From Subtercola lobariae (GTDB lineage: Bacteria > Actinomycetota > Actinomycetes > Actinomycetales > Microbacteriaceae): a stretch of DNA of 64,000 nt. A model generated the notes under the pieces. The model was not told the DNA's origin, ran no database searches, and saw nothing but the letters and a program-made list of their open reading frames with translations. Position 1 is the stretch's first letter. Each line of letters starts with the position of its first letter. Positions 1-64,000 of this stretch are shown here, piece after piece. The stretch covers positions 620,001 to 684,000 of the forward strand of contig NZ_BMGP01000002.1 of assembly GCF_014640255.1 (NCBI RefSeq). The letters are read 5' to 3'. The position numbers and the translations under genes were made by a program.

Positions 1-59
1 GAGAGGCCAGGGAGCAGCCTGCAAAGCTGTCTACACGGGTTCGATTCCCGTCACCGCGT
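1..59 (+). tRNA. tRNA-Cys (GCA), 5' end outside the window
   Basis: The anticodon arm is visible at 14-30, with loop CTGCAAA and anticodon GCA at 21-23. The T arm lies at 35-51 (ACGGG, loop TTCGATT, CCCGT). The 3' acceptor strand CACCGCG is at 52-58, followed by discriminator T59, the usual base for tRNA-Cys. CCA is not encoded. The D arm is only partly present and the 5' acceptor strand is cut by the window edge. Confidence 0.9.
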
Positions 60-95
60 CGCTCAGCCAGAACGAACGATGCACGGAGGTGAACC

Positions 96-722
96 ATGAC
101 ACAGCCTTCCCCCACAGGGCCGCCGAACGAGCACGCCGAAGCGCGAGGATTCGCCGTGTACATCGGGCTCGACGAATACCATGCCCTCGCCGACGGCACG
201 ACCCTCGGCGAGATGGCGGCTGCCCTCAAAGAGCTCGTGCAGACGATCGCGCCGAGCGCCCAGACGTATACGTCGATCGCGGTGGCTCCGCGCGATTCCG
301 GGGGCCGCGACCTCGACGTGGTGAAGAACTCCACCTCGCGGCCCGACCTTGCCGCAGCTCGAGGGCCCGGCGACGGCAACGGTACGGATGCCCGGTCGGG
401 AGCCAAGAACGTCGTCATCGACCTCTCCCGCCGCCGTATGCTCATCGGGCCCCAGGTGAGACTGCTGACGTACATGGAATTCGAGCTGTTGCAGTACCTC
501 GTCGAACACGAGGGCACCACCGTGACCCGGCAGGAACTGATCGAGGTGCTCTGGTCGGGTGAACTCGCCGACCAGATGAGTTCACGAACGGTCGACGTTC
601 ACGTGCGGCGCCTGCGCGTGAAACTCGGCTCTGAGGCCGACCTCGTGCGCACCGTGCACGGCCTCGGCTACGTGTTCAACAAGGGTTGGAACGTGCAGGT
701 CGTTTACCGCGGCCAGAGCTAG
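96..722 (+). CDS. Orphan winged-helix transcriptional regulator (OmpR/PhoB-type DNA-binding domain)
   Basis: This 208-aa protein has a C-terminal OmpR/PhoB winged helix at about residues 110-198. Visible hallmarks are the run from LLTYMEFELLQYL through TRQELIEVLW to RTVDVHVRRLRVKL and the terminal HGLGYVF. The N-terminal ~100 residues do not look like a phospho-receiver domain, so it is not a classical response regulator. The start is ATG with a good ribosome binding site (GGAGGTGA) just upstream. It sits directly after the tRNA and has no partner kinase nearby. Its target is unknown. Confidence 0.8.
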   Translation: MTQPSPTGPPNEHAEARGFAVYIGLDEYHALADGTTLGEMAAALKELVQTIAPSAQTYTSIAVAPRDSGGRDLDVVKNSTSRPDLAAARGPGDGNGTDARSGAKNVVIDLSRRRMLIGPQVRLLTYMEFELLQYLVEHEGTTVTRQELIEVLWSGELADQMSSRTVDVHVRRLRVKLGSEADLVRTVHGLGYVFNKGWNVQVVYRGQS

Positions 723-880
723 TGGCGGTCGCGCAGACCATCCGGTAGCGCATCCGGCGTCGCTTCGGCGGCTGTTTCTGCCGCTCAGCGGTCTTCTCGT
801 TTCTCAATTCATCGCCGCGCTCAGCGGCACCATCGTGTCGGTCTCGCCGCAGCGTTCACGGCCGCAGCTAGTCGTCACGG

Positions 881-2000
881 CTACGCCGCCACCCGAGCCT
901 CGGCGCCCACCGATACCTCCGGCAGACCGAGCCGGCTCCGGAACGTCGTGAGCTCAGGCCGCGCATCGAAGATGCCCTTCCGCTCGAGCCAAGGCACGAT
1001 CTCGCCGAGAAACTGCTGCAGCGAATTGGTTCCCATCAGTACGAAGCCGTCTGCGGCATCCGTCTGATGCCAGCGTTCGAGTTCATCGGCCACCTCGTCG
1101 AAGCTGCCGACGATGTTCGTGTGACCAGTACCCGTGACGACCTCGGTGAGAAACGAGCGCAGGGTCGCCCCGGGGCGCACGGCGAATTCGCGGTACAAGA
1201 GCGCTCGGCTGCGACGGCGGCCCGACCTGTTGATGTCGTCGATGCTCGGCAGAAGCGACCTGGCGTCGGCCGTGCTCGAGGGTGGGCGCGGCCGCATAGA
1301 TGAGTTCGCCGTATCGCCCCGCCAACTCCAGCCCGTTCTCTGACCCGCCCGCCTGAACCACCACGGGGTGGCCCTGGGCCGAGGGTGGGATATTCAGAGC
1401 CTGCTGCACATCGAAATACTGCCCATGGTGGCCGATGTCGCGAATCTTGTCGACGTTGTAATACAGTCCAGTAGCGGAATCTGGCTCGAGGTAGCCCGGC
1501 TTCCAGCTGTTCCAGAGCTGTAACACCACATCGACGAACTCTTCGGCGCGGCGGTAGCGCTCGGCGGCCGAGATGATGTCGGCGAACCCGAAGTTCTGTT
1601 CGCCGATGAATCCGGTCACCGCATTCCAGCCCGAGCGGCCCCCGCTCACCTGGTCGAGTGAGGCGAACCGACGGGCGACGTTGTACGGGTCGTTGCACTG
1701 CGTGGCGATCGTGCCGCTCAGCCCGAGGCGCGAGGTACGCGCGGCCAGCGCCGAGAGCAGGGTGAACGGCTCGTAGGGAAACGCGCCGGTGGCGGCGAGC
1801 GTCTCACGAATCAGGGCCGGAGCATCGCCGAAGAAGACCCCGTCGAACCCGGCCGCCTCCACCGCCTGCGCCCGGGTGACGATGCGTTCGAACGATCCCG
1901 ACTGCGCGTCGCGCTCCCAGGGATGCCGGTACTCGGCGGTCTCGTACCCCAGCAGTATGGTGTGGGCCAACAACTTCAGCGATGACTTCGTTTCTGGCAT
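881..2000 (-). pseudogene. Decayed LLM-class flavin monooxygenase (NtaA/SnaA/DszA family)
   Basis: The N-terminal part (2000 down to about 1271) reads as a good LLM: MPETKSSLK start after a GGAGAG ribosome site, SLDQVSGGRSGWN, PVVVQAGGSENG, ending near PTLEHGR. The C-terminal part continues in another frame from about 1270 to the TAG at 881 (DARSLLPSIDDIN, VGSFDEVADELERW, FRSRLGLPE). Compared with intact ~440-aa relatives in this window, about 75 residues are missing at the junction and the frame changes. A single sequencing indel would not remove that stretch, so I read it as an internal deletion. Confidence 0.8.
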
Positions 2001-2053
2001 TGTTCTCTCCTTCGCCGCGCCGATCGTTCGGCTGTGCAAGGCGACCGGCTCGT

Positions 2054-2083
2054 TTGGCTACGACGACGTGGCCGTGCTAGATT
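2054..2083 (+). promoter_or_regulatory. Candidate promoter for a short RNA upstream of the Abi_2 gene
   Basis: A TTGGCT box (2054-2059) and a TAGATT box (2078-2083) are separated by 18 bp. Each matches the housekeeping sigma consensus at 4 of 6 positions. Transcription from here would begin about 2090 and run into the stable hairpin at 2097-2132. Prediction by eye only. Confidence 0.35.
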
Positions 2084-2089
2084 CGCTGA

Positions 2090-2136
2090 ATCAGACATCG
2101 CCCCCCTCTGAGCCTCGGCTCAAGGGGGCGATTTTC
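2090..2136 (+). ncRNA. Possible short structured RNA (abiF-like) ahead of the Abi_2 gene
   Basis: An inverted repeat at 2097-2132 pairs ATCGCCCCC...GAGCC with GGCTCAAGGGGGCGAT around a TC loop with a small internal bulge, followed by TTTT. It is preceded by a candidate promoter and ends about 35 bp before the Abi_2 start. Abi_2 genes are reported to carry a conserved upstream RNA (the abiF motif; recalled, not checked). The plain alternative is a rho-independent terminator. Confidence 0.4.
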
Positions 2137-2157
2137 ATGTGTGTCCGACGTTGCTGG

Positions 2158-2163
2158 TATAAG
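2158..2163 (+). promoter_or_regulatory. Candidate -10 box for a leaderless Abi_2 transcript
   Basis: TATAAG lies 8 bases before the ATG at 2171, with no purine-rich ribosome binding site between them. This is the arrangement of a leaderless actinobacterial mRNA. The -35 region (around 2134-2139) is weak. Confidence 0.35.
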
Positions 2164-2170
2164 TTGAGAC

Positions 2171-3184
2171 ATGCTCTATACCAAGCTATTCACCGAGCGC
2201 GAAGATCTACTCGATCAGCTTGAAGATCGTGGCCTCGCTGTTCCCGACCGCGCCGAGGCGCTCGCCTTTCTCACTCGCGTTGGATATTTTCGTTCCGGTG
2301 CCTACCGCTACGTGTTCCGCCTTCTCCTTCCGCCTGCCGAGGTCAGCGTCAAACCGAGGCAATACCGCAGCGATAACTACATTTCGGGCGCGAGTTTTTC
2401 GCACGTCTCGACACTGGAGTCTTTCGACTCTAAACTCACCCGCATTTGCTTGGAGGGCCTGCTCGATTGTGAAATCCGGCTTCGCGCAGCCATTGCGCAC
2501 ACATTGGCCGCAAGGAATGTGGCCGCCCACGCTTACGCCGAATGTTTGGATGACCAGAAATGTCGGCAATTCCGCGGGGCGACAACGAAGTTCGAGGCCT
2601 GGTTGCAGACGTGCGACGAGGCAATTCGTTCGGCAGCAGAAGATGAAGACTTCATCACTCACCATCTACTCAAATACCCTGAACAGCCCGTACCCATCTG
2701 GGCGGTGACCGAGGTGCTCAGCTTCGGAAAGCTGCCTTATCTTTTCGAGCTCATGAAGACCGAAGATGCGCGAGAGGTAGCGCGCCAATTCGGGTTCATC
2801 CATCCGCGGGCGTTCGGCGCGGTGCTGCGCATGATGGTCGACTTCAGGAACGTCTGCGCGCACGGATCGCGGCTCTTCAACCGGGCCTTCAAACGATCGC
2901 TCGCCATCAAGATGCACGAGACCGCCGGCGACTTGCTCGAGCATTTGACGGTGTTCGACTTCACTGAAACACCAAAGCCCCAGCAACGTCTTTACATCTA
3001 CGCTGCGGTGTTGGGGTTCATGCTCCGCTCGCACTCTGCAGGCTCCACCTGGCACCTGACTTTCAAGACCCAGATCAGAAAGTTCGACATCGACGTGTTG
3101 GCTCCCGACGGCGCACTGCTTCTGACCCCCGCCGTGAGCATGGGGTTTCCTCGAGATTGGCAAGAGTTGCCGCTCTGGAAATGA
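2171..3184 (+). CDS. Abi_2 family abortive-infection protein (AbiD/AbiF-like, HEPN-type)
   Basis: This 337-aa protein has Abi_2 features: the N-terminal block with FLTRVGYFRSGAYRYVFR, the middle block LLDCEIRLRAAIAHTLA, and the C-terminal RNVCAHGSRLFNR. The R-x4-H in the last motif is the signature of HEPN ribonucleases, so the protein is probably a growth-arresting RNase acting during phage infection or as a toxin. No protein antitoxin is adjacent. The candidate upstream RNA could serve that role, which is inference. The ATG seems leaderless. GC content appears lower than in neighbours, suggesting acquisition by transfer. Confidence 0.8.
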   Translation: MLYTKLFTEREDLLDQLEDRGLAVPDRAEALAFLTRVGYFRSGAYRYVFRLLLPPAEVSVKPRQYRSDNYISGASFSHVSTLESFDSKLTRICLEGLLDCEIRLRAAIAHTLAARNVAAHAYAECLDDQKCRQFRGATTKFEAWLQTCDEAIRSAAEDEDFITHHLLKYPEQPVPIWAVTEVLSFGKLPYLFELMKTEDAREVARQFGFIHPRAFGAVLRMMVDFRNVCAHGSRLFNRAFKRSLAIKMHETAGDLLEHLTVFDFTETPKPQQRLYIYAAVLGFMLRSHSAGSTWHLTFKTQIRKFDIDVLAPDGALLLTPAVSMGFPRDWQELPLWK

Positions 3185-3213
3185 GCCGCGGCAGCGCGGC
3201 GCCGACGCCCGCG

Positions 3214-3564
3214 TCAGTGCGTGTGCTCGGCTGCCGCACCCTCGGTGAACTTGAAGGCGAGACGACCGTGCGCGAAGCCGCCGCCTGCCCTGATGGCCGC
3301 CGCGACCCAGGCCGTCTCGGCGAGCTCTTTCTCGGTGGCGCCGGCCGCGGCCGCGTTCTTGGAGTGCGCCTCAATGCAGTACACGCACTGCGTGGTGATA
3401 CCCACGGCAACCGCGATGAGCTCCCGCACCTTCAGCGAAAGCTCCGGCCCCTCGGGCGCGAAGACCGCCGCGTTGAACTCGTTGAACGCCTTCAAGATCT
3501 CGGGCGTCTCGCTCTTGTAGACACGGGTGTATTGCTTGTCAGTGGGGTCGAGGTAATGCGACAT
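3214..3564 (-). CDS. Carboxymuconolactone decarboxylase / AhpD-like protein
   Basis: This 116-aa protein has the CMD fold signature with a CVYCIEAH motif (CxxC-xxx-H), the redox-active site of AhpD-like peroxidase-associated proteins. The region ELIAVAVGITTQC precedes it and AGATEKELAETAWVAAAI follows. The start ATG overlaps the stop of the upstream ATP-grasp gene (ATGA at 3564-3566), so the two are translationally coupled. A role in thiol-dependent peroxide or organic radical detoxification is plausible, but the substrate is unknown. Confidence 0.8.
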   Translation of the reverse strand: MSHYLDPTDKQYTRVYKSETPEILKAFNEFNAAVFAPEGPELSLKVRELIAVAVGITTQCVYCIEAHSKNAAAAGATEKELAETAWVAAAIRAGGGFAHGRLAFKFTEGAAAEHTH

Positions 3565-4586
3565 CAGATGAGTACTTTCTGTGAGATGGTTTCGGTTGCA
3601 GGATGTTCGGCGATCGTGATGACAGATGACGAAGCATCCGCACCGCCCGTCTGCCCGTAGCGCTCGGCCAGAAGCCCCTTGAGGTACCGCGCAATGGAGC
3701 GCGGCCCCGAACGATCAGACGACGCTTCGACGTCGGAATTGTAGTTCGTGTTCGTGTTGATGTCGTAGGTCACGCGGCGACCATCGGCCGTCTCGATGAA
3801 CTCGATGCCTGCGATCTCGATGCCCTGAGCCTCGAGAAACTGTTCGTAGCGTGCGATGAGCGGGTCGTCGTCGAACCCCGCCCGCAGGGTGAACAGCGGC
3901 ACCTCGCAGGCGTCGGCCGGGCAGAGCTCGAAGCTTCCCGCCGAAATATCGACCCGCACGGCGTATACGTACTTTCCGCCCACGAATTCGACCCTGGTGA
4001 CAAACGGCTCGGCCGCCACGAGGTACTCCTGAATCAGCGTGATGCCATCGGGTGAGGCCTCGAACTCGGCCGAATCGACGTACGTCTCGAACGCCTCGTG
4101 CGTGTCGAACCGCCGCACCCCGAGCCCCTTGCCGCCCTGATTGTGCTTCGTGATGAAGGGAGTGTCGAAGGTGCGCGCCACGCCCTTCAGCTCTGCACGG
4201 CCGAAGACGGCGGATGTTCGGGGCACGTCGAACCCGGCCTGAACGAGCGACTGGTGCTGCTGCACCTTGCTCACCTCGACCTCGACCACCTGGCGACCGT
4301 TCACCACCCGGGCGCCGTTGCTCTGCAGCCACGAGAAGACGGCGCGCGCGTATTCTTTGGCGTCAGCGTGATCACGCGTATGCGACGACGCGCTCAGCCG
4401 CGACCAATAGATGCCCGGTTCGGGGGCCGAGCCCAGGTCGATCGATCCGCCGCTCAGCACGATCTCGCTCACCGGCACGTCTTCGGCTTCGAAGGCGGCC
4501 AAGAGCGGCGGCAGCCACTCCGAATTCTCGTGAACGATGAACACGCGCGACGATTGACGCTGCGATCGACTCGGCGATTGACCCAT
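3564..4586 (-). CDS. ATP-grasp domain protein (RimK/glutathione-synthase-like ligase)
   Basis: About 340 aa. The ATP-grasp core shows as FITKHNQGGKGLGVRRF (nucleotide-binding lysine and glycine-rich loop), LIQEYLVAAEPFVTRVEFVGG, and the metal-binding end TYDINTNTNYNSDVE. Such enzymes ligate a carboxylate to an amine through an acyl-phosphate. I chose ATG 4586 (MGQSPSRS), although the frame stays open upstream to 4646 and the ribosome site is weak for either. It is coupled to the AhpD-like gene and divergent from the copper-storage-like gene. The product of the ligation is unknown. Confidence 0.75.
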   Translation of the reverse strand: MGQSPSRSQRQSSRVFIVHENSEWLPPLLAAFEAEDVPVSEIVLSGGSIDLGSAPEPGIYWSRLSASSHTRDHADAKEYARAVFSWLQSNGARVVNGRQVVEVEVSKVQQHQSLVQAGFDVPRTSAVFGRAELKGVARTFDTPFITKHNQGGKGLGVRRFDTHEAFETYVDSAEFEASPDGITLIQEYLVAAEPFVTRVEFVGGKYVYAVRVDISAGSFELCPADACEVPLFTLRAGFDDDPLIARYEQFLEAQGIEIAGIEFIETADGRRVTYDINTNTNYNSDVEASSDRSGPRSIARYLKGLLAERYGQTGGADASSSVITIAEHPATETISQKVLI

Positions 4587-4701
4587 AGTGCTCAAGTAAA
4601 CCGGTACCACCCCGCCGGCATTCCGGTTGTGACATTCTGTGACCACCCGAGGGTTGGGCTATGAAAAACCGAAGGCTTGTGGCGCGATGTCAATGCCTCC
4701 C

Positions 4702-4713
4702 CGTAATATTACG
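4702..4713. promoter_or_regulatory. Palindromic operator candidate in a divergent promoter region
   Basis: CGTAATATTACG is a perfect 12-bp palindrome, AT-rich in a GC-rich background. It lies between the divergent ATP-grasp gene and the Met-rich copper-storage-like gene, about 70 bp before the latter. It resembles a repressor half-site pair, but no regulator gene is adjacent. Confidence 0.4.
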
Positions 4714-4783
4714 TAACAGAGCGAAGGATGCTCGACCAGACACCGCGGCCCGCACGTGGCCCCGACCGAGATGAGGGTATTCC

Positions 4784-5209
4784 ATGAGCACAATGACCGA
4801 AATGATGTCGATGTCGATGGCTTCGACCATGAAAGAGATGGGCATGTCAGACATGGACATGTCGATGATGGAGGCGTGTATCGAAGCCTGCTCGGCATGC
4901 GAGCAGGCTTGCGTGATGTGCGCCGACGCCGATATGGGCGACGGCATGGCCAAGTGCGCGAGCATGTGCTCGATGTGCGCCGACGTGACGAACACCATGA
5001 TGCGCATGATGATGCGGCCGATGAGCTGGAACATGATGACCATGATGTCGATGCTCGAGACCACCATGGCGATGTGCAAGGCGTGCGCCGACGAGTGCAT
5101 GATGCACGCCGAAATGAGCGAGCACTGCAAGATGTGCGCTCAGGCGTGCATGCAGTGCATGGAGGCGTGCGAGGCCATGCTCACCAGCATGAAGGCCATG
5201 GCCAGCTGA
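4784..5209 (+). CDS. Met/Cys-rich four-helix-bundle copper storage-like protein (Csp/DUF326-like)
   Basis: Of 141 residues I count 40 Met and 16 Cys. The Cys follow the spacing of Csp copper-storage proteins: CIEACSACEQAC, CASMCSMC, CKACADEC, CKMCAQACMQC. In that family the Cys line the inside of a four-helix bundle and hold many Cu(I) ions. The extra Met, dense in the N-terminal 30 residues and again at MMRMMMRPM and NMMTMM, is unusual and would add more soft-metal ligands. No signal peptide is evident, so it is probably cytosolic. Ribosome site GATGAGGG lies before the ATG. A palindrome lies upstream and a hairpin follows the stop. Confidence 0.8.
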   Translation: MSTMTEMMSMSMASTMKEMGMSDMDMSMMEACIEACSACEQACVMCADADMGDGMAKCASMCSMCADVTNTMMRMMMRPMSWNMMTMMSMLETTMAMCKACADECMMHAEMSEHCKMCAQACMQCMEACEAMLTSMKAMAS

Positions 5210-5214
5210 CGCTA

Positions 5215-5234
5215 GCCAGCCAGAACCGGCTGGC
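5215..5234 (+). terminator. Hairpin after the copper-storage-like gene
   Basis: GCCAGCC and GGCTGGC pair around the loop AGAACC, starting 5 bases after the stop codon. There is no T-run, so termination is only probable. The hairpin could serve both convergent genes. Confidence 0.45.
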
Positions 5235-5290
5235 ATGCCAAGTCGACGGCCGGCTGAAACCCGCCCGCTGCCCGACCAGGCAGGCTGACG

Positions 5291-5647
5291 TTACAGGGCA
5301 GCCTCTACGGCTGCCGGTTCCACCACGACACTGAACCACTCAGACCCGACCGCCAGCACATTGTAGGCGGCGTGCAACGCGACGGGTTCGCCGATGCTGA
5401 GCGCCTCGGCGAGGTCATGGTGGTGCCACACCTGCACCGTGCTCGAGGTTTCGACCGAAACGAGTTCGAGCCAGCCGTCTTCTGACACCGACGACACGAT
5501 GGCGTCAGCCCACTTGCTCGGCGTTGCCGCTGCGAGGCGACGGCGCATCGGGTGCAGCGAGTGCCCCTCGGCGGCGCGGGCACACTCCATGCCGAACTCC
5601 ACTGCGCACACGGGGTGGAGCGGGGTACGGGTGGGCTGCCTGGTCAT
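5291..5647 (-). CDS. Conserved-looking hypothetical protein
   Basis: This 118-aa protein starts at ATG 5647 after GAGGAAACG, a good ribosome site; a longer frame exists upstream but lacks one. It has a likely two-part layout: a basic N-terminal segment (MRRRLAAATPSKWADAIV) and a beta-rich C-terminal half (LELVSVETSSTVQVW, GEPVALHAAYNVLAVG). The C-terminal half looks like a small barrel, but I do not recognise a family. It is divergent from the maltokinase-cap gene. Confidence 0.6.
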   Translation of the reverse strand: MTRQPTRTPLHPVCAVEFGMECARAAEGHSLHPMRRRLAAATPSKWADAIVSSVSEDGWLELVSVETSSTVQVWHHHDLAEALSIGEPVALHAAYNVLAVGSEWFSVVVEPAAVEAAL

Positions 5648-5772
5648 CGTTTCCTCAATCGAACGCATCGTGAACTTTCGTAGAATTCACGGTACGTGCA
5701 GAGCGATCCGCTGTCACCAGAGCACGTCATCGAACGACACATAACTCCCCAGGTGCGGCAGTATGTTCTGCC

Positions 5773-6543
5773 ATGGCCCTCATCTATCGCGCCGACCTTC
5801 AGCCGTCGAAACTCGATCTGCTGCGCGGGTGGCTCCCCCGTCAGCCCTGGTACGCGCCAGACACGGCATCGGCCGGCAAAGGTTCGACCAGCACTGGTTC
5901 GACCAGCACTCCGCCGACGCAGACGCAGCTCTCGACGGTCGGCTCGTTTCGCTTCGACGACCCTGCGGGTGAGGTCGGCGTCGAGACTCTTTTCGTGCAG
6001 GTCGACGAAGGCGTCATCCATCAGGTTCCGCTGACCTATCGAGGCGCCCCGCTCGTGGGCGCCGAAGCATCGCTGATCGGAATCACCGAACACTCGGTGC
6101 TCGGCACACGCTGGGTCTACGACGGGCTGGGCGACCCGGTCTTTCTCGCCGTTACGGTGAATGCCGCGCTGAACGGTGGCCGGCACGCCGACGAGTTCGT
6201 CGATGTCGATGGCGAGCTGATCTTGCGTGAACCGCGGGCTCTCGTGAGGGGTTCTGGCACCGATTCGGGCGCCGGTTCACGCACGATTTCGCCGCCGGCG
6301 GTCGCCGAAATCTCGACCACCAGCAGCGCACACGACTCCACGACGAGCTTCGCGGCATTCGACGTGGTGGTGTTTCGAACGCCCGAACCCGCACCCCGAG
6401 CATCCGGCAGCCCGACGCAGGCAACGCCGCCGCAGGCCGGGCAACCGGATAACCGCCCCACCAATGCCGTGCTGACCGCGACCTGGGCCGGCCAGCCCGT
6501 CGAGCACACCTTGGTTCGCGTCACGACGGCGAAGAACCTCTGA
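5773..6543 (+). CDS. Maltokinase N-terminal cap-like domain protein
   Basis: This 256-aa protein begins with the pattern of the mycobacterial maltokinase cap (LDLLRGWLPRQPWY, then FRFDDPAGEVGVETLFV, QVPLTYRGAPL, SVLGTRWVYDGLGDPVF). The kinase domain is absent; the remainder is low-complexity (residues ~35-55 and ~155-225) followed by a short strand-rich end. Free-standing cap proteins of this type occur in Actinobacteria with unknown role. No ribosome site is visible before the ATG. Its stop overlaps the phzF start by one base, so the two form an operon. Confidence 0.65.
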   Translation: MALIYRADLQPSKLDLLRGWLPRQPWYAPDTASAGKGSTSTGSTSTPPTQTQLSTVGSFRFDDPAGEVGVETLFVQVDEGVIHQVPLTYRGAPLVGAEASLIGITEHSVLGTRWVYDGLGDPVFLAVTVNAALNGGRHADEFVDVDGELILREPRALVRGSGTDSGAGSRTISPPAVAEISTTSSAHDSTTSFAAFDVVVFRTPEPAPRASGSPTQATPPQAGQPDNRPTNAVLTATWAGQPVEHTLVRVTTAKNL

Positions 6544-7445
6544 TGCGCACCTCAGTCGCGTTTGCGTTCGTCGATGTATTCGCCGACGAACCGTTGCACG
6601 GCAACCCGCTGGCGGTGATCGACGATGCCGACGAGCTCGCCGTGCCCGTGATGCAGGCCATCGCGCGCGAGTTCAATCAGTCCGAGACGACGTTCATCGT
6701 AAAGCCGACGGCCGCCAACGCCACGGTTCGGCTGAGATCGTTCACCCCGAACGGCAGTGAGGTGTTCGGCGCCGGCCACAACGCGCTGGGTGCCTGGCTG
6801 GCGCTGGCGCAATCGCGGCCCGCGCTGTTTTCGCCCTCGAGCGGCTCAGAACCGGGCACTTACTGGCAGCAGATCGGCCCCGACGTATTGCCGGTCGAGG
6901 TGCGAACCGCCGCCGACCGCAGGCCCGTGGTCTCGATGTCGCAATCGGCGCCCGTCTTCGGCGACAGCGTGAGAGACCGGGCTCAGCTCGCTGCCGCGCT
7001 GGGCCTGCGCGAGAACCAGCTCGCCGACGAAGCCGCCCAGGTCGTCTCGACCGGGGCCGGCCACCTGCTGGTGGCGCTCACCGAGCGCAGCGCAGTGGAT
7101 GCTACGCGACCCGACTCGAACGAGCTAGCAGTCGTGCTCGCGGCAGTCGGCGGCGAAGGATGCTACGTGTTCAGCCGCGACCCGCACGACCCCGGCTCGG
7201 CGGCCTACGCCCGCTTCTTCAACCCCGTGATGGGAATCGCAGAAGACCCGGCGACCGGAACCGCCGCCGGCCCGCTCGCCGCCCTGCTCGTGTCGCGCGG
7301 TCAGGCGTCGGATGCGACCGAGACCATCATCGAACAGGGCTTCGCTCTCGGCCGGCCCAGCAGAATTCGTGTGTTCGTCAACGGCTCAGACGTGCGGGTC
7401 AGCGGCACCGGCCTCGTTGTGGCGAACGGCACCCTTCACCTCTGA
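6543..7445 (+). CDS. PhzF family isomerase/epimerase-like protein
   Basis: This 300-aa protein has the PhzF two-fold diaminopimelate-epimerase-like architecture: FVDVFADEPLHGNPLAV at the start, the catalytic glutamate in FNQSETTF (about E48), and EDPATGTAAGPLAALL in the second half. Family members isomerise small metabolites through proton transfer. There is no phenazine pathway nearby, so a housekeeping or unknown substrate is more likely than phenazine synthesis. Confidence 0.85.
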   Translation: MRTSVAFAFVDVFADEPLHGNPLAVIDDADELAVPVMQAIAREFNQSETTFIVKPTAANATVRLRSFTPNGSEVFGAGHNALGAWLALAQSRPALFSPSSGSEPGTYWQQIGPDVLPVEVRTAADRRPVVSMSQSAPVFGDSVRDRAQLAAALGLRENQLADEAAQVVSTGAGHLLVALTERSAVDATRPDSNELAVVLAAVGGEGCYVFSRDPHDPGSAAYARFFNPVMGIAEDPATGTAAGPLAALLVSRGQASDATETIIEQGFALGRPSRIRVFVNGSDVRVSGTGLVVANGTLHL

Positions 7446-7507
7446 GACGCGCGCGTCGCGCGCGGCGAGCCTGGCCAAGCGGCGCAGGCGAAGATGGTGC
7501 CCCACCT

Positions 7508-8677
7508 TCAGCCCGCGTGCCGCCGAACCGCCTCGGCCATCGCCACAACCGCCTCTTCGAGCAACGGCGCCGGCATCGCGAAGATCAGCCGCACATACTG
7601 TTCGTACCCCCGCCCGCAGAGCGCTCCGTCGGTCACCGTGACCCCAGCCTCGACCCGAAAGAAATCGGCGACCGACCCCTCGATACCAAGCGCCGAACAG
7701 TCGAGCCAGGCGATGTACGTGGCCTGCGGAATGCTATACCGCACCTCGGGTAGGTGCTCGGCCAGCAGCCGCCCGAGCAGTTGACGATTGCCGTCGAGGT
7801 AGTCGACCACCTCGGTCAGCCACGGCCGCCCCTCGGCGTAGGCAACGGCCGACGCCACAACGCCGAGAGTGGATGCACCGTGCAGCACGGCGAACCCGAA
7901 GGTCTGGTAGAGCTCTTCGTCGAAGTCGTTCGACGTGATGAGCTGGGCGGCCTTCAGCCCCGGCAGATTCCACGCCTTCGAGGCGCTCGTCGAGGTGATG
8001 GTGTGCGCGGCCGTTTCGGGCGAGAGCGAGGCGTAAGCGATGTGGGGCGTCGATCCGTACCGCAGCGGCGCGTGGATCTCGTCGGCGAACACCCGCCCGT
8101 TGTGCTTGCTGACGATCGCCGCGATCGACTCGAGCTCTGCCCTGGTCAGCGCCGTGCCCGTCGGGTTGTGCGGGTTGCACAGCACGAGCGTTCGGGCCCC
8201 CGCTCGAAAGGCAGCGTCGATGGCGTCGAGGTCGTGCTGCCAGCGCCCCTCGACGACCACACCGGGCACCTCGAAGACGGCCCGGCCGAGGGTCGGCAGA
8301 AAACTCAAGAACGGCATATAGGCAAGCGTCGGCACGATGACCCCCGTTGCCGCCGGCGAGAACTTCGTCACCGCGACCTCGAGCGCCGCCATCACGTCTG
8401 ACACGGCGTGCACCCGTGCGGCATCCACGCTCCAGCCGTATTCGGCCTGCACGAAATCAGCCGTCGCCCGGGCCATCTGAGCGCTGGTGTCGGGCGAGAG
8501 GTAACCGAGGTTGCCGGCGTCGATGGCGCGGTGCAGGGCATCCGTCACCTCGGGTGCCGTACCGAAATCCATCTCGGCGACCCACGCGCCGATGGTGCCC
8601 GGGTGCAGGCTCCATTTTCGGCTCGCCGCCGTGCTCAGCTCAGCGCGGGTGATGGCGTCGAATCGACTGGGATGCAT
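7508..8677 (-). CDS. MalY/PatB-type PLP-dependent C-S lyase (cystathionine beta-lyase-like aminotransferase)
   Basis: This 389-aa fold-type I PLP enzyme has the MalY pattern: AWVAEMDFGTAPEV near the N-terminus, CNPHNPTGTALTR, FADEIHAPLRY, and the PLP lysine at about K234 in SASKAWNLPGLK. MalY/PatB enzymes cleave C-S bonds of cystathionine or cysteine conjugates to release a thiol, pyruvate and ammonia. The start ATG 8677 follows GAAAGG; the frame extends to 8740 without a better site. It is divergent from an LLM, which fits a sulfur-release role next to the organosulfur region. Confidence 0.85.
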   Translation of the reverse strand: MHPSRFDAITRAELSTAASRKWSLHPGTIGAWVAEMDFGTAPEVTDALHRAIDAGNLGYLSPDTSAQMARATADFVQAEYGWSVDAARVHAVSDVMAALEVAVTKFSPAATGVIVPTLAYMPFLSFLPTLGRAVFEVPGVVVEGRWQHDLDAIDAAFRAGARTLVLCNPHNPTGTALTRAELESIAAIVSKHNGRVFADEIHAPLRYGSTPHIAYASLSPETAAHTITSTSASKAWNLPGLKAAQLITSNDFDEELYQTFGFAVLHGASTLGVVASAVAYAEGRPWLTEVVDYLDGNRQLLGRLLAEHLPEVRYSIPQATYIAWLDCSALGIEGSVADFFRVEAGVTVTDGALCGRGYEQYVRLIFAMPAPLLEEAVVAMAEAVRRHAG

Positions 8678-8926
8678 CGGTACCTTTCTCGAAGCGAGCT
8701 TACAATCCGAAGCTCCTGAGCCAACTCTCAGAACCACCACCGAAAACGCAAGGCGCGTTACCAGGTGTTGCAGTCGTGACTTCGTGTGTCACTTGAAAAG
8801 AGCGGCATGGTTTTGCCGAAACTACTGTTATTTCGTGAGCACTCTGTAGACGGGGCGCACCTCGCGACCCGCCTGTTTGCGTGCTTGCTTGCTTGAAAGA
8901 AACCCACCGATCGAAAGACGAATGAC

Positions 8927-10222
8927 GTGACTACTCCGTTGTACCTCGGCGTTGCGCTCGATGGCGCCGGCTGGCATCCAGCAGCCTGGCGCGAACCGGA
9001 TGCCCGGCCCCTCGATCTCTTCGACGTGGGGTATTACACCGACCTGGTGCGCCTCGCCCGCTCGGCCGATGTCGACCTCGTCACCATCGAAGACGCGGTG
9101 GGATTGCAGACCTCGGGGTTCGGGCCTGCGCGCGAGCACGCCGAGAATGATCGCACCGAGACCGACCACGCCGAGAAAGACCGCACCGCGACCGATCGCA
9201 CCGACGAGGTGCGCGGCCGCCTCGACGCGGTCGTGCTCGCCAACGCCATCGCCCCGCGCGTGAGCGGAATCGGCCTGGTACCCACCGTCACCACCACCCA
9301 CACCGAGCCGTTCCACACTGCGACCGCCCTTCAGACCCTCGACTATGTGAGCGAAGGCTGGGCCGGCTGGCGCGTGCAGGTTTCGGGCAGGGCGCACGAA
9401 GCGCAGCACTTCGGTCGCCGAACGATCGCGCCGTTCGACGCGGCGGCCATCACGGGCGGCGACCCAGGGGCCCAAGCCCTGCTCGCCGAGCTGTTCGGTG
9501 AGGCGCGCGATGCCGTCGAGGTCGCCCGGCGGCTCTGGGACAGCTGGCAAGACGACGCCATCATCCGCGAGGTCGAAACCGGTCGCTTCATCGACCGCGA
9601 CAAGCTTCACTACATCGACTTCGTCGGCGAGTACTTCAGCGTGAAGGGCCCCTCGATCGTGCCACGCTCACCACAGGGTCAGCCGGTCGTGTTCGTGCTC
9701 GCCCATCAGAAAGTGCCCTACGAGCTCGCGGTCGCCGAAGCCGACATCGTGGCGATCACACCGCACACCGACGAGCACCTCGACCAGATTCTGAGTGAGC
9801 TGCGTGACGCCGAGCAGAGCGTCGAACGGCTCGCGGGCGCCCCGCTGCAGGTGTGGAGCGAAATCGTGGTGCTGATCGAAGAGACGGCTGCGGATGCCCG
9901 TACCGCCCTCGCCAGGCTGAACGACCTGCACGGCCAACCACTGGCATCCGACGCCCTCGTTCTCGCGGGTTCGCCGGCCGAGGTCGCCGACCAACTGCTG
10001 CACTGGTACCACCGCGGCATTTCGGGTGTGCGGTTGCGCCCCGCGCGACTGCCGCGAGATCTGCACGAGATCACCGAGAACATTATTCCGCTACTCGACC
10101 GGGCCGGCGTTCGCGACACCGCGCAAGGTGCGCACTCGTTGCGTGAGCGCCTCGGTTTCGGCGCAGCCCCCAATCGTTACGCGCCCGCCGAGGTCGCCCG
10201 CACAGAAAGCATCACCCGATGA
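8927..10222 (+). CDS. LLM-class flavin-dependent oxidoreductase, divergent subfamily
   Basis: This 431-aa protein starts at GTG. It has the LLM N-terminus (PLYLGVALDGAGWHP, VDLVTIEDAVGLQT), but the usual SLDxxSGGRxGWN motif is TLDYVSEGWAGW here. A charged, repetitive insert of about 25 residues near residue 65 (ENDRTETDHAEKDRTATDR) is absent from the other LLMs. The C-terminus (SLRERLGFG) is family-like. It is most similar in layout to the LLM at 42126. Its stop overlaps the next start (ATGA). It probably uses FMNH2 and O2 to attack an organosulfur or related compound; the substrate is unknown. Confidence 0.8.
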   Translation: MTTPLYLGVALDGAGWHPAAWREPDARPLDLFDVGYYTDLVRLARSADVDLVTIEDAVGLQTSGFGPAREHAENDRTETDHAEKDRTATDRTDEVRGRLDAVVLANAIAPRVSGIGLVPTVTTTHTEPFHTATALQTLDYVSEGWAGWRVQVSGRAHEAQHFGRRTIAPFDAAAITGGDPGAQALLAELFGEARDAVEVARRLWDSWQDDAIIREVETGRFIDRDKLHYIDFVGEYFSVKGPSIVPRSPQGQPVVFVLAHQKVPYELAVAEADIVAITPHTDEHLDQILSELRDAEQSVERLAGAPLQVWSEIVVLIEETAADARTALARLNDLHGQPLASDALVLAGSPAEVADQLLHWYHRGISGVRLRPARLPRDLHEITENIIPLLDRAGVRDTAQGAHSLRERLGFGAAPNRYAPAEVARTESITR

Positions 10223-11829
10223 GCACGCAGTCGCAGAGCACGCACCCGCAGAGCAGGCAGTTCCACAGCACACAGTTGCAAGCCACCCCACTGCAGCGGA
10301 GCACAGCTCGCACCGAAGACGGCCGCCCCCTGAAGCAGATCCACCTGGCTGCGCACTTTCCAGGCGTCAACCACACCACGGTGTGGAGCGACGGCAATCA
10401 GGCCAGCCAAGTGGCGTTCTCGTCGTTCCGACACTTCGCGCAAAACGCCGAGCGCGGCAAATTCGACTTTCTGTTTCTGGCCGAGGGCCTGCGCGTGCGC
10501 GAGCAGAAGGGGCTCATTCACGATCTCGACGTTGTCGGCAGACCGAACACCACGGCCATCCTCGCCGCCGTCTCTGCCGTCACCAGGCACATCGGGCTGG
10601 TCGGAACGCTGAGCGCCACCTTCAACGAACCCTACGAGCTCGCCCGTCAGCTCGCCTCGCTCGATCACGTCAGCGGCGGCCGGGCGGGCTGGAACATCGT
10701 GACCACGTCTGACGCGTTTCACGGCGAGAACTTTCGCAGGGGCGCCTACCTCGACCCGGCCGACCGGTACCGCCGGGCCGAAGAGTTTCTCGACGTGGCC
10801 AAGCAGCTCTGGAGCAGCTGGGCCGACGACGCCGTCATCGCTGATGCCGCCGCGGGCGAATTCGTGCGCCCCGGGGCCGTGCGCTCCATCGATCACCACG
10901 GGCCGCAGTTCGACGTGACGGGCCGGTTCACGACCCCGGTCAGCCCGCAGCGTTACCCGGTCATCGTGCAGGCCGGCGATTCGCCAGACGGCCGTGACTT
11001 CGCGTCGCAGAACGCCGAGGTGATTTTCTCGCGGCACTCCGAATACGAGGCGGGGCGGCAGTTCTACAGTGATGTTAAGGGCAGGCTGGATGCCGTGGGC
11101 CGAGACCGCGACTCCCTCAAGATTCTGCCCGCCGCCACCTTCATTCTGGGTGACACCGCCGATGAGGCTGCAGAACGTTCGCGCGAGGTCGGGCGGCTGC
11201 AGATCAGCCCGCAGACGGCCATCTCGTTTCTCGAGCAGGTGTGGGGCACTGATCTGTCGGGCTACGACGTGGATGGCCCGCTTCCGGCCACCGATCCGGT
11301 CGAAGACACCGCGGGAATCGCTCGCGGGCGAGTGCGGCAGTTCGCCGACCCGGTGGCCGTCTCGCGCGCGTGGCGTCAGCAGTCCGAGGCCGAGGGGCTG
11401 AGCATCCGGGAGCTGGTGATTTCGTTCGCCGCCAAACACACCTTCGTGGGTACGCCGGCGCAGGTGGCCGAGACGATCAATCGGCACGTGCAGAACGATG
11501 CGTCTGACGGGTTCGTCATTGTGGGTCACACCAGCCCGACCGGGCTCGACGAGTTCGTCGACACCGTGATTCCCGAGTTGCAGGAGCGCGGGGTGTACCG
11601 CCGCGACTACGACGAGGGGGCGACGCTGCGCCAGACGCTCGGGCTGCCGACACCGGTACCCCTGCGGGCGAGGGAGAAGGGCATGGGCAGCGCGGCTGTC
11701 GCGAGCGCCGCGGGTAGCGCAGCCCCGGGGGTGTCTGCCGGGGCCACGACATCCGCCTCTGGCGACACCGCCGACGGTGCATCCACCGTCGTGCTTGCGC
11801 ACTCTGCACCGGCGAGTACAGCGCGGTGA
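10219..11829 (+). CDS. LLM-class flavin monooxygenase, NtaA/SnaA/DszA family, with long tails
   Basis: This 536-aa protein contains a complete DszA-like core: LKQIHLAAHFPGVNHTTVW, FDFLFLAEGL, SLDHVSGGRAGWN, PVIVQAGDSPDGRDFA, VGTPAQVAETIN and LRQTLGLP. It exceeds the usual ~440-460 aa because of a Gln/Ser/Thr/His-rich N-terminal tail of about 35 residues and an Ala/Ser/Thr-rich C-terminal tail of about 50. The N-terminal ATG overlaps the upstream stop, so the tail is probably translated. DszA-type enzymes oxidise sulfones, EDTA/NTA or similar compounds using FMNH2 from a separate reductase. Confidence 0.85.
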   Translation: MSTQSQSTHPQSRQFHSTQLQATPLQRSTARTEDGRPLKQIHLAAHFPGVNHTTVWSDGNQASQVAFSSFRHFAQNAERGKFDFLFLAEGLRVREQKGLIHDLDVVGRPNTTAILAAVSAVTRHIGLVGTLSATFNEPYELARQLASLDHVSGGRAGWNIVTTSDAFHGENFRRGAYLDPADRYRRAEEFLDVAKQLWSSWADDAVIADAAAGEFVRPGAVRSIDHHGPQFDVTGRFTTPVSPQRYPVIVQAGDSPDGRDFASQNAEVIFSRHSEYEAGRQFYSDVKGRLDAVGRDRDSLKILPAATFILGDTADEAAERSREVGRLQISPQTAISFLEQVWGTDLSGYDVDGPLPATDPVEDTAGIARGRVRQFADPVAVSRAWRQQSEAEGLSIRELVISFAAKHTFVGTPAQVAETINRHVQNDASDGFVIVGHTSPTGLDEFVDTVIPELQERGVYRRDYDEGATLRQTLGLPTPVPLRAREKGMGSAAVASAAGSAAPGVSAGATTSASGDTADGASTVVLAHSAPASTAR

Positions 11830-12624
11830 CCCTCGACACTGACGCCGACGTTGTGCTCGTCGGCGGCGGCGCCATGGGCTCGGCGGCTGCCTGGCAGCTC
11901 GCTCGCGGAGGCCGATCTGTCACCCTGCTCGAGCGATTCGCCGCCGGACACACTAACGGCGCCTCGCACGGGGCATCGCGCAACCTCAACCTCAGCTACG
12001 CCGAACCGACCTACCTTGCGCTACTGGCCGAGGCGCTGCCGCTCTGGCGTGACCTCGAGGCCGAGACGGGCACCTCGCTGCTCGAGCAGGTGGGCATCGT
12101 GAACCACGGTGCGAATGCCGCATTCGACGAGGTGGCCCGTGCTCTCGAGGTGGCCGGCTTCGAGGCGCAGTTCGTGCAACCGAGCGAGGCCGAGCGGCGG
12201 TGGCCGGGCATCCGGTTCGACCAGCGTGTGCTGTTCACGCCGCAAGCCGGGCGTCTCAACGCCGATGCGGCCGTGACTGCATTGCAGCGGGCCGCCGCCG
12301 CACACGGGGCGCAGATTCGGTGCTGTCACCGATCCGGATGCCCGTACCTTTCGCTCAGACCCCGACCAGTTGCGGGCGCTGCAGCGCTACGCGCGCGAAT
12401 GGTTACCCGGAGTCGACCCCGACGCCTTCACCGAAATCAGTTGCACGTACACCACAACCCCAGACTCGAACTTCGTGCTCGACCGAGTGGGGGCAATCAC
12501 CGTAGGCGCGGGCTTCTCGGGCCACGGCTTCACGTTCACGCCCGCGATCGGCCGAGTGCTCGCCGACCTCGTTGAGGGCCGGCCGGCGCCCGCCCTCTTC
12601 GGCCTGGCGGCCGACCGCGGCTAA
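11826..12624 (+). pseudogene. Decayed sarcosine-oxidase-like FAD-dependent amine oxidase (SolA/DAO family)
   Basis: The N-terminal frame from GTG 11826 has a clear FAD-binding start (DVVLVGGGAMGSAAAWQLA) and GASHGASRNLNLSY, then loses homology after AAHGAQIR at about 12318. The C-terminal part continues in another frame (VTDPDARTFRSD, TTTPDSNFVLDR, GFSGHGFTFTPAIGRVLADL) to the TAA at 12622-12624. Monomeric sarcosine oxidases are about 390 aa, so roughly 100 residues of the middle are missing as well as the frame. The start overlaps the LLM stop, so it was once the third gene of this operon. Confidence 0.8.
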
Positions 12625-12655
12625 CGTCGGCCTGGCGGCCGCCCCCGGCTAACTC
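12600..12655. repeat. Imperfect 28-bp tandem duplication spanning two convergent stop codons
   Basis: Unit 12600-12627 (CGGCCTGGCGGCCGACCGCG...) is repeated at 12628-12655 with a few mismatches. One copy holds the TAA of the amine-oxidase pseudogene; the other holds the reverse-strand stop of the LLM at 12649. Confidence 0.75.
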
Positions 12656-13698
12656 GCGAGCGGCGCCAGAGCGCGCTCGCCGACGAGCGGAATGAGGTCA
12701 GCCGCGATGCGCTCGAGCTCCTCGTGCAGGGGTGACGACTGGATGAGCAAGAGGGTGAGCCCGGCATCCTGATACTGCAGAATACGCTCGGCGACCTGCT
12801 CGGGCGTGCCGACCAGATTCGGCCGCAGGCCACGCGTGCCGACCGAGTATTCGCGCTTGCTCAGCTCGACGTCGAGCTGCGAGTGCGCTCGAAACTCCTC
12901 GAACGACGCGTAACCGGGCGACCCGGGATCGACCGTGGTGATTCGCTCGAGTTCACGCTGCGCCTCGGCCTCGGTGTCGCGCACGATAACGTACGCCGCC
13001 ATGCCGAATTCGGCGAAGTCAGAACCCGAAATACGATTGCGTCGTTCGTTGAGGTCTGCGACTTTCGTTCGCACCTCATCCACCGAACCACCGTGCAGAA
13101 CGTACGAGTCTGCGAAGCCCGCGATGGCGTCACGGCCGGCCTCGCTCTCGCCGCCGGCGAAGATGGCCGGCAGCCGACCCGGCTTCGGCGAGAGAATCGC
13201 CTCATCGACACCGTAATACTGGCCCTTGTAGCTGAACGGCGTCTCGCTCCACATGCCCTTCAGAATCTCGACGAACTCGGTTGCCTGGGCGTACCGGGCG
13301 TCATGGGTGGTGAAGGTGCCGCCGTATTGCTTGGCCTCTTCGGCCCACCAGGCCGCGACAACGTTGAGAGCGAACCGGTTCGCACCGATGTCAGAGATCG
13401 TCGCCGAGGTCTTCGCGGCCACCGTCGGCAAATGAAAGCCGGGCCGAATGGCGGTCATTACGCGCAGATTGTCGGTCACGGCCAGAATCGCGCTGCTCAG
13501 CGCCCACGCCTCGAGGCTCGGTGCGTCGATTCCCTTGCGGTCGTTGAGGTAGAGCTCGGGAACGAGTGTGGTGTGAAAACCGAGACGGTCGGCCTGAATC
13601 GAGACCTGCTTGATGTAGTCCCACGTCGCGGGCATGCCCTCATCACCGACGTTGCGCAAGAATCCGCCGTAAACGGGTGTCCAGTATCCGAAATCCAT
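12649..13698 (-). CDS. LLM-class FMNH2-dependent monooxygenase, SsuD/SfnG-like
   Basis: This 349-aa protein belongs to the shorter alkanesulfonate/dimethylsulfone monooxygenase branch. Visible features are MDFGYWTPVYGGF, RVMTAIRPGFHLPTVAAK, RFALNVVAAWWAEEAKQYGG, HDARYAQATEFVEIL, and LPAIFAGGESEAGRDAIA. SsuD and SfnG cleave the C-S bond of sulfonates or oxidise dimethylsulfone using reduced FMN. It is the last gene of an operon reading from 17087 (LLM, hydrolase, metY, this gene). The exact substrate cannot be told from sequence. Confidence 0.8.
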   Translation of the reverse strand: MDFGYWTPVYGGFLRNVGDEGMPATWDYIKQVSIQADRLGFHTTLVPELYLNDRKGIDAPSLEAWALSSAILAVTDNLRVMTAIRPGFHLPTVAAKTSATISDIGANRFALNVVAAWWAEEAKQYGGTFTTHDARYAQATEFVEILKGMWSETPFSYKGQYYGVDEAILSPKPGRLPAIFAGGESEAGRDAIAGFADSYVLHGGSVDEVRTKVADLNERRNRISGSDFAEFGMAAYVIVRDTEAEAQRELERITTVDPGSPGYASFEEFRAHSQLDVELSKREYSVGTRGLRPNLVGTPEQVAERILQYQDAGLTLLLIQSSPLHEELERIAADLIPLVGERALAPLAS

Positions 13699-13730
13699 GG
13701 GTATTACTCCTTTAAGCGTGAATCGCGTGT

Positions 13731-15158
13731 TTATGCGTGAGTCGCGTACGACTGAGCAGAATCTGTGTCAGCCGAGTCTGTGCCAGCCGAGTCTGTGTCA
13801 GCCGAGTCTGCGAGCGATTCGAAGGTGAGCAGGTCGAGCGAACGCCCGAGGTCGGCGATCAGATCGGCCGGGTCTTCGAGCCCGATCGACAGCCGAACTG
13901 TACCGTGCGAGAAGCCGGCTTCGACGAGTTGCTCTTCTGACAGGTGGCTGTGGGTCATGGTGGGCGGGTGGATGACCAGGCTGCGGGCATCTCCGATGTT
14001 CGCCACCAGGCGAAAGACCTGAAGCGAGTCGATGAATCGTTCGGCAGCCTCTTCACCGCCAGCCAGATCGAGTGAGAACACCGATCCGGTGCCTTTCGGC
14101 AGGTATTTCTGGCCGGCCGCGAACCAGCGGTTGCCTTCGAGGCCCGCGTAATGCACGGCGGTCACGGCAGGGTGCGAGCCAAGAAACTCTGCGACCGCGA
14201 GCGCGCTGGCCGTCTGGCGCTGCACCCTCAGATCGAGGGTCTCGATGCCCTGGATGATCTCGAAACTGTTGAAGGGCGACAACGACGGCCCGAGGTCGTG
14301 CACGAGTTTCGTCTTCGCATAGACCAGAAAGGCACTGCGTTCGCGCCCGAAGGCATTCCAGAGCGTCACATCGCTGACCCGCGGGTAGGGAGCAGTGAAC
14401 TGCGGCCAGCGCTCGGGCTCAGCTCCGAAATCGAAGGTGCCGAGGTCGACGATGATTCCCGCCAGCGAGTTGCCGTGCCCACCGAGAAACTTCGTGGCGG
14501 AGTGCACCACGAAATCGGCCCCGAAGTCTTTCGGCCGCTGCAGGTAGGGCGTGGCGATGGTGTTGTCGATGATCAACGGAACGCCCGCCGAGTGCGCGAT
14601 ATCGGCGATGTCTTGCACGGCCAGCACGCTGTTGATGGGGTTGCCGATCGACTCGGCGAAATAGGCGCGAGTCTCCGGCCGGGCGGCGGCCCGCCAGGCC
14701 TCGAGGTCGTCTTGGTCGACGAACGTCACGTCGATACCGAAATCGGCGAACGTGTCGGCAAGAAGGTCGACCGTTCCGCCGTACAACTGCCGGGCTGCAA
14801 CGATGTGCTCGCCCGCTTTGGCCAAGGTGAGCAGAGCAACGGCTGTGGCCGCTTGGCCCGACGAGACCGCCAAGGCTGCGACGCCGTCTTCGAGTGCGGC
14901 GACCCGCCGCTCGAGTGCTGTCTGCGTGGGGTTGCCCGTTCGCGAGTAGAGGTTGCCCACCTCACGCAGCGAAAAGATGTTCTTCGCCGATTGAAAACTG
15001 GCGAACTCGTACGCGACCGTCTGGTAGATCGGCACAACCGCGGGGTTCTGCGCTTCACCGGCGGTGAGGCCGGCATGAACCTGGTCGGTGGCGAAATTGG
15101 TCGACGGAGTAGAGGGCCCTGACGGCGCCGAAGATCCGGAGGCCGAGAGCGACGTCAC
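13731..15158 (-). CDS. metY: O-acetylhomoserine sulfhydrylase (MetY-type Cys/Met metabolism PLP enzyme)
   Basis: This 475-aa trans-sulfuration-family enzyme shows [53 protein letters not shown] and the PLP lysine in [11 protein letters not shown]. It makes homocysteine from O-acetylhomoserine and sulfide, or methionine from methanethiol. GTG start at 15158 overlaps the hydrolase stop (GTGA). The last ~25 residues are a low-complexity Asp/Ser/Ala/Thr tail encoded by 15-bp tandem repeats. Position between monooxygenase genes suggests it captures sulfur they release. A methionine gamma-lyase activity is a less likely alternative. Confidence 0.85.
13766..13812. repeat. 15-bp tandem repeats in the metY 3' end
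   Basis: The unit TCTGTGTCAGCCGAG occurs about three to four times with minor variation, always in frame. On the reverse strand it encodes repeated [10 protein letters not shown] in the C-terminal tail of MetY. Confidence 0.8.
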
Positions 15159-15889
15159 TTGATGCGCCGAGCGAGCGGCTGGTCAACACCTGCGCGCAAG
15201 GTCTCGAGATACTGCACGATCACCGCGGCGGTGGTGCGGTGAGTCGAATCGTTCAGCACGTCGTGCTTGGCGCCGTCGATGACCCAGACCTGGGCATCCG
15301 GATTCGACTCATACGTTGGCAGCGCCCCGTCGAGCGGGCTCAGTGAATCGGCCCCACCGTGAATCGCGAGAACGGGCACCGTCAGGGTGCTGAGATCGCG
15401 CGCAATACGATCGGCCTCGAGCGCCTCGGCGAATGAGCCGTGCGACACACCCGCATCAGCGTCGAGCACACCGCGATGCACGGGACAAGTCGTGCGTTCG
15501 AGCAGTTCAGACTCCCAGTCGTCGGTCACCGTCGAGGCGCCCGCTGTCGGGTAGCCGGCGAGGATGACCGCGGCAACGTCTGCCCCGAGCTGCCCAGCCA
15601 CGTCGACCGCAGCAACGGCTCCCACGTCAGAGCCGACGATGATCACCGGCGCCGTCAGCTCGTCACCGGCGATGCGCGCGCCGATTTCGCTGGCGACCTC
15701 GGCCTCACTGCCGAATGCGTCGGCGAACGCCACCACGGTGTACGAGTCGGCCGAGATGCGCGTGCCGAATCGGTTGTACACGTCGGCCGTCTCACCGCGG
15801 CCGCCGAGCACCACAACGGTGCCGCGAACGCGAAGATTCTCAGGGGCAGTCCACTCTCGCGAGTGCAGATTCGTCTGAACTGTGGTCAT
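15155..15889 (-). CDS. Alpha/beta hydrolase with Asp at the nucleophile position
   Basis: This 244-aa protein has an alpha/beta-hydrolase layout: RGTVVVLGGRGETADVY (oxyanion region), nucleophile elbow VGSDVGAV, acid in PVLAIHGGADSLSP and histidine in IDGAKHDVLND. The elbow reads G-S-D-V-G, so the third position is Asp88 rather than Ser. Haloalkane dehalogenases and epoxide hydrolases use Asp there, so an ordinary esterase is not certain. It is second in the four-gene operon and overlaps metY. Hydrolysis of a monooxygenase product or a conjugate is a reasonable guess. Confidence 0.75.
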   Translation of the reverse strand: MTTVQTNLHSREWTAPENLRVRGTVVVLGGRGETADVYNRFGTRISADSYTVVAFADAFGSEAEVASEIGARIAGDELTAPVIIVGSDVGAVAAVDVAGQLGADVAAVILAGYPTAGASTVTDDWESELLERTTCPVHRGVLDADAGVSHGSFAEALEADRIARDLSTLTVPVLAIHGGADSLSPLDGALPTYESNPDAQVWVIDGAKHDVLNDSTHRTTAAVIVQYLETLRAGVDQPLARRIK

Positions 15890-15935
15890 TTCATTTCCGA
15901 TCGTGTTGAAGAGTTGGGGGCCGCCGAAGCGGGGC

Positions 15936-17087
15936 TCACACCGTTGCGAGCGCTTCGTTCGGGGTGCTGCGGTCGGGCGTGCTGAGGTCGTTCGCGCCGG
16001 CGTCGTTCGCGCTCACGTCGAGGCCCGATGCAGCAGCATCCGCCCGCACCCAGCCAAGAGCGGGAGCCACCTCGGTCGCCAGAAGTTCGAGCGCTCGAAT
16101 CGACGCGTCTAGGGTGGGCTTGCCCGGGTTGAACTGCGCCAGCAGATCGGTCGCGACGGGCAGCGCCTGCTCGCGGCTCAGCTGCTCGATCACCTGGTCG
16201 GGATGCCCGTAGAAGGCGTTGAACCGAAAGAGTGCATTCTCGAGGCTCTCTTCACCCAGGTCGAAGCCGCTGCGCTTTTTCATCGAGACGAGACTGTCGA
16301 GCACGCCGTCGCCGATGGAGCGCAGCGCCTCTTCGCGTGAGCCGGCGGTGAAGATGAGGCGAGACAGCCCGACACGCGGGGCGCGTCTGGCGACGGCGCC
16401 ATCTGAGTCCGACTGCGCTGAGCCCGACTGCTCGGCGACCGCAGCGAGGTACGCGTCGGCCCACGGGCGCTGCACCACATCGGTGGGTTCGCTGTGCCCG
16501 TAGGTCGCACGGTTCAGCAGCAGGTTGCTGCCGCCTGCCGCAGCGTAACGCGCGCCCTCTGCGCTGAACACGCCCTGCCAGATTCTGTTCGCGGCAAGGT
16601 CGGGCGAGTACGGCTTCGACTGCGGGCCGCCTTCGAACAGTGGATGACCGGCGAGCGCACTGCGCAACCGATCGAGCGCGGCAGTAGTCAGCTCGCGCTT
16701 CTGCTCAATGTCTTTGCCGAAGGCGCGATACGCGTCGGGGTCGTAGCCGCTGCCGACGCCCAGCTCGACCCGGCCGTTCGACAGCACATCGACGACGGCG
16801 ACGTCTTCGGCCAGGCGCAGCGGGTCTTCGAGGGGCAGAATCGTAATGGCCGTACCGAGGTGAATGCGCTCGGTTTTCGCTGCGACGTTCGACAGAAAGG
16901 TCCAGGGCGAGCCGAGGCCGCCGTTCGGTTCTGGTGAGAAGTGGTGCTGCGCCACCCATCCGGTGTCGAAGCCGAGCTCATCGGCGGCGATGAAGAGTTC
17001 TTGGGCGTTCAGATACGACTGCTTGAGGCTGGCACCGCCCTCGACGTGGGTGAGAAAGCCGAGCTTGAACTTCGATGCCTGCGACAC
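15936..17087 (-). CDS. LLM-class flavin monooxygenase, bacterial-luciferase-like branch
   Basis: This 383-aa protein begins KFKLGFLTHVEGGASLKQSYL and has FDTGWVAQHHFSPEPNGGLGSP, HLGTAITILPLEDPLRLAEDVAVVDVLSNGRVELGVGSG. This is the luciferase-like branch that differs from DszA-type enzymes. The last ~30 residues are Asp/Ala/Ser/Thr-rich tail. It is the first gene of the operon running to 12649 and is divergent from the MocR regulator at 17325, with motif-rich DNA between them. It needs FMNH2; substrate unknown. Confidence 0.8.
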   Translation of the reverse strand: MSQASKFKLGFLTHVEGGASLKQSYLNAQELFIAADELGFDTGWVAQHHFSPEPNGGLGSPWTFLSNVAAKTERIHLGTAITILPLEDPLRLAEDVAVVDVLSNGRVELGVGSGYDPDAYRAFGKDIEQKRELTTAALDRLRSALAGHPLFEGGPQSKPYSPDLAANRIWQGVFSAEGARYAAAGGSNLLLNRATYGHSEPTDVVQRPWADAYLAAVAEQSGSAQSDSDGAVARRAPRVGLSRLIFTAGSREEALRSIGDGVLDSLVSMKKRSGFDLGEESLENALFRFNAFYGHPDQVIEQLSREQALPVATDLLAQFNPGKPTLDASIRALELLATEVAPALGWVRADAAASGLDVSANDAGANDLSTPDRSTPNEALATV

Positions 17088-17146
17088 GATCGCTCCTTAC
17101 AAATCTGGTGGTCGTGAGACTGTACCAAGATCAAGAGAACCCGAGT

Positions 17147-17167
17147 GTAACAAAGTGATCATTGTTG
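17147..17167. promoter_or_regulatory. GTAACAAA and ATTGTTG motifs in the LLM-mocR divergent promoter
   Basis: GTAACAAA is at 17147-17154 and ATTGTTG at 17161-17167. The same two words recur upstream of the LLM at 18882, and GTAACAAA recurs in other promoter regions of the cluster. The interval is AT-rich and lies between divergent starts at 17087 and 17325. Confidence 0.4.
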
Positions 17168-17324
17168 AAACAAACTGACACGAAAGTCAACAAAGTCGTT
17201 AGGCGCGCTAGCGTCACGGCTCGCACGCGTGCAACACATTACGTCGCGGCAGGCCGATTCTGTTCAACCGGTCAATATGATTGAGACAATAGTTGTGAAC
17301 ACGTCTGCCGAGGAGAGACCACGC

Positions 17325-18695
17325 ATGAGCTCCCCCACCATCAGCCGCATCTCGTCGGAATGGCTTGCCGAACGCGTTGTCGACAGGGGCGCCGTGGGAA
17401 TCGGCGATGCCGTCGCAGCGCTCATCAGATCGGGCGAGGTCGAACGGGGCGCTCAGCTGCCGACGATACGCGAATTCGCCCGGGTCACCGGCACCAGCGT
17501 GGGCACCGTTCTGGCCGCCTGGAATTCCTTGCGCGAGGCAGGCCTCGTCGAGACCCATCGCCGCGCCGGTACGACGGTGGCCCTCGAACCCACCGTCTCG
17601 CCGCGCAGCACGCCGTTCTCCGACTGGTCGGCGATCGACCTCGCCCAAAGTGCACCCGACATCGCACTGCAGCCCGAGCTCGGTGCCGCACTGCTCTCGA
17701 CCCTCGACTCGAAGAACCTCAACGTGTTCGGGCGCGAATACATGACCGAACGGCTGCTCAGCGCGGTCGCACCGACGTGGCCGTTCGAACCCGAAGCGTG
17801 GGCGACCGCAGGCGGCGGCACCGAGGCGCTACTTCTGGCGACTGCGGCCGCGGCTCCCCCCGGCTCGCTGGTTGCGGTCGATGAACCGGTGGGCCCGGGT
17901 TTTCTCGATACGCTGCGCGATTTGCAGTTGACGGCCGTAGGCGTGGCTGCCGACGCCGAAGGCCCAACTGTGGCATCACTGCGCGAAGCGCTGAAGCAGA
18001 ACCCGGTCGCCTTCATCTTTCAGCCCGGGGCACCATTCGCGGTCAGCCACTCGGTGTCGCCGAAGCGTGCCGCCGAACTCGCCGAGGTGCTCGCGGCGCA
18101 TTCCGAGCGCGTTTGGGTCGTCGAAGACGATTCCATCGGACCACTCGCCCGCTCGGAATCACCCTCGATCGGTTCGCACTTGGCCGGCCAGGTCATTCGC
18201 ATTCGCAGCTACTGTAAGGCGTTCGGCATCGACGTCAGAACGAGCGTTCTGGCGGGCTCGAAAGAGCTGATCGACCGAACCATCGCCCTGCGCAGCCACG
18301 GCGTCGGGTCGAACAGCAGAATCTTGCAAGACACTCTGGCCTATCTCATCGGCAGCGCCGAGGCCCAAGCCTCGGTCAGCTCGGCGAAGTCGATCTACGC
18401 CGCACGGCGCACGGCCCTCACGAACGCTCTGCGAAGCGAGGGCGTCACTGTGTTCGCGGGGCCCGAGAGCGTGGTCGTCTGGGTCGAGGTGAGAGACGAG
18501 ACGGATGCCCTGCTCGCCCTCGCCCGCCAGGGAATCTCTGTGGGTGCCGGCAGTAAGTCGTTCGTGCACGCCCCATCGCGGCCGCTCTTGCGCATCTCGA
18601 TCACACAGCTGCCCGACGATAGCGTCGTGATCGGGCAGCTGGCGCGAACGATCGCGCAGGCGTCGAGCGCCAGTACCCGCGAGTATTTCGACTGA
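17325..18695 (+). CDS. MocR/GntR-family PLP-binding transcriptional regulator
   Basis: This 456-aa protein has an N-terminal GntR winged helix (residues ~25-85; RGAQLPTIREFARVTGTSVGTVLAAWNSL) joined to an aminotransferase-like domain. The PLP lysine is probably K298 in SYCKAFGIDVR, with the pyridine-binding acidic residue in WVVEDDS. ATG 17325 is chosen because GAGGAGAG lies 8 bases upstream; an open frame extends to 17229 without a site. Divergent from one LLM operon and upstream of another, it likely controls both in response to an amino compound or PLP. Confidence 0.85.
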   Translation: MSSPTISRISSEWLAERVVDRGAVGIGDAVAALIRSGEVERGAQLPTIREFARVTGTSVGTVLAAWNSLREAGLVETHRRAGTTVALEPTVSPRSTPFSDWSAIDLAQSAPDIALQPELGAALLSTLDSKNLNVFGREYMTERLLSAVAPTWPFEPEAWATAGGGTEALLLATAAAAPPGSLVAVDEPVGPGFLDTLRDLQLTAVGVAADAEGPTVASLREALKQNPVAFIFQPGAPFAVSHSVSPKRAAELAEVLAAHSERVWVVEDDSIGPLARSESPSIGSHLAGQVIRIRSYCKAFGIDVRTSVLAGSKELIDRTIALRSHGVGSNSRILQDTLAYLIGSAEAQASVSSAKSIYAARRTALTNALRSEGVTVFAGPESVVVWVEVRDETDALLALARQGISVGAGSKSFVHAPSRPLLRISITQLPDDSVVIGQLARTIAQASSASTREYFD

Positions 18696-18783
18696 GAAGG
18701 TACTTCGACTGAGAAGGTACTTCGACCGGGAGTACGTGAGCCGAGCATCCAATCGGCGAATGCCGTTCGGGCAAACAATACAG

Positions 18784-18842
18784 TTTGTTACAGCAACAAT
18801 CGGTAAGAAATCCATTGTTGCGCCCTTCACGGGCAACAATGG
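18784..18842. promoter_or_regulatory. Motif-rich operator region before the LLM at 18882
   Basis: It contains TTTGTTAC (18784-18791, reverse of GTAACAAA), CAACAAT (18794-18800), and an inverted repeat CCATTGTTG (18812-18820) / CAACAATGG (18834-18842). The last pair forms 9-bp perfect arms 40 bp before the LLM start, suitable for a dimeric regulator such as the neighbouring MocR protein. Confidence 0.5.
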
Positions 18843-18881
18843 CGGTAACACATACGTCTACCCGTGGAGGAACGATCCCCT

Positions 18882-20321
18882 ATGTCAGCATCAGGCGCAA
18901 GCCGGCAGATCAAACTGGGCGCTGTGCTCACCGGAGTCGGTGGCCCCGGGCACTTCAATACCTGGCTCGACCCGCAGATTCCGACCAACGCGAGCATCGA
19001 CATCAATTGGTACATCGAGCAAGCGCGCATCGCTGAAGAGGCCAAGTTCGACCTCGTATTCATCGTCGACAGCCAGTTCATCACCGCGAACTCGCCGCCG
19101 CACTACCTCAACCGGCTCGAGCCGCTGACACTGCTCTCGGCACTGGCTGTCTCGACCAAGAACATCGGTCTCGTCGGCACTCTCACGACCTCGTACAACG
19201 ATCCGTTCTTCATCGCGCGCCGCTTCGGCTCGCTCGATGTCATCAGCGGCGGCCGCGCCGGCTGGAACGTGGTGACCAGTGGCGACGCCGGAACCGCTGG
19301 CAACTTCAGCCTCGACGAGCACTACGACTACGACACCCGCTACGGCCGCGCGCTCGAGAACGTGCGCGTCGCCCAGGGCCTCTGGGATTCGTACGAAGAC
19401 GACGCTTTTCCCGCCGACCGCGAGACGAAGGTCTTTCTCGACCCGTCGAAGCAGCACACGCTGAACCACCGCGGCGAGTACTACCACGTCGAAGGCCCGC
19501 TGAACCTGTCGCGTTCGCCGCAGGGTCAGCCAGTCATCTTCCAGGCCGGCGACTCAGAGCAGGGTCGAGACCTGGGCGCCGAGATCGGCGAGGGCATCTT
19601 CACCCACGCGCCCACTATCGAGATCGCGCAGGCCTTCTACGCCGACATCAAGTCGCGCGCAGCCGCGAAGGGGCGCAACCCCGACCACGTTTTGATCGTG
19701 CCGGGCGTTTCGGTGTTCGTCGGCGACACCGACGAAGAGGCGCGCGAAATCGAGCGCACCACGCAACTGGCCGACGGCGGTTTCGAACAGTCACTGGCCG
19801 AGTTCGGGCGCGCGTTCGCGTGGCACGACTTCCGTCAGTACGATCTAGATGCGCCGTTCCCTGACGACGTGCTGAAGTACGCGGAGCGCGGCTTCTACAC
19901 CCAGGCCGTGAAGGTCGTCGAGCTGGCTGCCGCGCAGAACCTGACGTTGCGCCAGGTCATCGAGATCACCTCGAGCCCCCGCCGCGGTCCGTTCGTCGGC
20001 TCGCCCGAGACGGTGGCGAACGAGTTGCAGCGCTGGTTCGATGGCCGAGCACTCGACGGCTTCAACATTCACGTCGGGCATCCTGACCAGTTCAAGCGGC
20101 TGATCGACGAGGTACTGCCGATTCTGCGCGACCGTGGTCTGCTGCGCCGCGAGTACGAAGGTACGACCCTGCGCGAGAACCTCGGCCTGCCGTTCGTCGA
20201 GAACCGCTACACCGTGGCACGGAATGCTGCGGAGTCAGCGCAGCCGCAATCAGCCTCAACCGACGAGCAGAAGAACGACGTACGCGAAGACGCCGCAGAG
20301 GCACTCGTCTCGTCGCACTGA
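18882..20321 (+). CDS. LLM-class flavin monooxygenase, NtaA/SnaA/DszA family
   Basis: This 479-aa protein has IKLGAVLTGVGGPGHFNTW, FDLVFIVDSQFITANSPPHYLNRLEP, SLDVISGGRAGWN, PVIFQAGDSEQGRDLGAE, VGSPETVANELQRWF and TLRENLGLP. I start it at ATG 18882, preceded by GTGGAGGAAC; a GTG at 18864 is possible but lies within the ribosome site. It follows mocR on the same strand after an operator-like region, so it is probably under that regulator. The C-terminal ~35 residues are variable and charged. Confidence 0.85.
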   Translation: MSASGASRQIKLGAVLTGVGGPGHFNTWLDPQIPTNASIDINWYIEQARIAEEAKFDLVFIVDSQFITANSPPHYLNRLEPLTLLSALAVSTKNIGLVGTLTTSYNDPFFIARRFGSLDVISGGRAGWNVVTSGDAGTAGNFSLDEHYDYDTRYGRALENVRVAQGLWDSYEDDAFPADRETKVFLDPSKQHTLNHRGEYYHVEGPLNLSRSPQGQPVIFQAGDSEQGRDLGAEIGEGIFTHAPTIEIAQAFYADIKSRAAAKGRNPDHVLIVPGVSVFVGDTDEEAREIERTTQLADGGFEQSLAEFGRAFAWHDFRQYDLDAPFPDDVLKYAERGFYTQAVKVVELAAAQNLTLRQVIEITSSPRRGPFVGSPETVANELQRWFDGRALDGFNIHVGHPDQFKRLIDEVLPILRDRGLLRREYEGTTLRENLGLPFVENRYTVARNAAESAQPQSASTDEQKNDVREDAAEALVSSH

Positions 20322-20436
20322 CGCGAGTCATCAACCGCCGCACTACTCGAGCGGGTAGCGCTCGGCCGGGCCGCAGGATGCCCGTGCCGAGCCCTACCCG
20401 CTCCACCGCGTCTCCGCCGTGTCTCCGCCACGAAGT

Positions 20437-20494
20437 GAGCCCGTTACGCCGCATTGAGACCGGTATAGCGGGCTCTTTGCGGCGTAACGGGCTC
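20437..20494. repeat. Long perfect inverted repeat between convergent genes
   Basis: Arms 20437-20453 (GAGCCCGTTACGCCGCA) and 20478-20494 are perfect 17-bp reverse complements around a 24-base spacer. It lies between the convergent LLM and DUF1684 genes. There is no T-run, so it may be a transcription roadblock, a dimer site or a repeat element. Confidence 0.7.
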
Positions 20495-20524
20495 GGCGCA
20501 CGGCGGCTATGCGGCCGCGGCCGC

Positions 20525-20562
20525 GCGCAGAGCAGAGCAGAGCAGAGCAGAGCAGAGCAGAG
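20525..20562. repeat. Short tandem repeat (AGCAG)n
   Basis: About seven copies of the 5-mer AGCAG lie in non-coding DNA. The rest of the interval between 20322 and 20653 (332 bases) holds the inverted repeat above and no supported gene. Confidence 0.8.
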
Positions 20563-20653
20563 CAAAGCCAGCGTTGCGCAAAGGGAGACCCTATCGCTGC
20601 GGTGTGCCGGTGCGACACGGCGACAGCGCAGCCGGCGCAGCGCAGCGCGCCGC

Positions 20654-21487
20654 TCAGTCGGCGAAGACCGGAGTCTTCTCGCCCGCCTCGATGGCGACCA
20701 CGAGCCGGTTCTGCGCCGGCGCCAGCGGGCACGGCGAGTAGTTCGTGTAGGCGCACTGCAGGTTGCCCGTGCGGTTGAAGTCGAGCTCGATAGGCCCGCC
20801 CTCGGCAGGCAGCTCGGCCGCGATACGTCTGCTCGCACGGTACGTGCTGACGCCGCTCGTGCCATCGGTGAACACCGCGAACGCGCCGCCGCCCGCGGCA
20901 CCGCCGGCTAAGAACAGCAGACGGTTCGTGGTGCCATCGAGGTCGAAGACCACCTCGCCCAGGGCATCGTGCTGATGTGTGATGCCGTCGATCGCAGCAT
21001 CGATCGCCGTGTCGCGCGGCGCCTCGAACGGCACGTACTCGCCCCGAACGATCCATCGCGGGTCGGGCGCGAACGCCGGCGTCTCTACGTATGATTCACG
21101 CAAGCCGTGGGCTGGGTCGATGGGTCGCAGCAGGGTGATTCCCCCGCGCTTCGAGAGTTCGACCACGACCTCATCGAACCGGGCATCGCGACGAAACTCG
21201 CGTTCGGCGACCGGCGCGAAAACAAAACGGCCGTGCACGGGGTCTTCGTCGACGGTCAGCCGCTCTTCGTCAGAGAGTTCCACCACGACACCCTCGTCGC
21301 TGACGCTCCACGCACCGGGAACCTCGGCAAAACGTTGCGCCGTCTCGCCGAGCTTGTAGACCGCCGCGTAAGAGAGAAAGCCATAAGCGTCACGCCGGCG
21401 TTCTTCGTTCTGCGCACGCCAGGCATACCAGGCGGCTTCGAATTCGGGCCGATCAACAACAGGGGTTGTGGGTTCTGTGAGAGTCAT
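20654..21487 (-). CDS. DUF1684 domain-containing protein
   Basis: This 277-aa protein has the DUF1684 end signature: IELDFNRTGNLQCAYTNYSPCPLAP followed by NRL, and ITLLRPIDPAHG with RWIVRGEYVPF earlier. The N-terminal part starts with WYAWRAQNEERRRDAYGFLS. The function of DUF1684 is not known to me, though it is widespread in Actinobacteria and Bacteroidetes. ATG 21487 is preferred over an upstream start at 21520. It shares a promoter region bearing a GTAACAAA motif at 21522-21529 and follows an LLM on the same strand, suggesting co-regulation with the cluster. Confidence 0.75.
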   Translation of the reverse strand: MTLTEPTTPVVDRPEFEAAWYAWRAQNEERRRDAYGFLSYAAVYKLGETAQRFAEVPGAWSVSDEGVVVELSDEERLTVDEDPVHGRFVFAPVAEREFRRDARFDEVVVELSKRGGITLLRPIDPAHGLRESYVETPAFAPDPRWIVRGEYVPFEAPRDTAIDAAIDGITHQHDALGEVVFDLDGTTNRLLFLAGGAAGGGAFAVFTDGTSGVSTYRASRRIAAELPAEGGPIELDFNRTGNLQCAYTNYSPCPLAPAQNRLVVAIEAGEKTPVFAD

Positions 21488-21565
21488 GGCGTCAGCGTAG
21501 CGACAAACGATTCGGCACACTGTAACAAACGAAACAAACGTCGGTTCCGGATGCCTCGCCTCAGC

Positions 21566-22576
21566 TCACCGCGTTGCGAGAGCCGCCCCCAGCGGCAGCC
21601 GCGGGTAGATCTCATCGGCAATGACGCGCAAGCCCTCGCTGAACTCGCGCGAGGCGTTGGGCAGCGGAATCGAGAACAAATAGTCCGTCGACCTGGCTAC
21701 CGCGGCATCGTCTGCGAGCTGCTCGCCGATTTCGTCGGGGCTGCCGTAGTAGACGTTCGATTGCTTCAAGAACTGTTCGGGTGAAGTCGCCCCGAATCCG
21801 GTGTACTGCCGAGGGTTGGCAGCGAAGTCGGCGGTGATCAGGGCCAGAGCATCTGCCCGCGACTCGGCCGGCAGCACCGCTCGCGAAACACCGATGCGCG
21901 GAGCCGCGTCAGCGGAGTACGCCTCGAGGTAGCGGTCGATCAGGGCGGACTGCACGGGCCCGGTGTCGCCCTCGAAGGCGAGGCGGTGCAACAAGAGACC
22001 GTCACCTGAGCGGCCGATGGCCTCGGCGTTGCCCGGCGTCGCCGTGGCTTGCCACACCCGCGAGAGCAATGGCCGCGGCGACGGGTACACGTTCAGCGGT
22101 TTGTCACCGCCGTCGATGACGCCTTCGAGCGCGAACTTCAGTCGGGCGAGGCTGTCGTCGTACAAAGTGTCTTTGTTGTCTTCAGAGAGTTCGAAAGCCT
22201 GAAAGGCCGGGGTCGAGAAGCCTCGACCGTTGCTCTTGCCTACCCCGAATTCGAGCCGCCCGCCGCTGAGGTAGTCGGTCACGGCCGCGGTCTCGGCGAG
22301 ACGGATGGGGTGGTCGAAGACCACGGGAATGATCGCAGTTCCGAGCCGAATGCTGCTCGTGCGCTGCGCCGCCGCAGCCAAGAACGTCAGGGCCGACGGC
22401 AGCCCGATGGGCGCGAAATGAGCTTCGGCAATCCACGCTACTTCGTAGCCAGAACGCTCTGCCTGCTCGACGACGTCGAGCGCTTCGCCGTAAACACGGG
22501 CGGGATTCGTATCAGCCGGCGTCTGCAAGAAAAGAGACAGCCCTGGCCGGGGTGCTCTGTTAACGAAATCAGTCAC
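21566..22576 (-). CDS. LLM-class flavin monooxygenase, short luciferase-like branch
   Basis: About 336 aa. It shows LSLFLQTPADTNPARVYGEALD, YEVAWIAEAHFAPIGLPSALTF, RLGTAIIPVVFDHPIRLAETAAVTDYLSGGRLEFGVGKSNGRG. I chose GTG 22576 because GGAGG sits about 9 bases upstream (in the region that would otherwise encode MEERA); ATG 22589-22591 is the alternative. It is divergent from the peptide-type ABC operon at 22859, with two GTAACAAA motifs between. The substrate is unknown. Confidence 0.8.
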   Translation of the reverse strand: MTDFVNRAPRPGLSLFLQTPADTNPARVYGEALDVVEQAERSGYEVAWIAEAHFAPIGLPSALTFLAAAAQRTSSIRLGTAIIPVVFDHPIRLAETAAVTDYLSGGRLEFGVGKSNGRGFSTPAFQAFELSEDNKDTLYDDSLARLKFALEGVIDGGDKPLNVYPSPRPLLSRVWQATATPGNAEAIGRSGDGLLLHRLAFEGDTGPVQSALIDRYLEAYSADAAPRIGVSRAVLPAESRADALALITADFAANPRQYTGFGATSPEQFLKQSNVYYGSPDEIGEQLADDAAVARSTDYLFSIPLPNASREFSEGLRVIADEIYPRLPLGAALATR

Positions 22577-22654
22577 GGCACGTTCCTCCATCAATCACGC
22601 ATCAATCAAGCTCACGATCGTTGCGAGCATAGACATCTCAGCATTGTTTCGCCG

Positions 22655-22720
22655 CTTTGTGACAACAAAGAGACTCTTAGCAGACGCTTTTCGTAACAAA
22701 ATCAGGCTTTTCGTAACAAA
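22655..22720. promoter_or_regulatory. Operator candidates in the LLM/ABC divergent promoter
   Basis: CTTTGT (22655-22660) and ACAAAG (22665-22670) form an inverted repeat around GACA. Then GCTTTTCGTAACAAAA occurs twice 20 bp apart, giving GTAACAAA at 22693-22700 and 22713-22720. Two sites spaced 20 bp lie on the same face of the helix. Confidence 0.5.
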
Positions 22721-22858
22721 AAAGCGACATCGAAAGCCCCTATGTAAGCATGAGTCACGGCCACCCCGCCGAGCCTGTTCTCGTAACGCATGCACCGTGT
22801 TCACGTGAGCGCAGGTCACCCGAATTGCACCCAGCGCACAGCACCTACTTGGAGAACC

Positions 22859-24424
22859 ATGAAGACCAAAACCCGCGGCCTGGCAATCGCCAGCGCCCTC
22901 GTTGCCACAAGCCTCGCGCTTGTCGGTTGCTCATCGGGCGGTGACTCGAGCGCCTCTTCGGCGAGCTCAACCCCCGTCGACGGCGGCACCATCACCTGGG
23001 CTTACACCAGTGTGGCCGCGAACTGGGATCCGGTGGTCATCGGTGGAACCGCAGGTACCTACCTGACGACGCCGATCTTCGCGTCGTTGTTCACCCTCGA
23101 CTCCGACCACAACATCGTTCCCGACCTGGCAAGCGGATTCGACTACAACACTGCTGGCGATCAGATCACGATCCACCTCAAGACGGGCCTGACCTTTCAA
23201 GACGGCACGCCGATAAACGCCGCTGCGGTCAAGTTCAACATCGACCGCATCTTCTCTCAAACGAACTCAGCGTTGAAGGCCGTGTACGCCGATGTGAAAG
23301 ACGCCGTCGTGGTCGACGATGCGACCGTTCAACTCGACCTGAAGCAGCCCGATTACCAAATTCCGTACATCCTCGCGGAAAAAACCGGCGAACTCGCGAG
23401 CCCGACCGCGGTGCAGAAAGACCCGACCGCGTTCAATGCGACCGCACCCGTGGGAGCCGGCCCCTTCATCGTGAAGGAACTCGTTCCCGGTGACCATGTC
23501 ACGCTAGAGAAGTGGCCCGGCTACTGGAATGCCGCGAACATCCACATCGATACACTGCGAATCAACCTCGGAGTCAACCCGACGACGTTGGTCTCAGCGC
23601 TGCAGTCGGGAGATGCCAACTTCGCCACTCTCACCCCTGACCTCATCGACTCGGCCACACAGGCCGGGCTGACGGTCGAGGACACCAAGTCGTGGGGCTC
23701 GACCTTCTTGAGCCTGAACACGAATCAGGCGCCCTTCAACAACCCGGCCGTCGTCAAGGCGATCCGGTTGGCAACCAACCCCGACCAGTACGTTCAACAG
23801 CTGGCATTCGGTAAGGGTCAGTCGAACTATCAGCCGTTCCCTCAGGGTCACCCGGATTTCGTTCAGGCGCTCACGACTGAGAACACGTACAACGTCGACC
23901 AGGCGAAGTCCACGTTGTCAGCAGCCGGCATTCAGCCTGGGCAGATCTCGTTCGACGTGCCCTTCATCAACGTCAACGGCTTCGACAAGGTGGGCGAAGT
24001 TCTGAAGTCGCAACTCGCCGCAGTCGGAATCACGGTCAACCTTCAGAGTGACGACTACGCGACGTGGGCGAAAGGCTACTTCGGTAAGACCTTCGGGGCA
24101 TCGCTTTACGGCTGGGTCGGTCGCGACTCGCCGGTCGCCGCCATCTCAGACCAGTACGACAGCCTGGGTGTGCTGAACCTCAGCTCGCCGAACGTCTCAC
24201 CTGACCTGACAGCAGCGTTGGCGAAGGCGCGTTCGACGCCGATCGACTCGCCCGACTACGACACCAACCTGCAGGCGGCAGCGAAGATCGGCTACGAAAC
24301 GGCCAGCAACGTCTCGCTGTACACCTACTCGACTCCCCTCGCCCTGGGCGCCGGTGTTTCGAACCTGCCCACCGTCGACGGGTTCATCGACTGGACGGGT
24401 GTGTACATCACTCCCGGCAACTAG
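22859..24424 (+). CDS. ABC transporter substrate-binding lipoprotein (Dpp/Opp/SBP_bac_5 type)
   Basis: This 521-aa protein has a lipoprotein signal peptide (TRGLAIASALVATSLALVGC, lipobox LVGC at ~residue 21) and a SBP_bac_5 body (DGGTITWAYTSVAANWDPV, DITIHLK-like GDQITIHLKTGLTFQDGTPI, SGDANFATLTPDLIDSA). ATG 22859 follows TTGGAG; an upstream ATG at 22790 lacks a signal-peptide context. It heads an operon of two permeases, two ATPases, an LLM and an FAD hydroxylase, so the ligand may be an organosulfur compound or small peptide. Confidence 0.85.
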   Translation: MKTKTRGLAIASALVATSLALVGCSSGGDSSASSASSTPVDGGTITWAYTSVAANWDPVVIGGTAGTYLTTPIFASLFTLDSDHNIVPDLASGFDYNTAGDQITIHLKTGLTFQDGTPINAAAVKFNIDRIFSQTNSALKAVYADVKDAVVVDDATVQLDLKQPDYQIPYILAEKTGELASPTAVQKDPTAFNATAPVGAGPFIVKELVPGDHVTLEKWPGYWNAANIHIDTLRINLGVNPTTLVSALQSGDANFATLTPDLIDSATQAGLTVEDTKSWGSTFLSLNTNQAPFNNPAVVKAIRLATNPDQYVQQLAFGKGQSNYQPFPQGHPDFVQALTTENTYNVDQAKSTLSAAGIQPGQISFDVPFINVNGFDKVGEVLKSQLAAVGITVNLQSDDYATWAKGYFGKTFGASLYGWVGRDSPVAAISDQYDSLGVLNLSSPNVSPDLTAALAKARSTPIDSPDYDTNLQAAAKIGYETASNVSLYTYSTPLALGAGVSNLPTVDGFIDWTGVYITPGN

Positions 24425-24430
24425 CCGACA

Positions 24431-24482
24431 GGTTCTGGGTCTCGGGATGACCGTTCAATCGGTCATCCCGAGACCCAGAACC
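24431..24482 (+). terminator. Perfect 22-bp stem hairpin after the substrate-binding gene
   Basis: Arms 24431-24452 and 24461-24482 are perfectly complementary around the 8-base loop GTTCAATC. The hairpin starts 6 bases after the stop codon and lacks a T-run. Between a binding-protein gene and its permeases, such a structure typically partially terminates or protects the 5' message, giving more binding protein than permease. Confidence 0.65.
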
Positions 24483-24560
24483 ACAGCTCAACCCAGCACG
24501 TCGCAAGCGCCGCACCGACCCACCACCCGCACGATCTGATCCTGGAAAGGAGAACGACCG

Positions 24561-25628
24561 ATGACCGCATCGACAGTAGCGCCACCCACGCCGAAGACGG
24601 CACCGAGCAGCAGCCCGAGTACCAGCGACCGCGAACCTGCACAACGACCTAGGGGAATCTTCTGGCATCGGGTACAGCGTGTTCTGCGCTCGGTGTGGAA
24701 GCCCATCAGCATCTTCATTCCGGTCTTCATTCTCGCCACCTTCTTCACCTTTCTTTTGGGCGCGGTGAGTGGCCGAAGCCCCGCCGCACTCCAGCTCGGC
24801 GATTCCGCCACGCCTGACGCCGTCGCTGCGCTCAACCATCAGTTCGGTCTCGATCAACCCTTCTTCGTTCGCTATTTCGACTGGCTCGGAACACTTCTGA
24901 GCGGCAATTTCGGCAACAGCTGGGTGAGTGGCGTTCCGGTAGCCAAGCTTCTGGGCGACAGAGCGGTCGTCAGCCTCTCGGTTGCCGGGCTCGCTCTGCT
25001 CATCGGGCTGGTCTTCGGATTCATTCTCGGAGCTGTGGCCGCACATTTTCAGACCCGCTGGCCCGACCGAGTGATCACAACGGGCACAACGGTCATCTCT
25101 GTGCTGCCCCCGTTCGTCGTGGGCATCGCGCTGATCGCCGTGTTCGCGATCTGGCTGCGCTGGTTGCCGGCCGTCGGATTCGTACCGATCACCAAAGGCT
25201 TTTGGCCGTGGGCGAGCCACCTCATCCTGCCGGCCGTCGCCTTGAGCTTCGATACGGTGTCTGACGTCGCCAGGCAGTTGCGCACCGGCCTCGTCTCGGT
25301 CTACCGAGAGAACTATGTGATCGGGGCCACTGTTCGAGGCATCGGCCCTCGACGGGTCTTCTGGGTACACGTTCTTCGCAATGGCGTCGGGCCTGCCCTT
25401 TCGGTTCTGGGACTCAAGTTTCCGGCGTTGCTCGGTGGCGCAGTGCTCATCGAGTCGATTTTCGGCCTCGCAGGCTACGGCGTTTTCGCTGCTCAGTCGG
25501 CAGTGAGCGGCGACGTGCCCTCTGTTCAGGCCGTGCTCGTCATCTCTGTGGTTCTGGTCGTGGTGTTCAACCTGCTGGTGAACGTCGTGCTCAATCGCCT
25601 CATTCCTTCGGCAGCACGAGGAGTGTGA
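24561..25628 (+). CDS. ABC transporter permease (DppB-like)
   Basis: This 355-aa inner-membrane protein has an N-terminal cytoplasmic extension of ~50 residues, then six likely membrane segments. The DppB pattern shows in FGLDQPFFVRYFDWLGTLLSGNFG, FVVGIALIAVFAIWLRWLPAVG and the EAA-like loop YVIGATVRGIGPRRVFWVHVLRN. Ribosome site AAAGGAG precedes the ATG. It pairs with the next permease to form the channel of the importer that starts at 22859. Confidence 0.85.
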   Translation: MTASTVAPPTPKTAPSSSPSTSDREPAQRPRGIFWHRVQRVLRSVWKPISIFIPVFILATFFTFLLGAVSGRSPAALQLGDSATPDAVAALNHQFGLDQPFFVRYFDWLGTLLSGNFGNSWVSGVPVAKLLGDRAVVSLSVAGLALLIGLVFGFILGAVAAHFQTRWPDRVITTGTTVISVLPPFVVGIALIAVFAIWLRWLPAVGFVPITKGFWPWASHLILPAVALSFDTVSDVARQLRTGLVSVYRENYVIGATVRGIGPRRVFWVHVLRNGVGPALSVLGLKFPALLGGAVLIESIFGLAGYGVFAAQSAVSGDVPSVQAVLVISVVLVVVFNLLVNVVLNRLIPSAARGV

Positions 25629-25632
25629 CGTC

Positions 25633-26535
25633 ATGATCAAGACTCTGTGGAAACTGCGCAGCACCAAGATCGCTGCGGCGATGCTGCTCTTCATCGCCCT
25701 TATTACCATCGTCGGGCCGTTCGTCGCACCCTACGACCCGCTGGCCACCAGCTCCCAAGCACTCGCCGCCCCGTCGGCTTCGCACTGGCTGGGTACCGAC
25801 TACCTCGGCCGAGACGTGCTGAGCCGCATTCTGGCCGGAGCACCGCTCAGCGTCGGCAGCACCGTGCTCGTCGCCGTCATCGCTCTGCTCGTCGGCGCCA
25901 TTCCCGGCATTCTCTCGGTGTATCTACGCGCGGGTTTCGAATGGGTCTCGCTGCGCGTCGTCGACACGTTCATCGCACTGCCGTTTCTGGTTTTCGCGGT
26001 CGCCATGACTGCTCTGCTCGGCAATGGCATCATTCAGGCGATGATCGCGGTCGGGCTGCTCGTCTCCCCTCTCTTCTACCGCGTCGCACGATCGGCCACT
26101 CTTTCGGTGGCCAACTCGCAATACGTCGAAGCGGCCGTGCTGGCCGGCGCATCCACCGGCTATATTGTGCGAAAGCACGTGTGGTCGAAGGTGCTCCCTC
26201 CCATCGCTATCTCATTGGCCACGACACTCGGGCTTGGTCTTATTGTCATTTCGAGCCTGCAGTTTCTGGGAATCGGCGTTCAACCGCCGACACCCACGTG
26301 GGGCGGCATTCTCGCCTCTGACCTGGGGTACCTGCAGCAGCAGCCGTATGCCCCCATCTATCCGACCGCGCTCATCCTCATCACTGTGCTGGCTTTCAAT
26401 CTGCTCGCCGACGCCATTCGTGACGCCGCCGGCGAGTCGGGTCGCATTCTGATCGGATCTAAGGGTGCGCAGGCCAACCGCGCCCGGCGCCTGGCCGCGG
26501 TCAGTTCTGACTACCCCGAGAAGGAGGCCGCATGA
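25633..26535 (+). CDS. ABC transporter permease (DppC-like)
   Basis: This 300-aa membrane protein shows the DppC order: TIVGPFVAPYDPL, HWLGTDYLGRDVLSRILAGAPLS, and the EAA loop YVEAAVLAGASTGYIVRKHVWSKVLP with FLGIGVQPPTPTWGGIL. It starts 4 bases after the DppB-like stop and ends overlapping the next gene (ATGA). It forms the channel together with the preceding permease. Confidence 0.87.
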   Translation: MIKTLWKLRSTKIAAAMLLFIALITIVGPFVAPYDPLATSSQALAAPSASHWLGTDYLGRDVLSRILAGAPLSVGSTVLVAVIALLVGAIPGILSVYLRAGFEWVSLRVVDTFIALPFLVFAVAMTALLGNGIIQAMIAVGLLVSPLFYRVARSATLSVANSQYVEAAVLAGASTGYIVRKHVWSKVLPPIAISLATTLGLGLIVISSLQFLGIGVQPPTPTWGGILASDLGYLQQQPYAPIYPTALILITVLAFNLLADAIRDAAGESGRILIGSKGAQANRARRLAAVSSDYPEKEAA

Positions 26536-27437
26536 CTGCCCCAGTGAACCCCACGGCGAACCCCGCACTGAGCACCACAGCGAACGAGCCTGACAGCGAG
26601 ATCGTGCTCGATCTCAAAAACGTCACCATTCATGACGACGTTGCCGACAACGAACTGGTGAAGGGTGTCTCGTTCACCCTCCGCCGGGGTGGCGTTCTCG
26701 GAATCGTCGGCGAATCGGGCAGCGGAAAGAGCCTCACCTGCCGAGCGATTCTGGGCATTCTGCCCAAACACATCGAGGTCTCGGGCGGTTCGATCGATCT
26801 TCTGGGCCGGGATGTTTCGAGCCTCACCCTGAAGGAGTGGACGGGTCTGCGCGGAACGAATATCGCCGCGGTGTTTCAAGACCCGGGTTCATACCTGAAC
26901 CCCTCGATTCGGGTCGGCAAGCAAGTGCAAGAAGTACTTCGCGTCAAGCAGCACCTCGGCCGCAGAGAATCCCGGCTGCGCACGCTCGAGTTGTTCGAGG
27001 CCGTGCGCCTGAACGACCCCGCTTACGTCTACCAGCAGTACACCCACGAGCTCTCGGGTGGAATGCTGCAGCGCGTGCTGATCGCGGCGGCCATCGCACT
27101 CGAGCCCGACGTCCTCATCGCCGACGAAGCCACGACGGCGCTCGATGTGACTGTTCAGGCCGAGATTCTCGACTTGCTCGGGGAGCTCAAGGCGCGCACC
27201 GGTCTCTCGCTGATCGTCGTCTCACACGACCTCGCCGTGGTCGCTCAACTGTGCGACGAAGTGCTCGTCATGAAAGACGGCGCCGTTGTCGAGCAGGGTC
27301 TCACGCGCGACATTCTGTACGCACCGAAACACGAGTACGCCAAACTTCTCATCGCTGAACATGAGCAGTACGGTCTCGAACGGTATCTCGACTCGGCCGT
27401 GCCCGAGCCCGAACAGCAGGAGCTCGACTATGCCTGA
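26532..27437 (+). CDS. ABC transporter ATP-binding protein (DppD-like)
   Basis: This 301-aa ATPase has Walker A GESGSGKS, signature LSGGMLQRVLIA, Walker B VLIADEATTALD and the switch histidine in SHDL. The oligopeptide-type C-terminal end (KHEYAKLLIAEH) is present. Its start overlaps the permease stop and its own end overlaps the next ATPase by 8 bases. One of two ATPases of the importer. Confidence 0.87.
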   Translation: MTAPVNPTANPALSTTANEPDSEIVLDLKNVTIHDDVADNELVKGVSFTLRRGGVLGIVGESGSGKSLTCRAILGILPKHIEVSGGSIDLLGRDVSSLTLKEWTGLRGTNIAAVFQDPGSYLNPSIRVGKQVQEVLRVKQHLGRRESRLRTLELFEAVRLNDPAYVYQQYTHELSGGMLQRVLIAAAIALEPDVLIADEATTALDVTVQAEILDLLGELKARTGLSLIVVSHDLAVVAQLCDEVLVMKDGAVVEQGLTRDILYAPKHEYAKLLIAEHEQYGLERYLDSAVPEPEQQELDYA

Positions 27438-28284
27438 CGTGCCCCTGAGTTGGACCGCGCCTACCCTCGAAGTCGCGTCGCTGAACGTGCACTTCGGCCG
27501 CGGCCGCGCACGCAAGCAGATCATCGACGATGTCGGCTTCGAGATTCGGCCTGGCGAGTCGGTCGGGCTGATCGGCGAGACAGGGTCGGGCAAATCGACG
27601 ATCGCCCGCAGCATCCTCGGCCTGGTCGACCCCTCGGCGGGCTCGTCAGTACTCGTCGCCGGCAAACAGGTTGTCGGGCTCTCTGCGAATGCTCGCCGAT
27701 CGTTCCGTCGCAGCGGGGTCGCCCAGTACGTTTTTCAAGACCCGCACAAGAGTCTCGATCAAGACTTCACCGTCGAACAGTCGATAGCTGAACCATTGCT
27801 CATTCGAGGCGACATCAAGCGAGCCGATGTGGCAGAAGCAGTTCGCCGACAGGTCGACGATGTGCAGTTGGATGCCGCCCTGCTGGGCAGGTTTCCGGCC
27901 GAGCTGTCGGGCGGTCAGCGGCAGCGGGTCGCCATCGCGCGCGCCCTCATCACGAAGCCGCGGCTGCTCATTCTCGACGAGCCCGTCAGCGCCCTCGACT
28001 CGGCGAACCGGGTCAAGATTCTTGAGCTGCTCGGTCGCCTGCGTTCGTCAGAAGTGGCGATGCTCTTCATTTCGCATGATTTGGGTTCGGTAGCGGGTAT
28101 CACCGACCGTACTCTCGTTCTGTACCGTGGGCGGGTGGTCGAGGTGAACAAGACGTCTCAGATCGTCAATGCCCCCGAGCATCCGTACACCCGCCTTCTG
28201 GTGGGCTCAGCACCGACCCTCTCTGGTGGGTCGATCGACCGCGAGCGGCGAGAACAATTGCGCGCAGAACTGCACCCCTCATGA
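27430..28284 (+). CDS. ABC transporter ATP-binding protein (DppF-like)
   Basis: This 284-aa ATPase has Walker A GETGSGKS, signature LSGGQRQRVAIARAL, Walker B LLILDEPVSALD, and SHDL. ATG 27430 fits both the family N-terminus (LEVASLNVHFGRG) and the operon overlap; the frame is open further upstream but there overlaps the DppD-like gene. It completes the importer begun at 22859. Confidence 0.85.
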   Translation: MPDVPLSWTAPTLEVASLNVHFGRGRARKQIIDDVGFEIRPGESVGLIGETGSGKSTIARSILGLVDPSAGSSVLVAGKQVVGLSANARRSFRRSGVAQYVFQDPHKSLDQDFTVEQSIAEPLLIRGDIKRADVAEAVRRQVDDVQLDAALLGRFPAELSGGQRQRVAIARALITKPRLLILDEPVSALDSANRVKILELLGRLRSSEVAMLFISHDLGSVAGITDRTLVLYRGRVVEVNKTSQIVNAPEHPYTRLLVGSAPTLSGGSIDRERREQLRAELHPS

Positions 28285-28310
28285 TGCACCCGTGTCGCTC
28301 AATCGCGCTT

Positions 28311-28356
28311 GATTCACTCTTCTCCTGATTCACTCTTCGACATTCACTCTTCGACG
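28311..28356. repeat. ATTCACTCTTC repeats in the leader of the LLM at 28370
   Basis: Three near-identical copies of the unit ATTCACTCTTC lie between the ATPase stop and the LLM start. They may be regulatory half-sites or chance duplication. The ribosome site GAAAG lies just after them. Confidence 0.6.
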
Positions 28357-28369
28357 AAAGATCATCACC

Positions 28370-29707
28370 ATGAGCAAGAAGCAGATTCGACTGACCCTGA
28401 ACCTGCAGTCGACCGGGCGCCACGACGCCGCCTGGAAGACCTTTCCCTCGACCACCGACTGGGTCGACGGCGTCGACTACTTCATCAAAATCGCCCAGCT
28501 CGCCGAGCGCGGCAGATTCGACGGCATCTTCATTGCCGACCGCCTCGGCGGCCTCGACAAGACCGGGCGCATTCGCCCGTGGCGCGGGCTCGACCCGACT
28601 GTGCTGCTCGCCGCGCTCGCCCGCGAGACGTCGCACATCGGCCTACTGTCGACGAACCCGGCCATCCACGGCAACCCGTTCTTGCTCGCCCGTCAGATCT
28701 CGTCGCTCGATCACGTGAGCAAGGGCCGCGCCGGCTGGAACATCATCACCAGCCAAGAGTCGAACACACTACAGGCGCTCGGCAAAGACCAGGTGCTCGA
28801 CTCTGAGACGCGTTACCGCGCAGCCGACGAGTTCGTGTCGATCGTCGACGCGTTCTGGCGCTCGCTTCCGCCAGAAGCCGTGGTCGGTGACGCCGAGGCC
28901 GAGGTCTACATCGACGAGAGCCTCACCCGGCCCGTCGACATTCAGGGTGAATTCTTCCGCGGCGCGGGCGTGCTGCCGCTGGTCGGCGGCTACCGCGGCG
29001 AGCGCCCGGTGCTCTTTCAGGCCGGAACCTCACGCGCCAGCAAGCAGTTCGGTGCCCGGTGGGCGGATGCCCTCTTCACGTCACAGCGTCTGCCCGAGCT
29101 CGGCCGTGCCTTCTCCGACGAGGTGAAGGGCCTTGCCGAAGCCAACGGCCGCAGCCGCGATTCGCTGCTCGTGCTACCCGGCCTCTACGTCATTCTCGGC
29201 GACACCGAGCAAGCGGCCATCGCACGCAAAGACGAGCTCGACAACCTGCTCGCCATCGAGCCGCTCATCGATACGCTTTCTGACTACCTCGAGTTCGACG
29301 TCTCGCACCTCGAGCTCGATAGTGAGCTGCCGTACGCCTCGCTCGACACCCCGGCCAGTACCTCGCACGCCACCGTGCGCCGCCAGCAGCTCGTCGCCGA
29401 TGCGAAGAACCGCCAACTGAGCATCCGCCAGCTGCTCTTCAACAACCTCTCGGGCGGCCAGCGCGTCATCATCGGTACGCCCGAGCAGGTCGCAAACGAC
29501 ATCGAGCACTGGGTCGACACCGACGCGGCCGATGGATTCACCATCAACATCGACGTGCAGACGAGTGGTTTCGAGGCCTTCGTCGACGGCGTGGTGGGTG
29601 AGCTGCAAGACCGCGGCCGGTTCCGCCGCGAGTACGAGCACGACACCCTGCGAGGCAACCTCGGGCTGGGCTCGAGCCTGCCGAGCGAAAGCCTTGTGAG
29701 CGCCTGA
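28370..29707 (+). CDS. LLM-class flavin monooxygenase, NtaA/SnaA/DszA family
   Basis: This 445-aa protein has IRLTLNLQSTGRHDAAWK, FDGIFIADRLGGLDK, SLDHVSKGRAGWNI, PVLFQAGTSRASKQFGARW, IGTPEQVANDIEHW and TLRGNLGLG. It is placed downstream of the ABC importer and before the FAD hydroxylase, so it may act on the imported compound. It depends on reduced flavin. Its exact substrate is unknown. Confidence 0.87.
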   Translation: MSKKQIRLTLNLQSTGRHDAAWKTFPSTTDWVDGVDYFIKIAQLAERGRFDGIFIADRLGGLDKTGRIRPWRGLDPTVLLAALARETSHIGLLSTNPAIHGNPFLLARQISSLDHVSKGRAGWNIITSQESNTLQALGKDQVLDSETRYRAADEFVSIVDAFWRSLPPEAVVGDAEAEVYIDESLTRPVDIQGEFFRGAGVLPLVGGYRGERPVLFQAGTSRASKQFGARWADALFTSQRLPELGRAFSDEVKGLAEANGRSRDSLLVLPGLYVILGDTEQAAIARKDELDNLLAIEPLIDTLSDYLEFDVSHLELDSELPYASLDTPASTSHATVRRQQLVADAKNRQLSIRQLLFNNLSGGQRVIIGTPEQVANDIEHWVDTDAADGFTINIDVQTSGFEAFVDGVVGELQDRGRFRREYEHDTLRGNLGLGSSLPSESLVSA

Positions 29708-29759
29708 GCTCTGCCGAACATCCCGTACCCGACCTGCCTAGTTTCGAAAGAGAAAACCC

Positions 29760-31526
29760 ATGTCACTCAGTTCATACGCCGGCCCCGATAAGACCAGGGT
29801 CAATGTGGTCACCTTTCCGCGTGCAACGCCGCCGACCGATGTCGAGGTGCTCATCGTGGGTGCCGGCCCCTCGGGCCTCGGCACTGCGCTCGAGCTTCAG
29901 CGTCACGGCATCGAGGTAGCCGTGGTCGACTCGGCCACCGAAGCCACCCTGGTGCGTGCCGGAGCGGCCGGCGTCAGCGCTCGCACGGTCGAGATCTTTC
30001 GCACCTGGGGTGTGGCCGAGCGAGTTCGTGAGAGCTGGACCGTTCCGCCCGAGTGGAACAAGGGCAATATTCTGGTCACCTCAGTGGTGGGTCACGTGCT
30101 CGGCGGCAACGTGCCCGACGCGTTCTCGCGCCGCACCGGCAGCCCCATCTCGCGCGAAGACGGCGTTCGCCGCCCGCAGACCGTGTTTCAGCAGGTGTTT
30201 CTCGACCGGCTCGCCGAGCTCGACGTCACTGTCGCGGCCGGTTGGCGGGTCGAAGGCCTCGAGCAAGACGCCGACGGGGTCACCACGACGGTCGTCGACA
30301 TCGAGAGCGGCGAGAAGCGCAGCATCCGGTCGACCTATGTGATCGGCGCCGACGGCTCGAAGAGCACGGTGCGCAACCTGGCCGGCATCACCCGCACGGG
30401 CGAGTACGCCACCGAGCGGCACTGGCGCTACGTGGTTCGCACCAAGGGCGGAGTACCTGCAGAGCTGGGCGCGGCCCCGAGCGCGAGCAACATCATCTTC
30501 AACAACGACTACTCGGGCTTCATTTCGGCCATCAACGAGACCGACTGGCGCGCCTACGCGGGGCCGTTCGCCCTCGACCACGTGCCCACCGAAGACGAAC
30601 TCATCTCTGCCGCGAAGAAGGGCTTCGGCTTCGATGTCGACCTCGAGATCGTGAGCCTCACCTCGTACTTCAAGAGCACGCGTATCTCCGACGAATTCGT
30701 TCGCGGCCGCGTCGCACTGGTAGGCGACGCCGCACACGTGCGCACGCCGGGCGGCAACCTCTCTGAGGGCTTCGGCGACGTAGCGAACCTCGGCTGGAAG
30801 CTTGCGGCGGTGCTGCGCGGCTTCGGCGGCGAGCGTCTGCTGGCCTCGTACGACGAAGAGCGCCGCATTCACAACTGGCGCGTTGCCGACCACGCGCTTG
30901 AGCGGTCGATCGCAAACGATGAGGCGCTGGCGAAGATCAGGGCCATCGGCGTTCCCCATGACGACGACACGAGCCCCGAAGCCGTCGACCTTCGTGTGCA
31001 GATCGGTGCGATCATCGCCCGTGACTTCGCCTTCGCTCTCGGCGTGGTGTTCGACGAGCGGTACGACGCTTCGTCGGTCGTGGTCTACGACGCCGAGCAA
31101 TTCGACACCGACCCGCAGTGGACTCCGTCTGTGTATGTGGATGACGCGCGACCCGGGCATCGCGCCCCGAACGGCGCCATCGAAACTGGCGGTGTGACCC
31201 TCTACGGGCGCCTCGGCAGCTGGCCGACGCTCTTCGTGCTGAACGACGACACCTCGGCGGTAGCCCAGTTCACAGCGGCCGCGGCATCGCGCTCGGTTCC
31301 GCTTGACGTGGTGTACCTCACCGAGCCTGAGGTGCGTTCGCTCTACGCGTCGGACTACGTCATCGTGCGCCCCGACCACCACGTCGCCTGGCGTGGAATC
31401 GGCCACGACTTCGACGCCGCCGCGGTGATCGACACGATCTACGGGCGCGACGCTGCTGCTGATGCTGATGCTGACGCATCGGGTGCGAGCGAGTCGGAGA
31501 AGGTGCTCGAGGCCGCAGAGGCGTAG
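29760..31526 (+). CDS. FAD-dependent aromatic-hydroxylase-type monooxygenase (PheA/TfdB, FAD_binding_3)
   Basis: This 588-aa protein has the GxGxxG motif in VLIVGAGPSGLGTALELQ, the DG motif in YVIGADGSKSTVR, and GDAAH in ALVGDAAHVRTPGG, the hallmarks of group A flavin monooxygenases. The C-terminal ~130 residues include a thioredoxin-like dimerisation region (GHRAPNGAIETGGVTLYG). It uses NAD(P)H, FAD and O2 on an aromatic or related ring. Placement after the LLM suggests it processes the carbon skeleton. The last residues are Asp/Ala repeats. Ribosome site GAAAGAG precedes ATG. Confidence 0.85.
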   Translation: MSLSSYAGPDKTRVNVVTFPRATPPTDVEVLIVGAGPSGLGTALELQRHGIEVAVVDSATEATLVRAGAAGVSARTVEIFRTWGVAERVRESWTVPPEWNKGNILVTSVVGHVLGGNVPDAFSRRTGSPISREDGVRRPQTVFQQVFLDRLAELDVTVAAGWRVEGLEQDADGVTTTVVDIESGEKRSIRSTYVIGADGSKSTVRNLAGITRTGEYATERHWRYVVRTKGGVPAELGAAPSASNIIFNNDYSGFISAINETDWRAYAGPFALDHVPTEDELISAAKKGFGFDVDLEIVSLTSYFKSTRISDEFVRGRVALVGDAAHVRTPGGNLSEGFGDVANLGWKLAAVLRGFGGERLLASYDEERRIHNWRVADHALERSIANDEALAKIRAIGVPHDDDTSPEAVDLRVQIGAIIARDFAFALGVVFDERYDASSVVVYDAEQFDTDPQWTPSVYVDDARPGHRAPNGAIETGGVTLYGRLGSWPTLFVLNDDTSAVAQFTAAAASRSVPLDVVYLTEPEVRSLYASDYVIVRPDHHVAWRGIGHDFDAAAVIDTIYGRDAAADADADASGASESEKVLEAAEA

Positions 31527-31551
31527 GCCTCACATCTCCCAGTGACGAAAA

Positions 31552-31589
31552 GGGCCGAGCAGACGATATGTCTTGCTCGGCCCCATTTT
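31552..31589 (+). terminator. Rho-independent terminator after the FAD hydroxylase gene
   Basis: GGGCCGAGCAGAC pairs with GTCTTGCTCGGCCC (one bulged T) around the loop GATAT, followed by CATTTT. It is also preceded by an A-run, so it could act on both strands. It ends the operon from 22859 and lies close to the end of the convergent gene at 31674. Confidence 0.8.
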
Positions 31590-31616
31590 CGTTGCCGAGC
31601 CAGGTCGAGTCAGCCC

Positions 31617-31695
31617 GGCTCCCCCAACTCCCCCGGGCTGGCCCAACTCCCCCGGCTGGCCCAACTGGCAGGGCTAACCCAACTCCCCCAGCTGC
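31617..31695. repeat. CCCAACTCCCCC-type imperfect tandem repeats
   Basis: The word CCCAACTCCCCC and near copies recur between the terminator and the end of the gene on the reverse strand, partly inside its 3' coding end. It is low-complexity sequence, without a coding interpretation on the plus strand. Confidence 0.7.
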
Positions 31696-33677
31696 GCCAG
31701 AATCGCCCGCGCCACCCGATCGTTCTCGCGGAACGCGATCGCGTTCGTGCGCGGCCGCGAGAACGCTCCGACGACGGGCGAACTCGTGTACGGACCGACC
31801 GCGTATCGCCTGTCGTGATGTTCACCTGAAGCAGACTGCACCCGCGTATCGCCGCGCCTGACCGAGAGCCGCCCAGTCGCCTCGCTGAAGCCCGCGTCAC
31901 GCGCCACTTCTTCGAGCCCCGCTCCCGATTCGATCAGCGAGCGCAGCAGGTCGTTCTCGCTGCGCGCCACATTCGACTGCGGCAAGCGCGCATCGACGAG
32001 AGCGCTCGCCCGAACTTCGCGGTCGAGGTTCGGGCTGCGAGCCACGAATTGCCCTCTGTCGTCGTCTGTCTCAACGCTCAGCTCGCCGCCGAGAAACTCG
32101 ACCACGCCGGCCTCTGAGAGCGCCAGCAACTCTTCGAGCCGGTGCCCCGGCGGCCCACTGGCGATGTAGCTGAAGTAGCCGAGCCACCAGCCGTTGAGGT
32201 CGCGAACCCGCGACTCGGCGCTCCACACGGGCGAATCGAAGAACGGCGAAAGGGTGAACAGGCTTGTCAACAGTCCCATGAAGAGGCCGAGCGTGGCGCT
32301 GTGCTGCTGCACGGTTCGCAGCGTCAGATCGGCGGTGATGTAGTCGCGCAGGGCGGCTTGCAATTCACCCTCGGAGCCGAAGGTGCGGCCCGCGAGCGGG
32401 CGGTCGAATTCGGGCAGCAGCAGGCGGTCGATGGGGTCGATGACGCTGCGTTCGACGAGGGCGCGCAGTCGGGCATCCGCCGCCAGCACTGCCTGCGGCT
32501 CGAGCTCGGTGAATTCGGCCGAGAACTGCTGCCAGCTGATCGAGGTGCGCTCCGGATGCCCGGTGAAGAGCTCTCGGTAGTACGCCCAGAGCATCTCTTT
32601 GGCAATGAGCGGCCACACATCGGCGACGAAATCGAGGCTCTCATGCTCGGCTTCGAGGCGAGCGACGATCTCTGGCGTGAAGAAGGTGGGCGTGAGAGCG
32701 TCGCCGACGATCTTCGAGCTGATCTTCGAGTGGTAAGGAACCCCGCGGCGCGAACCGAGCAGCAACACGGGCTCGCGGCCCGAAGGCAGGTAGCGCAGGT
32801 CGCCCTCGGCCGAGCGCTCATACCGGCCACCGCGCCCCTCGGTCAGCAGCACGGTGAGGTCGACGGCGGCGAGTCCCAGGCCGCGCACGATGACACGCTG
32901 GTGCGGCGCGAGCGCGCGAGTATCGGCGTCGGTGGTGAACGCCGGCGGCAGGTAGAACAGCTCGTGGCGAGCCGCGAAATCGATGAGAGCGGAGTGTTCA
33001 CGCTCGGGCGTCGAGCCGTTGTGTCCCAGCGAATACAGCACAACGTCGACGTCGAGCTCGACGCCGGAGTCGAGCACGACGCGCTGAGTGCCGGAGTCGA
33101 GATCGTCGACCCTGAGGGCCCTTTCGGTGTGCGAGTAGACCCGGTAGTTCTCGGGCAACGCACGCAGTGCCTCCTGGTAGAACCAGTCGAGGTAGAGGCT
33201 CTGCAGGCGCCGGGTGGCAAAGCTCCCGCCAGTGAGATGCTTCAGTTCAGACCGCAACGCTGGGTCGTCGATCACAATCTCGATCTCACCCTCGCGCACC
33301 CGCTCGGCCCACTCGATGAGCGAGGGGCCGGGCCTGACCGGGCCCTCCATGGTCGAACTCGCGTCGGTGAACATGGTGACATCGGCCGCCATCGAGTTCA
33401 GTTTCAGCAGCGGCGACTGCTCATACCGCCAGATGCGGCCTGCGCCGGGCGGAAACGGGTCGATCAGATGCACCGTGATGTGCTCGCCTGGGCGACGAAA
33501 CTCGGCGGCGTTGGCCGCTAAACGTTCGAGCACGCCAACACTTCGCGGGCCGGCGCCGATGATGGCGATCGAGTGCCGCCGGGCATCCGGAGCAGAATCG
33601 GGCGGTGGCCGCCGCGCAAAAAGACGATCGCCGTCGGCCGTTCCGGCCTCGGCGGTTCGCCCACAGTCAAGAGACAT
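31674..33677 (-). CDS. FAD/NAD(P)-binding protein (FAD_NAD_binding_9 type)
   Basis: This 667-aa protein has a Rossmann start at about residue 35 (HSIAIIGAGPRSVGVLERL) and the characteristic LIDPFPPGAGRIWRYEQ and LLKLNSMAADVTMF. Relatives are annotated as HI0933/YdhS-type FAD-NAD(P) proteins. It has a second nucleotide-like region (QRVIVRGLGLAAVDLTVLL) and a long C-terminus. Whether it reduces flavin for the LLMs is untested; it does not look like a classic FMN reductase. It is convergent with the FAD hydroxylase and preceded by a long hairpin in its leader. Confidence 0.78.
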   Translation of the reverse strand: MSLDCGRTAEAGTADGDRLFARRPPPDSAPDARRHSIAIIGAGPRSVGVLERLAANAAEFRRPGEHITVHLIDPFPPGAGRIWRYEQSPLLKLNSMAADVTMFTDASSTMEGPVRPGPSLIEWAERVREGEIEIVIDDPALRSELKHLTGGSFATRRLQSLYLDWFYQEALRALPENYRVYSHTERALRVDDLDSGTQRVVLDSGVELDVDVVLYSLGHNGSTPEREHSALIDFAARHELFYLPPAFTTDADTRALAPHQRVIVRGLGLAAVDLTVLLTEGRGGRYERSAEGDLRYLPSGREPVLLLGSRRGVPYHSKISSKIVGDALTPTFFTPEIVARLEAEHESLDFVADVWPLIAKEMLWAYYRELFTGHPERTSISWQQFSAEFTELEPQAVLAADARLRALVERSVIDPIDRLLLPEFDRPLAGRTFGSEGELQAALRDYITADLTLRTVQQHSATLGLFMGLLTSLFTLSPFFDSPVWSAESRVRDLNGWWLGYFSYIASGPPGHRLEELLALSEAGVVEFLGGELSVETDDDRGQFVARSPNLDREVRASALVDARLPQSNVARSENDLLRSLIESGAGLEEVARDAGFSEATGRLSVRRGDTRVQSASGEHHDRRYAVGPYTSSPVVGAFSRPRTNAIAFRENDRVARAILAQLGELG

Positions 33678-33700
33678 GAAATGCGTTTTCCTCGATGAGA

Positions 33701-33738
33701 GGCGTCGGTTCTGGTCATTCTCGACCAGAACCGACGCC
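33701..33738 (-). promoter_or_regulatory. Perfect 16-bp inverted repeat in the leader of the FAD/NAD(P) gene
   Basis: Arms 33701-33716 and 33723-33738 pair perfectly around ATTCTC, 24 bp upstream of the reverse-strand start at 33677. It may be an operator, a leader hairpin or an anti-terminator element. The ribosome site GAGGAAAAC follows it on that strand. Confidence 0.6.
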
Positions 33739-33950
33739 CGCTGATAGTGCTTGTGGCTGACGTTAATGCTACGAAATCGGCAGCCCGGGAGGGTTCACGA
33801 GCGGCGTCGGCACGTCAGAGCACTTTGCTCCGAAACTCTCTGGTGCGTACCGGATTGCGCTGGATCGACGTTAGGGGTGCCAGGCACCCGAACCGGTTCC
33901 GTGTGAACACGCTAGGTAACACTTGACACGAATCGACACGACGTTGACGC

Positions 33951-33988
33951 AGCGGCTCACTGTCTGCACAGCAGCTCACTGTCTGCAC
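33951..33988. repeat. 19-bp tandem direct repeat upstream of the metQ-like gene
   Basis: AGCGGCTCACTGTCTGCAC (33951-33969) is followed directly by a copy with one mismatch (33970-33988). It lies about 200 bp before the metQ start. The interval 33739-34189 holds this repeat, GGTAACACTTGACAC around 33905, TTTGTTAC at 34034-34041 and no supported gene. I looked for a SAM riboswitch pattern here and did not see one. Confidence 0.65.
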
Positions 33989-34189
33989 AGCGGCCCTGTT
34001 CAGAGCCGTTGCGAGATGTGACGACTGTGCCCGTTTGTTACGAACACATTTCTGTGAGCTCTCGAATGTTGCGTAAGGTGACCGGGCGGGTTCGCGCTGA
34101 GGCGGCACGACACCGGCATCTCCGCGGGTCTCGTGACGGCACCTCACAGCATTCTCAGTCGCACACCGACCCGCGAAAGGAATCGAAAA

Positions 34190-35098
34190 ATGTCACTCAC
34201 CAAGAAAATCCTGGCCGCGGCCGCCGCGCTGCCCCTCATCGCGGTGCTCGCGGGTTGCGCCGGCTCATCGACAGGTTCATCGAACGCGTCGGGAACCGCT
34301 ACACCTACGGTGAAAATCGGCGTCGTCGGCGCGAGCGACCCCTACTGGGCCACGTACACGCAAGCCGCGAAAGACGCCGGCATCACCGTCGACATCGTCG
34401 ACTTCTCTGACTACGCTCAGCCGAATCCCGCGCTCACCGAGGGCGAACTCGACCTCAACCAGTTTCAGCACATCGTCTATCTGGCCAACTACAACGTCGC
34501 CAGCAATAGCGACCTGGTGCCCATCGGCTCGACTGCGATCTATCCGCTGGGCTTGTACTCCACCAAGTACAAGTCGGTCGCCGACATCAAACAGGGCGAC
34601 ACAGTCGCTATTCCGAATGACGAGTCGAACCTCGCCCGCGGATTGCTCGTTCTGCAGTCGGCTGGCCTGGTGAAGCTGAAAGACGGAGGCACTATCTTCG
34701 CGACCACCGACGACATCGACGAGGCCAACTCGAAGGTGAAGGTCACGACCGTCGATGCCTCGCTCACCGCCTCGTCGCTGCCCGATGTGGCCGCCGCCAT
34801 CATCAACAACGACTATGTGGCGAATGCCGGCCTTGCCGCGTCTGACGCCATCGCGCAAGACGACCCGAGCGACCCCACCGCGGTGCCGTACGTGAACATC
34901 TTCGCCGCGAAAGCGGCTGACAAAGACAACCCCACGTTTCTGAAGTTGGTCGACATCTACCAGAACACTCAGAGCGTGCTCGACGGCGTCAAAGAGAAAT
35001 CGGGCGGCACCGCCGTGTTCGTGAAGACTCCCGTCGCCGACCTGCAGAAATCACTCACCGACGTCGAGGCGCAGGTCAAGGCCCACAAGGCCGGATAG
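34190..35098 (+). CDS. metQ: MetQ/NlpA-family substrate-binding lipoprotein
   Basis: This 302-aa protein has a lipoprotein signal (KKILAAAAALPLIAVLAGC) and the NlpA body: VKIGVVGASDPYW, IVDFSDYAQPNPALTEGELDLNQFQH, ALYPLGLYS-like TAIYPLGLYSTKYKS, AIPNDESNLARGLLVLQ. MetQ binds methionine for the MetNI importer. ATG 34190 follows AAAGGAATCG; the open frame extends upstream to 34133. In this cluster the true ligand could be another organosulfur compound. Confidence 0.87.
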   Translation: MSLTKKILAAAAALPLIAVLAGCAGSSTGSSNASGTATPTVKIGVVGASDPYWATYTQAAKDAGITVDIVDFSDYAQPNPALTEGELDLNQFQHIVYLANYNVASNSDLVPIGSTAIYPLGLYSTKYKSVADIKQGDTVAIPNDESNLARGLLVLQSAGLVKLKDGGTIFATTDDIDEANSKVKVTTVDASLTASSLPDVAAAIINNDYVANAGLAASDAIAQDDPSDPTAVPYVNIFAAKAADKDNPTFLKLVDIYQNTQSVLDGVKEKSGGTAVFVKTPVADLQKSLTDVEAQVKAHKAG

Positions 35099-35177
35099 TC
35101 CACGGCTGAACCACCCACAGCGGTTTCGGCGGCACCTCGCCGTCGAAGCCGCTGTTTTTCTCGTAAGGAACACCTTC

Positions 35178-36209
35178 ATGGCTCTCATCAGCCTGACCAA
35201 CGTCAGCAAGACCTACCCCCCGGCCGAACGCGGCGGCGAGCGGGTCATCGCCATCGACGACGTGACGCTCGACATCGAGAAAGGTGACGTCTACGGCATC
35301 ATCGGGTATTCCGGTGCGGGCAAGAGCACCCTGGTGCGCCTGATCAACGCACTCGAACGCACCACCTCCGGCGCCATTCGAATCGACGGCCGCGACATGA
35401 CCGCTTTGCCCGAACGCGACGTGCGCCGCATCAGGCTGGGCATCGGAATGATCTTTCAGCAGTTCAACCTGTTCAATTCGAAGACCGTCTTCAACAACAT
35501 CGCCTACCCGCTCAGGGTCGCCGGTGCCGACAAGAAGACGATCGCTTCGCGAGTGGATGAACTGCTGAGCTTCGTGGGCCTGACCGACAAAGCCCGCAAC
35601 TACCCCGAGCAGCTCTCGGGCGGCCAGAAGCAGCGCGTGGGCATCGCCCGGGCGCTCGCGGCTTCGCCGAGCATCCTTCTCGCCGACGAAGCGACCAGCG
35701 CCCTCGACCCCGAGACCACCAGCGAGGTGCTCGCGCTGTTGAAGCGGGTCAATACCGAGTTCGGTATCACCATCGTGGTCATCACCCACGAGATGGATGT
35801 CATTCAGACGCTCGCGACGAAGGTAGCCGTGATGGACGCCGGCCGCATCGTGGAGCGCGGCGACGTGTTCGAAGTGTTTTCGAACCCGCAGCAGGCTTCG
35901 TCGAAACGGTTCGTGTCGACCGTGGTTCAGGGCGTGCCCTCACGCGATGAAGTACTAACGCTGCGGCAGCGCCATCGCGGGCGCATCGTGACGTTCTCGT
36001 TTCGCGACGGAGATGTGTCGCAGTCGGTGGTCTTCGCCGAACTTGCGCGCGCTAACGTCGGTTTCGAGATCGTCTATGGCGGCATCAACGATATTCAGGG
36101 CCAGGTGTTCGGCCACCTCACGCTGGCGCTCAGCGGAGCGGCCACCAACCAAGAAGAGGCGCTCACGAACATCCGATCGCATATCACGGTGACGGAGGCG
36201 GGGCTGTGA
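35178..36209 (+). CDS. metN: Methionine-type ABC transporter ATP-binding protein (MetN, with NIL domain)
   Basis: This 343-aa ATPase has Walker A GYSGAGKST, signature LSGGQKQRVGIARAL, Walker B ILLADEATSALDP and THEM. The C-terminal ~75 residues (RIVTFSFRDGD, ANVGFEIVYGGINDIQGQVFGHLTLAL) match the NIL domain that senses substrate. It lies between metQ and metI and overlaps the latter (GTGA). Confidence 0.9.
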   Translation: MALISLTNVSKTYPPAERGGERVIAIDDVTLDIEKGDVYGIIGYSGAGKSTLVRLINALERTTSGAIRIDGRDMTALPERDVRRIRLGIGMIFQQFNLFNSKTVFNNIAYPLRVAGADKKTIASRVDELLSFVGLTDKARNYPEQLSGGQKQRVGIARALAASPSILLADEATSALDPETTSEVLALLKRVNTEFGITIVVITHEMDVIQTLATKVAVMDAGRIVERGDVFEVFSNPQQASSKRFVSTVVQGVPSRDEVLTLRQRHRGRIVTFSFRDGDVSQSVVFAELARANVGFEIVYGGINDIQGQVFGHLTLALSGAATNQEEALTNIRSHITVTEAGL

Positions 36210-36865
36210 ACGAACTCATCGACCTGCTGCCGAAGCTCTGGCAGGCCACCTTCGAAACCCTCTACATCGTGGGGCTCAGTCTGCTCTTCGGTGGCGTCGG
36301 CGGGCTCGTTCTCGGGCTCGGCCTCTATGTGACCCGTCGCGGAAATCTCTACCAGAACCGGGTGGTATTCGGTGTTCTGAATGTGCTGGTCAACGTCTTC
36401 AGGCCCATTCCGTTCATCATCTTCTTGGCCGCCGCCCAGCCGCTGGCGCGCGCCGTGCTGGGCGTCGGAATCGGCAACAACGCCATCATCTTCACACTGT
36501 CGCTGGCGGCCACCTTCGGCGTCAGCCGCATCGTCGAACAGAACCTGCTCACGGTGCAGCCCGGCGTGATCGAGGCGGCGAGGTCGGTCGGAGCCGGCCG
36601 TTTGCGCATCGTGTCGACCATCGTGGTGCCTGAAGCGCTCGGGCCCCTCATTCTCGGCTACACGTTCATCTTCGTGGCGTTGGTCGATATGTCGGCCGTT
36701 GCCGGCTACATCGGCGGCGGCGGGCTCGGTAACTTCGCAATTCAGTACGGTTACCGGCAATTCAACCCGGCCGTCACGTGGGCGGCGGTGCTGATCATCA
36801 TCATCATCGTGCAACTGGTTCAGTTTCTGGGCAACTGGCTCGCTCGCAAGGCCTTACGGCGGTGA
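36206..36865 (+). CDS. metI: Methionine-type ABC transporter permease (MetI)
   Basis: This 219-aa membrane protein shows LLPKLWQATFETLYIVGLSLLFGG, NVFRPIPFIIFLAA and the EAA loop PGVIEAARSVGAGRLRIVSTIVVPEALGPLIL, typical of MetI. It has about five membrane segments. It overlaps metN by 4 bases and is the last gene of the importer operon. Confidence 0.9.
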   Translation: MNELIDLLPKLWQATFETLYIVGLSLLFGGVGGLVLGLGLYVTRRGNLYQNRVVFGVLNVLVNVFRPIPFIIFLAAAQPLARAVLGVGIGNNAIIFTLSLAATFGVSRIVEQNLLTVQPGVIEAARSVGAGRLRIVSTIVVPEALGPLILGYTFIFVALVDMSAVAGYIGGGGLGNFAIQYGYRQFNPAVTWAAVLIIIIIVQLVQFLGNWLARKALRR

Positions 36866-36909
36866 TCTTACGCACTTGTGCACTCCGTCTTTTCGAATCG
36901 CGAAACATG

Positions 36910-36927
36910 GTGTCACACCGTGTCACA
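36910..36927. promoter_or_regulatory. GTGTCACA direct repeat upstream of the LLM at 37002
   Basis: GTGTCACA occurs at 36910-36917 and again at 36920-36927, 10 bp apart, so on the same helix face. The gene start is 75 bp downstream with AAGGAGAC as ribosome site. It may be a regulator site for the seven-gene operon. Confidence 0.4.
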
Positions 36928-37001
36928 AGCTGTCGTCGAGCGTGACCGCACCCGCTGCGGTCGATAGCGTTCGATTCGTTCGGTAGCGCCAAGGAGACAC
37001 C

Positions 37002-38060
37002 ATGACCCACCAGTCGAATTCCGATTTCGAGAGACCCGTTGAAGCTCCGCTTCAGATCGGAGTGTTCGCCCACTTCGCCGAAGAAGATGGCTCGGTTCAC
37101 TCGAACGCCGACTCCGTCTACGAGCGCTTCATCGACTTGTTCGTGCACGCAGAAAGTCTTGGTTTCGATTCTGCCTGGGTGCGCCAGTTTCATCTTCAGA
37201 ACGCTGACAGATCTCGAGCGGGCGGCTTGCCGTCGCCGTTTGTATTTCTCGCCGCAGTTGCAGCGCGCACAGAGCGCCTGCGCCTCGGCACCGGTGCCGT
37301 GACGCTTCCGCTTGAGAGCCCGCTGCGCGTGGCCGAAGACGCGGCGGTGCTCGACGTTCTGAGCGGCGGACGAGTCGAGCTCGGCGTCGCAAATGGCGGC
37401 GGGCTGCCCGGGCTCGCCGAGGTCTTCGGGCGCTCCTTCGCCGACGATCCCGCAAAGCGCCGTGTCGATTACCTCAAGGCGCTGCAGGCGCTGCTCGACG
37501 CTCTCGCCGGCAAGCCCCTCGACGAGGCAGGCCAGATCATCTCACCTTTGCGCCCACAACTACTGGATCGATTCTGGCAGGCCACACTCTCAGACACGAG
37601 CGCGTTCGAGGCCGCTGAACGAGGTCACGGCGTGCTCGTGGGAACCACCCAGACTGTTCCTGCCGAGGTCACGGCAGCGGCCTACTATCGCGGGCTTGCC
37701 GACGGCGTAACGCCTCGACTGGGGCTGTCGACACTGATCTTTCCCGGTCGCAGCCGGGAAAGCGCGTTGCGCGAGGCCGAAGCAGGCATTCTCAAGAAAT
37801 GGGCCTGGGGCAAAGACTTTCTTCCCCCCGCGACCACCCTTGCTGAGATTGCAAACTCGCTGAGCATCCACTACGGCACCGCTGAGCAGATCGCGGAGTC
37901 GATCGCCAGCCAACCGGCTTTCGCCTACACCACGCACCTTCAGGTGCAAGTCGAGCTTGTGTACTCGAACTTCGCCAAGCGCCACGACGCGCTCGAACTC
38001 TTCGTGAACGAGATAGCTCCGGCCCTCGGCTGGCGTTCGCCACTCGCCGCCACCGTCTAG
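37002..38060 (+). CDS. LLM-class flavin monooxygenase, short luciferase-like branch
   Basis: This 352-aa protein has QIGVFAHFAEEDGSVHSN, FDSAWVRQFHLQNADRSRAGGLPSP, RLRLGTGAVTLPLESPLRVAEDAAVLDVLSGGRVELGVANGGG. It is a relative of the LLMs at 15936 and 21566. The start ATG follows AAGGAGACACC. It begins an operon of seven genes ending with catalase (37002-45240). Confidence 0.85.
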   Translation: MTHQSNSDFERPVEAPLQIGVFAHFAEEDGSVHSNADSVYERFIDLFVHAESLGFDSAWVRQFHLQNADRSRAGGLPSPFVFLAAVAARTERLRLGTGAVTLPLESPLRVAEDAAVLDVLSGGRVELGVANGGGLPGLAEVFGRSFADDPAKRRVDYLKALQALLDALAGKPLDEAGQIISPLRPQLLDRFWQATLSDTSAFEAAERGHGVLVGTTQTVPAEVTAAAYYRGLADGVTPRLGLSTLIFPGRSRESALREAEAGILKKWAWGKDFLPPATTLAEIANSLSIHYGTAEQIAESIASQPAFAYTTHLQVQVELVYSNFAKRHDALELFVNEIAPALGWRSPLAATV

Positions 38061-38070
38061 GAGAAACACA

Positions 38071-39408
38071 ATGGCATTCGAACAACGACAACCCCTCGCT
38101 CTCGGCGCCGGGCTCTTCTACCCGGGCGGTGAGCATGTCACGGCGTGGCGGTCGGCCGACGCGGTGCCAGAGCAGTATCTCGATCTCGACTATTACGCCC
38201 ACTTCGCTCAGACCGCAGAGGCCGGCACCTTCGCCACGGTGTTCATCGCAGACGAACTCTACGTGTGGGATCGATTCGCCTCGGGAATCAGTCACGGGGT
38301 GAATGTGCGCCCAGAGCCGTTCACGCTGCTGAGTGCGCTGTCACAGCTCACCTCGAAAATCGGTCTCGCCGCGACGATTTCGTCGACATACAACGAGCCG
38401 TACCATGTGGCGCGCAAACTCGCCTCGCTCGATCACCTCAGCCACGGCCGTGCGGCGTGGAACCTCGTCACCAGCGCGAGCGATGAGGAGGCCCGCAACT
38501 TCGGCCGCGACAGCAACCTCGACCACGCCGTGAGGTACCGCCGCGCAGAGGAGTTCGTCGACGTGGTCACGGGGCTGTGGGACAGCTGGGATGGCGACGC
38601 CTTCCTCTACAACCGAGCAAGCGGCCTGTTCGCCGATCGCACCAAGCTGCACGTGCTCGACCACCACGGCGAGTTTCACTCGGTGCGAGGGCCCCTGAAT
38701 GTGCCACGGCCTCCGCAGGGGCATCCGGTGCTCTTTCAGGCCGGCGCATCTGAAGCAGGTCGAGCACTCGCCGGGCGCACCGCTGAGGCCGTGTTCACCA
38801 TCAGCCCGAACGATTTGACGGGCGCTCAGCAGCTCTACAGCGAGTACAAAGCGCGCGCCACTGGCGCGGGTAGAAGCGCTGACGATCTGCGGGTGCTGCC
38901 TGCACTGCTTCCCATCATCGGTCGCACTGAAGAAGACGCCGAAGAGCGTTTCAGAGAGATCGCCCGGTTGACTCCCGACCAGGTGTCGCTCGACCTGCTC
39001 TCGCATCACCTCGACGCTGACCTCAGCGATCGTGATCCCGACGAGAAATTCGTGTTCGACTTCGACCCCGAGAATTTCAACCAGGTCAGAAGCGTGTATT
39101 CGAGCATTGCAGCGATGCTCGAACAGCGCGATTACACGCTTCGCGAACTGTACAACACGCTGCTTCGTCAACGTTTTCGCCTGGGTACGCCCGATAGCCA
39201 CGCCGCCTGGATCGCCGACCGGTACGAGCAGCACGCGGCCGACGGATTCATCGTGATGTTCTCGACGCTTCCTGACGGTCTCGATGATTTCGTCGAGCAC
39301 ATCGTTCCGCGCTTGATCGATCGCGGGGTGTATCGCGCTGAATACGCCGGCGATACTCTGCGCGAGAATCTGGGGCTCGAACGCCCCGCAGGAAGGTATG
39401 CAGCATGA
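38071..39408 (+). CDS. LLM-class flavin monooxygenase, NtaA/SnaA/DszA family
   Basis: This 445-aa protein shows LALGAGLFYPGGEHVTAWR, SLDHLSHGRAAWNLVTS, EEARNFGRDSNLDHAVRYRRAEEF, PVLFQAGASEAGRALAGR, and TLRENLGLERP. It is a close paralogue of the next gene (39405): both share the AAWNLVTS and EEARNFG segments and the same length. The ATGA overlap with the next gene shows co-translation. Confidence 0.87.
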   Translation: MAFEQRQPLALGAGLFYPGGEHVTAWRSADAVPEQYLDLDYYAHFAQTAEAGTFATVFIADELYVWDRFASGISHGVNVRPEPFTLLSALSQLTSKIGLAATISSTYNEPYHVARKLASLDHLSHGRAAWNLVTSASDEEARNFGRDSNLDHAVRYRRAEEFVDVVTGLWDSWDGDAFLYNRASGLFADRTKLHVLDHHGEFHSVRGPLNVPRPPQGHPVLFQAGASEAGRALAGRTAEAVFTISPNDLTGAQQLYSEYKARATGAGRSADDLRVLPALLPIIGRTEEDAEERFREIARLTPDQVSLDLLSHHLDADLSDRDPDEKFVFDFDPENFNQVRSVYSSIAAMLEQRDYTLRELYNTLLRQRFRLGTPDSHAAWIADRYEQHAADGFIVMFSTLPDGLDDFVEHIVPRLIDRGVYRAEYAGDTLRENLGLERPAGRYAA

Positions 39409-40742
39409 CCAGACGACTTCTTCTCGGCGCGTTTCTGTTTCACCCAGGCGGCGCACACGTCACGGGTTGGCGTCATGAGAGCGCGGAGCCCGACCGTCAT
39501 CTCGACATCGATTTTTTCGCCGACTTCGCGCGTACCGCCGAACGCGGAGTCTTCGACACCCTCTTTTTCGCCGACGGGCTGTACTTCTGGGACAGATTCA
39601 CCTCGGGAATCGACCACTACAGCCAGGTGCGCCCCGAGCCGCTCACTCTGCTCGCCGCGCTGTCGGTGCGCGCCAAGAACATCGGCCTCGCTGCAACCAT
39701 CTCGACCACCTACAACGAGCCGTACCACGTTGCTCGCGCACTCGCTTCGCTCGATCACATCAGTGGCGGCCGAGCGGCGTGGAACCTCGTGACCTCGCGC
39801 TATGACGAGGAGGCGCGAAATTTCGGCGGAGACAGCCACCTCGATCACTCCCGACGATACGAGCGCGGTGCAGAATTCGTAGAAGTCGTGAACAAGCTCT
39901 GGGATAGCTGGGCCGACGATGCGATTCTCGCTGACAAGGCCAGCGGCTTCTTCGCCGATAACACGAAACTGCAGACGCCCGACCACCGCGGCGAATTCTT
40001 CACCGTGCGTGGCCCACTGAACATCACACGTGGGCCGCAGGGGCACCCCGTGCTTTTTCAAGCCGGCGGTTCGCCTGCGGGTCAAGAACTCGCCGCAGCG
40101 ACAGCCGATGCCGTCTTCACCCACTTTCCCTCTCTCGAAGAGGCCAAGCGCTTCTACGCGGGCTTGAAGAAACAAGTCGTCGAACACGGGCGCGATCCAG
40201 AGCGATTCTCCATCTTGCCCACCTTGCGCCCGGTTGTCGGTAGGTCGCGTGCCGAGGCCGAAGACCTCGCAGAGCAGATTCTCGCGACAACCCCCGACAG
40301 CCTCATCGTCGAAGACGTCTCACACTCGATCGGCCAAGACCTCACCGGGCGCTCGGCCGATGAACGGTTCGCCTTCGCGCCGAACGTCGACGTCTCGAAC
40401 GAGTCGAAGTCACCCAACAAGCGCAGGGAGTGGGCCGGTCAGAGCGAACAGGTGACCGCCCGCGAGCTGTACGCTCGTTCGTTCAGAGAAAACGTCGTCA
40501 TCGGCACCGGCATCGAGATCGCCGACATTGTCGAAGAGCGTTTCACCGAGTTCGCGGCCGATGGGTTCATGGTTCAATCGCTCACTGTGCCGAGCGGTCT
40601 TGAAAACTTCGTCGACGAAGTGATTCCTGAGCTGCAACGCCGTGGGCTGACCCGCACGGCCTACGAAGAGACCACGCTGCGAGAGCGGTTCGGGCTCGAG
40701 CGCGCGCCTCGCGCCGACTACGCCCAGACCGTAGCGGGTTAA
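39405..40742 (+). CDS. LLM-class flavin monooxygenase, NtaA/SnaA/DszA family
   Basis: This 445-aa protein shows RLLLGAFLFHPGGAHVTGWR, SLDHISGGRAAWNLVTS, EEARNFGGDSHLDHSRRYERG, PVLFQAGGSPAGQELAAAT and TLRERFGLERAP. It is probably a tandem duplicate of the preceding gene that has diverged. Two adjacent paralogues may act on successive steps or on different substrates; sequence alone does not decide. Confidence 0.87.
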   Translation: MTRRLLLGAFLFHPGGAHVTGWRHESAEPDRHLDIDFFADFARTAERGVFDTLFFADGLYFWDRFTSGIDHYSQVRPEPLTLLAALSVRAKNIGLAATISTTYNEPYHVARALASLDHISGGRAAWNLVTSRYDEEARNFGGDSHLDHSRRYERGAEFVEVVNKLWDSWADDAILADKASGFFADNTKLQTPDHRGEFFTVRGPLNITRGPQGHPVLFQAGGSPAGQELAAATADAVFTHFPSLEEAKRFYAGLKKQVVEHGRDPERFSILPTLRPVVGRSRAEAEDLAEQILATTPDSLIVEDVSHSIGQDLTGRSADERFAFAPNVDVSNESKSPNKRREWAGQSEQVTARELYARSFRENVVIGTGIEIADIVEERFTEFAADGFMVQSLTVPSGLENFVDEVIPELQRRGLTRTAYEETTLRERFGLERAPRADYAQTVAG

Positions 40743-40746
40743 TGCG

Positions 40747-42129
40747 ATGACGACGGTGGATGCTCGTACTCTGCCTCTCGCGCCGAGTGTCGTTGCCGAC
40801 CTACGCACCTCGCCTCTCGTGGAGCCGGCGACAACGACGCCAGTGTTGACCCGCGGCAGGCAGGGATTCAGCACGAGGCAGGTGCATGCCGGCACAGCCG
40901 TGGCAGATGCCAACCAGTCGCGGGCCTTGCCGATTCACCTGACCGCCGGGTTCGTCTTCGACGACTTCGACCAGGCCGCCGCGCGCTTCGGCGCCGACGA
41001 CCCCGGCTTCAGCTACACCCGAATCGGAAACCCTACGACTGAAGCAGTCGAGCGTCTCATTGCGGCTCTCGAGGGCGGCGTCGAGGCCGTGCTTCTCTCG
41101 AGTGGTCAGGCTGCCATCGCGACAGCCTTGCTGGCACTGCTCGGCGGAGGCGACCGGCTTCTCACGGCTGCGAGCATCTATGAGGGCTCGAGGAGCCTCT
41201 TTCTCGAGAACTTCGCCCGGCTCGGAATAGCCACCGACGAGGTGGTCGACACGCGAAGTGCCCAGGCTTGGGAACGCGCGATCCGCCCCACCACCCGCGC
41301 GATCTTCGCAGAGTCGATCCCGAACCCGCGTAACGATCTCACCGACATCGCCCTCGTGGCCGAGGTAGCGCATCGACACGGCATCCCGCTGGTCATCGAC
41401 AACACCTTCGCCACCCCGTATCTGCTGCGCCCGCTCGAACACGGGGCTGACATCGTGGTGCACTCGGCGAGCAAGTTTCTCTCGGGGCACGGCACGGTTC
41501 TCGGCGGAGTCGTGGTCGACGGCGGCACCTTCGACTGGTCGGCGCACCGCGACAGGTTCGGTCAGATCACCGAGCCCGCGCCCGGACTCGATGGCCGCGG
41601 CTATGGCGACATCGCCGGGCGTGCGGCCTACTCGGCGTACCTTCGCCGCGCCGTTGTGCCCCGGTTCGGCCCCACGCCGTCGCCGTTCTCGGCGTTTTTG
41701 ATTCAGCAGGGCATCGAAACTCTTTCGCTGCGGGTTCAGCGCCAGAGTGACACCGCTCTCACCGTCGCCCGCTGGCTCGAAGAGCACCCCGAGGTACAGA
41801 GCGTCGACTACTCGGGAATAGCCACAAACGCCTACCACGATCTCGCCCGCAGGTACCTTCCGCACGGCCAGGGGTCGGTCTTCTCGTTCACTCTGCGTGG
41901 CGGGCGTGAGGCCGCGCGATCCACGATCAACCGGGTGCAGTTGTTCACCCGCATGACGAACCTCGGCGACGTGCGCTCGCTCATTCTGCACCCCGCCTCG
42001 ACCACTCACACTCTGCGCTCCCCCGAACAACTGAAGGCTGCCGGTATCGGTCAGGGGCTCATCCGGCTGTCGATCGGTGTCGAAGATGCCGACGATCTGA
42101 TCGCCGATCTCGAGCAGGCGATTGGATGA
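40747..42129 (+). CDS. O-acetylhomoserine sulfhydrylase-like PLP enzyme (second MetY-type)
   Basis: This 460-aa enzyme has FSTRQVHAGTAVADANQSRALP, FSYTRIGNPTTEAVERLIAALE, VIDNTFATPYLLRP and the PLP lysine in HSASKFLSGHGTVLGG. A proline/threonine-rich N-terminal stretch of ~30 residues is not usual. It is distinct from the MetY at 13731, so the cluster holds two such enzymes. Being inside an LLM operon, it probably takes up the sulfur species those LLMs release. Overlap with the next gene at 42126-42129. Confidence 0.82.
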   Translation: MTTVDARTLPLAPSVVADLRTSPLVEPATTTPVLTRGRQGFSTRQVHAGTAVADANQSRALPIHLTAGFVFDDFDQAAARFGADDPGFSYTRIGNPTTEAVERLIAALEGGVEAVLLSSGQAAIATALLALLGGGDRLLTAASIYEGSRSLFLENFARLGIATDEVVDTRSAQAWERAIRPTTRAIFAESIPNPRNDLTDIALVAEVAHRHGIPLVIDNTFATPYLLRPLEHGADIVVHSASKFLSGHGTVLGGVVVDGGTFDWSAHRDRFGQITEPAPGLDGRGYGDIAGRAAYSAYLRRAVVPRFGPTPSPFSAFLIQQGIETLSLRVQRQSDTALTVARWLEEHPEVQSVDYSGIATNAYHDLARRYLPHGQGSVFSFTLRGGREAARSTINRVQLFTRMTNLGDVRSLILHPASTTHTLRSPEQLKAAGIGQGLIRLSIGVEDADDLIADLEQAIG

Positions 42130-43475
42130 CCGGGCTGCAGCACTTCGGCTGGTTTCTCTCTCGTGGTTTCGGGCCGCACGGTTGGGGGCAGCCGTACCTC
42201 GACTGGAACTACATCTGGCAAGAGCCTGAGCTCTACCAACAGTCGGCCCGCGAGCTGGAACAGGCCGGGCTCGACCTCGTGATCATCGAAGATGCGCTCT
42301 CGCTCGGCACCGAATCGACCCTCGATTTGCGCGTTCGCGGTGCCTACGGTGGGCCGAAACACGACCCGCTCAGTCTCACCCCCTACCTCTTTCAGGCCAC
42401 CCGTCATCTCGGGGTGGTGCCCACCGTAAACCCGCTGCAGTTCGCGCCCTACCAGGCGGCGCGCCAGTTCGCGAGCCTGCACCATTTGAGCCGCGGCCGA
42501 CTCGGTTTGAACGTGGTGACCGATGTCGGTTCAAGCCGACACTTCGGGCTCGACCCGGTGCCCCACGACTTCGCCTACGATCGAGCAGAAGAGTGGCTCG
42601 GCGGCATCCGCGAACTCTGGCACAGCTGGGGTGAAGGTGCTTTGCTCGAAGATCGCCAGTCGAAAATCTTCGCCGACGGCTCGCGGCTCGACGCACTACG
42701 CCATCGAGGCGAGCACTGGGCGTTCGACGGGCCCCTCAACGCGTTGCCCTTCGACACGTCAGCAGGTCAGCTCGGTGACCCCGTCGTGGTCTCGCCGGGG
42801 TCATCGCCCCGAGGTCTCGCCTTCACCGGGCGCAACTCTGACGTGCAACTGGCGCTTTCTCCGCTCGATGTGCCGAGCGTGCGGGCCTACCGCGCACGCG
42901 TCGCCAGCGCAGCTCAGGCGGTGGGGCAGGCCGATCCGCCGCTTGTGCTCTTCGTGTTCAAGCCGATCGTGACGTCGAGCGCCGACGAGGCCGACCGAAT
43001 CGTTGCCGCGTCTGCTTCACCGAGCGAAGCGAAGCTGAGAGAGGTCGCTCTCGGCTGGTCGAGCGACCTCGATACCGACCTCACCGAACTCGACCTCGAC
43101 ACTCCCGTCGATCCTGCCATTTTCGGCGACCACGTTTCGCGCGGCACGCTCAACGCACTGCTCGACGGTGCCGAGAGCTTCACCTCGGTGACGCTTCGCG
43201 AGTTGCTCGCCCCGAAAGCGCGTCTGAAGCGAATTCGCCCGGGCGAGACTGGGCCCGACGGCGGTGGGCAGGTCGGCACCGCCGAAGAGATCGCCGACTT
43301 CATCGAGCTTCTCGGCGAAGAGACGGGCAACGACGGTCTGATTTTCGCCGGCGATCTGCACCCCGTGACTGTGCACCGCACCCTCGATGAACTCGTGCCA
43401 GAGCTGCGCCGCCGAGGCGTGTTGCGGCGCGAGTTCGGCGGCGGCGGCCTGCGTGCGAACCTCACCGATTTTTGA
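42126..43475 (+). CDS. LLM-class flavin-dependent oxidoreductase, divergent subfamily
   Basis: This 449-aa protein has QHFGWFLSRGFGPHGWGQP, LDLVIIEDALSLGT, and SLHHLSRGRLGLNVVT in place of the common SLDxxSGGR motif. VGTAEEIADFIELLG is near the C-terminus. It resembles the LLM at 8927 (shared IEDA motif), so the two define a separate subfamily in the cluster. It overlaps metY-like and is followed by DUF427. Confidence 0.82.
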   Translation: MTGLQHFGWFLSRGFGPHGWGQPYLDWNYIWQEPELYQQSARELEQAGLDLVIIEDALSLGTESTLDLRVRGAYGGPKHDPLSLTPYLFQATRHLGVVPTVNPLQFAPYQAARQFASLHHLSRGRLGLNVVTDVGSSRHFGLDPVPHDFAYDRAEEWLGGIRELWHSWGEGALLEDRQSKIFADGSRLDALRHRGEHWAFDGPLNALPFDTSAGQLGDPVVVSPGSSPRGLAFTGRNSDVQLALSPLDVPSVRAYRARVASAAQAVGQADPPLVLFVFKPIVTSSADEADRIVAASASPSEAKLREVALGWSSDLDTDLTELDLDTPVDPAIFGDHVSRGTLNALLDGAESFTSVTLRELLAPKARLKRIRPGETGPDGGGQVGTAEEIADFIELLGEETGNDGLIFAGDLHPVTVHRTLDELVPELRRRGVLRREFGGGGLRANLTDF

Positions 43476-43564
43476 GTGACGAAACCACCAGGGCTGTCTC
43501 GATTCGACTCCCCAATGCGTACTACCCGTACGAATCACCACCAAGCACCACTGAAAGGAACCAC

Positions 43565-43975
43565 ATGTCACTGAACACCAGCTCGCCCACCCTCATCGCT
43601 CCGCCCGCCGAGCGCCTCGTGAGCCGACGCATCGACGACCTGCTGGTCGCACTCGCGCCGGCGCCGGGAATCGTAGAGATTCGCACTGGAGAAACCGTCG
43701 TCGCCTCGACGACTCGTGCTGTCGAGTTGCACGAGGTCGACATTCAGGTGCGCTTCTACATTCCCCGAGAAGATGTGCGGCTCGACCTGCTGCGGCCGAT
43801 CGAGGGAACGACCTTCTGCCCCTTCAAGGGTGTGGCAAGCGAGTACTGGGCTCTCGCCGACGACACCACCGACACGGCGGTCGCCTGGTCGTACCCAGAA
43901 CCCAATCCATCGTTCGCCGGCATTGCTGGGCACATCGCGTTCTACGACTCGCTCACTCTGAGCGTCTCGCAGTGA
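43565..43975 (+). CDS. DUF427 domain-containing protein
   Basis: This 136-aa protein has the DUF427 pattern: RIDDLLVALAPAPGIVEIRTGETVVAST, FYIPREDVRLDLL, TTFCPFKGVASEYWAL, AWSYPEPNPSFAGIAGHIAFY. ATG 43565 follows GAAAGGAAC; the frame is open upstream to 43472 but without a site. The function of DUF427 is not established. It overlaps the catalase start, so it is part of the operon. An oxidative or sulfur-related role is only suggested by context. Confidence 0.8.
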   Translation: MSLNTSSPTLIAPPAERLVSRRIDDLLVALAPAPGIVEIRTGETVVASTTRAVELHEVDIQVRFYIPREDVRLDLLRPIEGTTFCPFKGVASEYWALADDTTDTAVAWSYPEPNPSFAGIAGHIAFYDSLTLSVSQ

Positions 43976-45240
43976 GCTCCGCTCTGGGCGCCCCCGTTCC
44001 TCTCCGAATTCGTCACCGAGAAGGCGGGGGCGCCCTGGGCGTGTTCGAGACCACGCACGACGTCAGCGGGTATACCGCAGCGTCGCTGTTCCAGGCCGGC
44101 GCCCGAGTCGAGACGGTCGTGCGTTTCTCCACCACCATCGGTCATCTCGAGCTTCCGGATGCTTGGCGAGACGTTCGCGGGTTCGCCGTCAAATTCCGCA
44201 CCGATGACGGCGACTATGATCTCGTGGGCAACAATTCGCCGGTGTTTTTTCTGAACGATCCGATCAAGTTCGCCTCTCTCGTTCGCGCGGTCGCCGTACG
44301 ACGCGGCAGCAGCGGGCAGAACCCGGCCGGCGCCCCCTCATTCGACGAGTTGTTCGACTATGACCGGCTCTGGGAATTCTTCACGACGCATACCGAGACC
44401 GCGCACCAGGTGACCTGGCTGTTCGGCGACCGCGGCATTCCACTCTCGTGGCGACATCTCGATGGGTTCGGCACCCATACCTACCAGTGGGTCAACGCGC
44501 TGGGAGAACGGTTCTGGGTGAAGTATCACTTCATCAGCGAGCAGGGCACGGCATTTCTCGACGAGCAGCAGGTGGCAGGCATCGAAGAGACAGAGGTGGG
44601 CTACTACAGCGCAGACCTCGCGGCAGCGATCGATCGGGGCGAGCATCCGGCCTGGTCACTCTTCGTTCAGATAATGCCGTACGACGAGGCCGAACGGTAC
44701 CGCTTCAACCCGTTCGACGTGACGAAGATCTGGGCGAAAGCCGATTTTCCGCTCGTGCCAGTGGGGCGGTTGGTGCTCGATCGCAACCCCGGCGACTTCG
44801 AAGCGCAAATCGAACAAGCCGCATTCAGCCCAGCGAGCATCGTGCCCGGAGTCGGGCCGAGCCCTGACACGATGTTACAAGCGCGAATCGCGAGCTATCC
44901 GAACTTTCACAAGCACCGCGTGGTGCTCGATCGAGCGCAGCGGCCCACCGAATCGGCACCCGGTGTTGACCTCGAAACCCGAGCCGAGCGGTGGGAAGAC
45001 GACGCCGAGCTGCTGGCCTCCGCGGCCGCCGTGCATGCCGAAGACGACGATTTCGCACAGGCCGGCACCCTCGTTCGTTCGGTGCTCGACGACGCCGCCC
45101 GCACGAGGTTGGTCACCACCATCGCCCAGCACATCGCCCCCGTGAAGTCGCCCGAGATTCGCGAGCGCGCATTTCGCTACTGGCAGAGTGTCGACGAGTC
45201 ACTCGGGCGACGCATTCGCGCTCTTTTCGTCGAGCAGTGA
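43972..45240 (+). CDS. Catalase family heme protein, N-terminally short
   Basis: This 422-aa protein aligns with clade catalases from the catalytic histidine onward: RIRHREGGGALGVFETTHDV (His), DYDLVGNNSPVFFLNDPIKF (Asn), HQVTWLFGDRGIP, VGRLVLDRNPGDFEAQIEQAAFSP, and the heme-ligand tyrosine in RIASYPNFHKHR. The usual ~45-50-residue N-terminal arm before the His is missing; GTG 43972 overlaps the DUF427 stop. It may remove H2O2 from flavin enzyme uncoupling. Loss of the arm could affect assembly. Confidence 0.8.
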   Translation: MSSALGAPVPLRIRHREGGGALGVFETTHDVSGYTAASLFQAGARVETVVRFSTTIGHLELPDAWRDVRGFAVKFRTDDGDYDLVGNNSPVFFLNDPIKFASLVRAVAVRRGSSGQNPAGAPSFDELFDYDRLWEFFTTHTETAHQVTWLFGDRGIPLSWRHLDGFGTHTYQWVNALGERFWVKYHFISEQGTAFLDEQQVAGIEETEVGYYSADLAAAIDRGEHPAWSLFVQIMPYDEAERYRFNPFDVTKIWAKADFPLVPVGRLVLDRNPGDFEAQIEQAAFSPASIVPGVGPSPDTMLQARIASYPNFHKHRVVLDRAQRPTESAPGVDLETRAERWEDDAELLASAAAVHAEDDDFAQAGTLVRSVLDDAARTRLVTTIAQHIAPVKSPEIRERAFRYWQSVDESLGRRIRALFVEQ

Positions 45241-45386
45241 TGCGCACCATGACGCCGTGCACCATCACGCCGTGCACCAAGACCCCGCGCCGAGACGCCT
45301 TCGGGCGAGCCCGGCACGGTACTCGCACGACCCAAAACCCGCGCGGAGAATGACAAGTTGTGTAGCTGCGTGACCAAATCAAACAG

Positions 45387-45394
45387 TTCGTTAC
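45387..45394. promoter_or_regulatory. TTCGTTAC motif (near match to the cluster motif)
   Basis: TTCGTTAC differs by one base from TTTGTTAC, the reverse of GTAACAAA. It lies about 110 bp before the binding-protein gene at 45506. The 265-bp gap 45241-45505 contains no other gene I can support. Confidence 0.25.
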
Positions 45395-45505
45395 GAGATG
45401 CTTCTGCGAAATTGCGAACTGAATTCTCGGCCCATGAACGCTCTGTTAGCGTTCGAATCGAGGCACCACACAGCTCACCATGCGCCCTATTTGAATCGAG
45501 ATTCG

Positions 45506-47080
45506 ATGATCAACACCCGTTCCCGCCACCGCCACCGCCACCGTGCAGTGCGATTGGCGTTAGCAGCGTCAGTCGCCAGCTTTGCTCTCGTGCTGAGCGC
45601 ATGCTCATCCAGCGGCAGCGCCAGTCCATCTTCGTCGTCGGCGGCGGCGGGGGGCACGTACACGATCGGAGTGTCAGAGCCCACCAGCACCATCGACCCA
45701 GAGACCGTCAGCGCCAGCGGTGCCATGCTCATCGTCGGGCTGGCCTCTGAAGGTCTTATCTCGCAAGACAGCAAGGGCACTCTCGAGCCTCGGCTCGCAA
45801 GTTCATGGGCCGCCTCAAGCGATGGTCTGACCTGGACCATCACTTTGCGCGATGGCCTGAAGTTCAGCAACGGCGACCCACTCGGCGCTGCCGACGTCGT
45901 GGCCACCTTCAACTCGATCACGGGTCCAGACAGCCAGTCGGCCGGCGCGTCGAGCTTCGAGGGGGTTCTGAAATCGGTCGCTGCCGGGTCGACGCCCAAC
46001 ACCGTCGTGTTCACCCTCGACAGCCCGTTCTCCGATTTTCCGTATCTGCTCACGGGATCTAACACGACTATTCAGCCTGCCTCATATAAGCAGGGCACGA
46101 ACTGGATCGACAATCCGGTTGGCGCAGGCCAATTCCTCTTACAGAAGTACACCCCCGGCCAGTCGGTGACCTACATCAAGAACCCCGATTATTGGGATGC
46201 CGCTGACGTCAAACTCTCGGCAATCACGGTCAACTTCTACGCCGACGAACAGGCCCAACTCCTCGCGTTTCAGAGCGGTGAGATCGACCAGATCAACGAC
46301 AGCGCCACTGTCGCCAGCACACTCAACCTGGCCGACTACCGCCAGACAGCACCCTCGTACACCCACTTCGATGGCCTCTTCTTCGACGTGACCCAGGCGC
46401 CATTCGACGACGTGAGCGTGCGTCAGGCGGTCGCTTGGGCTCTCGACCGCAAGGCCATCGTGCAATCTGTCTACGGCGGTCAAGCGACGGTAGCGAACGA
46501 CAACGAGTACTTTCCGAATTTCTCTGTGCAGCCCACGGGTATTCCGCAACGCGACCAAGACCTCGACAAGGTCAAGCAGCTTCTCGGCGGCAAGACGGTG
46601 AAGTTCACGATCACCACCTCGACAGACCACAAAACGCTGGCAGAGGTCGTGCAGCAGCAACTCAACGCGATTCCGGGCTTTGACGTCGACATTCAAGTTC
46701 TGACCAGCGCTCAGTATTACGCCGACGGCTCAAGCACTCCGTGGCTCAACGCTCCTGTGACCATCACAGACTGGGCACAGCGCCTTCCTTCGCAGTTCGT
46801 CAATCTGATTTTCAAAAGCGGCGCGGTCTGGAACGCCTCGAAGTATTCCAACCCTCAGCTAGAGAATCTGTCGAGCCAGTACGACGCGGCGGCAGCGGCA
46901 CCCGAGAAGCAGACCCTGGCGAACCAGATCGCGACGATCGAAAACAACGACGTCGCCGCGATCGTGCCGGCGTTCGCTACCGGGTCGAGCGTGTTGCAGA
47001 AGTCTGTGCAGGGTGATTTCGCAGCCCCGCTCGACTTTCCGGGCGGCTTCGACTTCCGCGGCATCTCGAACAGCAAGTAA
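45506..47080 (+). CDS. ABC transporter substrate-binding lipoprotein (Dpp/Opp type)
   Basis: This 524-aa protein has a twin-basic, histidine-rich N-terminus (RSRHRHRHRAVR), hydrophobic segment LALAASVASFALVLSAC (lipobox), and a SBP_bac_5 body (GGTYTIGVSEPTSTIDPETV, GLTWTITLRDGLKFSNGDPL, VRQAVAWALDRKAIVQSVYGG). I take ATG 45506 as start because the signal peptide begins there; the frame opens at 45398. It heads a second importer of the same class with a fused ATPase. Confidence 0.85.
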   Translation: MINTRSRHRHRHRAVRLALAASVASFALVLSACSSSGSASPSSSSAAAGGTYTIGVSEPTSTIDPETVSASGAMLIVGLASEGLISQDSKGTLEPRLASSWAASSDGLTWTITLRDGLKFSNGDPLGAADVVATFNSITGPDSQSAGASSFEGVLKSVAAGSTPNTVVFTLDSPFSDFPYLLTGSNTTIQPASYKQGTNWIDNPVGAGQFLLQKYTPGQSVTYIKNPDYWDAADVKLSAITVNFYADEQAQLLAFQSGEIDQINDSATVASTLNLADYRQTAPSYTHFDGLFFDVTQAPFDDVSVRQAVAWALDRKAIVQSVYGGQATVANDNEYFPNFSVQPTGIPQRDQDLDKVKQLLGGKTVKFTITTSTDHKTLAEVVQQQLNAIPGFDVDIQVLTSAQYYADGSSTPWLNAPVTITDWAQRLPSQFVNLIFKSGAVWNASKYSNPQLENLSSQYDAAAAAPEKQTLANQIATIENNDVAAIVPAFATGSSVLQKSVQGDFAAPLDFPGGFDFRGISNSK

Positions 47081-47084
47081 GCAC

Positions 47085-48077
47085 ATGACGACGACCAGCG
47101 TGGAACGACGCACGGCCCTGCTCGGCCTGCTTGGCAAACGAGTAGTGCAGATTCCCGTCGTTCTGCTGGTCGTCTCAATTCTGACGTTCTGGCTTCTGCA
47201 GGTGGTGCCTGGCAACCCCGGGCGAAACGCCCTTGGCCAATACGCGACCGCCGCACAGGTCACGGCCTGGAACCATGACAACGGCGTAGACGGCTCGCTC
47301 GTCACGCAGTATCTGCATTGGATCGGCGGATTCTTCGTCGGCGACTGGGGGCAGAGCCTCGTCTACTCCACCCCGGTCAGAGAGCTTGTGCTCGAAAGGC
47401 TCGGCAACTCGCTTCTGCTCGGGCTATACGCCTTCGTCATCATGGTGCCAGTCGCCATCGCCCTGGGTTCGGCGCAGGCCTACCGCGAGGGCAAACGAAG
47501 CGATCGAGCCATTACCGTCGGGCTGCTGTCGCTGTCGGCGATTCCAGAGTTCGTTGTCGGCGTGGTCTTGCTGCTCGTCTTCGCCGTCTGGCTTCGCGTC
47601 GTGCCCGTGCAGTCGGCCGCTGGCGCCTCGGGTGACTTCTTCGATCGACTGCGGGTTATGACGTTGCCAGCGGTCGTGCTCGCGCTCGGCTATCTCGCCG
47701 TCTTGACCAGAATGGTGCGAAGTGGCACCAGTGAGGCGATCACCTCGCAATTTCACCGAACCGCAGTGATCAAGGGCCTCTCGTCTGCCACGATCGTGCG
47801 CCGTCACGTCATTCGCAATGCGCTCGTGCCGACGCTCTCTGTACTCGGCATCTACCTCGGCACCCTGCTCGGTGGCAGTGTGATCGTCGAGACCCTGTTC
47901 AGTTACCCGGGATTGGGCGCGCTGATGGTCACAGCCGCCGACCGTAAAGATGTTCTGCTGCTCGAGAGCGGCGTCATGATCACCGGGGCCGTCTCCCTAC
48001 TTGCGCTCCTGTTCACCGATATCTGCTTCGTGCTCATGGATCCCCGGATCCGCTTCAACGCCCGGGAGACCAATTGA
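47085..48077 (+). CDS. ABC transporter permease (DppB-like)
   Basis: This 330-aa membrane protein has KRVVQIPVVLLVVSILTFWLLQ, VVPGNPGRNALG, and FHRTAVIKGLSSATIVRRHVIRNALVPTLSVLG (EAA loop). ATG 47085 is 5 bases after the binding-protein stop; the frame is open upstream within the previous gene. It overlaps the next permease (TTGA region at 48074). Confidence 0.85.
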   Translation: MTTTSVERRTALLGLLGKRVVQIPVVLLVVSILTFWLLQVVPGNPGRNALGQYATAAQVTAWNHDNGVDGSLVTQYLHWIGGFFVGDWGQSLVYSTPVRELVLERLGNSLLLGLYAFVIMVPVAIALGSAQAYREGKRSDRAITVGLLSLSAIPEFVVGVVLLLVFAVWLRVVPVQSAAGASGDFFDRLRVMTLPAVVLALGYLAVLTRMVRSGTSEAITSQFHRTAVIKGLSSATIVRRHVIRNALVPTLSVLGIYLGTLLGGSVIVETLFSYPGLGALMVTAADRKDVLLLESGVMITGAVSLLALLFTDICFVLMDPRIRFNARETN

Positions 48078-48958
48078 CAGCCACCATACCCAGATCTGCG
48101 GCGCCCACCGCCGAAAAACAAGGCCCGGTCACCGACGATGCAGGCGAGCGCCCCAGCCGCATCCGCAGTCTGCTGAAGCGGCCCTCGTTCGTCATCAGTG
48201 TGCTCATCATCGTGTGGTGGGTGGTGGCCGCCCTCGGCTGGCAGATTGTGGGTCTCGAACCCTACGCCAAGACGGGCGACCTTCTCGCCAGCCCAGACTG
48301 GGCTCATCCCTTCGGTACTGACAACCTCGGCCGCGATATGTTTGCACGGGTCGTGGCCGGCGCTGGCCCGGCGTTGCTCGTCGGCCCACTCGGTGCTCTG
48401 CTGGCTACCGTCGTCGGCGGAACCCTGGGTCTCGTTGCCGGGTATTACCGCGGTGCCGTCGACACTCTGATGATGCGGTTCTTCGATGTCATTCTCGCGT
48501 TGCCGAGCCTCATCTTTCTCATCGTGCTGGTCGGCGCTTTCGGCATCAGTACTGCCGCGCTCATCTTGATCGTCGGAATATTGTTCGCCCCCGGAATCGC
48601 CCGGATCATTCGTGCCGCAACGCTCGTCGAGATGGGTAAGAGTTATGTGACGGCAGCCAAACTGCAGGGCGAAAAAGACTCTCGCATTCTGTTTCGGGAG
48701 TTGCTCCCCAATATTCTGCCGACCCTGGTCATCCAGGCGACGCTGAGCTTGGCGGCCGCCGTGTTCATCACCGCCTCTCTCTCGTTTCTCGGCCTAGGAG
48801 AGCAGCCGCCCTCTGCAGACTGGGGGCTCGCAATCAACGAGAACCGCATCTATCTGCAAACGGCATGGTGGACTGTCGTCTTTCCCGCTATCGGAGTCGC
48901 GTCGCTCGTTGTGGCGGCGAACCTCATCGCCGACAACATCAGGGAGGTGTCTCGATGA
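48074..48958 (+). CDS. ABC transporter permease (DppC-like)
   Basis: This 294-aa membrane protein shows LLASPDWAHPFGTDNLGRDMFARVVAGAG, and the EAA loop SYVTAAKLQGEKDSRILFRELLPN with FLGLGEQPPSADWGLAI. The start is probably TTG at 48074, overlapping the previous stop. It overlaps the next ATPase gene (ATGA). Confidence 0.83.
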   Translation: MTATIPRSAAPTAEKQGPVTDDAGERPSRIRSLLKRPSFVISVLIIVWWVVAALGWQIVGLEPYAKTGDLLASPDWAHPFGTDNLGRDMFARVVAGAGPALLVGPLGALLATVVGGTLGLVAGYYRGAVDTLMMRFFDVILALPSLIFLIVLVGAFGISTAALILIVGILFAPGIARIIRAATLVEMGKSYVTAAKLQGEKDSRILFRELLPNILPTLVIQATLSLAAAVFITASLSFLGLGEQPPSADWGLAINENRIYLQTAWWTVVFPAIGVASLVVAANLIADNIREVSR

Positions 48959-50559
48959 CCACGAGCGTCGTCTCGGTCGACAACCTGCGTGTGTCGTACT
49001 CGACCTCCCGATCGTCGGTCGAGGTCGTGCGCGGTGTCAGCTTCGACATCGCGCCCGGCGAGTCATACGGCCTGGTGGGTGAGTCAGGCTCGGGCAAGAG
49101 CACCATTGCGTTGGCGCTCACGGGGCACCGTGTCGCCGGTGCCACCGTGACAGCCGACTCTCTGAATGTGGCCGGCCTTGATGTGCTCGACCTCTCACAA
49201 TCGGAGCTTCGAGCGTTTCGTGCACGCAAGATCGGCGTTGTCTACCAAGAACCCGCCCGGGCCCTCAACCCGACGATGACCGTCGGCGCTCAGGTCGCAG
49301 AGGTCTTTCGGCTTCGCGGCGATGACCGGGGTCTCGCTCGGCGTGAAACAGTCGCCGCACTCGACCGAGTCGGTCTGCCAGACCCCGCCACCTTTGCATC
49401 TCGGTATCCGCACGAATTGTCTGGCGGCCAGCAGCAGCGTGTGGTCATCGCGATGGCTCTGGCTGTGTCGCCCGAACTCCTCATTCTCGACGAGCCGACG
49501 ACCGGGCTCGACGCCCGCGTCGAAACCGAGGTGATGGCGCTGATCGATCAGTTGCAAATCGAACTGGGCTTCGCGACACTGCTGATCAGTCACAACCTGC
49601 CACTGGTTGCCGCGCATTGCCAACGAATCGGAGTTCTTGAGCGCGGCGTGCTCGTCGAACACGGGTCTGCCGCCGACGTTCTGCTGAACCCTTCGCACGC
49701 CTACTCGAAAAAACTCGTTGCGGCGCTGCCAGATCTCGCGTTCGCGTCTGCTCGAAACCGAGATTCGGCCGATGAAACCGATCCCCTTGTCACAGTGACC
49801 GGCCTCTCTAAGTCATACGGCGGCAAGCGTGCCCTCGACAACGTGTCGCTCACCATTGGCCGGAATGAGATTCTCGGCATTGTGGGGCAGTCTGGAAGCG
49901 GAAAATCGACGTTCGGGCGGGCCCTGGCAGGGCTCATTCGGTACGACGGCCAAGTGAGCTTCACCGACTCCTTCGAGCGTCGACGCCCTGCCCGGCCGCT
50001 GGTACAGATGGTGTTTCAGAGCCCCGATGCCTCGCTCAACCCCAGGCGCACCGTCCGTCAGGTTTTCGCTCGCTCGATCGAGCTGCTCGGCGGAACGGGC
50101 ACCGTCGAAATGCTCGCCGAGTCGACGGGCCTCGATCTAGCGCTGCTGAAACTACTGCCCCACGAACTCTCAGGCGGCCAAAAACAGCGTGTCGCCATCG
50201 CCCGCGCCTTCGCCGGGCCCGTTCCCCTGGTCATCTGCGACGAACCAACGAGCGCCCTCGACGTGTCTGTTCAGGCGCTCGTCTTAGACCTCCTCGAAGA
50301 GCTGCAAGAGCGAACCGGCGTATCGTTCGTGTTCATCTCGCACGACCTGGCGGTGGTGCGCCGCCTCGCCGACCGCATCGGCGTTCTGCACGAGGGCAGG
50401 CTCGTCGATCTCGCCCCTACCGAACAACTTTTCTCAGGTGATGTCGATGCTTACACCGAGTCGTTGATCGCGTCGGCGGTCGACCTCCGGGCGCGCGGTG
50501 TCAGAACCCCAGCGGTCGCTGCGCCCGGTGACGGATGGCAAGCCAACCGAGCTCGTTAG
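48955..50559 (+). CDS. Fused double-ATPase ABC transporter subunit (DppD-DppF fusion)
   Basis: This 534-aa protein has two complete ATPase domains. The first has GESGSGKST, LSGGQQQRVVIAMAL, LLILDEPTTGLD; the second (from about residue 280) has GQSGSGKST, LSGGQKQRVAIARAF, LVICDEPTSALD. Fused versions such as YejF-like proteins occur in the peptide/glutathione importer families. Its stop overlaps the stop of the convergent DszC-like gene by 3 bases. ATG 48955 overlaps the permease stop. Confidence 0.87.
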   Translation: MTTSVVSVDNLRVSYSTSRSSVEVVRGVSFDIAPGESYGLVGESGSGKSTIALALTGHRVAGATVTADSLNVAGLDVLDLSQSELRAFRARKIGVVYQEPARALNPTMTVGAQVAEVFRLRGDDRGLARRETVAALDRVGLPDPATFASRYPHELSGGQQQRVVIAMALAVSPELLILDEPTTGLDARVETEVMALIDQLQIELGFATLLISHNLPLVAAHCQRIGVLERGVLVEHGSAADVLLNPSHAYSKKLVAALPDLAFASARNRDSADETDPLVTVTGLSKSYGGKRALDNVSLTIGRNEILGIVGQSGSGKSTFGRALAGLIRYDGQVSFTDSFERRRPARPLVQMVFQSPDASLNPRRTVRQVFARSIELLGGTGTVEMLAESTGLDLALLKLLPHELSGGQKQRVAIARAFAGPVPLVICDEPTSALDVSVQALVLDLLEELQERTGVSFVFISHDLAVVRRLADRIGVLHEGRLVDLAPTEQLFSGDVDAYTESLIASAVDLRARGVRTPAVAAPGDGWQANRAR

Positions 50560-51776
50560 CGGTACCCAGACGGAATGGGCGCCTCACCATTGATGAAGTA
50601 CCGCCCGAGCTCGTCGCGCTTGTACGCCACCGGGTCGTGCAGGCTGAGCGTTCGTACATTGCGCCAGAACCGATCGAACGCGAGATTCGTCGCCGTCGAC
50701 CGAGCCCCAGTGAGCTCGAAGAGCCCACTGCTCACGGCGAGCGCCACGTCAGTCGAGGTGACTTTGGCGCTCGCGATGATCTCGGCGACAGCGGCACGCT
50801 GCTCGGCCGTGGCATCATCGCCCAGCGCGTAGAGCCACTCGAGCGCATTCACGCCCCGCTCCACCAGAGCCGACACCGCTTGAACATTCGCCAGATAGTC
50901 ACCGTAGGCGTTCAGGATGAACGGCTCGTCATGCCCGTTCGACACTGTCGAGTGCAACGCGGGCCGGGTGTGGTTGCGCGTATAGTCCGCGGCTTCGAGC
51001 AGCGCCCCTTCGGCGATGGCGAGATGCAGAATGCCGAAGGTGAGCTGAAAGTGCAGCACACCCACCGACTGCCGCGGGGTCTGGCCGAGAGTGACATCGC
51101 CGAAGCGTTTGAGAATCTCGGCATCGGTGATGGCGAGCTGGTCGAGAGTGATCGACTGGCTGGCCGAGAGGCGTTGGCCCAGAACATCCCACTCGCCCGT
51201 GAACGACACGCTCGGCGACTGCGGGTCGACGATGACGACGACCATTTCGTTCGTCTCAGAGTCGATGGTGATCGAGAAGAGGCGATCGGCCACGGGCGCC
51301 CCGGTGGCGAATCCGCTGTCGCCGTGCACGACGTGCCCACCGTCGGTCGCCGTGGTCTTCGGGTAGCCGACGGCACGATTGCTGCCCGGGCTCGCCCACA
51401 ACCAGCGGTTCTGCACGGTGTCGCGCAGCGCCTTCTCGCTCTGCGGCGTCTCGAAGGTCTGAATGTAACGCAACCACACGTAGTGGTACCCCAAAATGTG
51501 CGCGATCGAGGCGTCGCTGCGCGCGATGATGCGCACGAGCTGCGAGGTGGTTCGCCAGGGCAGGCCACCTCCTCCGATCGCTTCAGGCAGACCGGCTGTC
51601 AGCAGACCACTCGAGCGCAGCAACTGCACTTCGGCGACGGGCAGAGCATTCGCCCGGTCGCGTTCGACGATATCTGCACGCAGCTGGTCGGCGACGCCCT
51701 GCGCAAGGGCGTACCAGCGCAGATGGTCGGCCGGTTCGACGTTCGAAGGGTCGGGTAGAAGGTCGAGACTACTCAT
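50556..51776 (-). CDS. DszC/SfnB-like flavin monooxygenase of the acyl-CoA dehydrogenase fold
   Basis: This 406-aa protein has the acyl-CoA dehydrogenase fold but the DszC signature at the C-terminus (FDRFWRNVRTLSLHDPVAYK). It also shows LLRSSGLLTAGLPEAIGGGG, ASIAHILGYHYVWLR and GDSGFATGAPVADRLF. DszC oxidises dibenzothiophene to its sulfone with FMNH2 and O2; SfnB acts in the dimethylsulfone pathway. It is third in a DszA-DszC-DszC-like operon (54357-50556). The thioether substrate is unknown. Confidence 0.8.
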   Translation of the reverse strand: MSSLDLLPDPSNVEPADHLRWYALAQGVADQLRADIVERDRANALPVAEVQLLRSSGLLTAGLPEAIGGGGLPWRTTSQLVRIIARSDASIAHILGYHYVWLRYIQTFETPQSEKALRDTVQNRWLWASPGSNRAVGYPKTTATDGGHVVHGDSGFATGAPVADRLFSITIDSETNEMVVVIVDPQSPSVSFTGEWDVLGQRLSASQSITLDQLAITDAEILKRFGDVTLGQTPRQSVGVLHFQLTFGILHLAIAEGALLEAADYTRNHTRPALHSTVSNGHDEPFILNAYGDYLANVQAVSALVERGVNALEWLYALGDDATAEQRAAVAEIIASAKVTSTDVALAVSSGLFELTGARSTATNLAFDRFWRNVRTLSLHDPVAYKRDELGRYFINGEAPIPSGYR

Positions 51777-53002
51777 TTTTTTACTCCAACAACCCAGGCA
51801 TAGGCCGGGGCTGCACCGTTCAGCAGGTGGTCGCCCACGTTGCGCGTCTTATAGATTCCAGGGTTGTGCACCGAGATGGTGCGGGCGTTGCGCCAATGTC
51901 GGTCGAGGGTCTTCGCCGAATCGACCGACGATGCTCCGCCCACCTCGAACAGTCGCGTCGCGGCTCCGAGCACCGTGTCGACCACCGTGCTGTGAGCCCG
52001 CGACACCGTGATCTCGAGCGCGTCGAAGAGCTCGGCGGCCGCAAAACCCTGTTCGTCTCGCGCCGCGTTCAGTCGATCGAACTGCGCTGCCGCCGCTAGC
52101 ACTACCGCATCGGCCGCGAACGACGCTGCAGAGAGCTGGCCCACCACCTGCTGCACCAGCGGGTCTTCGCGCGCGGTCGCTCCACTCCCGTGACTGAACA
52201 CACGGCTTCGCCGGGTCACGAACTCGACTGCGTCACGCAGCACTGCACGCCCGATGCCTGCCAGTGAGGCGAGCAGCACCTCTTGGTAGAAAGCGATCAT
52301 GTAGTTCGGTGCGCGGTCGGCGAACCAGAAGATGTCGTCGGGATCGACCGGAACAGCGTCGAGCACGGTGGTGCCTGAGCCGGTCATCCGCTGACCGAAG
52401 CCGGCCCAGTCGTCGACCAGCTCGACTCCTTCGTGACGGGCATCCACCAGAGCGAACGCCCGCTCGCCGCGCTCATCGATGACGCCGATAGCGATGTGAT
52501 CGGCGAACAGGCTGCCGGTCGAGTAGTGCTTGGTTCCCGTGATGAACCAGCCGTTCTCGGCATCTCCGCTCACCGTCGTTTCGACAGCGCCGAGTGCGCC
52601 CGAACCGATCTCGGTAACGGCATTGCCGATGATCGCCCCATCGACCACAGCCCGCAGCCAACGGTCGCGCACCGGCGAATCGACGTCGTTCAGGCGCTCT
52701 TCGACCATGCCGAAGTGCGCGCGCAGCAGCTGCGGCAGATTCGAATCGGCCGTACCCAGCTCGATCAGCAGCTCGAAGAACTGGCTGCTGGATGCCCCGC
52801 CTCCCCCATCGGCGACCGCGATGCGCACCGCGCCGAAGCCCACCTCGCGCAACCACGCTACGGGCTCGTAGGGCAGAACGCGGCCGCGTTCACGCTCGAC
52901 GGCGGTGGCCGCGATGCGATCGAACACGGACCGAAATCGCGTCGCCAGCTCGTCGTAGGCCACATCATCGACATTCGGCCTGCTGAAGGTGCCGCTCGTC
53001 AT
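51773..53002 (-). CDS. DszC-like flavin monooxygenase of the acyl-CoA dehydrogenase fold
   Basis: This 409-aa protein shows WLREVGFGAVRIAVADGGGGASS, GSGALGAVETTVSGD, HYSTGSLFADHIAIGVID, and the C-terminal LDRHWRNARTISVHNPGIYK, again the DszC/SfnB type end. It overlaps both neighbours (ATG/TGA overlaps at 51773 and 52999), so the three genes are co-translated. Two DszC-like proteins differ in sequence, suggesting either a heteromeric enzyme or separate substrates. Confidence 0.8.
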   Translation of the reverse strand: MTSGTFSRPNVDDVAYDELATRFRSVFDRIAATAVERERGRVLPYEPVAWLREVGFGAVRIAVADGGGGASSSQFFELLIELGTADSNLPQLLRAHFGMVEERLNDVDSPVRDRWLRAVVDGAIIGNAVTEIGSGALGAVETTVSGDAENGWFITGTKHYSTGSLFADHIAIGVIDERGERAFALVDARHEGVELVDDWAGFGQRMTGSGTTVLDAVPVDPDDIFWFADRAPNYMIAFYQEVLLASLAGIGRAVLRDAVEFVTRRSRVFSHGSGATAREDPLVQQVVGQLSAASFAADAVVLAAAAQFDRLNAARDEQGFAAAELFDALEITVSRAHSTVVDTVLGAATRLFEVGGASSVDSAKTLDRHWRNARTISVHNPGIYKTRNVGDHLLNGAAPAYAWVVGVKK

Positions 53003-54357
53003 TTCTCTCCAAACGCTCCGCGGTACCGCGCGGCAGGGTGTCGTTCGTTCAGCAGGTCAGTGCCGAACAGTTTCTGTCGCAATGTGCCCGGCGTGTATTC
53101 GGTCTGGGCGAGCCCGCGCCGTTGCAGCACCGGAACGACCTCGTCGATGAACTCTTCATAAGAGCTCGGGATGCGCCAGTTGGTGATATTGATTCCGTCG
53201 ACCCCGGCGGCCCGCCACACCTCGAGCTGGTCGGCGATCTGCTCGGGGGTACCCACGACTCGGCCGCGCCGCGACAGAATCGCGCCGAGATCGGCCACGG
53301 TGGGCTCGCGGTCGGTGATCGCGCGGCTCAGCCACTGCAGAATGCCCTGGCTCGCATTCGTCTTGATGTCGACCAGCCGCGTTTCGGGCGGGTACGGTGT
53401 GCCGTCGGGTTTGGTGCCGAAGTTCATGTGCGTGAGATACCCGTCAAGGCTTGCGAACTCGTCGAGCTCAGCCTCTTTCGCCCGCGCCTCTTCTTCTGTG
53501 CGGCCGATCACGAAGGTCAGGCCCTGAAAGAACTTGATGTCGTCAGGGTTGCGGCCCGCCGCCACGGCTAGGGCGCGCGTCTCGGCGATGCCCTCGGCTG
53601 CGACCTCGGGCGACGGCGCGGCGATGAAGACCGCCTCGGCGTTGGCCGCGGCGAAGGCCTTGCCCGCTGCCGACGATCCGGCCTGGTAGAGCACCGGGGT
53701 GCGCTGCGGTGAAGGCGAGGGCAGATGCGGGCCTTCGACCTTGTACCGTTTGCCTTCGTGATAGATCTTGTGAATCTTCGAGGCGTCGGCATAGATACCT
53801 GATTCGCGGTCACGAACGAGGGCCCCGTCATCCCACGACCCCTCCCACAGCTTGTAGGTGACGTCAACGTATTCTCGGGCCCATTCATACCGCTCGTCAT
53901 GCTCAGTCAGGGCGTCGTAACCGAAGTTGCGGGCCGCGTTCTCCATAGTGCCGGTCACGATGTTCCAGGCGATGCGGCCCTTCGAGATGTGGTCGAGGGT
54001 CGAGACCTGACGGGCGAAGTTGAATGGATGCTCTTGCAGCACCCCACTCGTGAAAGCGAGCCCGAGGTGCTCGGTGTTCACGGCGAGCGCAGAAAGCAGA
54101 ACCGACGGGTCGTTGCTCGGAATCTGCAGCCCCTCTCGCGCATTGAGCACGTACGGGCTGTCGGCAGGGCCGTAGAGCCCCACCACATCGGCGAAGAACA
54201 CGGCATCGAACTTGCCGCGCTCGAGTGTCTTGACGAGGTCGATCCACACCTCGACATCGTTGAAATCGGCTTGCCGGGCGTCTGGATGCCGCCACTGGCC
54301 GTGCTGAATATGTGAACCGGTATTCATCACGAATGCGTTGAACCGCAGTGCTGTCAT
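52999..54357 (-). CDS. LLM-class flavin monooxygenase, DszA-like
   Basis: This 452-aa protein shows LRFNAFVMNTGSHIQHGQWRH, FDAVFFADVVGLYGPADSPY, TLDHISKGRIAWNIVTG, PVLYQAGSSAAGKAFAAANA, VGTPEQIADQLEVW and TLRQKLFGTDLL. DszA cleaves the sulfone to a sulfinate. I start at ATG 54357 (MTALRF); a longer frame reaches 54678 but would overlap the EamA gene and has low-complexity sequence. It is the first gene of the three-gene operon that ends at 50556. Confidence 0.85.
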   Translation of the reverse strand: MTALRFNAFVMNTGSHIQHGQWRHPDARQADFNDVEVWIDLVKTLERGKFDAVFFADVVGLYGPADSPYVLNAREGLQIPSNDPSVLLSALAVNTEHLGLAFTSGVLQEHPFNFARQVSTLDHISKGRIAWNIVTGTMENAARNFGYDALTEHDERYEWAREYVDVTYKLWEGSWDDGALVRDRESGIYADASKIHKIYHEGKRYKVEGPHLPSPSPQRTPVLYQAGSSAAGKAFAAANAEAVFIAAPSPEVAAEGIAETRALAVAAGRNPDDIKFFQGLTFVIGRTEEEARAKEAELDEFASLDGYLTHMNFGTKPDGTPYPPETRLVDIKTNASQGILQWLSRAITDREPTVADLGAILSRRGRVVGTPEQIADQLEVWRAAGVDGINITNWRIPSSYEEFIDEVVPVLQRRGLAQTEYTPGTLRQKLFGTDLLNERHPAARYRGAFGEK

Positions 54358-54394
54358 GAGGGTGCTTTCGGGTGCGTTGTGGCGTGCGTAGTGC

Positions 54395-54489
54395 GTACTT
54401 TGGTGCGTGTGTTGTGCGTGTGTTGTGCCGTCGCCCGGAGCGGCTTCGGGGTGATGCTTCGGGTAACGCTTCGGGTAACGCTTCGGGGC
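54395..54489. repeat. Tandem repeats in the leader of the DszA-like gene
   Basis: GTGCGTGTTGT-type units lie around 54400-54430, and GCTTCGGGTAAC units repeat about three times at 54456-54489. The leader between 54358 and 54565 otherwise shows no gene; near 54555-54580 it also holds GTAACACA and TTGTAACG, near matches to the cluster motif. Confidence 0.65.
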
Positions 54490-54565
54490 AGTTATGACGA
54501 TAGCCATAGGGGTGTCGCGCGCCGAATCGCGTGCCGAAACTTCGCGCGTGTGAAGTAACACAAGG

Positions 54566-55459
54566 TCACAACTTGTAACGTCTGCTCTGCCGCTGCCCCA
54601 CCACCACACCCGCCAACACGAGCAGAGTGCCAAACGCTTGGCGGGGGCCGAACGCCTCCCCCGCGACACAGGTGCCAAGCAGCACTCCCGTGACGGGGTT
54701 GAGCAGCCCGATCAGGCCCACAGTCGCCGCCGGAAGGTGCCGTAGCCCGGTGAACCACGCCACGAAGGCGAGCGCCGTGGCAATGACGGTGACGTAAGCG
54801 AACCCGAAAGCGGCCGGCTCGTCGATCTGCGGCGGCGCGCCCTCGACCATCACGGCGAACGGCGCCACCAGCAGCCCGCCGGCGATCAGTTGCCACGCCG
54901 TGATAGCAAGCGTCTTCTGCCCCACGGCCCACTTTTTGGTCAGCACGAATCCCACCGACGACATGAGCATGGCGGCCAGTGAGGCGGCTACACCGAGCAC
55001 CGAAATAGACCCGGTAATACCTCCCAGCAGCATTACACCAACTCCGGCGAATCCGATCGCCGCCCCGAGCAGCGGCCTCAAGGTGGGCCGGGCGCCGAGC
55101 ACCGGCCACGCGATCAGCATCAGCACACCGGCCGATGTGGCCATAATGGTCGACGCTACGCTCGACGGCAGCAGTTGTGACGCGGCGTACACCAGCACGA
55201 AAAACGCCCCGACGTTCAGCGTTCCGAGCACGAGCGATTTGTACCACCACGACCCTCGTGGGCGTGATCGCGTCAGGGCGAGCACAATGAGCCCGGCTGG
55301 CAGTGCGCGCAACACCGCCCCCCAGAGTGGATGGTCGAGCGGCAGAAACTGCCGCGTCACGAAGTAGTTCGACCCCCAGGCAATCGGGGCGATTGCCGTA
55401 ATGAGCACCCAGCGCCAGCGGTGCCACAGCGCGAGCATCCGCGATGCTTTAGCTTCCAT
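54566..55459 (-). CDS. EamA/DMT-family membrane exporter
   Basis: About 297 aa with ten likely membrane segments in two EamA repeats: WVLITAIAPIAWGSNYFVTRQFLP at the start, and ATALAFVAWFTGLRHLPAATVGLIGLLNPVTG near the end, a DMT-type signature. Start is ATG 55459 (MEAKAS) or ATG 55438 (MLALWH). ATG 55459 lies inside a palindromic operator, which favours 55438 or a leaderless message. It is divergent from a MarR regulator that probably represses it. Substrate unknown. Confidence 0.85.
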   Translation of the reverse strand: MEAKASRMLALWHRWRWVLITAIAPIAWGSNYFVTRQFLPLDHPLWGAVLRALPAGLIVLALTRSRPRGSWWYKSLVLGTLNVGAFFVLVYAASQLLPSSVASTIMATSAGVLMLIAWPVLGARPTLRPLLGAAIGFAGVGVMLLGGITGSISVLGVAASLAAMLMSSVGFVLTKKWAVGQKTLAITAWQLIAGGLLVAPFAVMVEGAPPQIDEPAAFGFAYVTVIATALAFVAWFTGLRHLPAATVGLIGLLNPVTGVLLGTCVAGEAFGPRQAFGTLLVLAGVVVGQRQSRRYKL

Positions 55460-55488
55460 GGAAGCAATAATAGCTTCTGCGGAAGCTA
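55450..55488. promoter_or_regulatory. Paired palindromic operators between EamA and MarR genes
   Basis: Site 1: GCTTCCATGGAAGC at 55452-55465 (perfect). Site 2: TAGCTTC-TGCG-GAAGCTA at 55471-55488 (perfect 7-bp arms). Their centres are 21 bp apart, two helix turns. They sit between the divergent eamA-like and marR starts, as expected for MarR autoregulation. Confidence 0.75.
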
Positions 55489-55498
55489 CTATTGCGTC

Positions 55499-56080
55499 AT
55501 GGCAGAACCCGTCGACCGCACAGATCGCACAAAGCACATTGAACCCACAGACCGCACTGACCGCATCGACCGCATTGACCGCATTGACCGCATTGACCGC
55601 ATTCAAGCGGAGTGGAACCGAGAGCGACCCGATCTCGATGTGAGCCCGCAGGGCATCATCGGCCGGCTGCACCGGCTCGCCGGGCATCTCACCGCGGAGC
55701 TCACGCCCGTCTACGAACGACACGGTCTCGGCGAGGGCGAGTTCGACGTGCTCGCCGCCCTCCGCCGTGCGGGCGCCCCCTTCGAGCGGGCGCCCGGCGA
55801 ACTAGCCGCGCACACCATGGTGACCACGGGTGCCATGACCAAGCGCATCGATCGCCTGGCCGAAGCGGGGTTTGTGGTGCGCAGGGCCGCGGAGGGCGAC
55901 GGGCGGCGCCGGGTCGTTGCGCTCACCGATCACGGCCGCACGGTCATCGATGCCGCCTTCACCGAACATATGGCGAATGAGAAGCGGCTGGTCGCCGATC
56001 TGCCGGCCGCCGAGCGAGCCCGTCTCGAAACGATCTTGCGCGAGTGGCTCGGGCACTACGAGTCGCCTCTGCAGCGTTAG
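55499..56080 (+). CDS. MarR-family transcriptional regulator with repetitive N-terminus
   Basis: This 193-aa protein has the MarR winged helix: EGEFDVLAALRRAGAPFERAPGELAAHTMVTT, TKRIDRLAEAGFVVRRA and DGRRRVVALTDHGR. The N-terminal ~38 residues include a repeat of DRI units (9-bp DNA unit). It starts at ATG 55499 just after two palindromic operators and is divergent from the EamA exporter. A single-target efflux repressor is likely. The ligand is unknown. Confidence 0.87.
   Translation: MAEPVDRTDRTKHIEPTDRTDRIDRIDRIDRIDRIQAEWNRERPDLDVSPQGIIGRLHRLAGHLTAELTPVYERHGLGEGEFDVLAALRRAGAPFERAPGELAAHTMVTTGAMTKRIDRLAEAGFVVRRAAEGDGRRRVVALTDHGRTVIDAAFTEHMANEKRLVADLPAAERARLETILREWLGHYESPLQR
55557..55613. 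repeat. 9-bp tandem repeats (GACCGCATT) inside marR
   Basis: About six in-frame copies of GACCGCATT/C lie near the 5' end of marR, encoding repeated Asp-Arg-Ile. Copy-number change would alter only the length of the N-terminal arm, because the unit is a multiple of three. Confidence 0.8.
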
Positions 56081-56133
56081 GGCCGCCGCGGCTGCCCTGT
56101 GCAGCGCCAGCGCCGCCACCGGACGCGCGCGCC

Positions 56134-56203
56134 ATCAGCCACACATGACCTATCGCGCGCAGCCAGCCACACATGACCCATCGCGCGCGCCATCAGCCAA
56201 GCA
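56134..56203. repeat. Direct repeats between marR and the dioxygenase-like gene
   Basis: AGCCACACATGACC followed by ATCGCGCGC occurs twice, and GCCATCAGCCA also repeats, in the ~150-bp convergent gap. No gene or terminator is evident. Confidence 0.6.
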
Positions 56204-56232
56204 CACGACCCGGCACCTACGGGCGCGCCGCG

Positions 56233-57156
56233 TCACACCCCGATGGTCAACGCCGCGGTGTACCCCGCCGCCACGGAGCCCGAGATACTCGCGATCTGGT
56301 GAATTCCGCCGTCGTTGCCGAACACGTTGTCGGTCGCGAGACTGGTTGAAGCGAGATTCTTCACGCTCTGCGCATACCCGGTGGTGGCATAAACCGCATC
56401 GCAGGTCTCCTTCGGCATGGCGATCTGCGATGTCTTCACGATCGGCCCAGACGCCACCGCAGTCGCCACATCTGTATATACCTCGAAGTGAATATGCGGC
56501 CATCGCCCCGAATACGCCGCCGGATAGATCGAGGTGAAGGCGACGGTTCCATTCGCGTCGACCTGCTGCACGCCACGCAGATAGTTCTCGTTCTGCACAC
56601 TCGCACCGTAAAGCGAGTACTCCCCGTCGCGGTTGCAGTGCCAGAGGTACACCGCCGCGCCCGCCAGCGCGTTTCCCGTCGAAACGTCACGCACGGTGAG
56701 TTGGATGTTCAGCGGCACCCCCTCAGCCGTGATGCTCGACGAGCCGAAGCTCGAGCGGATGTCGCTGCGAACGATTCCCGAGGCACCCAGCACATCGACA
56801 CCGTTCGAACCATCGCCTGGATACGGCCCGGCGGTCTCATCGGGTACCTCTGTCACCACTTCGGCACCGGCCGACGGCGTGCTCGTCGCTGCACCCGCGG
56901 TACTGCCGTCGGTGGCCGAGGCGCTGGGTGTCGAGGTGGCCGTCGCGCCCGCCGCTGCGGCCGAACCCGATCCCGACCCCGCGCCGGGGCTCGCGCAGGC
57001 GGCGAGCAGCGTCGTTACGGCCACGCCGCCGAAAAGGCCGAGGGCCAGGCGCCGGTTGACCAGTGTTCTGACGTCGTAGACGAGCCCCCGGTCATCCTCA
57101 TCGATCTCATTGCCTGCGGCGTCGCGCCACTCGTCGTCGTTCTGCTTCGTCGTCAT
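56233..57156 (-). CDS. Exported intradiol-dioxygenase-like lipoprotein
   Basis: This 307-aa protein has a lipoprotein signal (NRRLALGLFGGVAVTTLLAAC) and a Ser/Ala/Thr-rich linker (~residues 50-95), then an intradiol-dioxygenase-like domain. Iron ligands appear as Tyr in TAGPYPGD, Tyr in DGEYSLY, and His-x-His in RWPHIHFEVY. ATG 57156 is used rather than 57174. An extracytoplasmic position for an aromatic-ring dioxygenase is unusual; similar exported proteins exist in Actinobacteria, but their substrates are not clear. Confidence 0.75.
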   Translation of the reverse strand: MTTKQNDDEWRDAAGNEIDEDDRGLVYDVRTLVNRRLALGLFGGVAVTTLLAACASPGAGSGSGSAAAAGATATSTPSASATDGSTAGAATSTPSAGAEVVTEVPDETAGPYPGDGSNGVDVLGASGIVRSDIRSSFGSSSITAEGVPLNIQLTVRDVSTGNALAGAAVYLWHCNRDGEYSLYGASVQNENYLRGVQQVDANGTVAFTSIYPAAYSGRWPHIHFEVYTDVATAVASGPIVKTSQIAMPKETCDAVYATTGYAQSVKNLASTSLATDNVFGNDGGIHQIASISGSVAAGYTAALTIGV

Positions 57157-57303
57157 TTCTGTGCTCCCTCTCATTTTCGTAGGTTCAACGAAACGGCACG
57201 GCCCTATGGGGTGGCCATACGAGCTCTTGGCGCGTGCTATGAAATACTGTGCGAGCCCTGAATGCGCGGGCGAGACTGCTCGGCCCTGAAAGGACCCCGC
57301 CGG

Positions 57304-58611
57304 ATGACCGATCTACCCCCTCGCGATGCGGTCGCGAACACCGGCGCGAACCCTGGCGATGCCTCTCACGAGACCGCGACCGAGACCGAAGCCGAGGCCG
57401 GCAGTCGCGACGCCGCTCCTGCGATAGTCGCGAACACCGGCGAAGCAGCTCAGCCGCCGGCCCAGCCGAATGGCGACCGGGGCGCCCTCATCGTGGTCGT
57501 CGCCGCGTCGGTCGTGGCTCTGCTGATGGTGCTCGGCGGCAGCTTCTGGGCCTGGAGCGCCCTCAGCCAGAGCCGCTACAACGCCGCGAGCATCGCCCTA
57601 CAGACTCAACTCGGTGCCGAAGCTGTTGCGGTGCACGCGTACGACGCACGGTTGGCTGACATGAACAGCCTCGCGCTGCGCATCGCCTCGGTGACCGCTC
57701 GGCCGGAGTTCACCGCCGATACGAGCGCCGAGGCAGGCGCGCTACGGCAAGACCTGGGCGTCGCGCAGCCGCTCGCCACGGCACCGGCAGCTACCTCCCC
57801 CGACAGCGCCGACGCCCTTCCGGCCGCCGGCTACCGGCCCGCCTGGCAATTGCTGGGCGACTCTGAGCACCTCGAAGCTCTCACTCGGCAATCGCAGCAG
57901 ACCACGGCGCAACTCAGCTCGAAGACCACCGACGCTAAGTCTGCCGAAGACACGCTCACGGCAGCAGAGGCGGCATACTTCTCGGCCACCGCCACGACCG
58001 CTGAGCAACTGATCGCCACCGATACTCTGTCGAACCGCTCGGTGCAGGTTCCGCTCATCCACCTCATCGATCAGGCACGAAACCCGTCGATGAGCCTCAG
58101 CCGCGACGGAGCGTTTCTCGGTTCGATCGTCGACGCCGAGGCTCAGGTGCGCGCCTCGCAGGCCACCAACCAGGCCCACCAAAACGATCCCGCCTGGTCG
58201 GTGCGGCGCGAGATCGAGGCCTACGCCCGTTCGCTCAGCAACGGAATCGCGCTGGAATTCGTCTGGGCGCCGGAGGTTTCCGGGCTCGGCAGCGGCTGGC
58301 TCTCAGGCACCGCGCAAACCTTCGACACCGACGGCGGATACGCCATCATCAGTCTGAACTACTCGGTTGAAGACGCCTGGACCGATGGGCTCAACGAGAC
58401 CGACGACCACGCACTCGTTGCTCACGAGGTGGGCCACACCCAGATCTACCGCTGCGCGAAACTCTTCAACGACCCAGCCTTCGCCGGCAACCAAGAGACC
58501 TGGGCCACTGCCTGGTCGATCAGCCAGGGCTTCGACGTAGAAGGCTCGGGCATTCAGGCCTACGGCCGCCCCACCGACGCCCAAATCGCCCTCGCCGCTC
58601 AGTGCCGCTGA
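57304..58611 (+). CDS. Membrane-anchored protein with HEVGH motif (putative extracytoplasmic metallopeptidase-like)
   Basis: This 435-aa protein has an Ala/Thr/Glu-rich cytoplasmic segment (~60 residues), one membrane span (ALIVVVAASVVALLMVLGGS), and a long extracellular part. The C-terminal ~100 residues include ALVAHEVGHTQIYRCA, an HExxH-like zinc site, and a cysteine at the end. ATG 57304 follows GAAAGGACC. I do not recognise a known family; the HEVGH could also be a non-catalytic metal site. No partner gene is adjacent. Confidence 0.6.
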   Translation: MTDLPPRDAVANTGANPGDASHETATETEAEAGSRDAAPAIVANTGEAAQPPAQPNGDRGALIVVVAASVVALLMVLGGSFWAWSALSQSRYNAASIALQTQLGAEAVAVHAYDARLADMNSLALRIASVTARPEFTADTSAEAGALRQDLGVAQPLATAPAATSPDSADALPAAGYRPAWQLLGDSEHLEALTRQSQQTTAQLSSKTTDAKSAEDTLTAAEAAYFSATATTAEQLIATDTLSNRSVQVPLIHLIDQARNPSMSLSRDGAFLGSIVDAEAQVRASQATNQAHQNDPAWSVRREIEAYARSLSNGIALEFVWAPEVSGLGSGWLSGTAQTFDTDGGYAIISLNYSVEDAWTDGLNETDDHALVAHEVGHTQIYRCAKLFNDPAFAGNQETWATAWSISQGFDVEGSGIQAYGRPTDAQIALAAQCR

Positions 58612-58663
58612 CCGCGGCCAGGGTCGCGGTCGCAGTGGCTTAAGCGCCCACGGATCGCACACA

Positions 58664-59068
58664 TCACGACCCCACATACTCCTGTCGAAATGCCCCGCCC
58701 ATCGCGTCAGCAATGTGCCCGAAGTCGCGGTCGCAATTCAGCACGATAGCGTCATTTGCCATGGCGTATGCAGCGATGAGGCAATCGAATGCAGCAGCCG
58801 CGCGCATCCGCCCGGTCTGCCACAGAGCCTGCTGCACCCGTAACGCGTCAGCCTCGCTCGGGTGTACGAACGCCGCAAGCAGTTCATCCATGTCGCGCCG
58901 AAATTCGACGTACTCAGCGAGACTGCGCGCCGAATGACAGTACTCGAGAACCTGTGGTGGGCACGTGATGATGAGGTGAACAGGCGACAACGCCCTCAGT
59001 CGCTGAGCAATGAGGTGGTTTCTAGCCGCTCTCTGCCAGACGCTGTTGTCTACGAGGTACGTGCTCAC
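58664..59068 (-). CDS. vapC: VapC-type PIN-domain toxin ribonuclease
   Basis: This 134-aa PIN protein shows the acidic residues of the active site: D in YLVDNSVW, E in QVLEYCHSA, D in AAFDCLIAAYA and D in LNCDRDFGHIA. VapC toxins cut tRNA or rRNA. It overlaps the upstream antitoxin gene by 4 bases, the usual arrangement. Confidence 0.87.
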   Translation of the reverse strand: MSTYLVDNSVWQRAARNHLIAQRLRALSPVHLIITCPPQVLEYCHSARSLAEYVEFRRDMDELLAAFVHPSEADALRVQQALWQTGRMRAAAAFDCLIAAYAMANDAIVLNCDRDFGHIADAMGGAFRQEYVGS

Positions 59069-59283
59069 GAGCCTGCAGGATGCCCACTCCCCGGCTTCAT
59101 CGTGCCGGCATCGATCTGGTCGTTGGTGAACTCACGGGCAATGATGCGCTCGACAACCGTCGGCTGACGACGCACGGCGATGAGCGTTTTTAGAGCGAGA
59201 TCGACAGTCTCTCTGTTACTCCCTGCCCCAACGAGGTCACGAGCGGTCTTGAGTTCGAACGGATTGATGTCGATCGATGTCAC
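59065..59283 (-). CDS. vapB: VapB-type antitoxin
   Basis: This 72-aa protein reads TSIDINPFELKTARDLVGAGSNRETVDLALKTLIAVRRQ, the VapB ribbon-helix-helix pattern with a flexible C-terminus. I prefer GTG 59283 because GGGAGAGG lies 9 bases upstream; a GTG at 59289 is in frame but too close. It overlaps vapC. It likely represses its own promoter. Confidence 0.8.
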   Translation of the reverse strand: MTSIDINPFELKTARDLVGAGSNRETVDLALKTLIAVRRQPTVVERIIAREFTNDQIDAGTMKPGSGHPAGS

Positions 59284-59409
59284 GGTCACGTACCTCTCCC
59301 TCCCCCGAACGGCTATATAAGCCACTAGATAGATCTGTGGCTCAGGAGGTAGTGCCGCCGACAGCCTGACGGTGAGCGGTTCCGCGTTTGCGGAAATAGG
59401 ATAGGGGCT

Positions 59410-59814
59410 ATGTCGCAAATTCGGATTCGTGATGCAGCACACTACCTCGGAGTCAGCGACGACACTGTACGGCGGTGGATCGACATCGGCGTGCTGAAAA
59501 GCAGCAAAGACGAATCGGCACGCTCGGTCATCGACGGGCTCGAGCTGGCGCAATTGGCACGCAAGAACGCCATTCTGCCCGCCGACCCCTCTGACATCGG
59601 GCGCTCCGCCCGAAATCGGTTCGTGGGTCTCGTCACCGAAATAACCATGGACAAAGTGATGGCCCAAGTCGAGATGCAGTGCGGCCCGCACCGCGTGGTT
59701 TCGCTGATGTCGAGTGAGGCAGTCAGAGAACTCGGGCTCGAACTCGGCTCCGTAGCAGTAGCCGTCGTGAAAGCCACGACGGTGATCGTCGAAACACCCG
59801 CAGAGAGAACGTGA
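59410..59814 (+). CDS. TOBE-domain molybdate-responsive regulator with MerR-like HTH
   Basis: This 134-aa protein has an N-terminal MerR/excisionase-type helix-turn-helix (IRDAAHYLGVSDDTVRRWIDIGVL) and a C-terminal TOBE/molbindin domain (GRSARNRFVGLVTEI, VVSLMSSEAVRELGLELGS). Such fusions bind molybdate and regulate the mod operon. Its stop overlaps modA. It is therefore probably autoregulatory. Confidence 0.85.
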   Translation: MSQIRIRDAAHYLGVSDDTVRRWIDIGVLKSSKDESARSVIDGLELAQLARKNAILPADPSDIGRSARNRFVGLVTEITMDKVMAQVEMQCGPHRVVSLMSSEAVRELGLELGSVAVAVVKATTVIVETPAERT

Positions 59815-60659
59815 ATCAGATGACCTTCGCACCCCTGAAATCAAAGCCCACAAGAAAGTCGCTTCGCAGCCTGGCCACCCTGGTGATCGCAGCAGCTGTC
59901 GTCACCGGAGCGGCCGCCTGCTCGAGCTCATCCACCACCACCGCTTCGACGGGCACGCCGAGCGCCTCGGCAACCACCGCCCCCGCCGGCACTGTCGTGG
60001 TTTTCGCAGCGGCATCACTGAAGGCGACCTTCACCGCTCTCGGCACCGCTTTTCAGGCGGCCAACCCTGGCACAACAGTGACCTTCAGCTTCGCGGGCTC
60101 GTCTGACCTGGTGACCCAGATCACCGGCGGAGCCCCGGCCGACATCTTCGCCTCGGCCGACACGAACAACATGGGCAAACTCGTCTCGGCAAACCTGGTC
60201 AGCGGTACGCCGGTCAATTTCGCCACGAACGTGCTCGAAATCGCGACCCCGCCCGGAAACCCCGCGAACGTGAAGACCTTCGCCGACCTGGGCAACGCGA
60301 GCATCAAAACCGTGATCTGCGCGCCGGCCGTACCGTGTGGCGCCGCGACCGCCACCATCGAACAGTCGACGGGCGTTACGATTCCGGCGGTGAGCCAAGA
60401 GTCGTCGGTGACGGATGTTCTGGGCAAGGTCAGCTCGGGCGAAGCCGATGCCGGGCTGGTGTACGTGACCGACGTCAAGAGCGCCGGCAACACTGTTACG
60501 GGCGTTCCGTTTGCCGAGTCGAGCAGCGCCGTGAACACGTACCCCATTGCAGCGCTTTCAGATGCGAAGAACGCCGCGCTGGCGCAGGCCTTCATCGGGT
60601 ACGTGACCGGCCCCGACGGTCAGGCGACGCTGGCGGCTGCCGGTTTCGGCAAGCCGTAA
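59811..60659 (+). CDS. modA: Molybdate ABC transporter substrate-binding lipoprotein ModA
   Basis: This 282-aa protein has a lipoprotein signal (LATLVIAAAVVTGAAAC) and the ModA body: VVVFAAASLKATFTALGTAFQ, SFAGSSDLVTQITGGAPADIFASAD, PCGAATATIEQSTG. GTG 59811 overlaps the regulator stop; ATG 59820 is an alternative in frame start. It binds molybdate or tungstate for import. Confidence 0.9.
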   Translation: MNQMTFAPLKSKPTRKSLRSLATLVIAAAVVTGAAACSSSSTTTASTGTPSASATTAPAGTVVVFAAASLKATFTALGTAFQAANPGTTVTFSFAGSSDLVTQITGGAPADIFASADTNNMGKLVSANLVSGTPVNFATNVLEIATPPGNPANVKTFADLGNASIKTVICAPAVPCGAATATIEQSTGVTIPAVSQESSVTDVLGKVSSGEADAGLVYVTDVKSAGNTVTGVPFAESSSAVNTYPIAALSDAKNAALAQAFIGYVTGPDGQATLAAAGFGKP

Positions 60660-60675
60660 CCCGGTAGTCGCAGAA

Positions 60676-60719
60676 CCCGTGAAGACATCGCTGAACCCGT
60701 GAAGACCTCGCAGAACTAC
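60676..60719. repeat. 21-bp tandem duplication around the modB start
   Basis: GAACCCGTGAAGACATCGCT is followed directly by a second copy with two base changes. Each copy carries a GTG in the modB frame, at 60678 and 60699, so there are two candidate start codons. Confidence 0.7.
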
Positions 60720-61514
60720 TGGGGCGTGCCCAAATGGGTTCTGGCCATCGCCCTCGTCGGCGCACTCTTCGTCGTGCTGCCGCTGCTGGCGATGGTCGTT
60801 CGGGTGAATTGGGGTCAGTTCATTCCGCTCATCACCTCGCAGTCGTCGATCGATGCGCTGCTGCTCAGCCTGCGAACCTCGACGATCGCAACGCTTCTGT
60901 GCATCATTCTCGGAGTGCCGATGGCGCTGGTGCTGGCCCGCACGACATTTCCGGGTCAGCGCATTCTGCGTTCGCTGGTGTTACTGCCGCTGGTATTGCC
61001 GCCCGTGGTCGGCGGAATAGCGCTGCTGTATACCTTCGGCCGCCAAGGGTTGCTGAAGGCGCCGATGAACTTTTTGGGCATCCAAATCGCCTTCTCGACA
61101 ACAGCCGTGATTCTGGCGCAGACCTTCGTCGCATTGCCGTTTCTCGTTCTCAGCCTCGAAGGGGCATTGCGAACGGTTGGCACGCGGTATGAGGCCATCG
61201 GCGCGACGCTCGGCGCAGGGCCGACAACGGTGCTGCGCCGCATCACACTTCCGCTCGTTCTGCCCGCGCTGGTCTCAGGCGCGGTGCTCTCGTTCGCCCG
61301 CGCCCTTGGCGAATTCGGTGCCACGCTCACCTTCGCCGGCAGCCTGCAAGGGGTTACTCGAACCCTGCCCCTTGAAATCTACCTGCAGCGCGAAACCGAT
61401 CCCGATGCGGCCGTCGCCCTCTCACTCGTGCTGGTGGCCGTGGCCATCATCGTGGTGGGGCTCGCGAACCGGGTGGGCTCGAATTCCCGGCTCGGCCCAA
61501 ACGTTCTCTCGTGA
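60699..61514 (+). CDS. modB: Molybdate ABC transporter permease ModB
   Basis: This 271-aa membrane protein shows [51 protein letters not shown] and the EAA loop [29 protein letters not shown], typical of ModB. Start GTG 60699 or the duplicated GTG 60678. It overlaps modC (GTGA). Neither start has a clear ribosome site. Confidence 0.88.
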
Positions 61515-62566
61515 CATTCACCTTCGAGGCCGCAGTCGCCCGGCGTAAGTTCGACGTGTCGTTCAGCCTCTCCCAAGGCGAGACACTTGCCGTGCTCGGG
61601 CCGAACGGCGCGGGCAAGTCGACACTGCTGAACCTCATCTCAGGTTCGCTCTCGCCCGACAGCGGGCACGCCGAACTCGATGGAGATGTGCTCTTCTCGG
61701 CGGGCTCCGGCCGCAAACGCGTTTGGCAACCCCCGCACACACGCGGCATTTCGCTGCTCGCCCAGCAGGCACTGCTCTTTCCACATCTCACCGTGCTCGA
61801 CAACGTGGCCTTCGGCCCCACGAGCTCGGGGGTGAAGAAACGTACGGCCCACGATGCCGCGCGAAAGTGGCTGGCCGAAGTGGATGCCGCACAATTCGAA
61901 CGGCGTAAGCCCGCCCAGCTCTCGGGCGGCCAAGCGCAGCGCATCGCGGTGGCGCGGGCGCTCGCCGCCGAACCTAAACTGCTGCTGCTCGACGAGCCGA
62001 TGGCCGCGCTCGACATCGACGTGGCACCCGCACTGCGGCGCACCCTGCGGCGCGTGCTCGAGAATTGCACCGCCATCATCGTGACGCACGACATTCTCGA
62101 CGCGTACACACTCGCCGATCGGGTCATCGTGATCGACAACGGGCGCATCGTCGAAGACGGCCCGACCCGGCGCGTGTTCGAGCAGCCGCGAGACCCGTTC
62201 ACGGCGAACCTCGCGGGGCTCAACGTGCTGTCGGGCATCCGCACGCCCCTGGGCTTGCGCACCGCAGACGGAGTGGAGCTCGCGATCGGCGCGGGCGCGG
62301 CTGGGGCGGTCGGGAGTGAGTGCTCCGCCGCGATCCGCCCGAGTGATGTGCGGGTTTCGACCTCGCCGCCCCCCGACGGGGCGAACGCTTTGCCTGCCAC
62401 GATCACAGACCTCGAGCCACGTGGCGACCTCGTCAGAGTGCGTGCGCTGAACTTTGCGGCAGACCTCCCGCCCGCGCTGGTAGCCGATCTCGACGTCTCG
62501 ATCGGCACGGCCGTGTGGTTCACGTTCGACCCGGGCTCAGCGATCATCTACTCGGCCAACCGCTGA
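61511..62566 (+). CDS. modC: Molybdate ABC transporter ATP-binding protein ModC
   Basis: This 351-aa ATPase shows Walker [10 protein letters not shown], signature [15 protein letters not shown], Walker [13 protein letters not shown] and VTHDILDAY, with a C-terminal TOBE-like portion (about residues 260-345). It completes the modABC operon. Its last 30 bases overlap the 3' end of the convergent HNH gene. Confidence 0.88.
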
Positions 62567-64000
62567 CGCCGCGACCGCCGGACTCGCCTGGCTGGGGGCG
62601 TGGCCGAGCTGGTCGGGTGGCCAAGCCGGTCGGGTGGCCGAGCCGGTCGGGTGGGCGAGCCGGTCGGGTAGCTGAGCCGGTCGGGTGGCCGAGCCGGTCG
62701 GGAGGCCAAGCCGGTCGGGTAGCTGAGCCGGTCGGGTGGGCGAGCCGGTCGGGTAGCCAAGCCGGTCGGGCAGCCGAGCTGGTGCGCCCACGCGCACACC
62801 CGCACCCGCACCCGCACCCGTTCGTCGTTTGGTGCAGGGGCGGGGTGTCTGTGTCCAGTCGATTTCGGGTGGCGGAATGATGTGCGGTGCGCCTTCGATC
62901 ATGATGAGCTTCCACCGGCTCTTGTGCAGGTGGCTGTGGTGAAACGTGCAGAGCAATACCCCGAGATCGACGTCGGTGCGGCCGGGCAGGTAGCCGACAT
63001 CACGCCACGGCTCGGTGTGATGTGTCTCACACCACGAAGGCGGCCGATCGCATCCCGGCCAGACGCAGCCACCGTCGCGCGTGGCGAGTGCTCGGTTCTG
63101 CGCCGCGGTGAACAGGCGTTTCGTCTTGCCGTGCTGCAGAACGCGCCCTTCGTGCATAAGGGTCGTGATGATGTCGCCATGGCAGACCAGCTGCTCGACG
63201 GTCGAGACCGGCACCGGCAGATCAAGACCGTCGATCCAGCCGACTCCGGTGCCGGCGACAACGTCGTCAAGGGTGGCGTGAACGTTGATCGTGGGCCTCG
63301 CCCCGCAGAGCTGCGGCACATCGGGTAGCGCTGCGACCCGGTCGATGTACGCGGTCAGCCCGTCGGCGAGCAACTGCTCTCGCGTTCGCGGGTCAGCCAG
63401 CGTTGGGCTCACCTCCGCCACATCGTCGCCATCGCCAGCGCCAACGGCACGGGCATCGGCATCGGCATCGGCGTCGGCTTCAAACGCGAAGGGAATCCCG
63501 TCGCCAGCCTCGTGATCATCGCTTACGGCGCCACCATCACGGCCGTCGACTCCTTTCGGGGTGGCATCGCCCGAATCGTCTGGGCCATCGAAGCGGGGCA
63601 GGCGGGGGCTGAGAATGGTTTGCGCGATGGCCTGCCACTTCGCACCCTGCTCTGGGGTGAGGATTCCGCCGATCTTGAATGTGCCGTCGGCCTGCTCACG
63701 CAACCAGATGCCGCGCTTGGCTTCGAGGTCACGGGCGGTGGGTTCCGCGCCGTCAGGGTCGAGGTGCCCCTGCCACTGCGCCGCCATCACGGCGACCTGA
63801 TCAGCCGACAAACCGAGCCCGCCGACGGCAGTGCGGTCAGCGGCGATCACGAGCATCTGCTCGCACTCGTGCAGATCAGCGCCGTACCCGACACGTTTCG
63901 CCGAGTCACCGAGCATTCGGGTCACCACGCCCGCGGTATCGACCCCAAGCCGACCCTCCCGCAATGCCTCTTGCACAGCGGAAAAGCGACCGGGATTCGC
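62537..64000 (-). CDS. DUF222/HNH endonuclease-signature protein, 5' end outside the window
   Basis: The visible part (over 485 codons) contains the DUF222-type region (LREGRLGVDTAGVVTRMLG, LTPEQGAKW) and the HNH motif: CVWPGCDRPPSWCETHHTEPW and LLCTFHHSHLHKSRWKL. The C-terminal ~85 residues are Pro/Leu/Thr/Gly-rich repeats. Family members are frequent multi-copy genes in Actinobacteria; a role in DNA mobility or recombination is likely but not demonstrated. The reading frame is open to the window edge. Confidence 0.85.
   Translation of the reverse strand, partial: ANPGRFSAVQEALREGRLGVDTAGVVTRMLGDSAKRVGYGADLHECEQMLVIAADRTAVGGLGLSADQVAVMAAQWQGHLDPDGAEPTARDLEAKRGIWLREQADGTFKIGGILTPEQGAKWQAIAQTILSPRLPRFDGPDDSGDATPKGVDGRDGGAVSDDHEAGDGIPFAFEADADADADARAVGAGDGDDVAEVSPTLADPRTREQLLADGLTAYIDRVAALPDVPQLCGARPTINVHATLDDVVAGTGVGWIDGLDLPVPVSTVEQLVCHGDIITTLMHEGRVLQHGKTKRLFTAAQNRALATRDGGCVWPGCDRPPSWCETHHTEPWRDVGYLPGRTDVDLGVLLCTFHHSHLHKSRWKLIMIEGAPHIIPPPEIDWTQTPRPCTKRRTGAGAGAGVRVGAPARLPDRLGYPTGSPTRPAQLPDRLGLPTGSATRPAQLPDRLAHPTGSATRPAWPPDQLGHAPSQASPAVAASAVGRVDDR
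62592..62790. repeat. Tandem repeats (GCCGGTCGGGT units) encoding the HNH protein tail
   Basis: Units of GCCGGTCGGGTGGCC and close variants recur about a dozen times. They encode PDRLG/PTGSxTRPA repeats on the reverse strand. They begin just after the end of modC. Confidence 0.85.

Follow-up and report, generated by a model that had tools for sequence, protein, structure and literature searches.

A gene island of Subtercola lobariae with 12 intact luciferase-like monooxygenases (LLMs) is regarded here, with moderate confidence, as an organosulfur-scavenging system that would supply reduced sulfur to a cell without recognizable sulfate and sulfite reduction. The presence of many LLMs thereby becomes a nutritional hypothesis, in which such a bacterium may draw its reduced sulfur from organic matter, and the island would account for the sulfur nutrition of its host.

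Extent and density of the island

The window (the whole stretch analyzed, 64,000 nt) comprises positions 620,001–684,000 of the forward strand of contig NZ_BMGP01000002.1 (GCF_014640255.1). A profile search of its ORFs recovered 12 intact PF00296 (Bac_luciferase) ORFs in 8927–54357 (the intact LLMs of Table 1), 12 of 12 exceeding the gathering score, together with two SfnB/DszC-like enzymes, two MetY enzymes, two Dpp-like importers, MetNIQ and MocR; the inventory given in the preliminary description is thus recovered in full. The boundaries drawn there, 8927–54357, proved too narrow: leftward lie a PatB-type C–S lyase and a broken LLM and, just outside the window, a further LLM (L001 18266–19870) and a third MetY-type gene (L001 16851–18269). 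The genome holds 41 LLM matches in 4.09 Mb (broken copy counted), 14 of them within 57 kb, and its densest interval contains 13 per 46 kb. Random placement (n = 5000) never gave more than 7 per 46 kb, which bears out the earlier remark that the number in one place is striking; the maxima in three relatives are 6, 7 and 7 (G001, a genus mate, and G099 and G102, chosen for high LLM counts). The sole Rfam match in the window is a tRNA at 1–59, with no riboswitch.

Table 1. Genes of the island and copies of the shared motif, in window coordinates
Feature	Position	Strand	Remark
Broken NtaA/DszA-type LLM	about 935..2039	-	frames shifted, mid-profile part missing
PatB-type PLP C–S lyase	7508..8740	-	divergent from first LLM operon; TIGR04350 best family
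Divergent NtaA/DszA-type LLM (d1)	8927..10222	+	
NtaA/DszA-type LLM (DszA_2)	10219..11829	+	
Shortened DAO-family FAD oxidoreductase	11826..12575	+	internal deletion vs G001
SfnG-like LLM	12649..13698	-	best solved relative 8vw6, 589 bits
MetY-type enzyme 1 (MetY_1)	13731..15158	-	
Alpha/beta hydrolase	15155..15889	-	
TIGR04027/KPN_01858-like LLM (KPN_1)	15936..17087	-	
GTAACAAA	17147..17154	+	KPN_1/MocR divergent intergenic region
MocR-type regulator	17229..18695	+	GntR + aminotransferase domains
GTAACAAA	18784..18791	-	before DszA_3
LLM of CmoJ/YtnJ clade (DszA_3)	18864..20321	+	
DUF1684 protein	20654..21520	-	
GTAACAAA	21522..21529	+	between KPN_2 and DUF1684
TIGR04027-like LLM (KPN_2)	21566..22594	-	
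Two GTAACAAA copies (22693, 22713)	22693..22720	+	KPN_2/importer 1 divergent intergenic region
Importer 1: SBP_bac_5, two permeases, two ATPases	22790..28284	+	
NtaA/DszA-type LLM (DszA_4)	28370..29707	+	
FAD aromatic-ring-hydroxylase-type monooxygenase	29760..31526	+	
FAD/NAD(P)-binding protein PF13454 (NADb9)	31674..33677	-	adjoins LLM genes also in L003, L010, G001
GTAACAAA	34034..34041	-	before metQNI
MetQ-MetN-MetI importer	34133..36865	+	
TIGR04027-like LLM (KPN_3)	37002..38060	+	
NtaA/DszA-type LLM (DszA_5)	38071..39408	+	
NtaA/DszA-type LLM (DszA_6)	39405..40742	+	tandem relative of DszA_5, 52%
MetY-type enzyme 2 (MetY_2)	40747..42129	+	in LLM-linked MetY group
Divergent NtaA/DszA-type LLM (d7, DszA_d7)	42126..43475	+	MetY neighbor recurrently
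DUF427 protein	43472..43975	+	
Catalase	43972..45240	+	
Importer 2: SBP_bac_5, two permeases, fused double ATPase	45398..50559	+	
SfnB/DszC-superfamily enzyme 1	50556..51776	-	
SfnB/DszC-superfamily enzyme 2	51773..53002	-	
HcbA1/LadA/DmoA-type LLM (DszA_8)	52999..54678	-	true start probably near 54360, from onset of family match
EamA-type transporter	54566..55723	-	

Family placement of the monooxygenases

NCBIfam sorts the LLMs into eight NtaA/DmoA/DszA-type (TIGR03860), one SfnG-like and three TIGR04027/KPN_01858-like proteins. The "at least four" sequence types counted previously are therefore three by family, the NtaA/DszA-type proteins falling in several clades of the tree. Six of the eight long LLMs exceed the TIGR03860 cut-off of 279.7 bits, the others (8927, 215 bits; 42126, 237 bits) lying below it. 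The LLM at 12649 scores 234 bits on TIGR04021 (SfnG dimethylsulfone monooxygenase, cut-off 382.95) and, with 152.5 bits, is the best of the 12 on TIGR03565 (SsuD, cut-off 518.2); SsuD is the best NCBIfam placement for none of the 12. The three KPN-type LLMs reach 198–254 bits on TIGR04027 (cut-off 412.9), a family with no match above its cut-off in 296 genomes of the phylum. Only seven places there exceed 150 bits, of which this window accounts for three, too few for a statistic. The two DszC-like enzymes belong to the SfnB/DszC superfamily, far under both equivalog cut-offs: TIGR04022 (SfnB, 430.9) is the best family for both, at 236 and 274 bits, and the DszC equivalog NF043015 (850) gives 230.6 and 116.5 bits.

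In the tree, DszA_3 groups with CmoJ (YtnJ; its partner CmoO is YtmO) and with 3sdo at a support of 1.00, and is the only island LLM in that clade. DszA_5 and DszA_6 stand outside it, weakly next to BdsA; a guess from PDB bit scores that they are CmoJ orthologs was not borne out. DszA_8 groups with the hexachlorobenzene dehalogenase HcbA1 (0.95), near LadA/DmoA. The preliminary description named the grouping of LLMs with oxidases of other compounds as counting against its reading, and the placement of DszA_8 goes part of the way toward that outcome. The position of DszA_8, the aromatic-ring hydroxylase-type and dioxygenase-like genes close by, and the nearest solved relative of KPN_3 (8K74, reported to be a polyacrylate oxygenase; PMC11354265) would all suit a mixed catabolic island, in which a number of the LLMs would have roles in carbon use or detoxification (halo-aromatics, alkanes, chelators, polymers) and sulfur would be left to the MetY-linked ones. 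We consider this unlikely, as two SfnB/DszC-like genes lie even in the DszA_8 operon and the motif GTAACAAA is common to five intergenic regions of the island.

Sulfate and sulfite reduction in the host

The host genome (98.7% complete) gave no match to PF01077 (sulfite reductase), found in 11 of 14 controls, and none to PF01507 (PAPS/APS reductase), found in 14 of 14; by these profiles, the host apparently lacks the capacity for sulfate and sulfite reduction. SsuD, SfnG and the 4S pathway release sulfite. It is conceivable that the LLMs and DszC/SfnB-like enzymes likewise take sulfonates, sulfones and thiophenes to sulfite, which an unrecognized enzyme would then reduce, and the SfnG-like enzyme, the SfnB/DszC-like pair and the weak placement of DszA_5/6 next to BdsA are in keeping with this. 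So are binding proteins beside distant homologs: of the four proteobacterial loci checked, three have an NMT1-type protein next to the DszA_5-type LLM, and the fourth (L023) has SBP_bac_5. The NMT1-type fold is common to sulfonate importers, where sulfite release is usual. The organic-sulfur route of Rhodococcus IGTS8, which has CysH and CysI, is also described as running via sulfite (PMC8557817). Such sulfite-releasing chemistry nevertheless fits poorly, because the genome lacks sulfite-reductase and PAPS/APS-reductase matches; no desulfinase was found among the window ORFs scanned, and scores stay below the equivalog cut-offs for SsuD, SfnG, SfnB and DszC. It is therefore rated as quite unlikely, and a direct transfer of the sulfite-yielding DszA, SfnG and SsuD functions cited previously is not supported. 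The LLMs more likely yield a thiol, which MetY would capture.

No two-domain sulfite reductase was recognized in 137 of 150 sampled genomes of the family (reduced and incomplete genomes included), and organic sulfur turnover by such bacteria may therefore rest on enzymes like these. Among 12 genomes with DszA_5-type core loci (11 with related loci and one Nocardioides) this reductase is missing from eight and present in four, and within mixed genera its loss is weakly linked to LLM number (18 v 20, 28 v 29, 17 v 16, 10 v 21, 2 v 4). It is possible, if doubtful, that the whole actinobacterial family, largely without sulfate/sulfite reduction, relies on oxidative thiol release, with LLM banks dealkylating organic sulfur to thiol and the LLM-linked MetY group fixing it; none of the other genomes compared would then have so dense a form as this island. 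Among the matches listed from the open-access literature, no paper describes a similar LLM island or a family-wide disappearance of sulfite reductase in Microbacteriaceae.

Putative sulfur capture and conservation of the island

Both MetY enzymes of the window pass the TIGR01326 cut-off (O-acetylhomoserine sulfhydrylase, 495.1 bits) with 520.5 and 511.1 bits, and the L001 gene scores 478. TIGR04350 (PatB) gives 288 bits for the lyase (cut-off 340). MetN combines an ABC ATPase with a NIL domain, its best family being TIGR02314 (311 bits; cut-off 499.7). The importer SBPs score 56 and 43 bits on TIGR04028 (cut-off 468.5) and higher, still under the cut-offs, as GsiB or nickel-type. MetX, CBS, a cystathionine gamma-synthase-type enzyme and methionine synthase are present in the genome above curated cut-offs. 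The genome also has eight PF01613 flavin reductases, none in the window.

Thirteen related loci were compared, from Leifsonia, Microbacterium, Frondihabitans and Curtobacterium (counts leave out an ORF set with antisense artifacts in GC-rich loci). DszA_5- and DszA_6-type LLMs occur together in all 13, an SBP5/Dpp importer in 12, a KPN_3-type LLM in 11, DUF427 in 10, a MetY_2-type gene in seven as fetched and a DszA_d7-type LLM in six; all five LLM/MetY genes are together in five. Organosulfur scavenging is supported because 11 of the 13 loci share the KPN-LLM/DszA/DszA core, four of seven strong PF01053 (Cys/Met-PLP) loci in the genome adjoin an LLM, and three of the four LLM-adjoining MetYs (not MetY_1) share a clade with the LLM-linked MetYs of relatives, apart from the MetX-neighbor MetY (node 0.71). 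A Paenibacillus relative (L017) does not carry MetNIQ beside its DszA_5-type LLMs, the binding protein there being of the glycine-betaine type OpuAC.

The 8-base motif GTAACAAA marks five intergenic regions of the island (Table 1), with no copy in 140 kb of regions from three genus mates or in 12 loci of other genera. The island of G001 is smaller and rearranged, with several families in common, and its PatB-type homolog (71%) sits between two MetYs. This rearrangement, and the decay seen in the broken LLM and the shortened DAO gene, could point to a bystander pile-up, a recombination-prone locus gathering LLM operons without joint function. Such an origin is very improbable, given that the partners MetY, PatB, DszA_d7 and NADb9 are kept repeatedly, both in G001 and, in part, outside the genus, and that the motif is cluster-specific.

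Proposed route of sulfur acquisition

If the island scavenges organosulfur, MetNIQ and the two Dpp-like importers would take up small organosulfur compounds, and the FMNH2-dependent LLMs, both the short KPN/SfnG-like and the long NtaA/DszA/CmoJ-type ones, would act with the SfnB/DszC-like enzymes to cleave C–S bonds by oxidizing the sulfur or the carbon next to it, much as CmoO and then CmoJ do in S-alkylcysteine salvage; FMNH2 would come from unlinked reductases. The freed thiol or sulfide may be added to O-acetylhomoserine by the MetY-type enzymes, giving homocysteine, or methionine where the thiol is methanethiol. CBS and the cystathionine synthase-type enzyme, encoded elsewhere in the genome, could act as a reverse transsulfuration route to cysteine, and the island may be regulated by sulfur. 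The earlier proposal of import, C–S cleavage and sulfur capture in one region gains from the MetY, MetNIQ, PatB-type and SfnB/DszC-like neighbors, from the recurring groups and from the upregulation in Rhodococcus IGTS8 described below. Counting against the scavenging reading are the grouping of DszA_8 with a dehalogenase, the sulfite reductase in four of 12 core genomes, the missing MetY_2-type gene in six of 13 loci, the proteobacterial NMT1-type proteins (three of four loci), the lack of GNAT and M20 genes among the ORFs scanned, the absence of the motif in relatives, the sulfite route of Rhodococcus, and the weak link of sulfite-reductase loss to LLM number.

Relation to known systems

Candidatus Pelagibacter uses other, DMSP-centered enzymes, and is not known to have an LLM island; the SAR202 expansions are of paralogous flavin monooxygenases. 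Candidatus Pelagibacter is described as lacking assimilatory sulfate reduction and depending on reduced sulfur compounds (PMC5069961), a reliance proposed here for a host likewise without recognizable sulfate reduction. SAR202 shares with the island the presence of multiple enzyme families, reported as expanded toward organic matter (PMC5395668), and differs in that these are not known to form one sulfur island.

In Bacillus subtilis, the flavoenzymes CmoO and CmoJ recover reduced sulfur by sulfoxidation followed by C–S cleavage (PMC10863075). DszA_3, in the YtnJ clade, resembles this salvage, whereas the window ORFs scanned include no GNAT acetyltransferase or M20 deacetylase (an alpha/beta hydrolase is present at 15155), the short LLMs are TIGR04027-type, and the island has MetY instead, with many paralogs. 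Rhodococcus IGTS8 on dibenzothiophene is reported to upregulate NtaA-type, SfnG, MetQ/MetN and MetY proteins (PMC8557817), families that, with the DszA- and DszC-like ones, link the island to the Dsz/4S pathway and this low-sulfate response. Unlike the former, no DszB-like gene was found among the window ORFs scanned and the DszC-like enzymes score under the DszC cut-off; unlike IGTS8, the host lacks sulfite- and PAPS-reductase matches and its genes are gathered in one island, which offers biochemists grouped, uncharacterized candidate C–S oxygenases plus their importers and acceptors.

The TIGR04028 SBP/TIGR04027 LLM system (KPN_01854/KPN_01858) has in common with the island an SBP_bac_5-type importer and a TIGR04027-like LLM. 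In contrast to that system, the scores lie below both cut-offs, the SBPs are nearer GsiB or nickel-type, long LLMs and MetY are added, and no CMD or alkylhydroperoxidase partner was found among the window ORFs scanned. Proteobacterial KPN-type LLMs sit with SBP/permease/ATPase genes; one lies near a CysB-family regulator and another inside a five-LLM run near SfnB.

Table. Positions of features of the window discussed in the text
Feature	Position	Strand
tRNA	1-59	
Abi_2-family protein	2171-3184	
PatB-type C–S lyase	7508-8740	-
DAO-family oxidoreductase	11826-12575	
MetY_1	13731-15158	-
MocR regulator gene	17229-18695	+
DszA_3 (long LLM)	18864	+
PF13454 protein	31674-33677	
KPN_3 (short LLM)	37002	+
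DszA_5 (long LLM)	38071	+
DszA_6 (long LLM)	39405	+
MetY_2	40747	+
DszA_d7 (long LLM)	42126	+
DUF427 protein	43472-43975	+
Catalase	43972	+
Importer 2	45398-50559	
DszA_8 (long LLM)	52999-54678	-

A dense and diverse set of LLMs

A Pfam search of the window matched Bac_luciferase to 12 intact ORFs between 8927 and 54678, bearing out the preliminary description, which had claimed twelve intact luciferase-like flavin monooxygenases (LLMs) in one region; by NCBIfam, eight are NtaA/DmoA-type, three TIGR04027-like and one SfnG-like. Many neighbouring genes share operon-like 4-base overlaps, and the run KPN_3–DszA_5–DszA_6–MetY_2–DszA_d7–DUF427–catalase has gaps of 10, −4, 4, −4, −4 and −4. As the eight long LLMs spread across several tree clades and are pairwise 23–39% identical (except the DszA_5/DszA_6 pair, 52%), they do not represent one tandem expansion. 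The genome (4.09 Mb, 22 contigs, 98.67% complete; window on contig 2, 620001–684000) holds 41 LLM matches, including one broken, and its densest 46-kb stretch carries 13 of them, its densest 57-kb stretch 14; 41 genes placed at random 5000 times gave at most 7 per 46 kb, and the densest 46 kb of three relatives with 35–63 LLMs held 6, 7 and 7. The organosulfur island is genuine and exceptional relative to the genomes compared.

The island begins left of the window, with an LLM and a MetY gene (locus L001); a broken LLM stands at the left end of the window, and the island includes a C–S lyase for which PatB is the best family, at a score under the family cut-off. Among genomes found via one LLM, the closest named ones belong to Leifsonia, Microbacterium, Frondihabitans and Curtobacterium, and the source is accordingly taken as a member of Microbacteriaceae. 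The left edge of the window truncates a tRNA, which is located between the LLM of L001 and the broken one; an Abi-like gene (possibly for phage defence) adjoins the broken LLM, and the DAO-family oxidoreductase lacks an internal stretch found in the genus mate G001.

Recurring gene neighbourhoods

The genome has seven strong Cys/Met-PLP loci, and four of them lie next to an LLM. One group in the MetY tree (0.71) unites MetY_2, the L001 MetY, a MetY at 155510 on contig 5, those found in seven loci of relatives, and two MetYs from G001; the MetY beside MetX, C3:642902 (contig 3) and MetY_1 fall outside it. A d7-type LLM adjoining MetY recurs on contig 5 and in G001, Leifsonia and Microbacterium. 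Around DszA_5-type LLMs, 13 loci from four Microbacteriaceae genera were compared over at most 10 kb per side (two, L018 and L021, being short contigs): DszA_6-type LLMs occur in 13, SBP5/Dpp importers in 12, KPN_3-type LLMs in 11, DUF427 in 10, MetY_2-type in 7, DszA_d7-type in 6 and catalase in 3, with KPN_3, DszA_5, DszA_6, MetY_2 and DszA_d7 all together in 5/13.

A DUF427 protein is also a repeated neighbour of DszA_5-type LLMs in both actinobacteria and Paenibacillaceae (13 of 80 loci found via one LLM). The PF13454 FAD/NAD(P)-binding protein, which could be a partner oxidoreductase, has counterparts (52–74% identity) near LLM genes in relatives' loci L003 and L010 and in G001. Importer 2 is 75–91% identical to that of Frondihabitans (L010) and the neighbouring LLMs 57–67%; the importer may have recombined or been transferred on its own.

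Likely chemistry

According to PMC10863075, CmoO/CmoJ dealkylate S-alkylcysteine by sulfoxidation, then flavin-dependent C–S cleavage to a sulfenic acid. In the LLM tree, DszA_3 lies inside the CmoJ clade (support 1.00), DszA_8 groups with HcbA1 (0.95), and DszA_5/6 form a separate clade weakly adjoining BdsA. In the island, short TIGR04027-like LLMs are found alongside long ones. In seven proteobacterial plasmid regions (picked from 15 of 132 records), a TIGR04028 SBP occurs in four, three of these with annotated permease and ATPase genes; a CysB-family regulator lies nearby in one, a MetQ-type protein adjoins in one, and one belongs to a series of five LLMs close to SfnB. Four of the seven have CMD or alkylhydroperoxidase partners; none was found among the scanned ORFs of the window. 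By analogy with these systems, a short LLM might act first, then a long LLM, then MetY. On defining features, the island does not belong to the Cmo, 4S, SsuD or SfnG systems; that it may work in a Cmo-like way is a claim separate from Cmo membership.

Apparent absence of sulfite reduction

No match to PF01077, the family covering sulfite reductases, or to PF01507 was found in the genome (11/14 and 14/14 control genomes matched, respectively), so sulfite as an end product would be wasted there. The organosulfur theme and the component parts given in the preliminary description hold, but its sulfite-type products are probably wrong. MetX, CBS, a cystathionine gamma-synthase-type enzyme and methionine synthase, all over curated cut-offs, could in principle turn a thiol, or sulfide, into homocysteine, methionine and cysteine. 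Methanethiol is usable by MetY. A methanethiol assimilation pathway is named for Corynebacterium in the title of PMC7279501. In Rhodococcus IGTS8 on dibenzothiophene, PMC8557817 lists upregulated NtaA-type, SfnG, MetQ/MetN and MetY proteins; that organism has a sulfite reductase, and the sulfur is released there as sulfite.

PF01077 matched 42/150 genomes of the family, which were read, from frame length and paired stretches, as 13 with sulfite reductase and 29 NirB-like; with the two-domain enzyme in only 13/150 sampled genomes by frame length, dependence on reduced sulfur may be common. Among 12 named genomes with the DszA_5-type core (11 Microbacteriaceae, one Nocardioides; completeness not given), the sulfite-reductase type is present in four and absent in eight, so the core is independent of sulfite reduction. 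NtaA-type counts, which are first-look candidates with relatedness left in, have a median of 7.5 with sulfite reductase (n = 12) versus 16 without (n = 92) in genomes of at least 2.8 Mb (Mann–Whitney p 0.005), and fall with sulfite reductase across all 150 (size-adjusted t −5.3). Five genera have both states: four differ little (18 v 20, 28 v 29, 17 v 16, 2 v 4) and the fifth markedly (10 v 21). That sulfite-reductase genomes carry fewer NtaA-type LLMs across the family is suggestive only.

A shared intergenic motif

The 8-mer shared by the largest number of the island's intergenic pieces (5/16; 0/200 shuffles reached five) is GTAACAAA, with six copies in the window, every one intergenic (0.22 expected). 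It was discovered in this same sequence, so only copies outside the window provide independent evidence. Regions of three genus mates totalling 140 kb contain no copy, nor do 12 loci from other genera. The whole genome carries 20 copies (reversed control, 27): seven lie in a 34-kb stretch of the island, and one sits some 60 bp ahead of a further LLM ORF. Judged by eye from translations, none of the remaining 12 adjoins any of the 41 LLM matches of the genome and several fall within ORFs, including a methionine synthase gene (L152, contig 6, 19000–23500; NF006589, 658 bits), upstream of which lies an ORF resembling a putative DUF1852 partner. Because motif copies flank its gene, MocR is a candidate reader of GTAACAAA.
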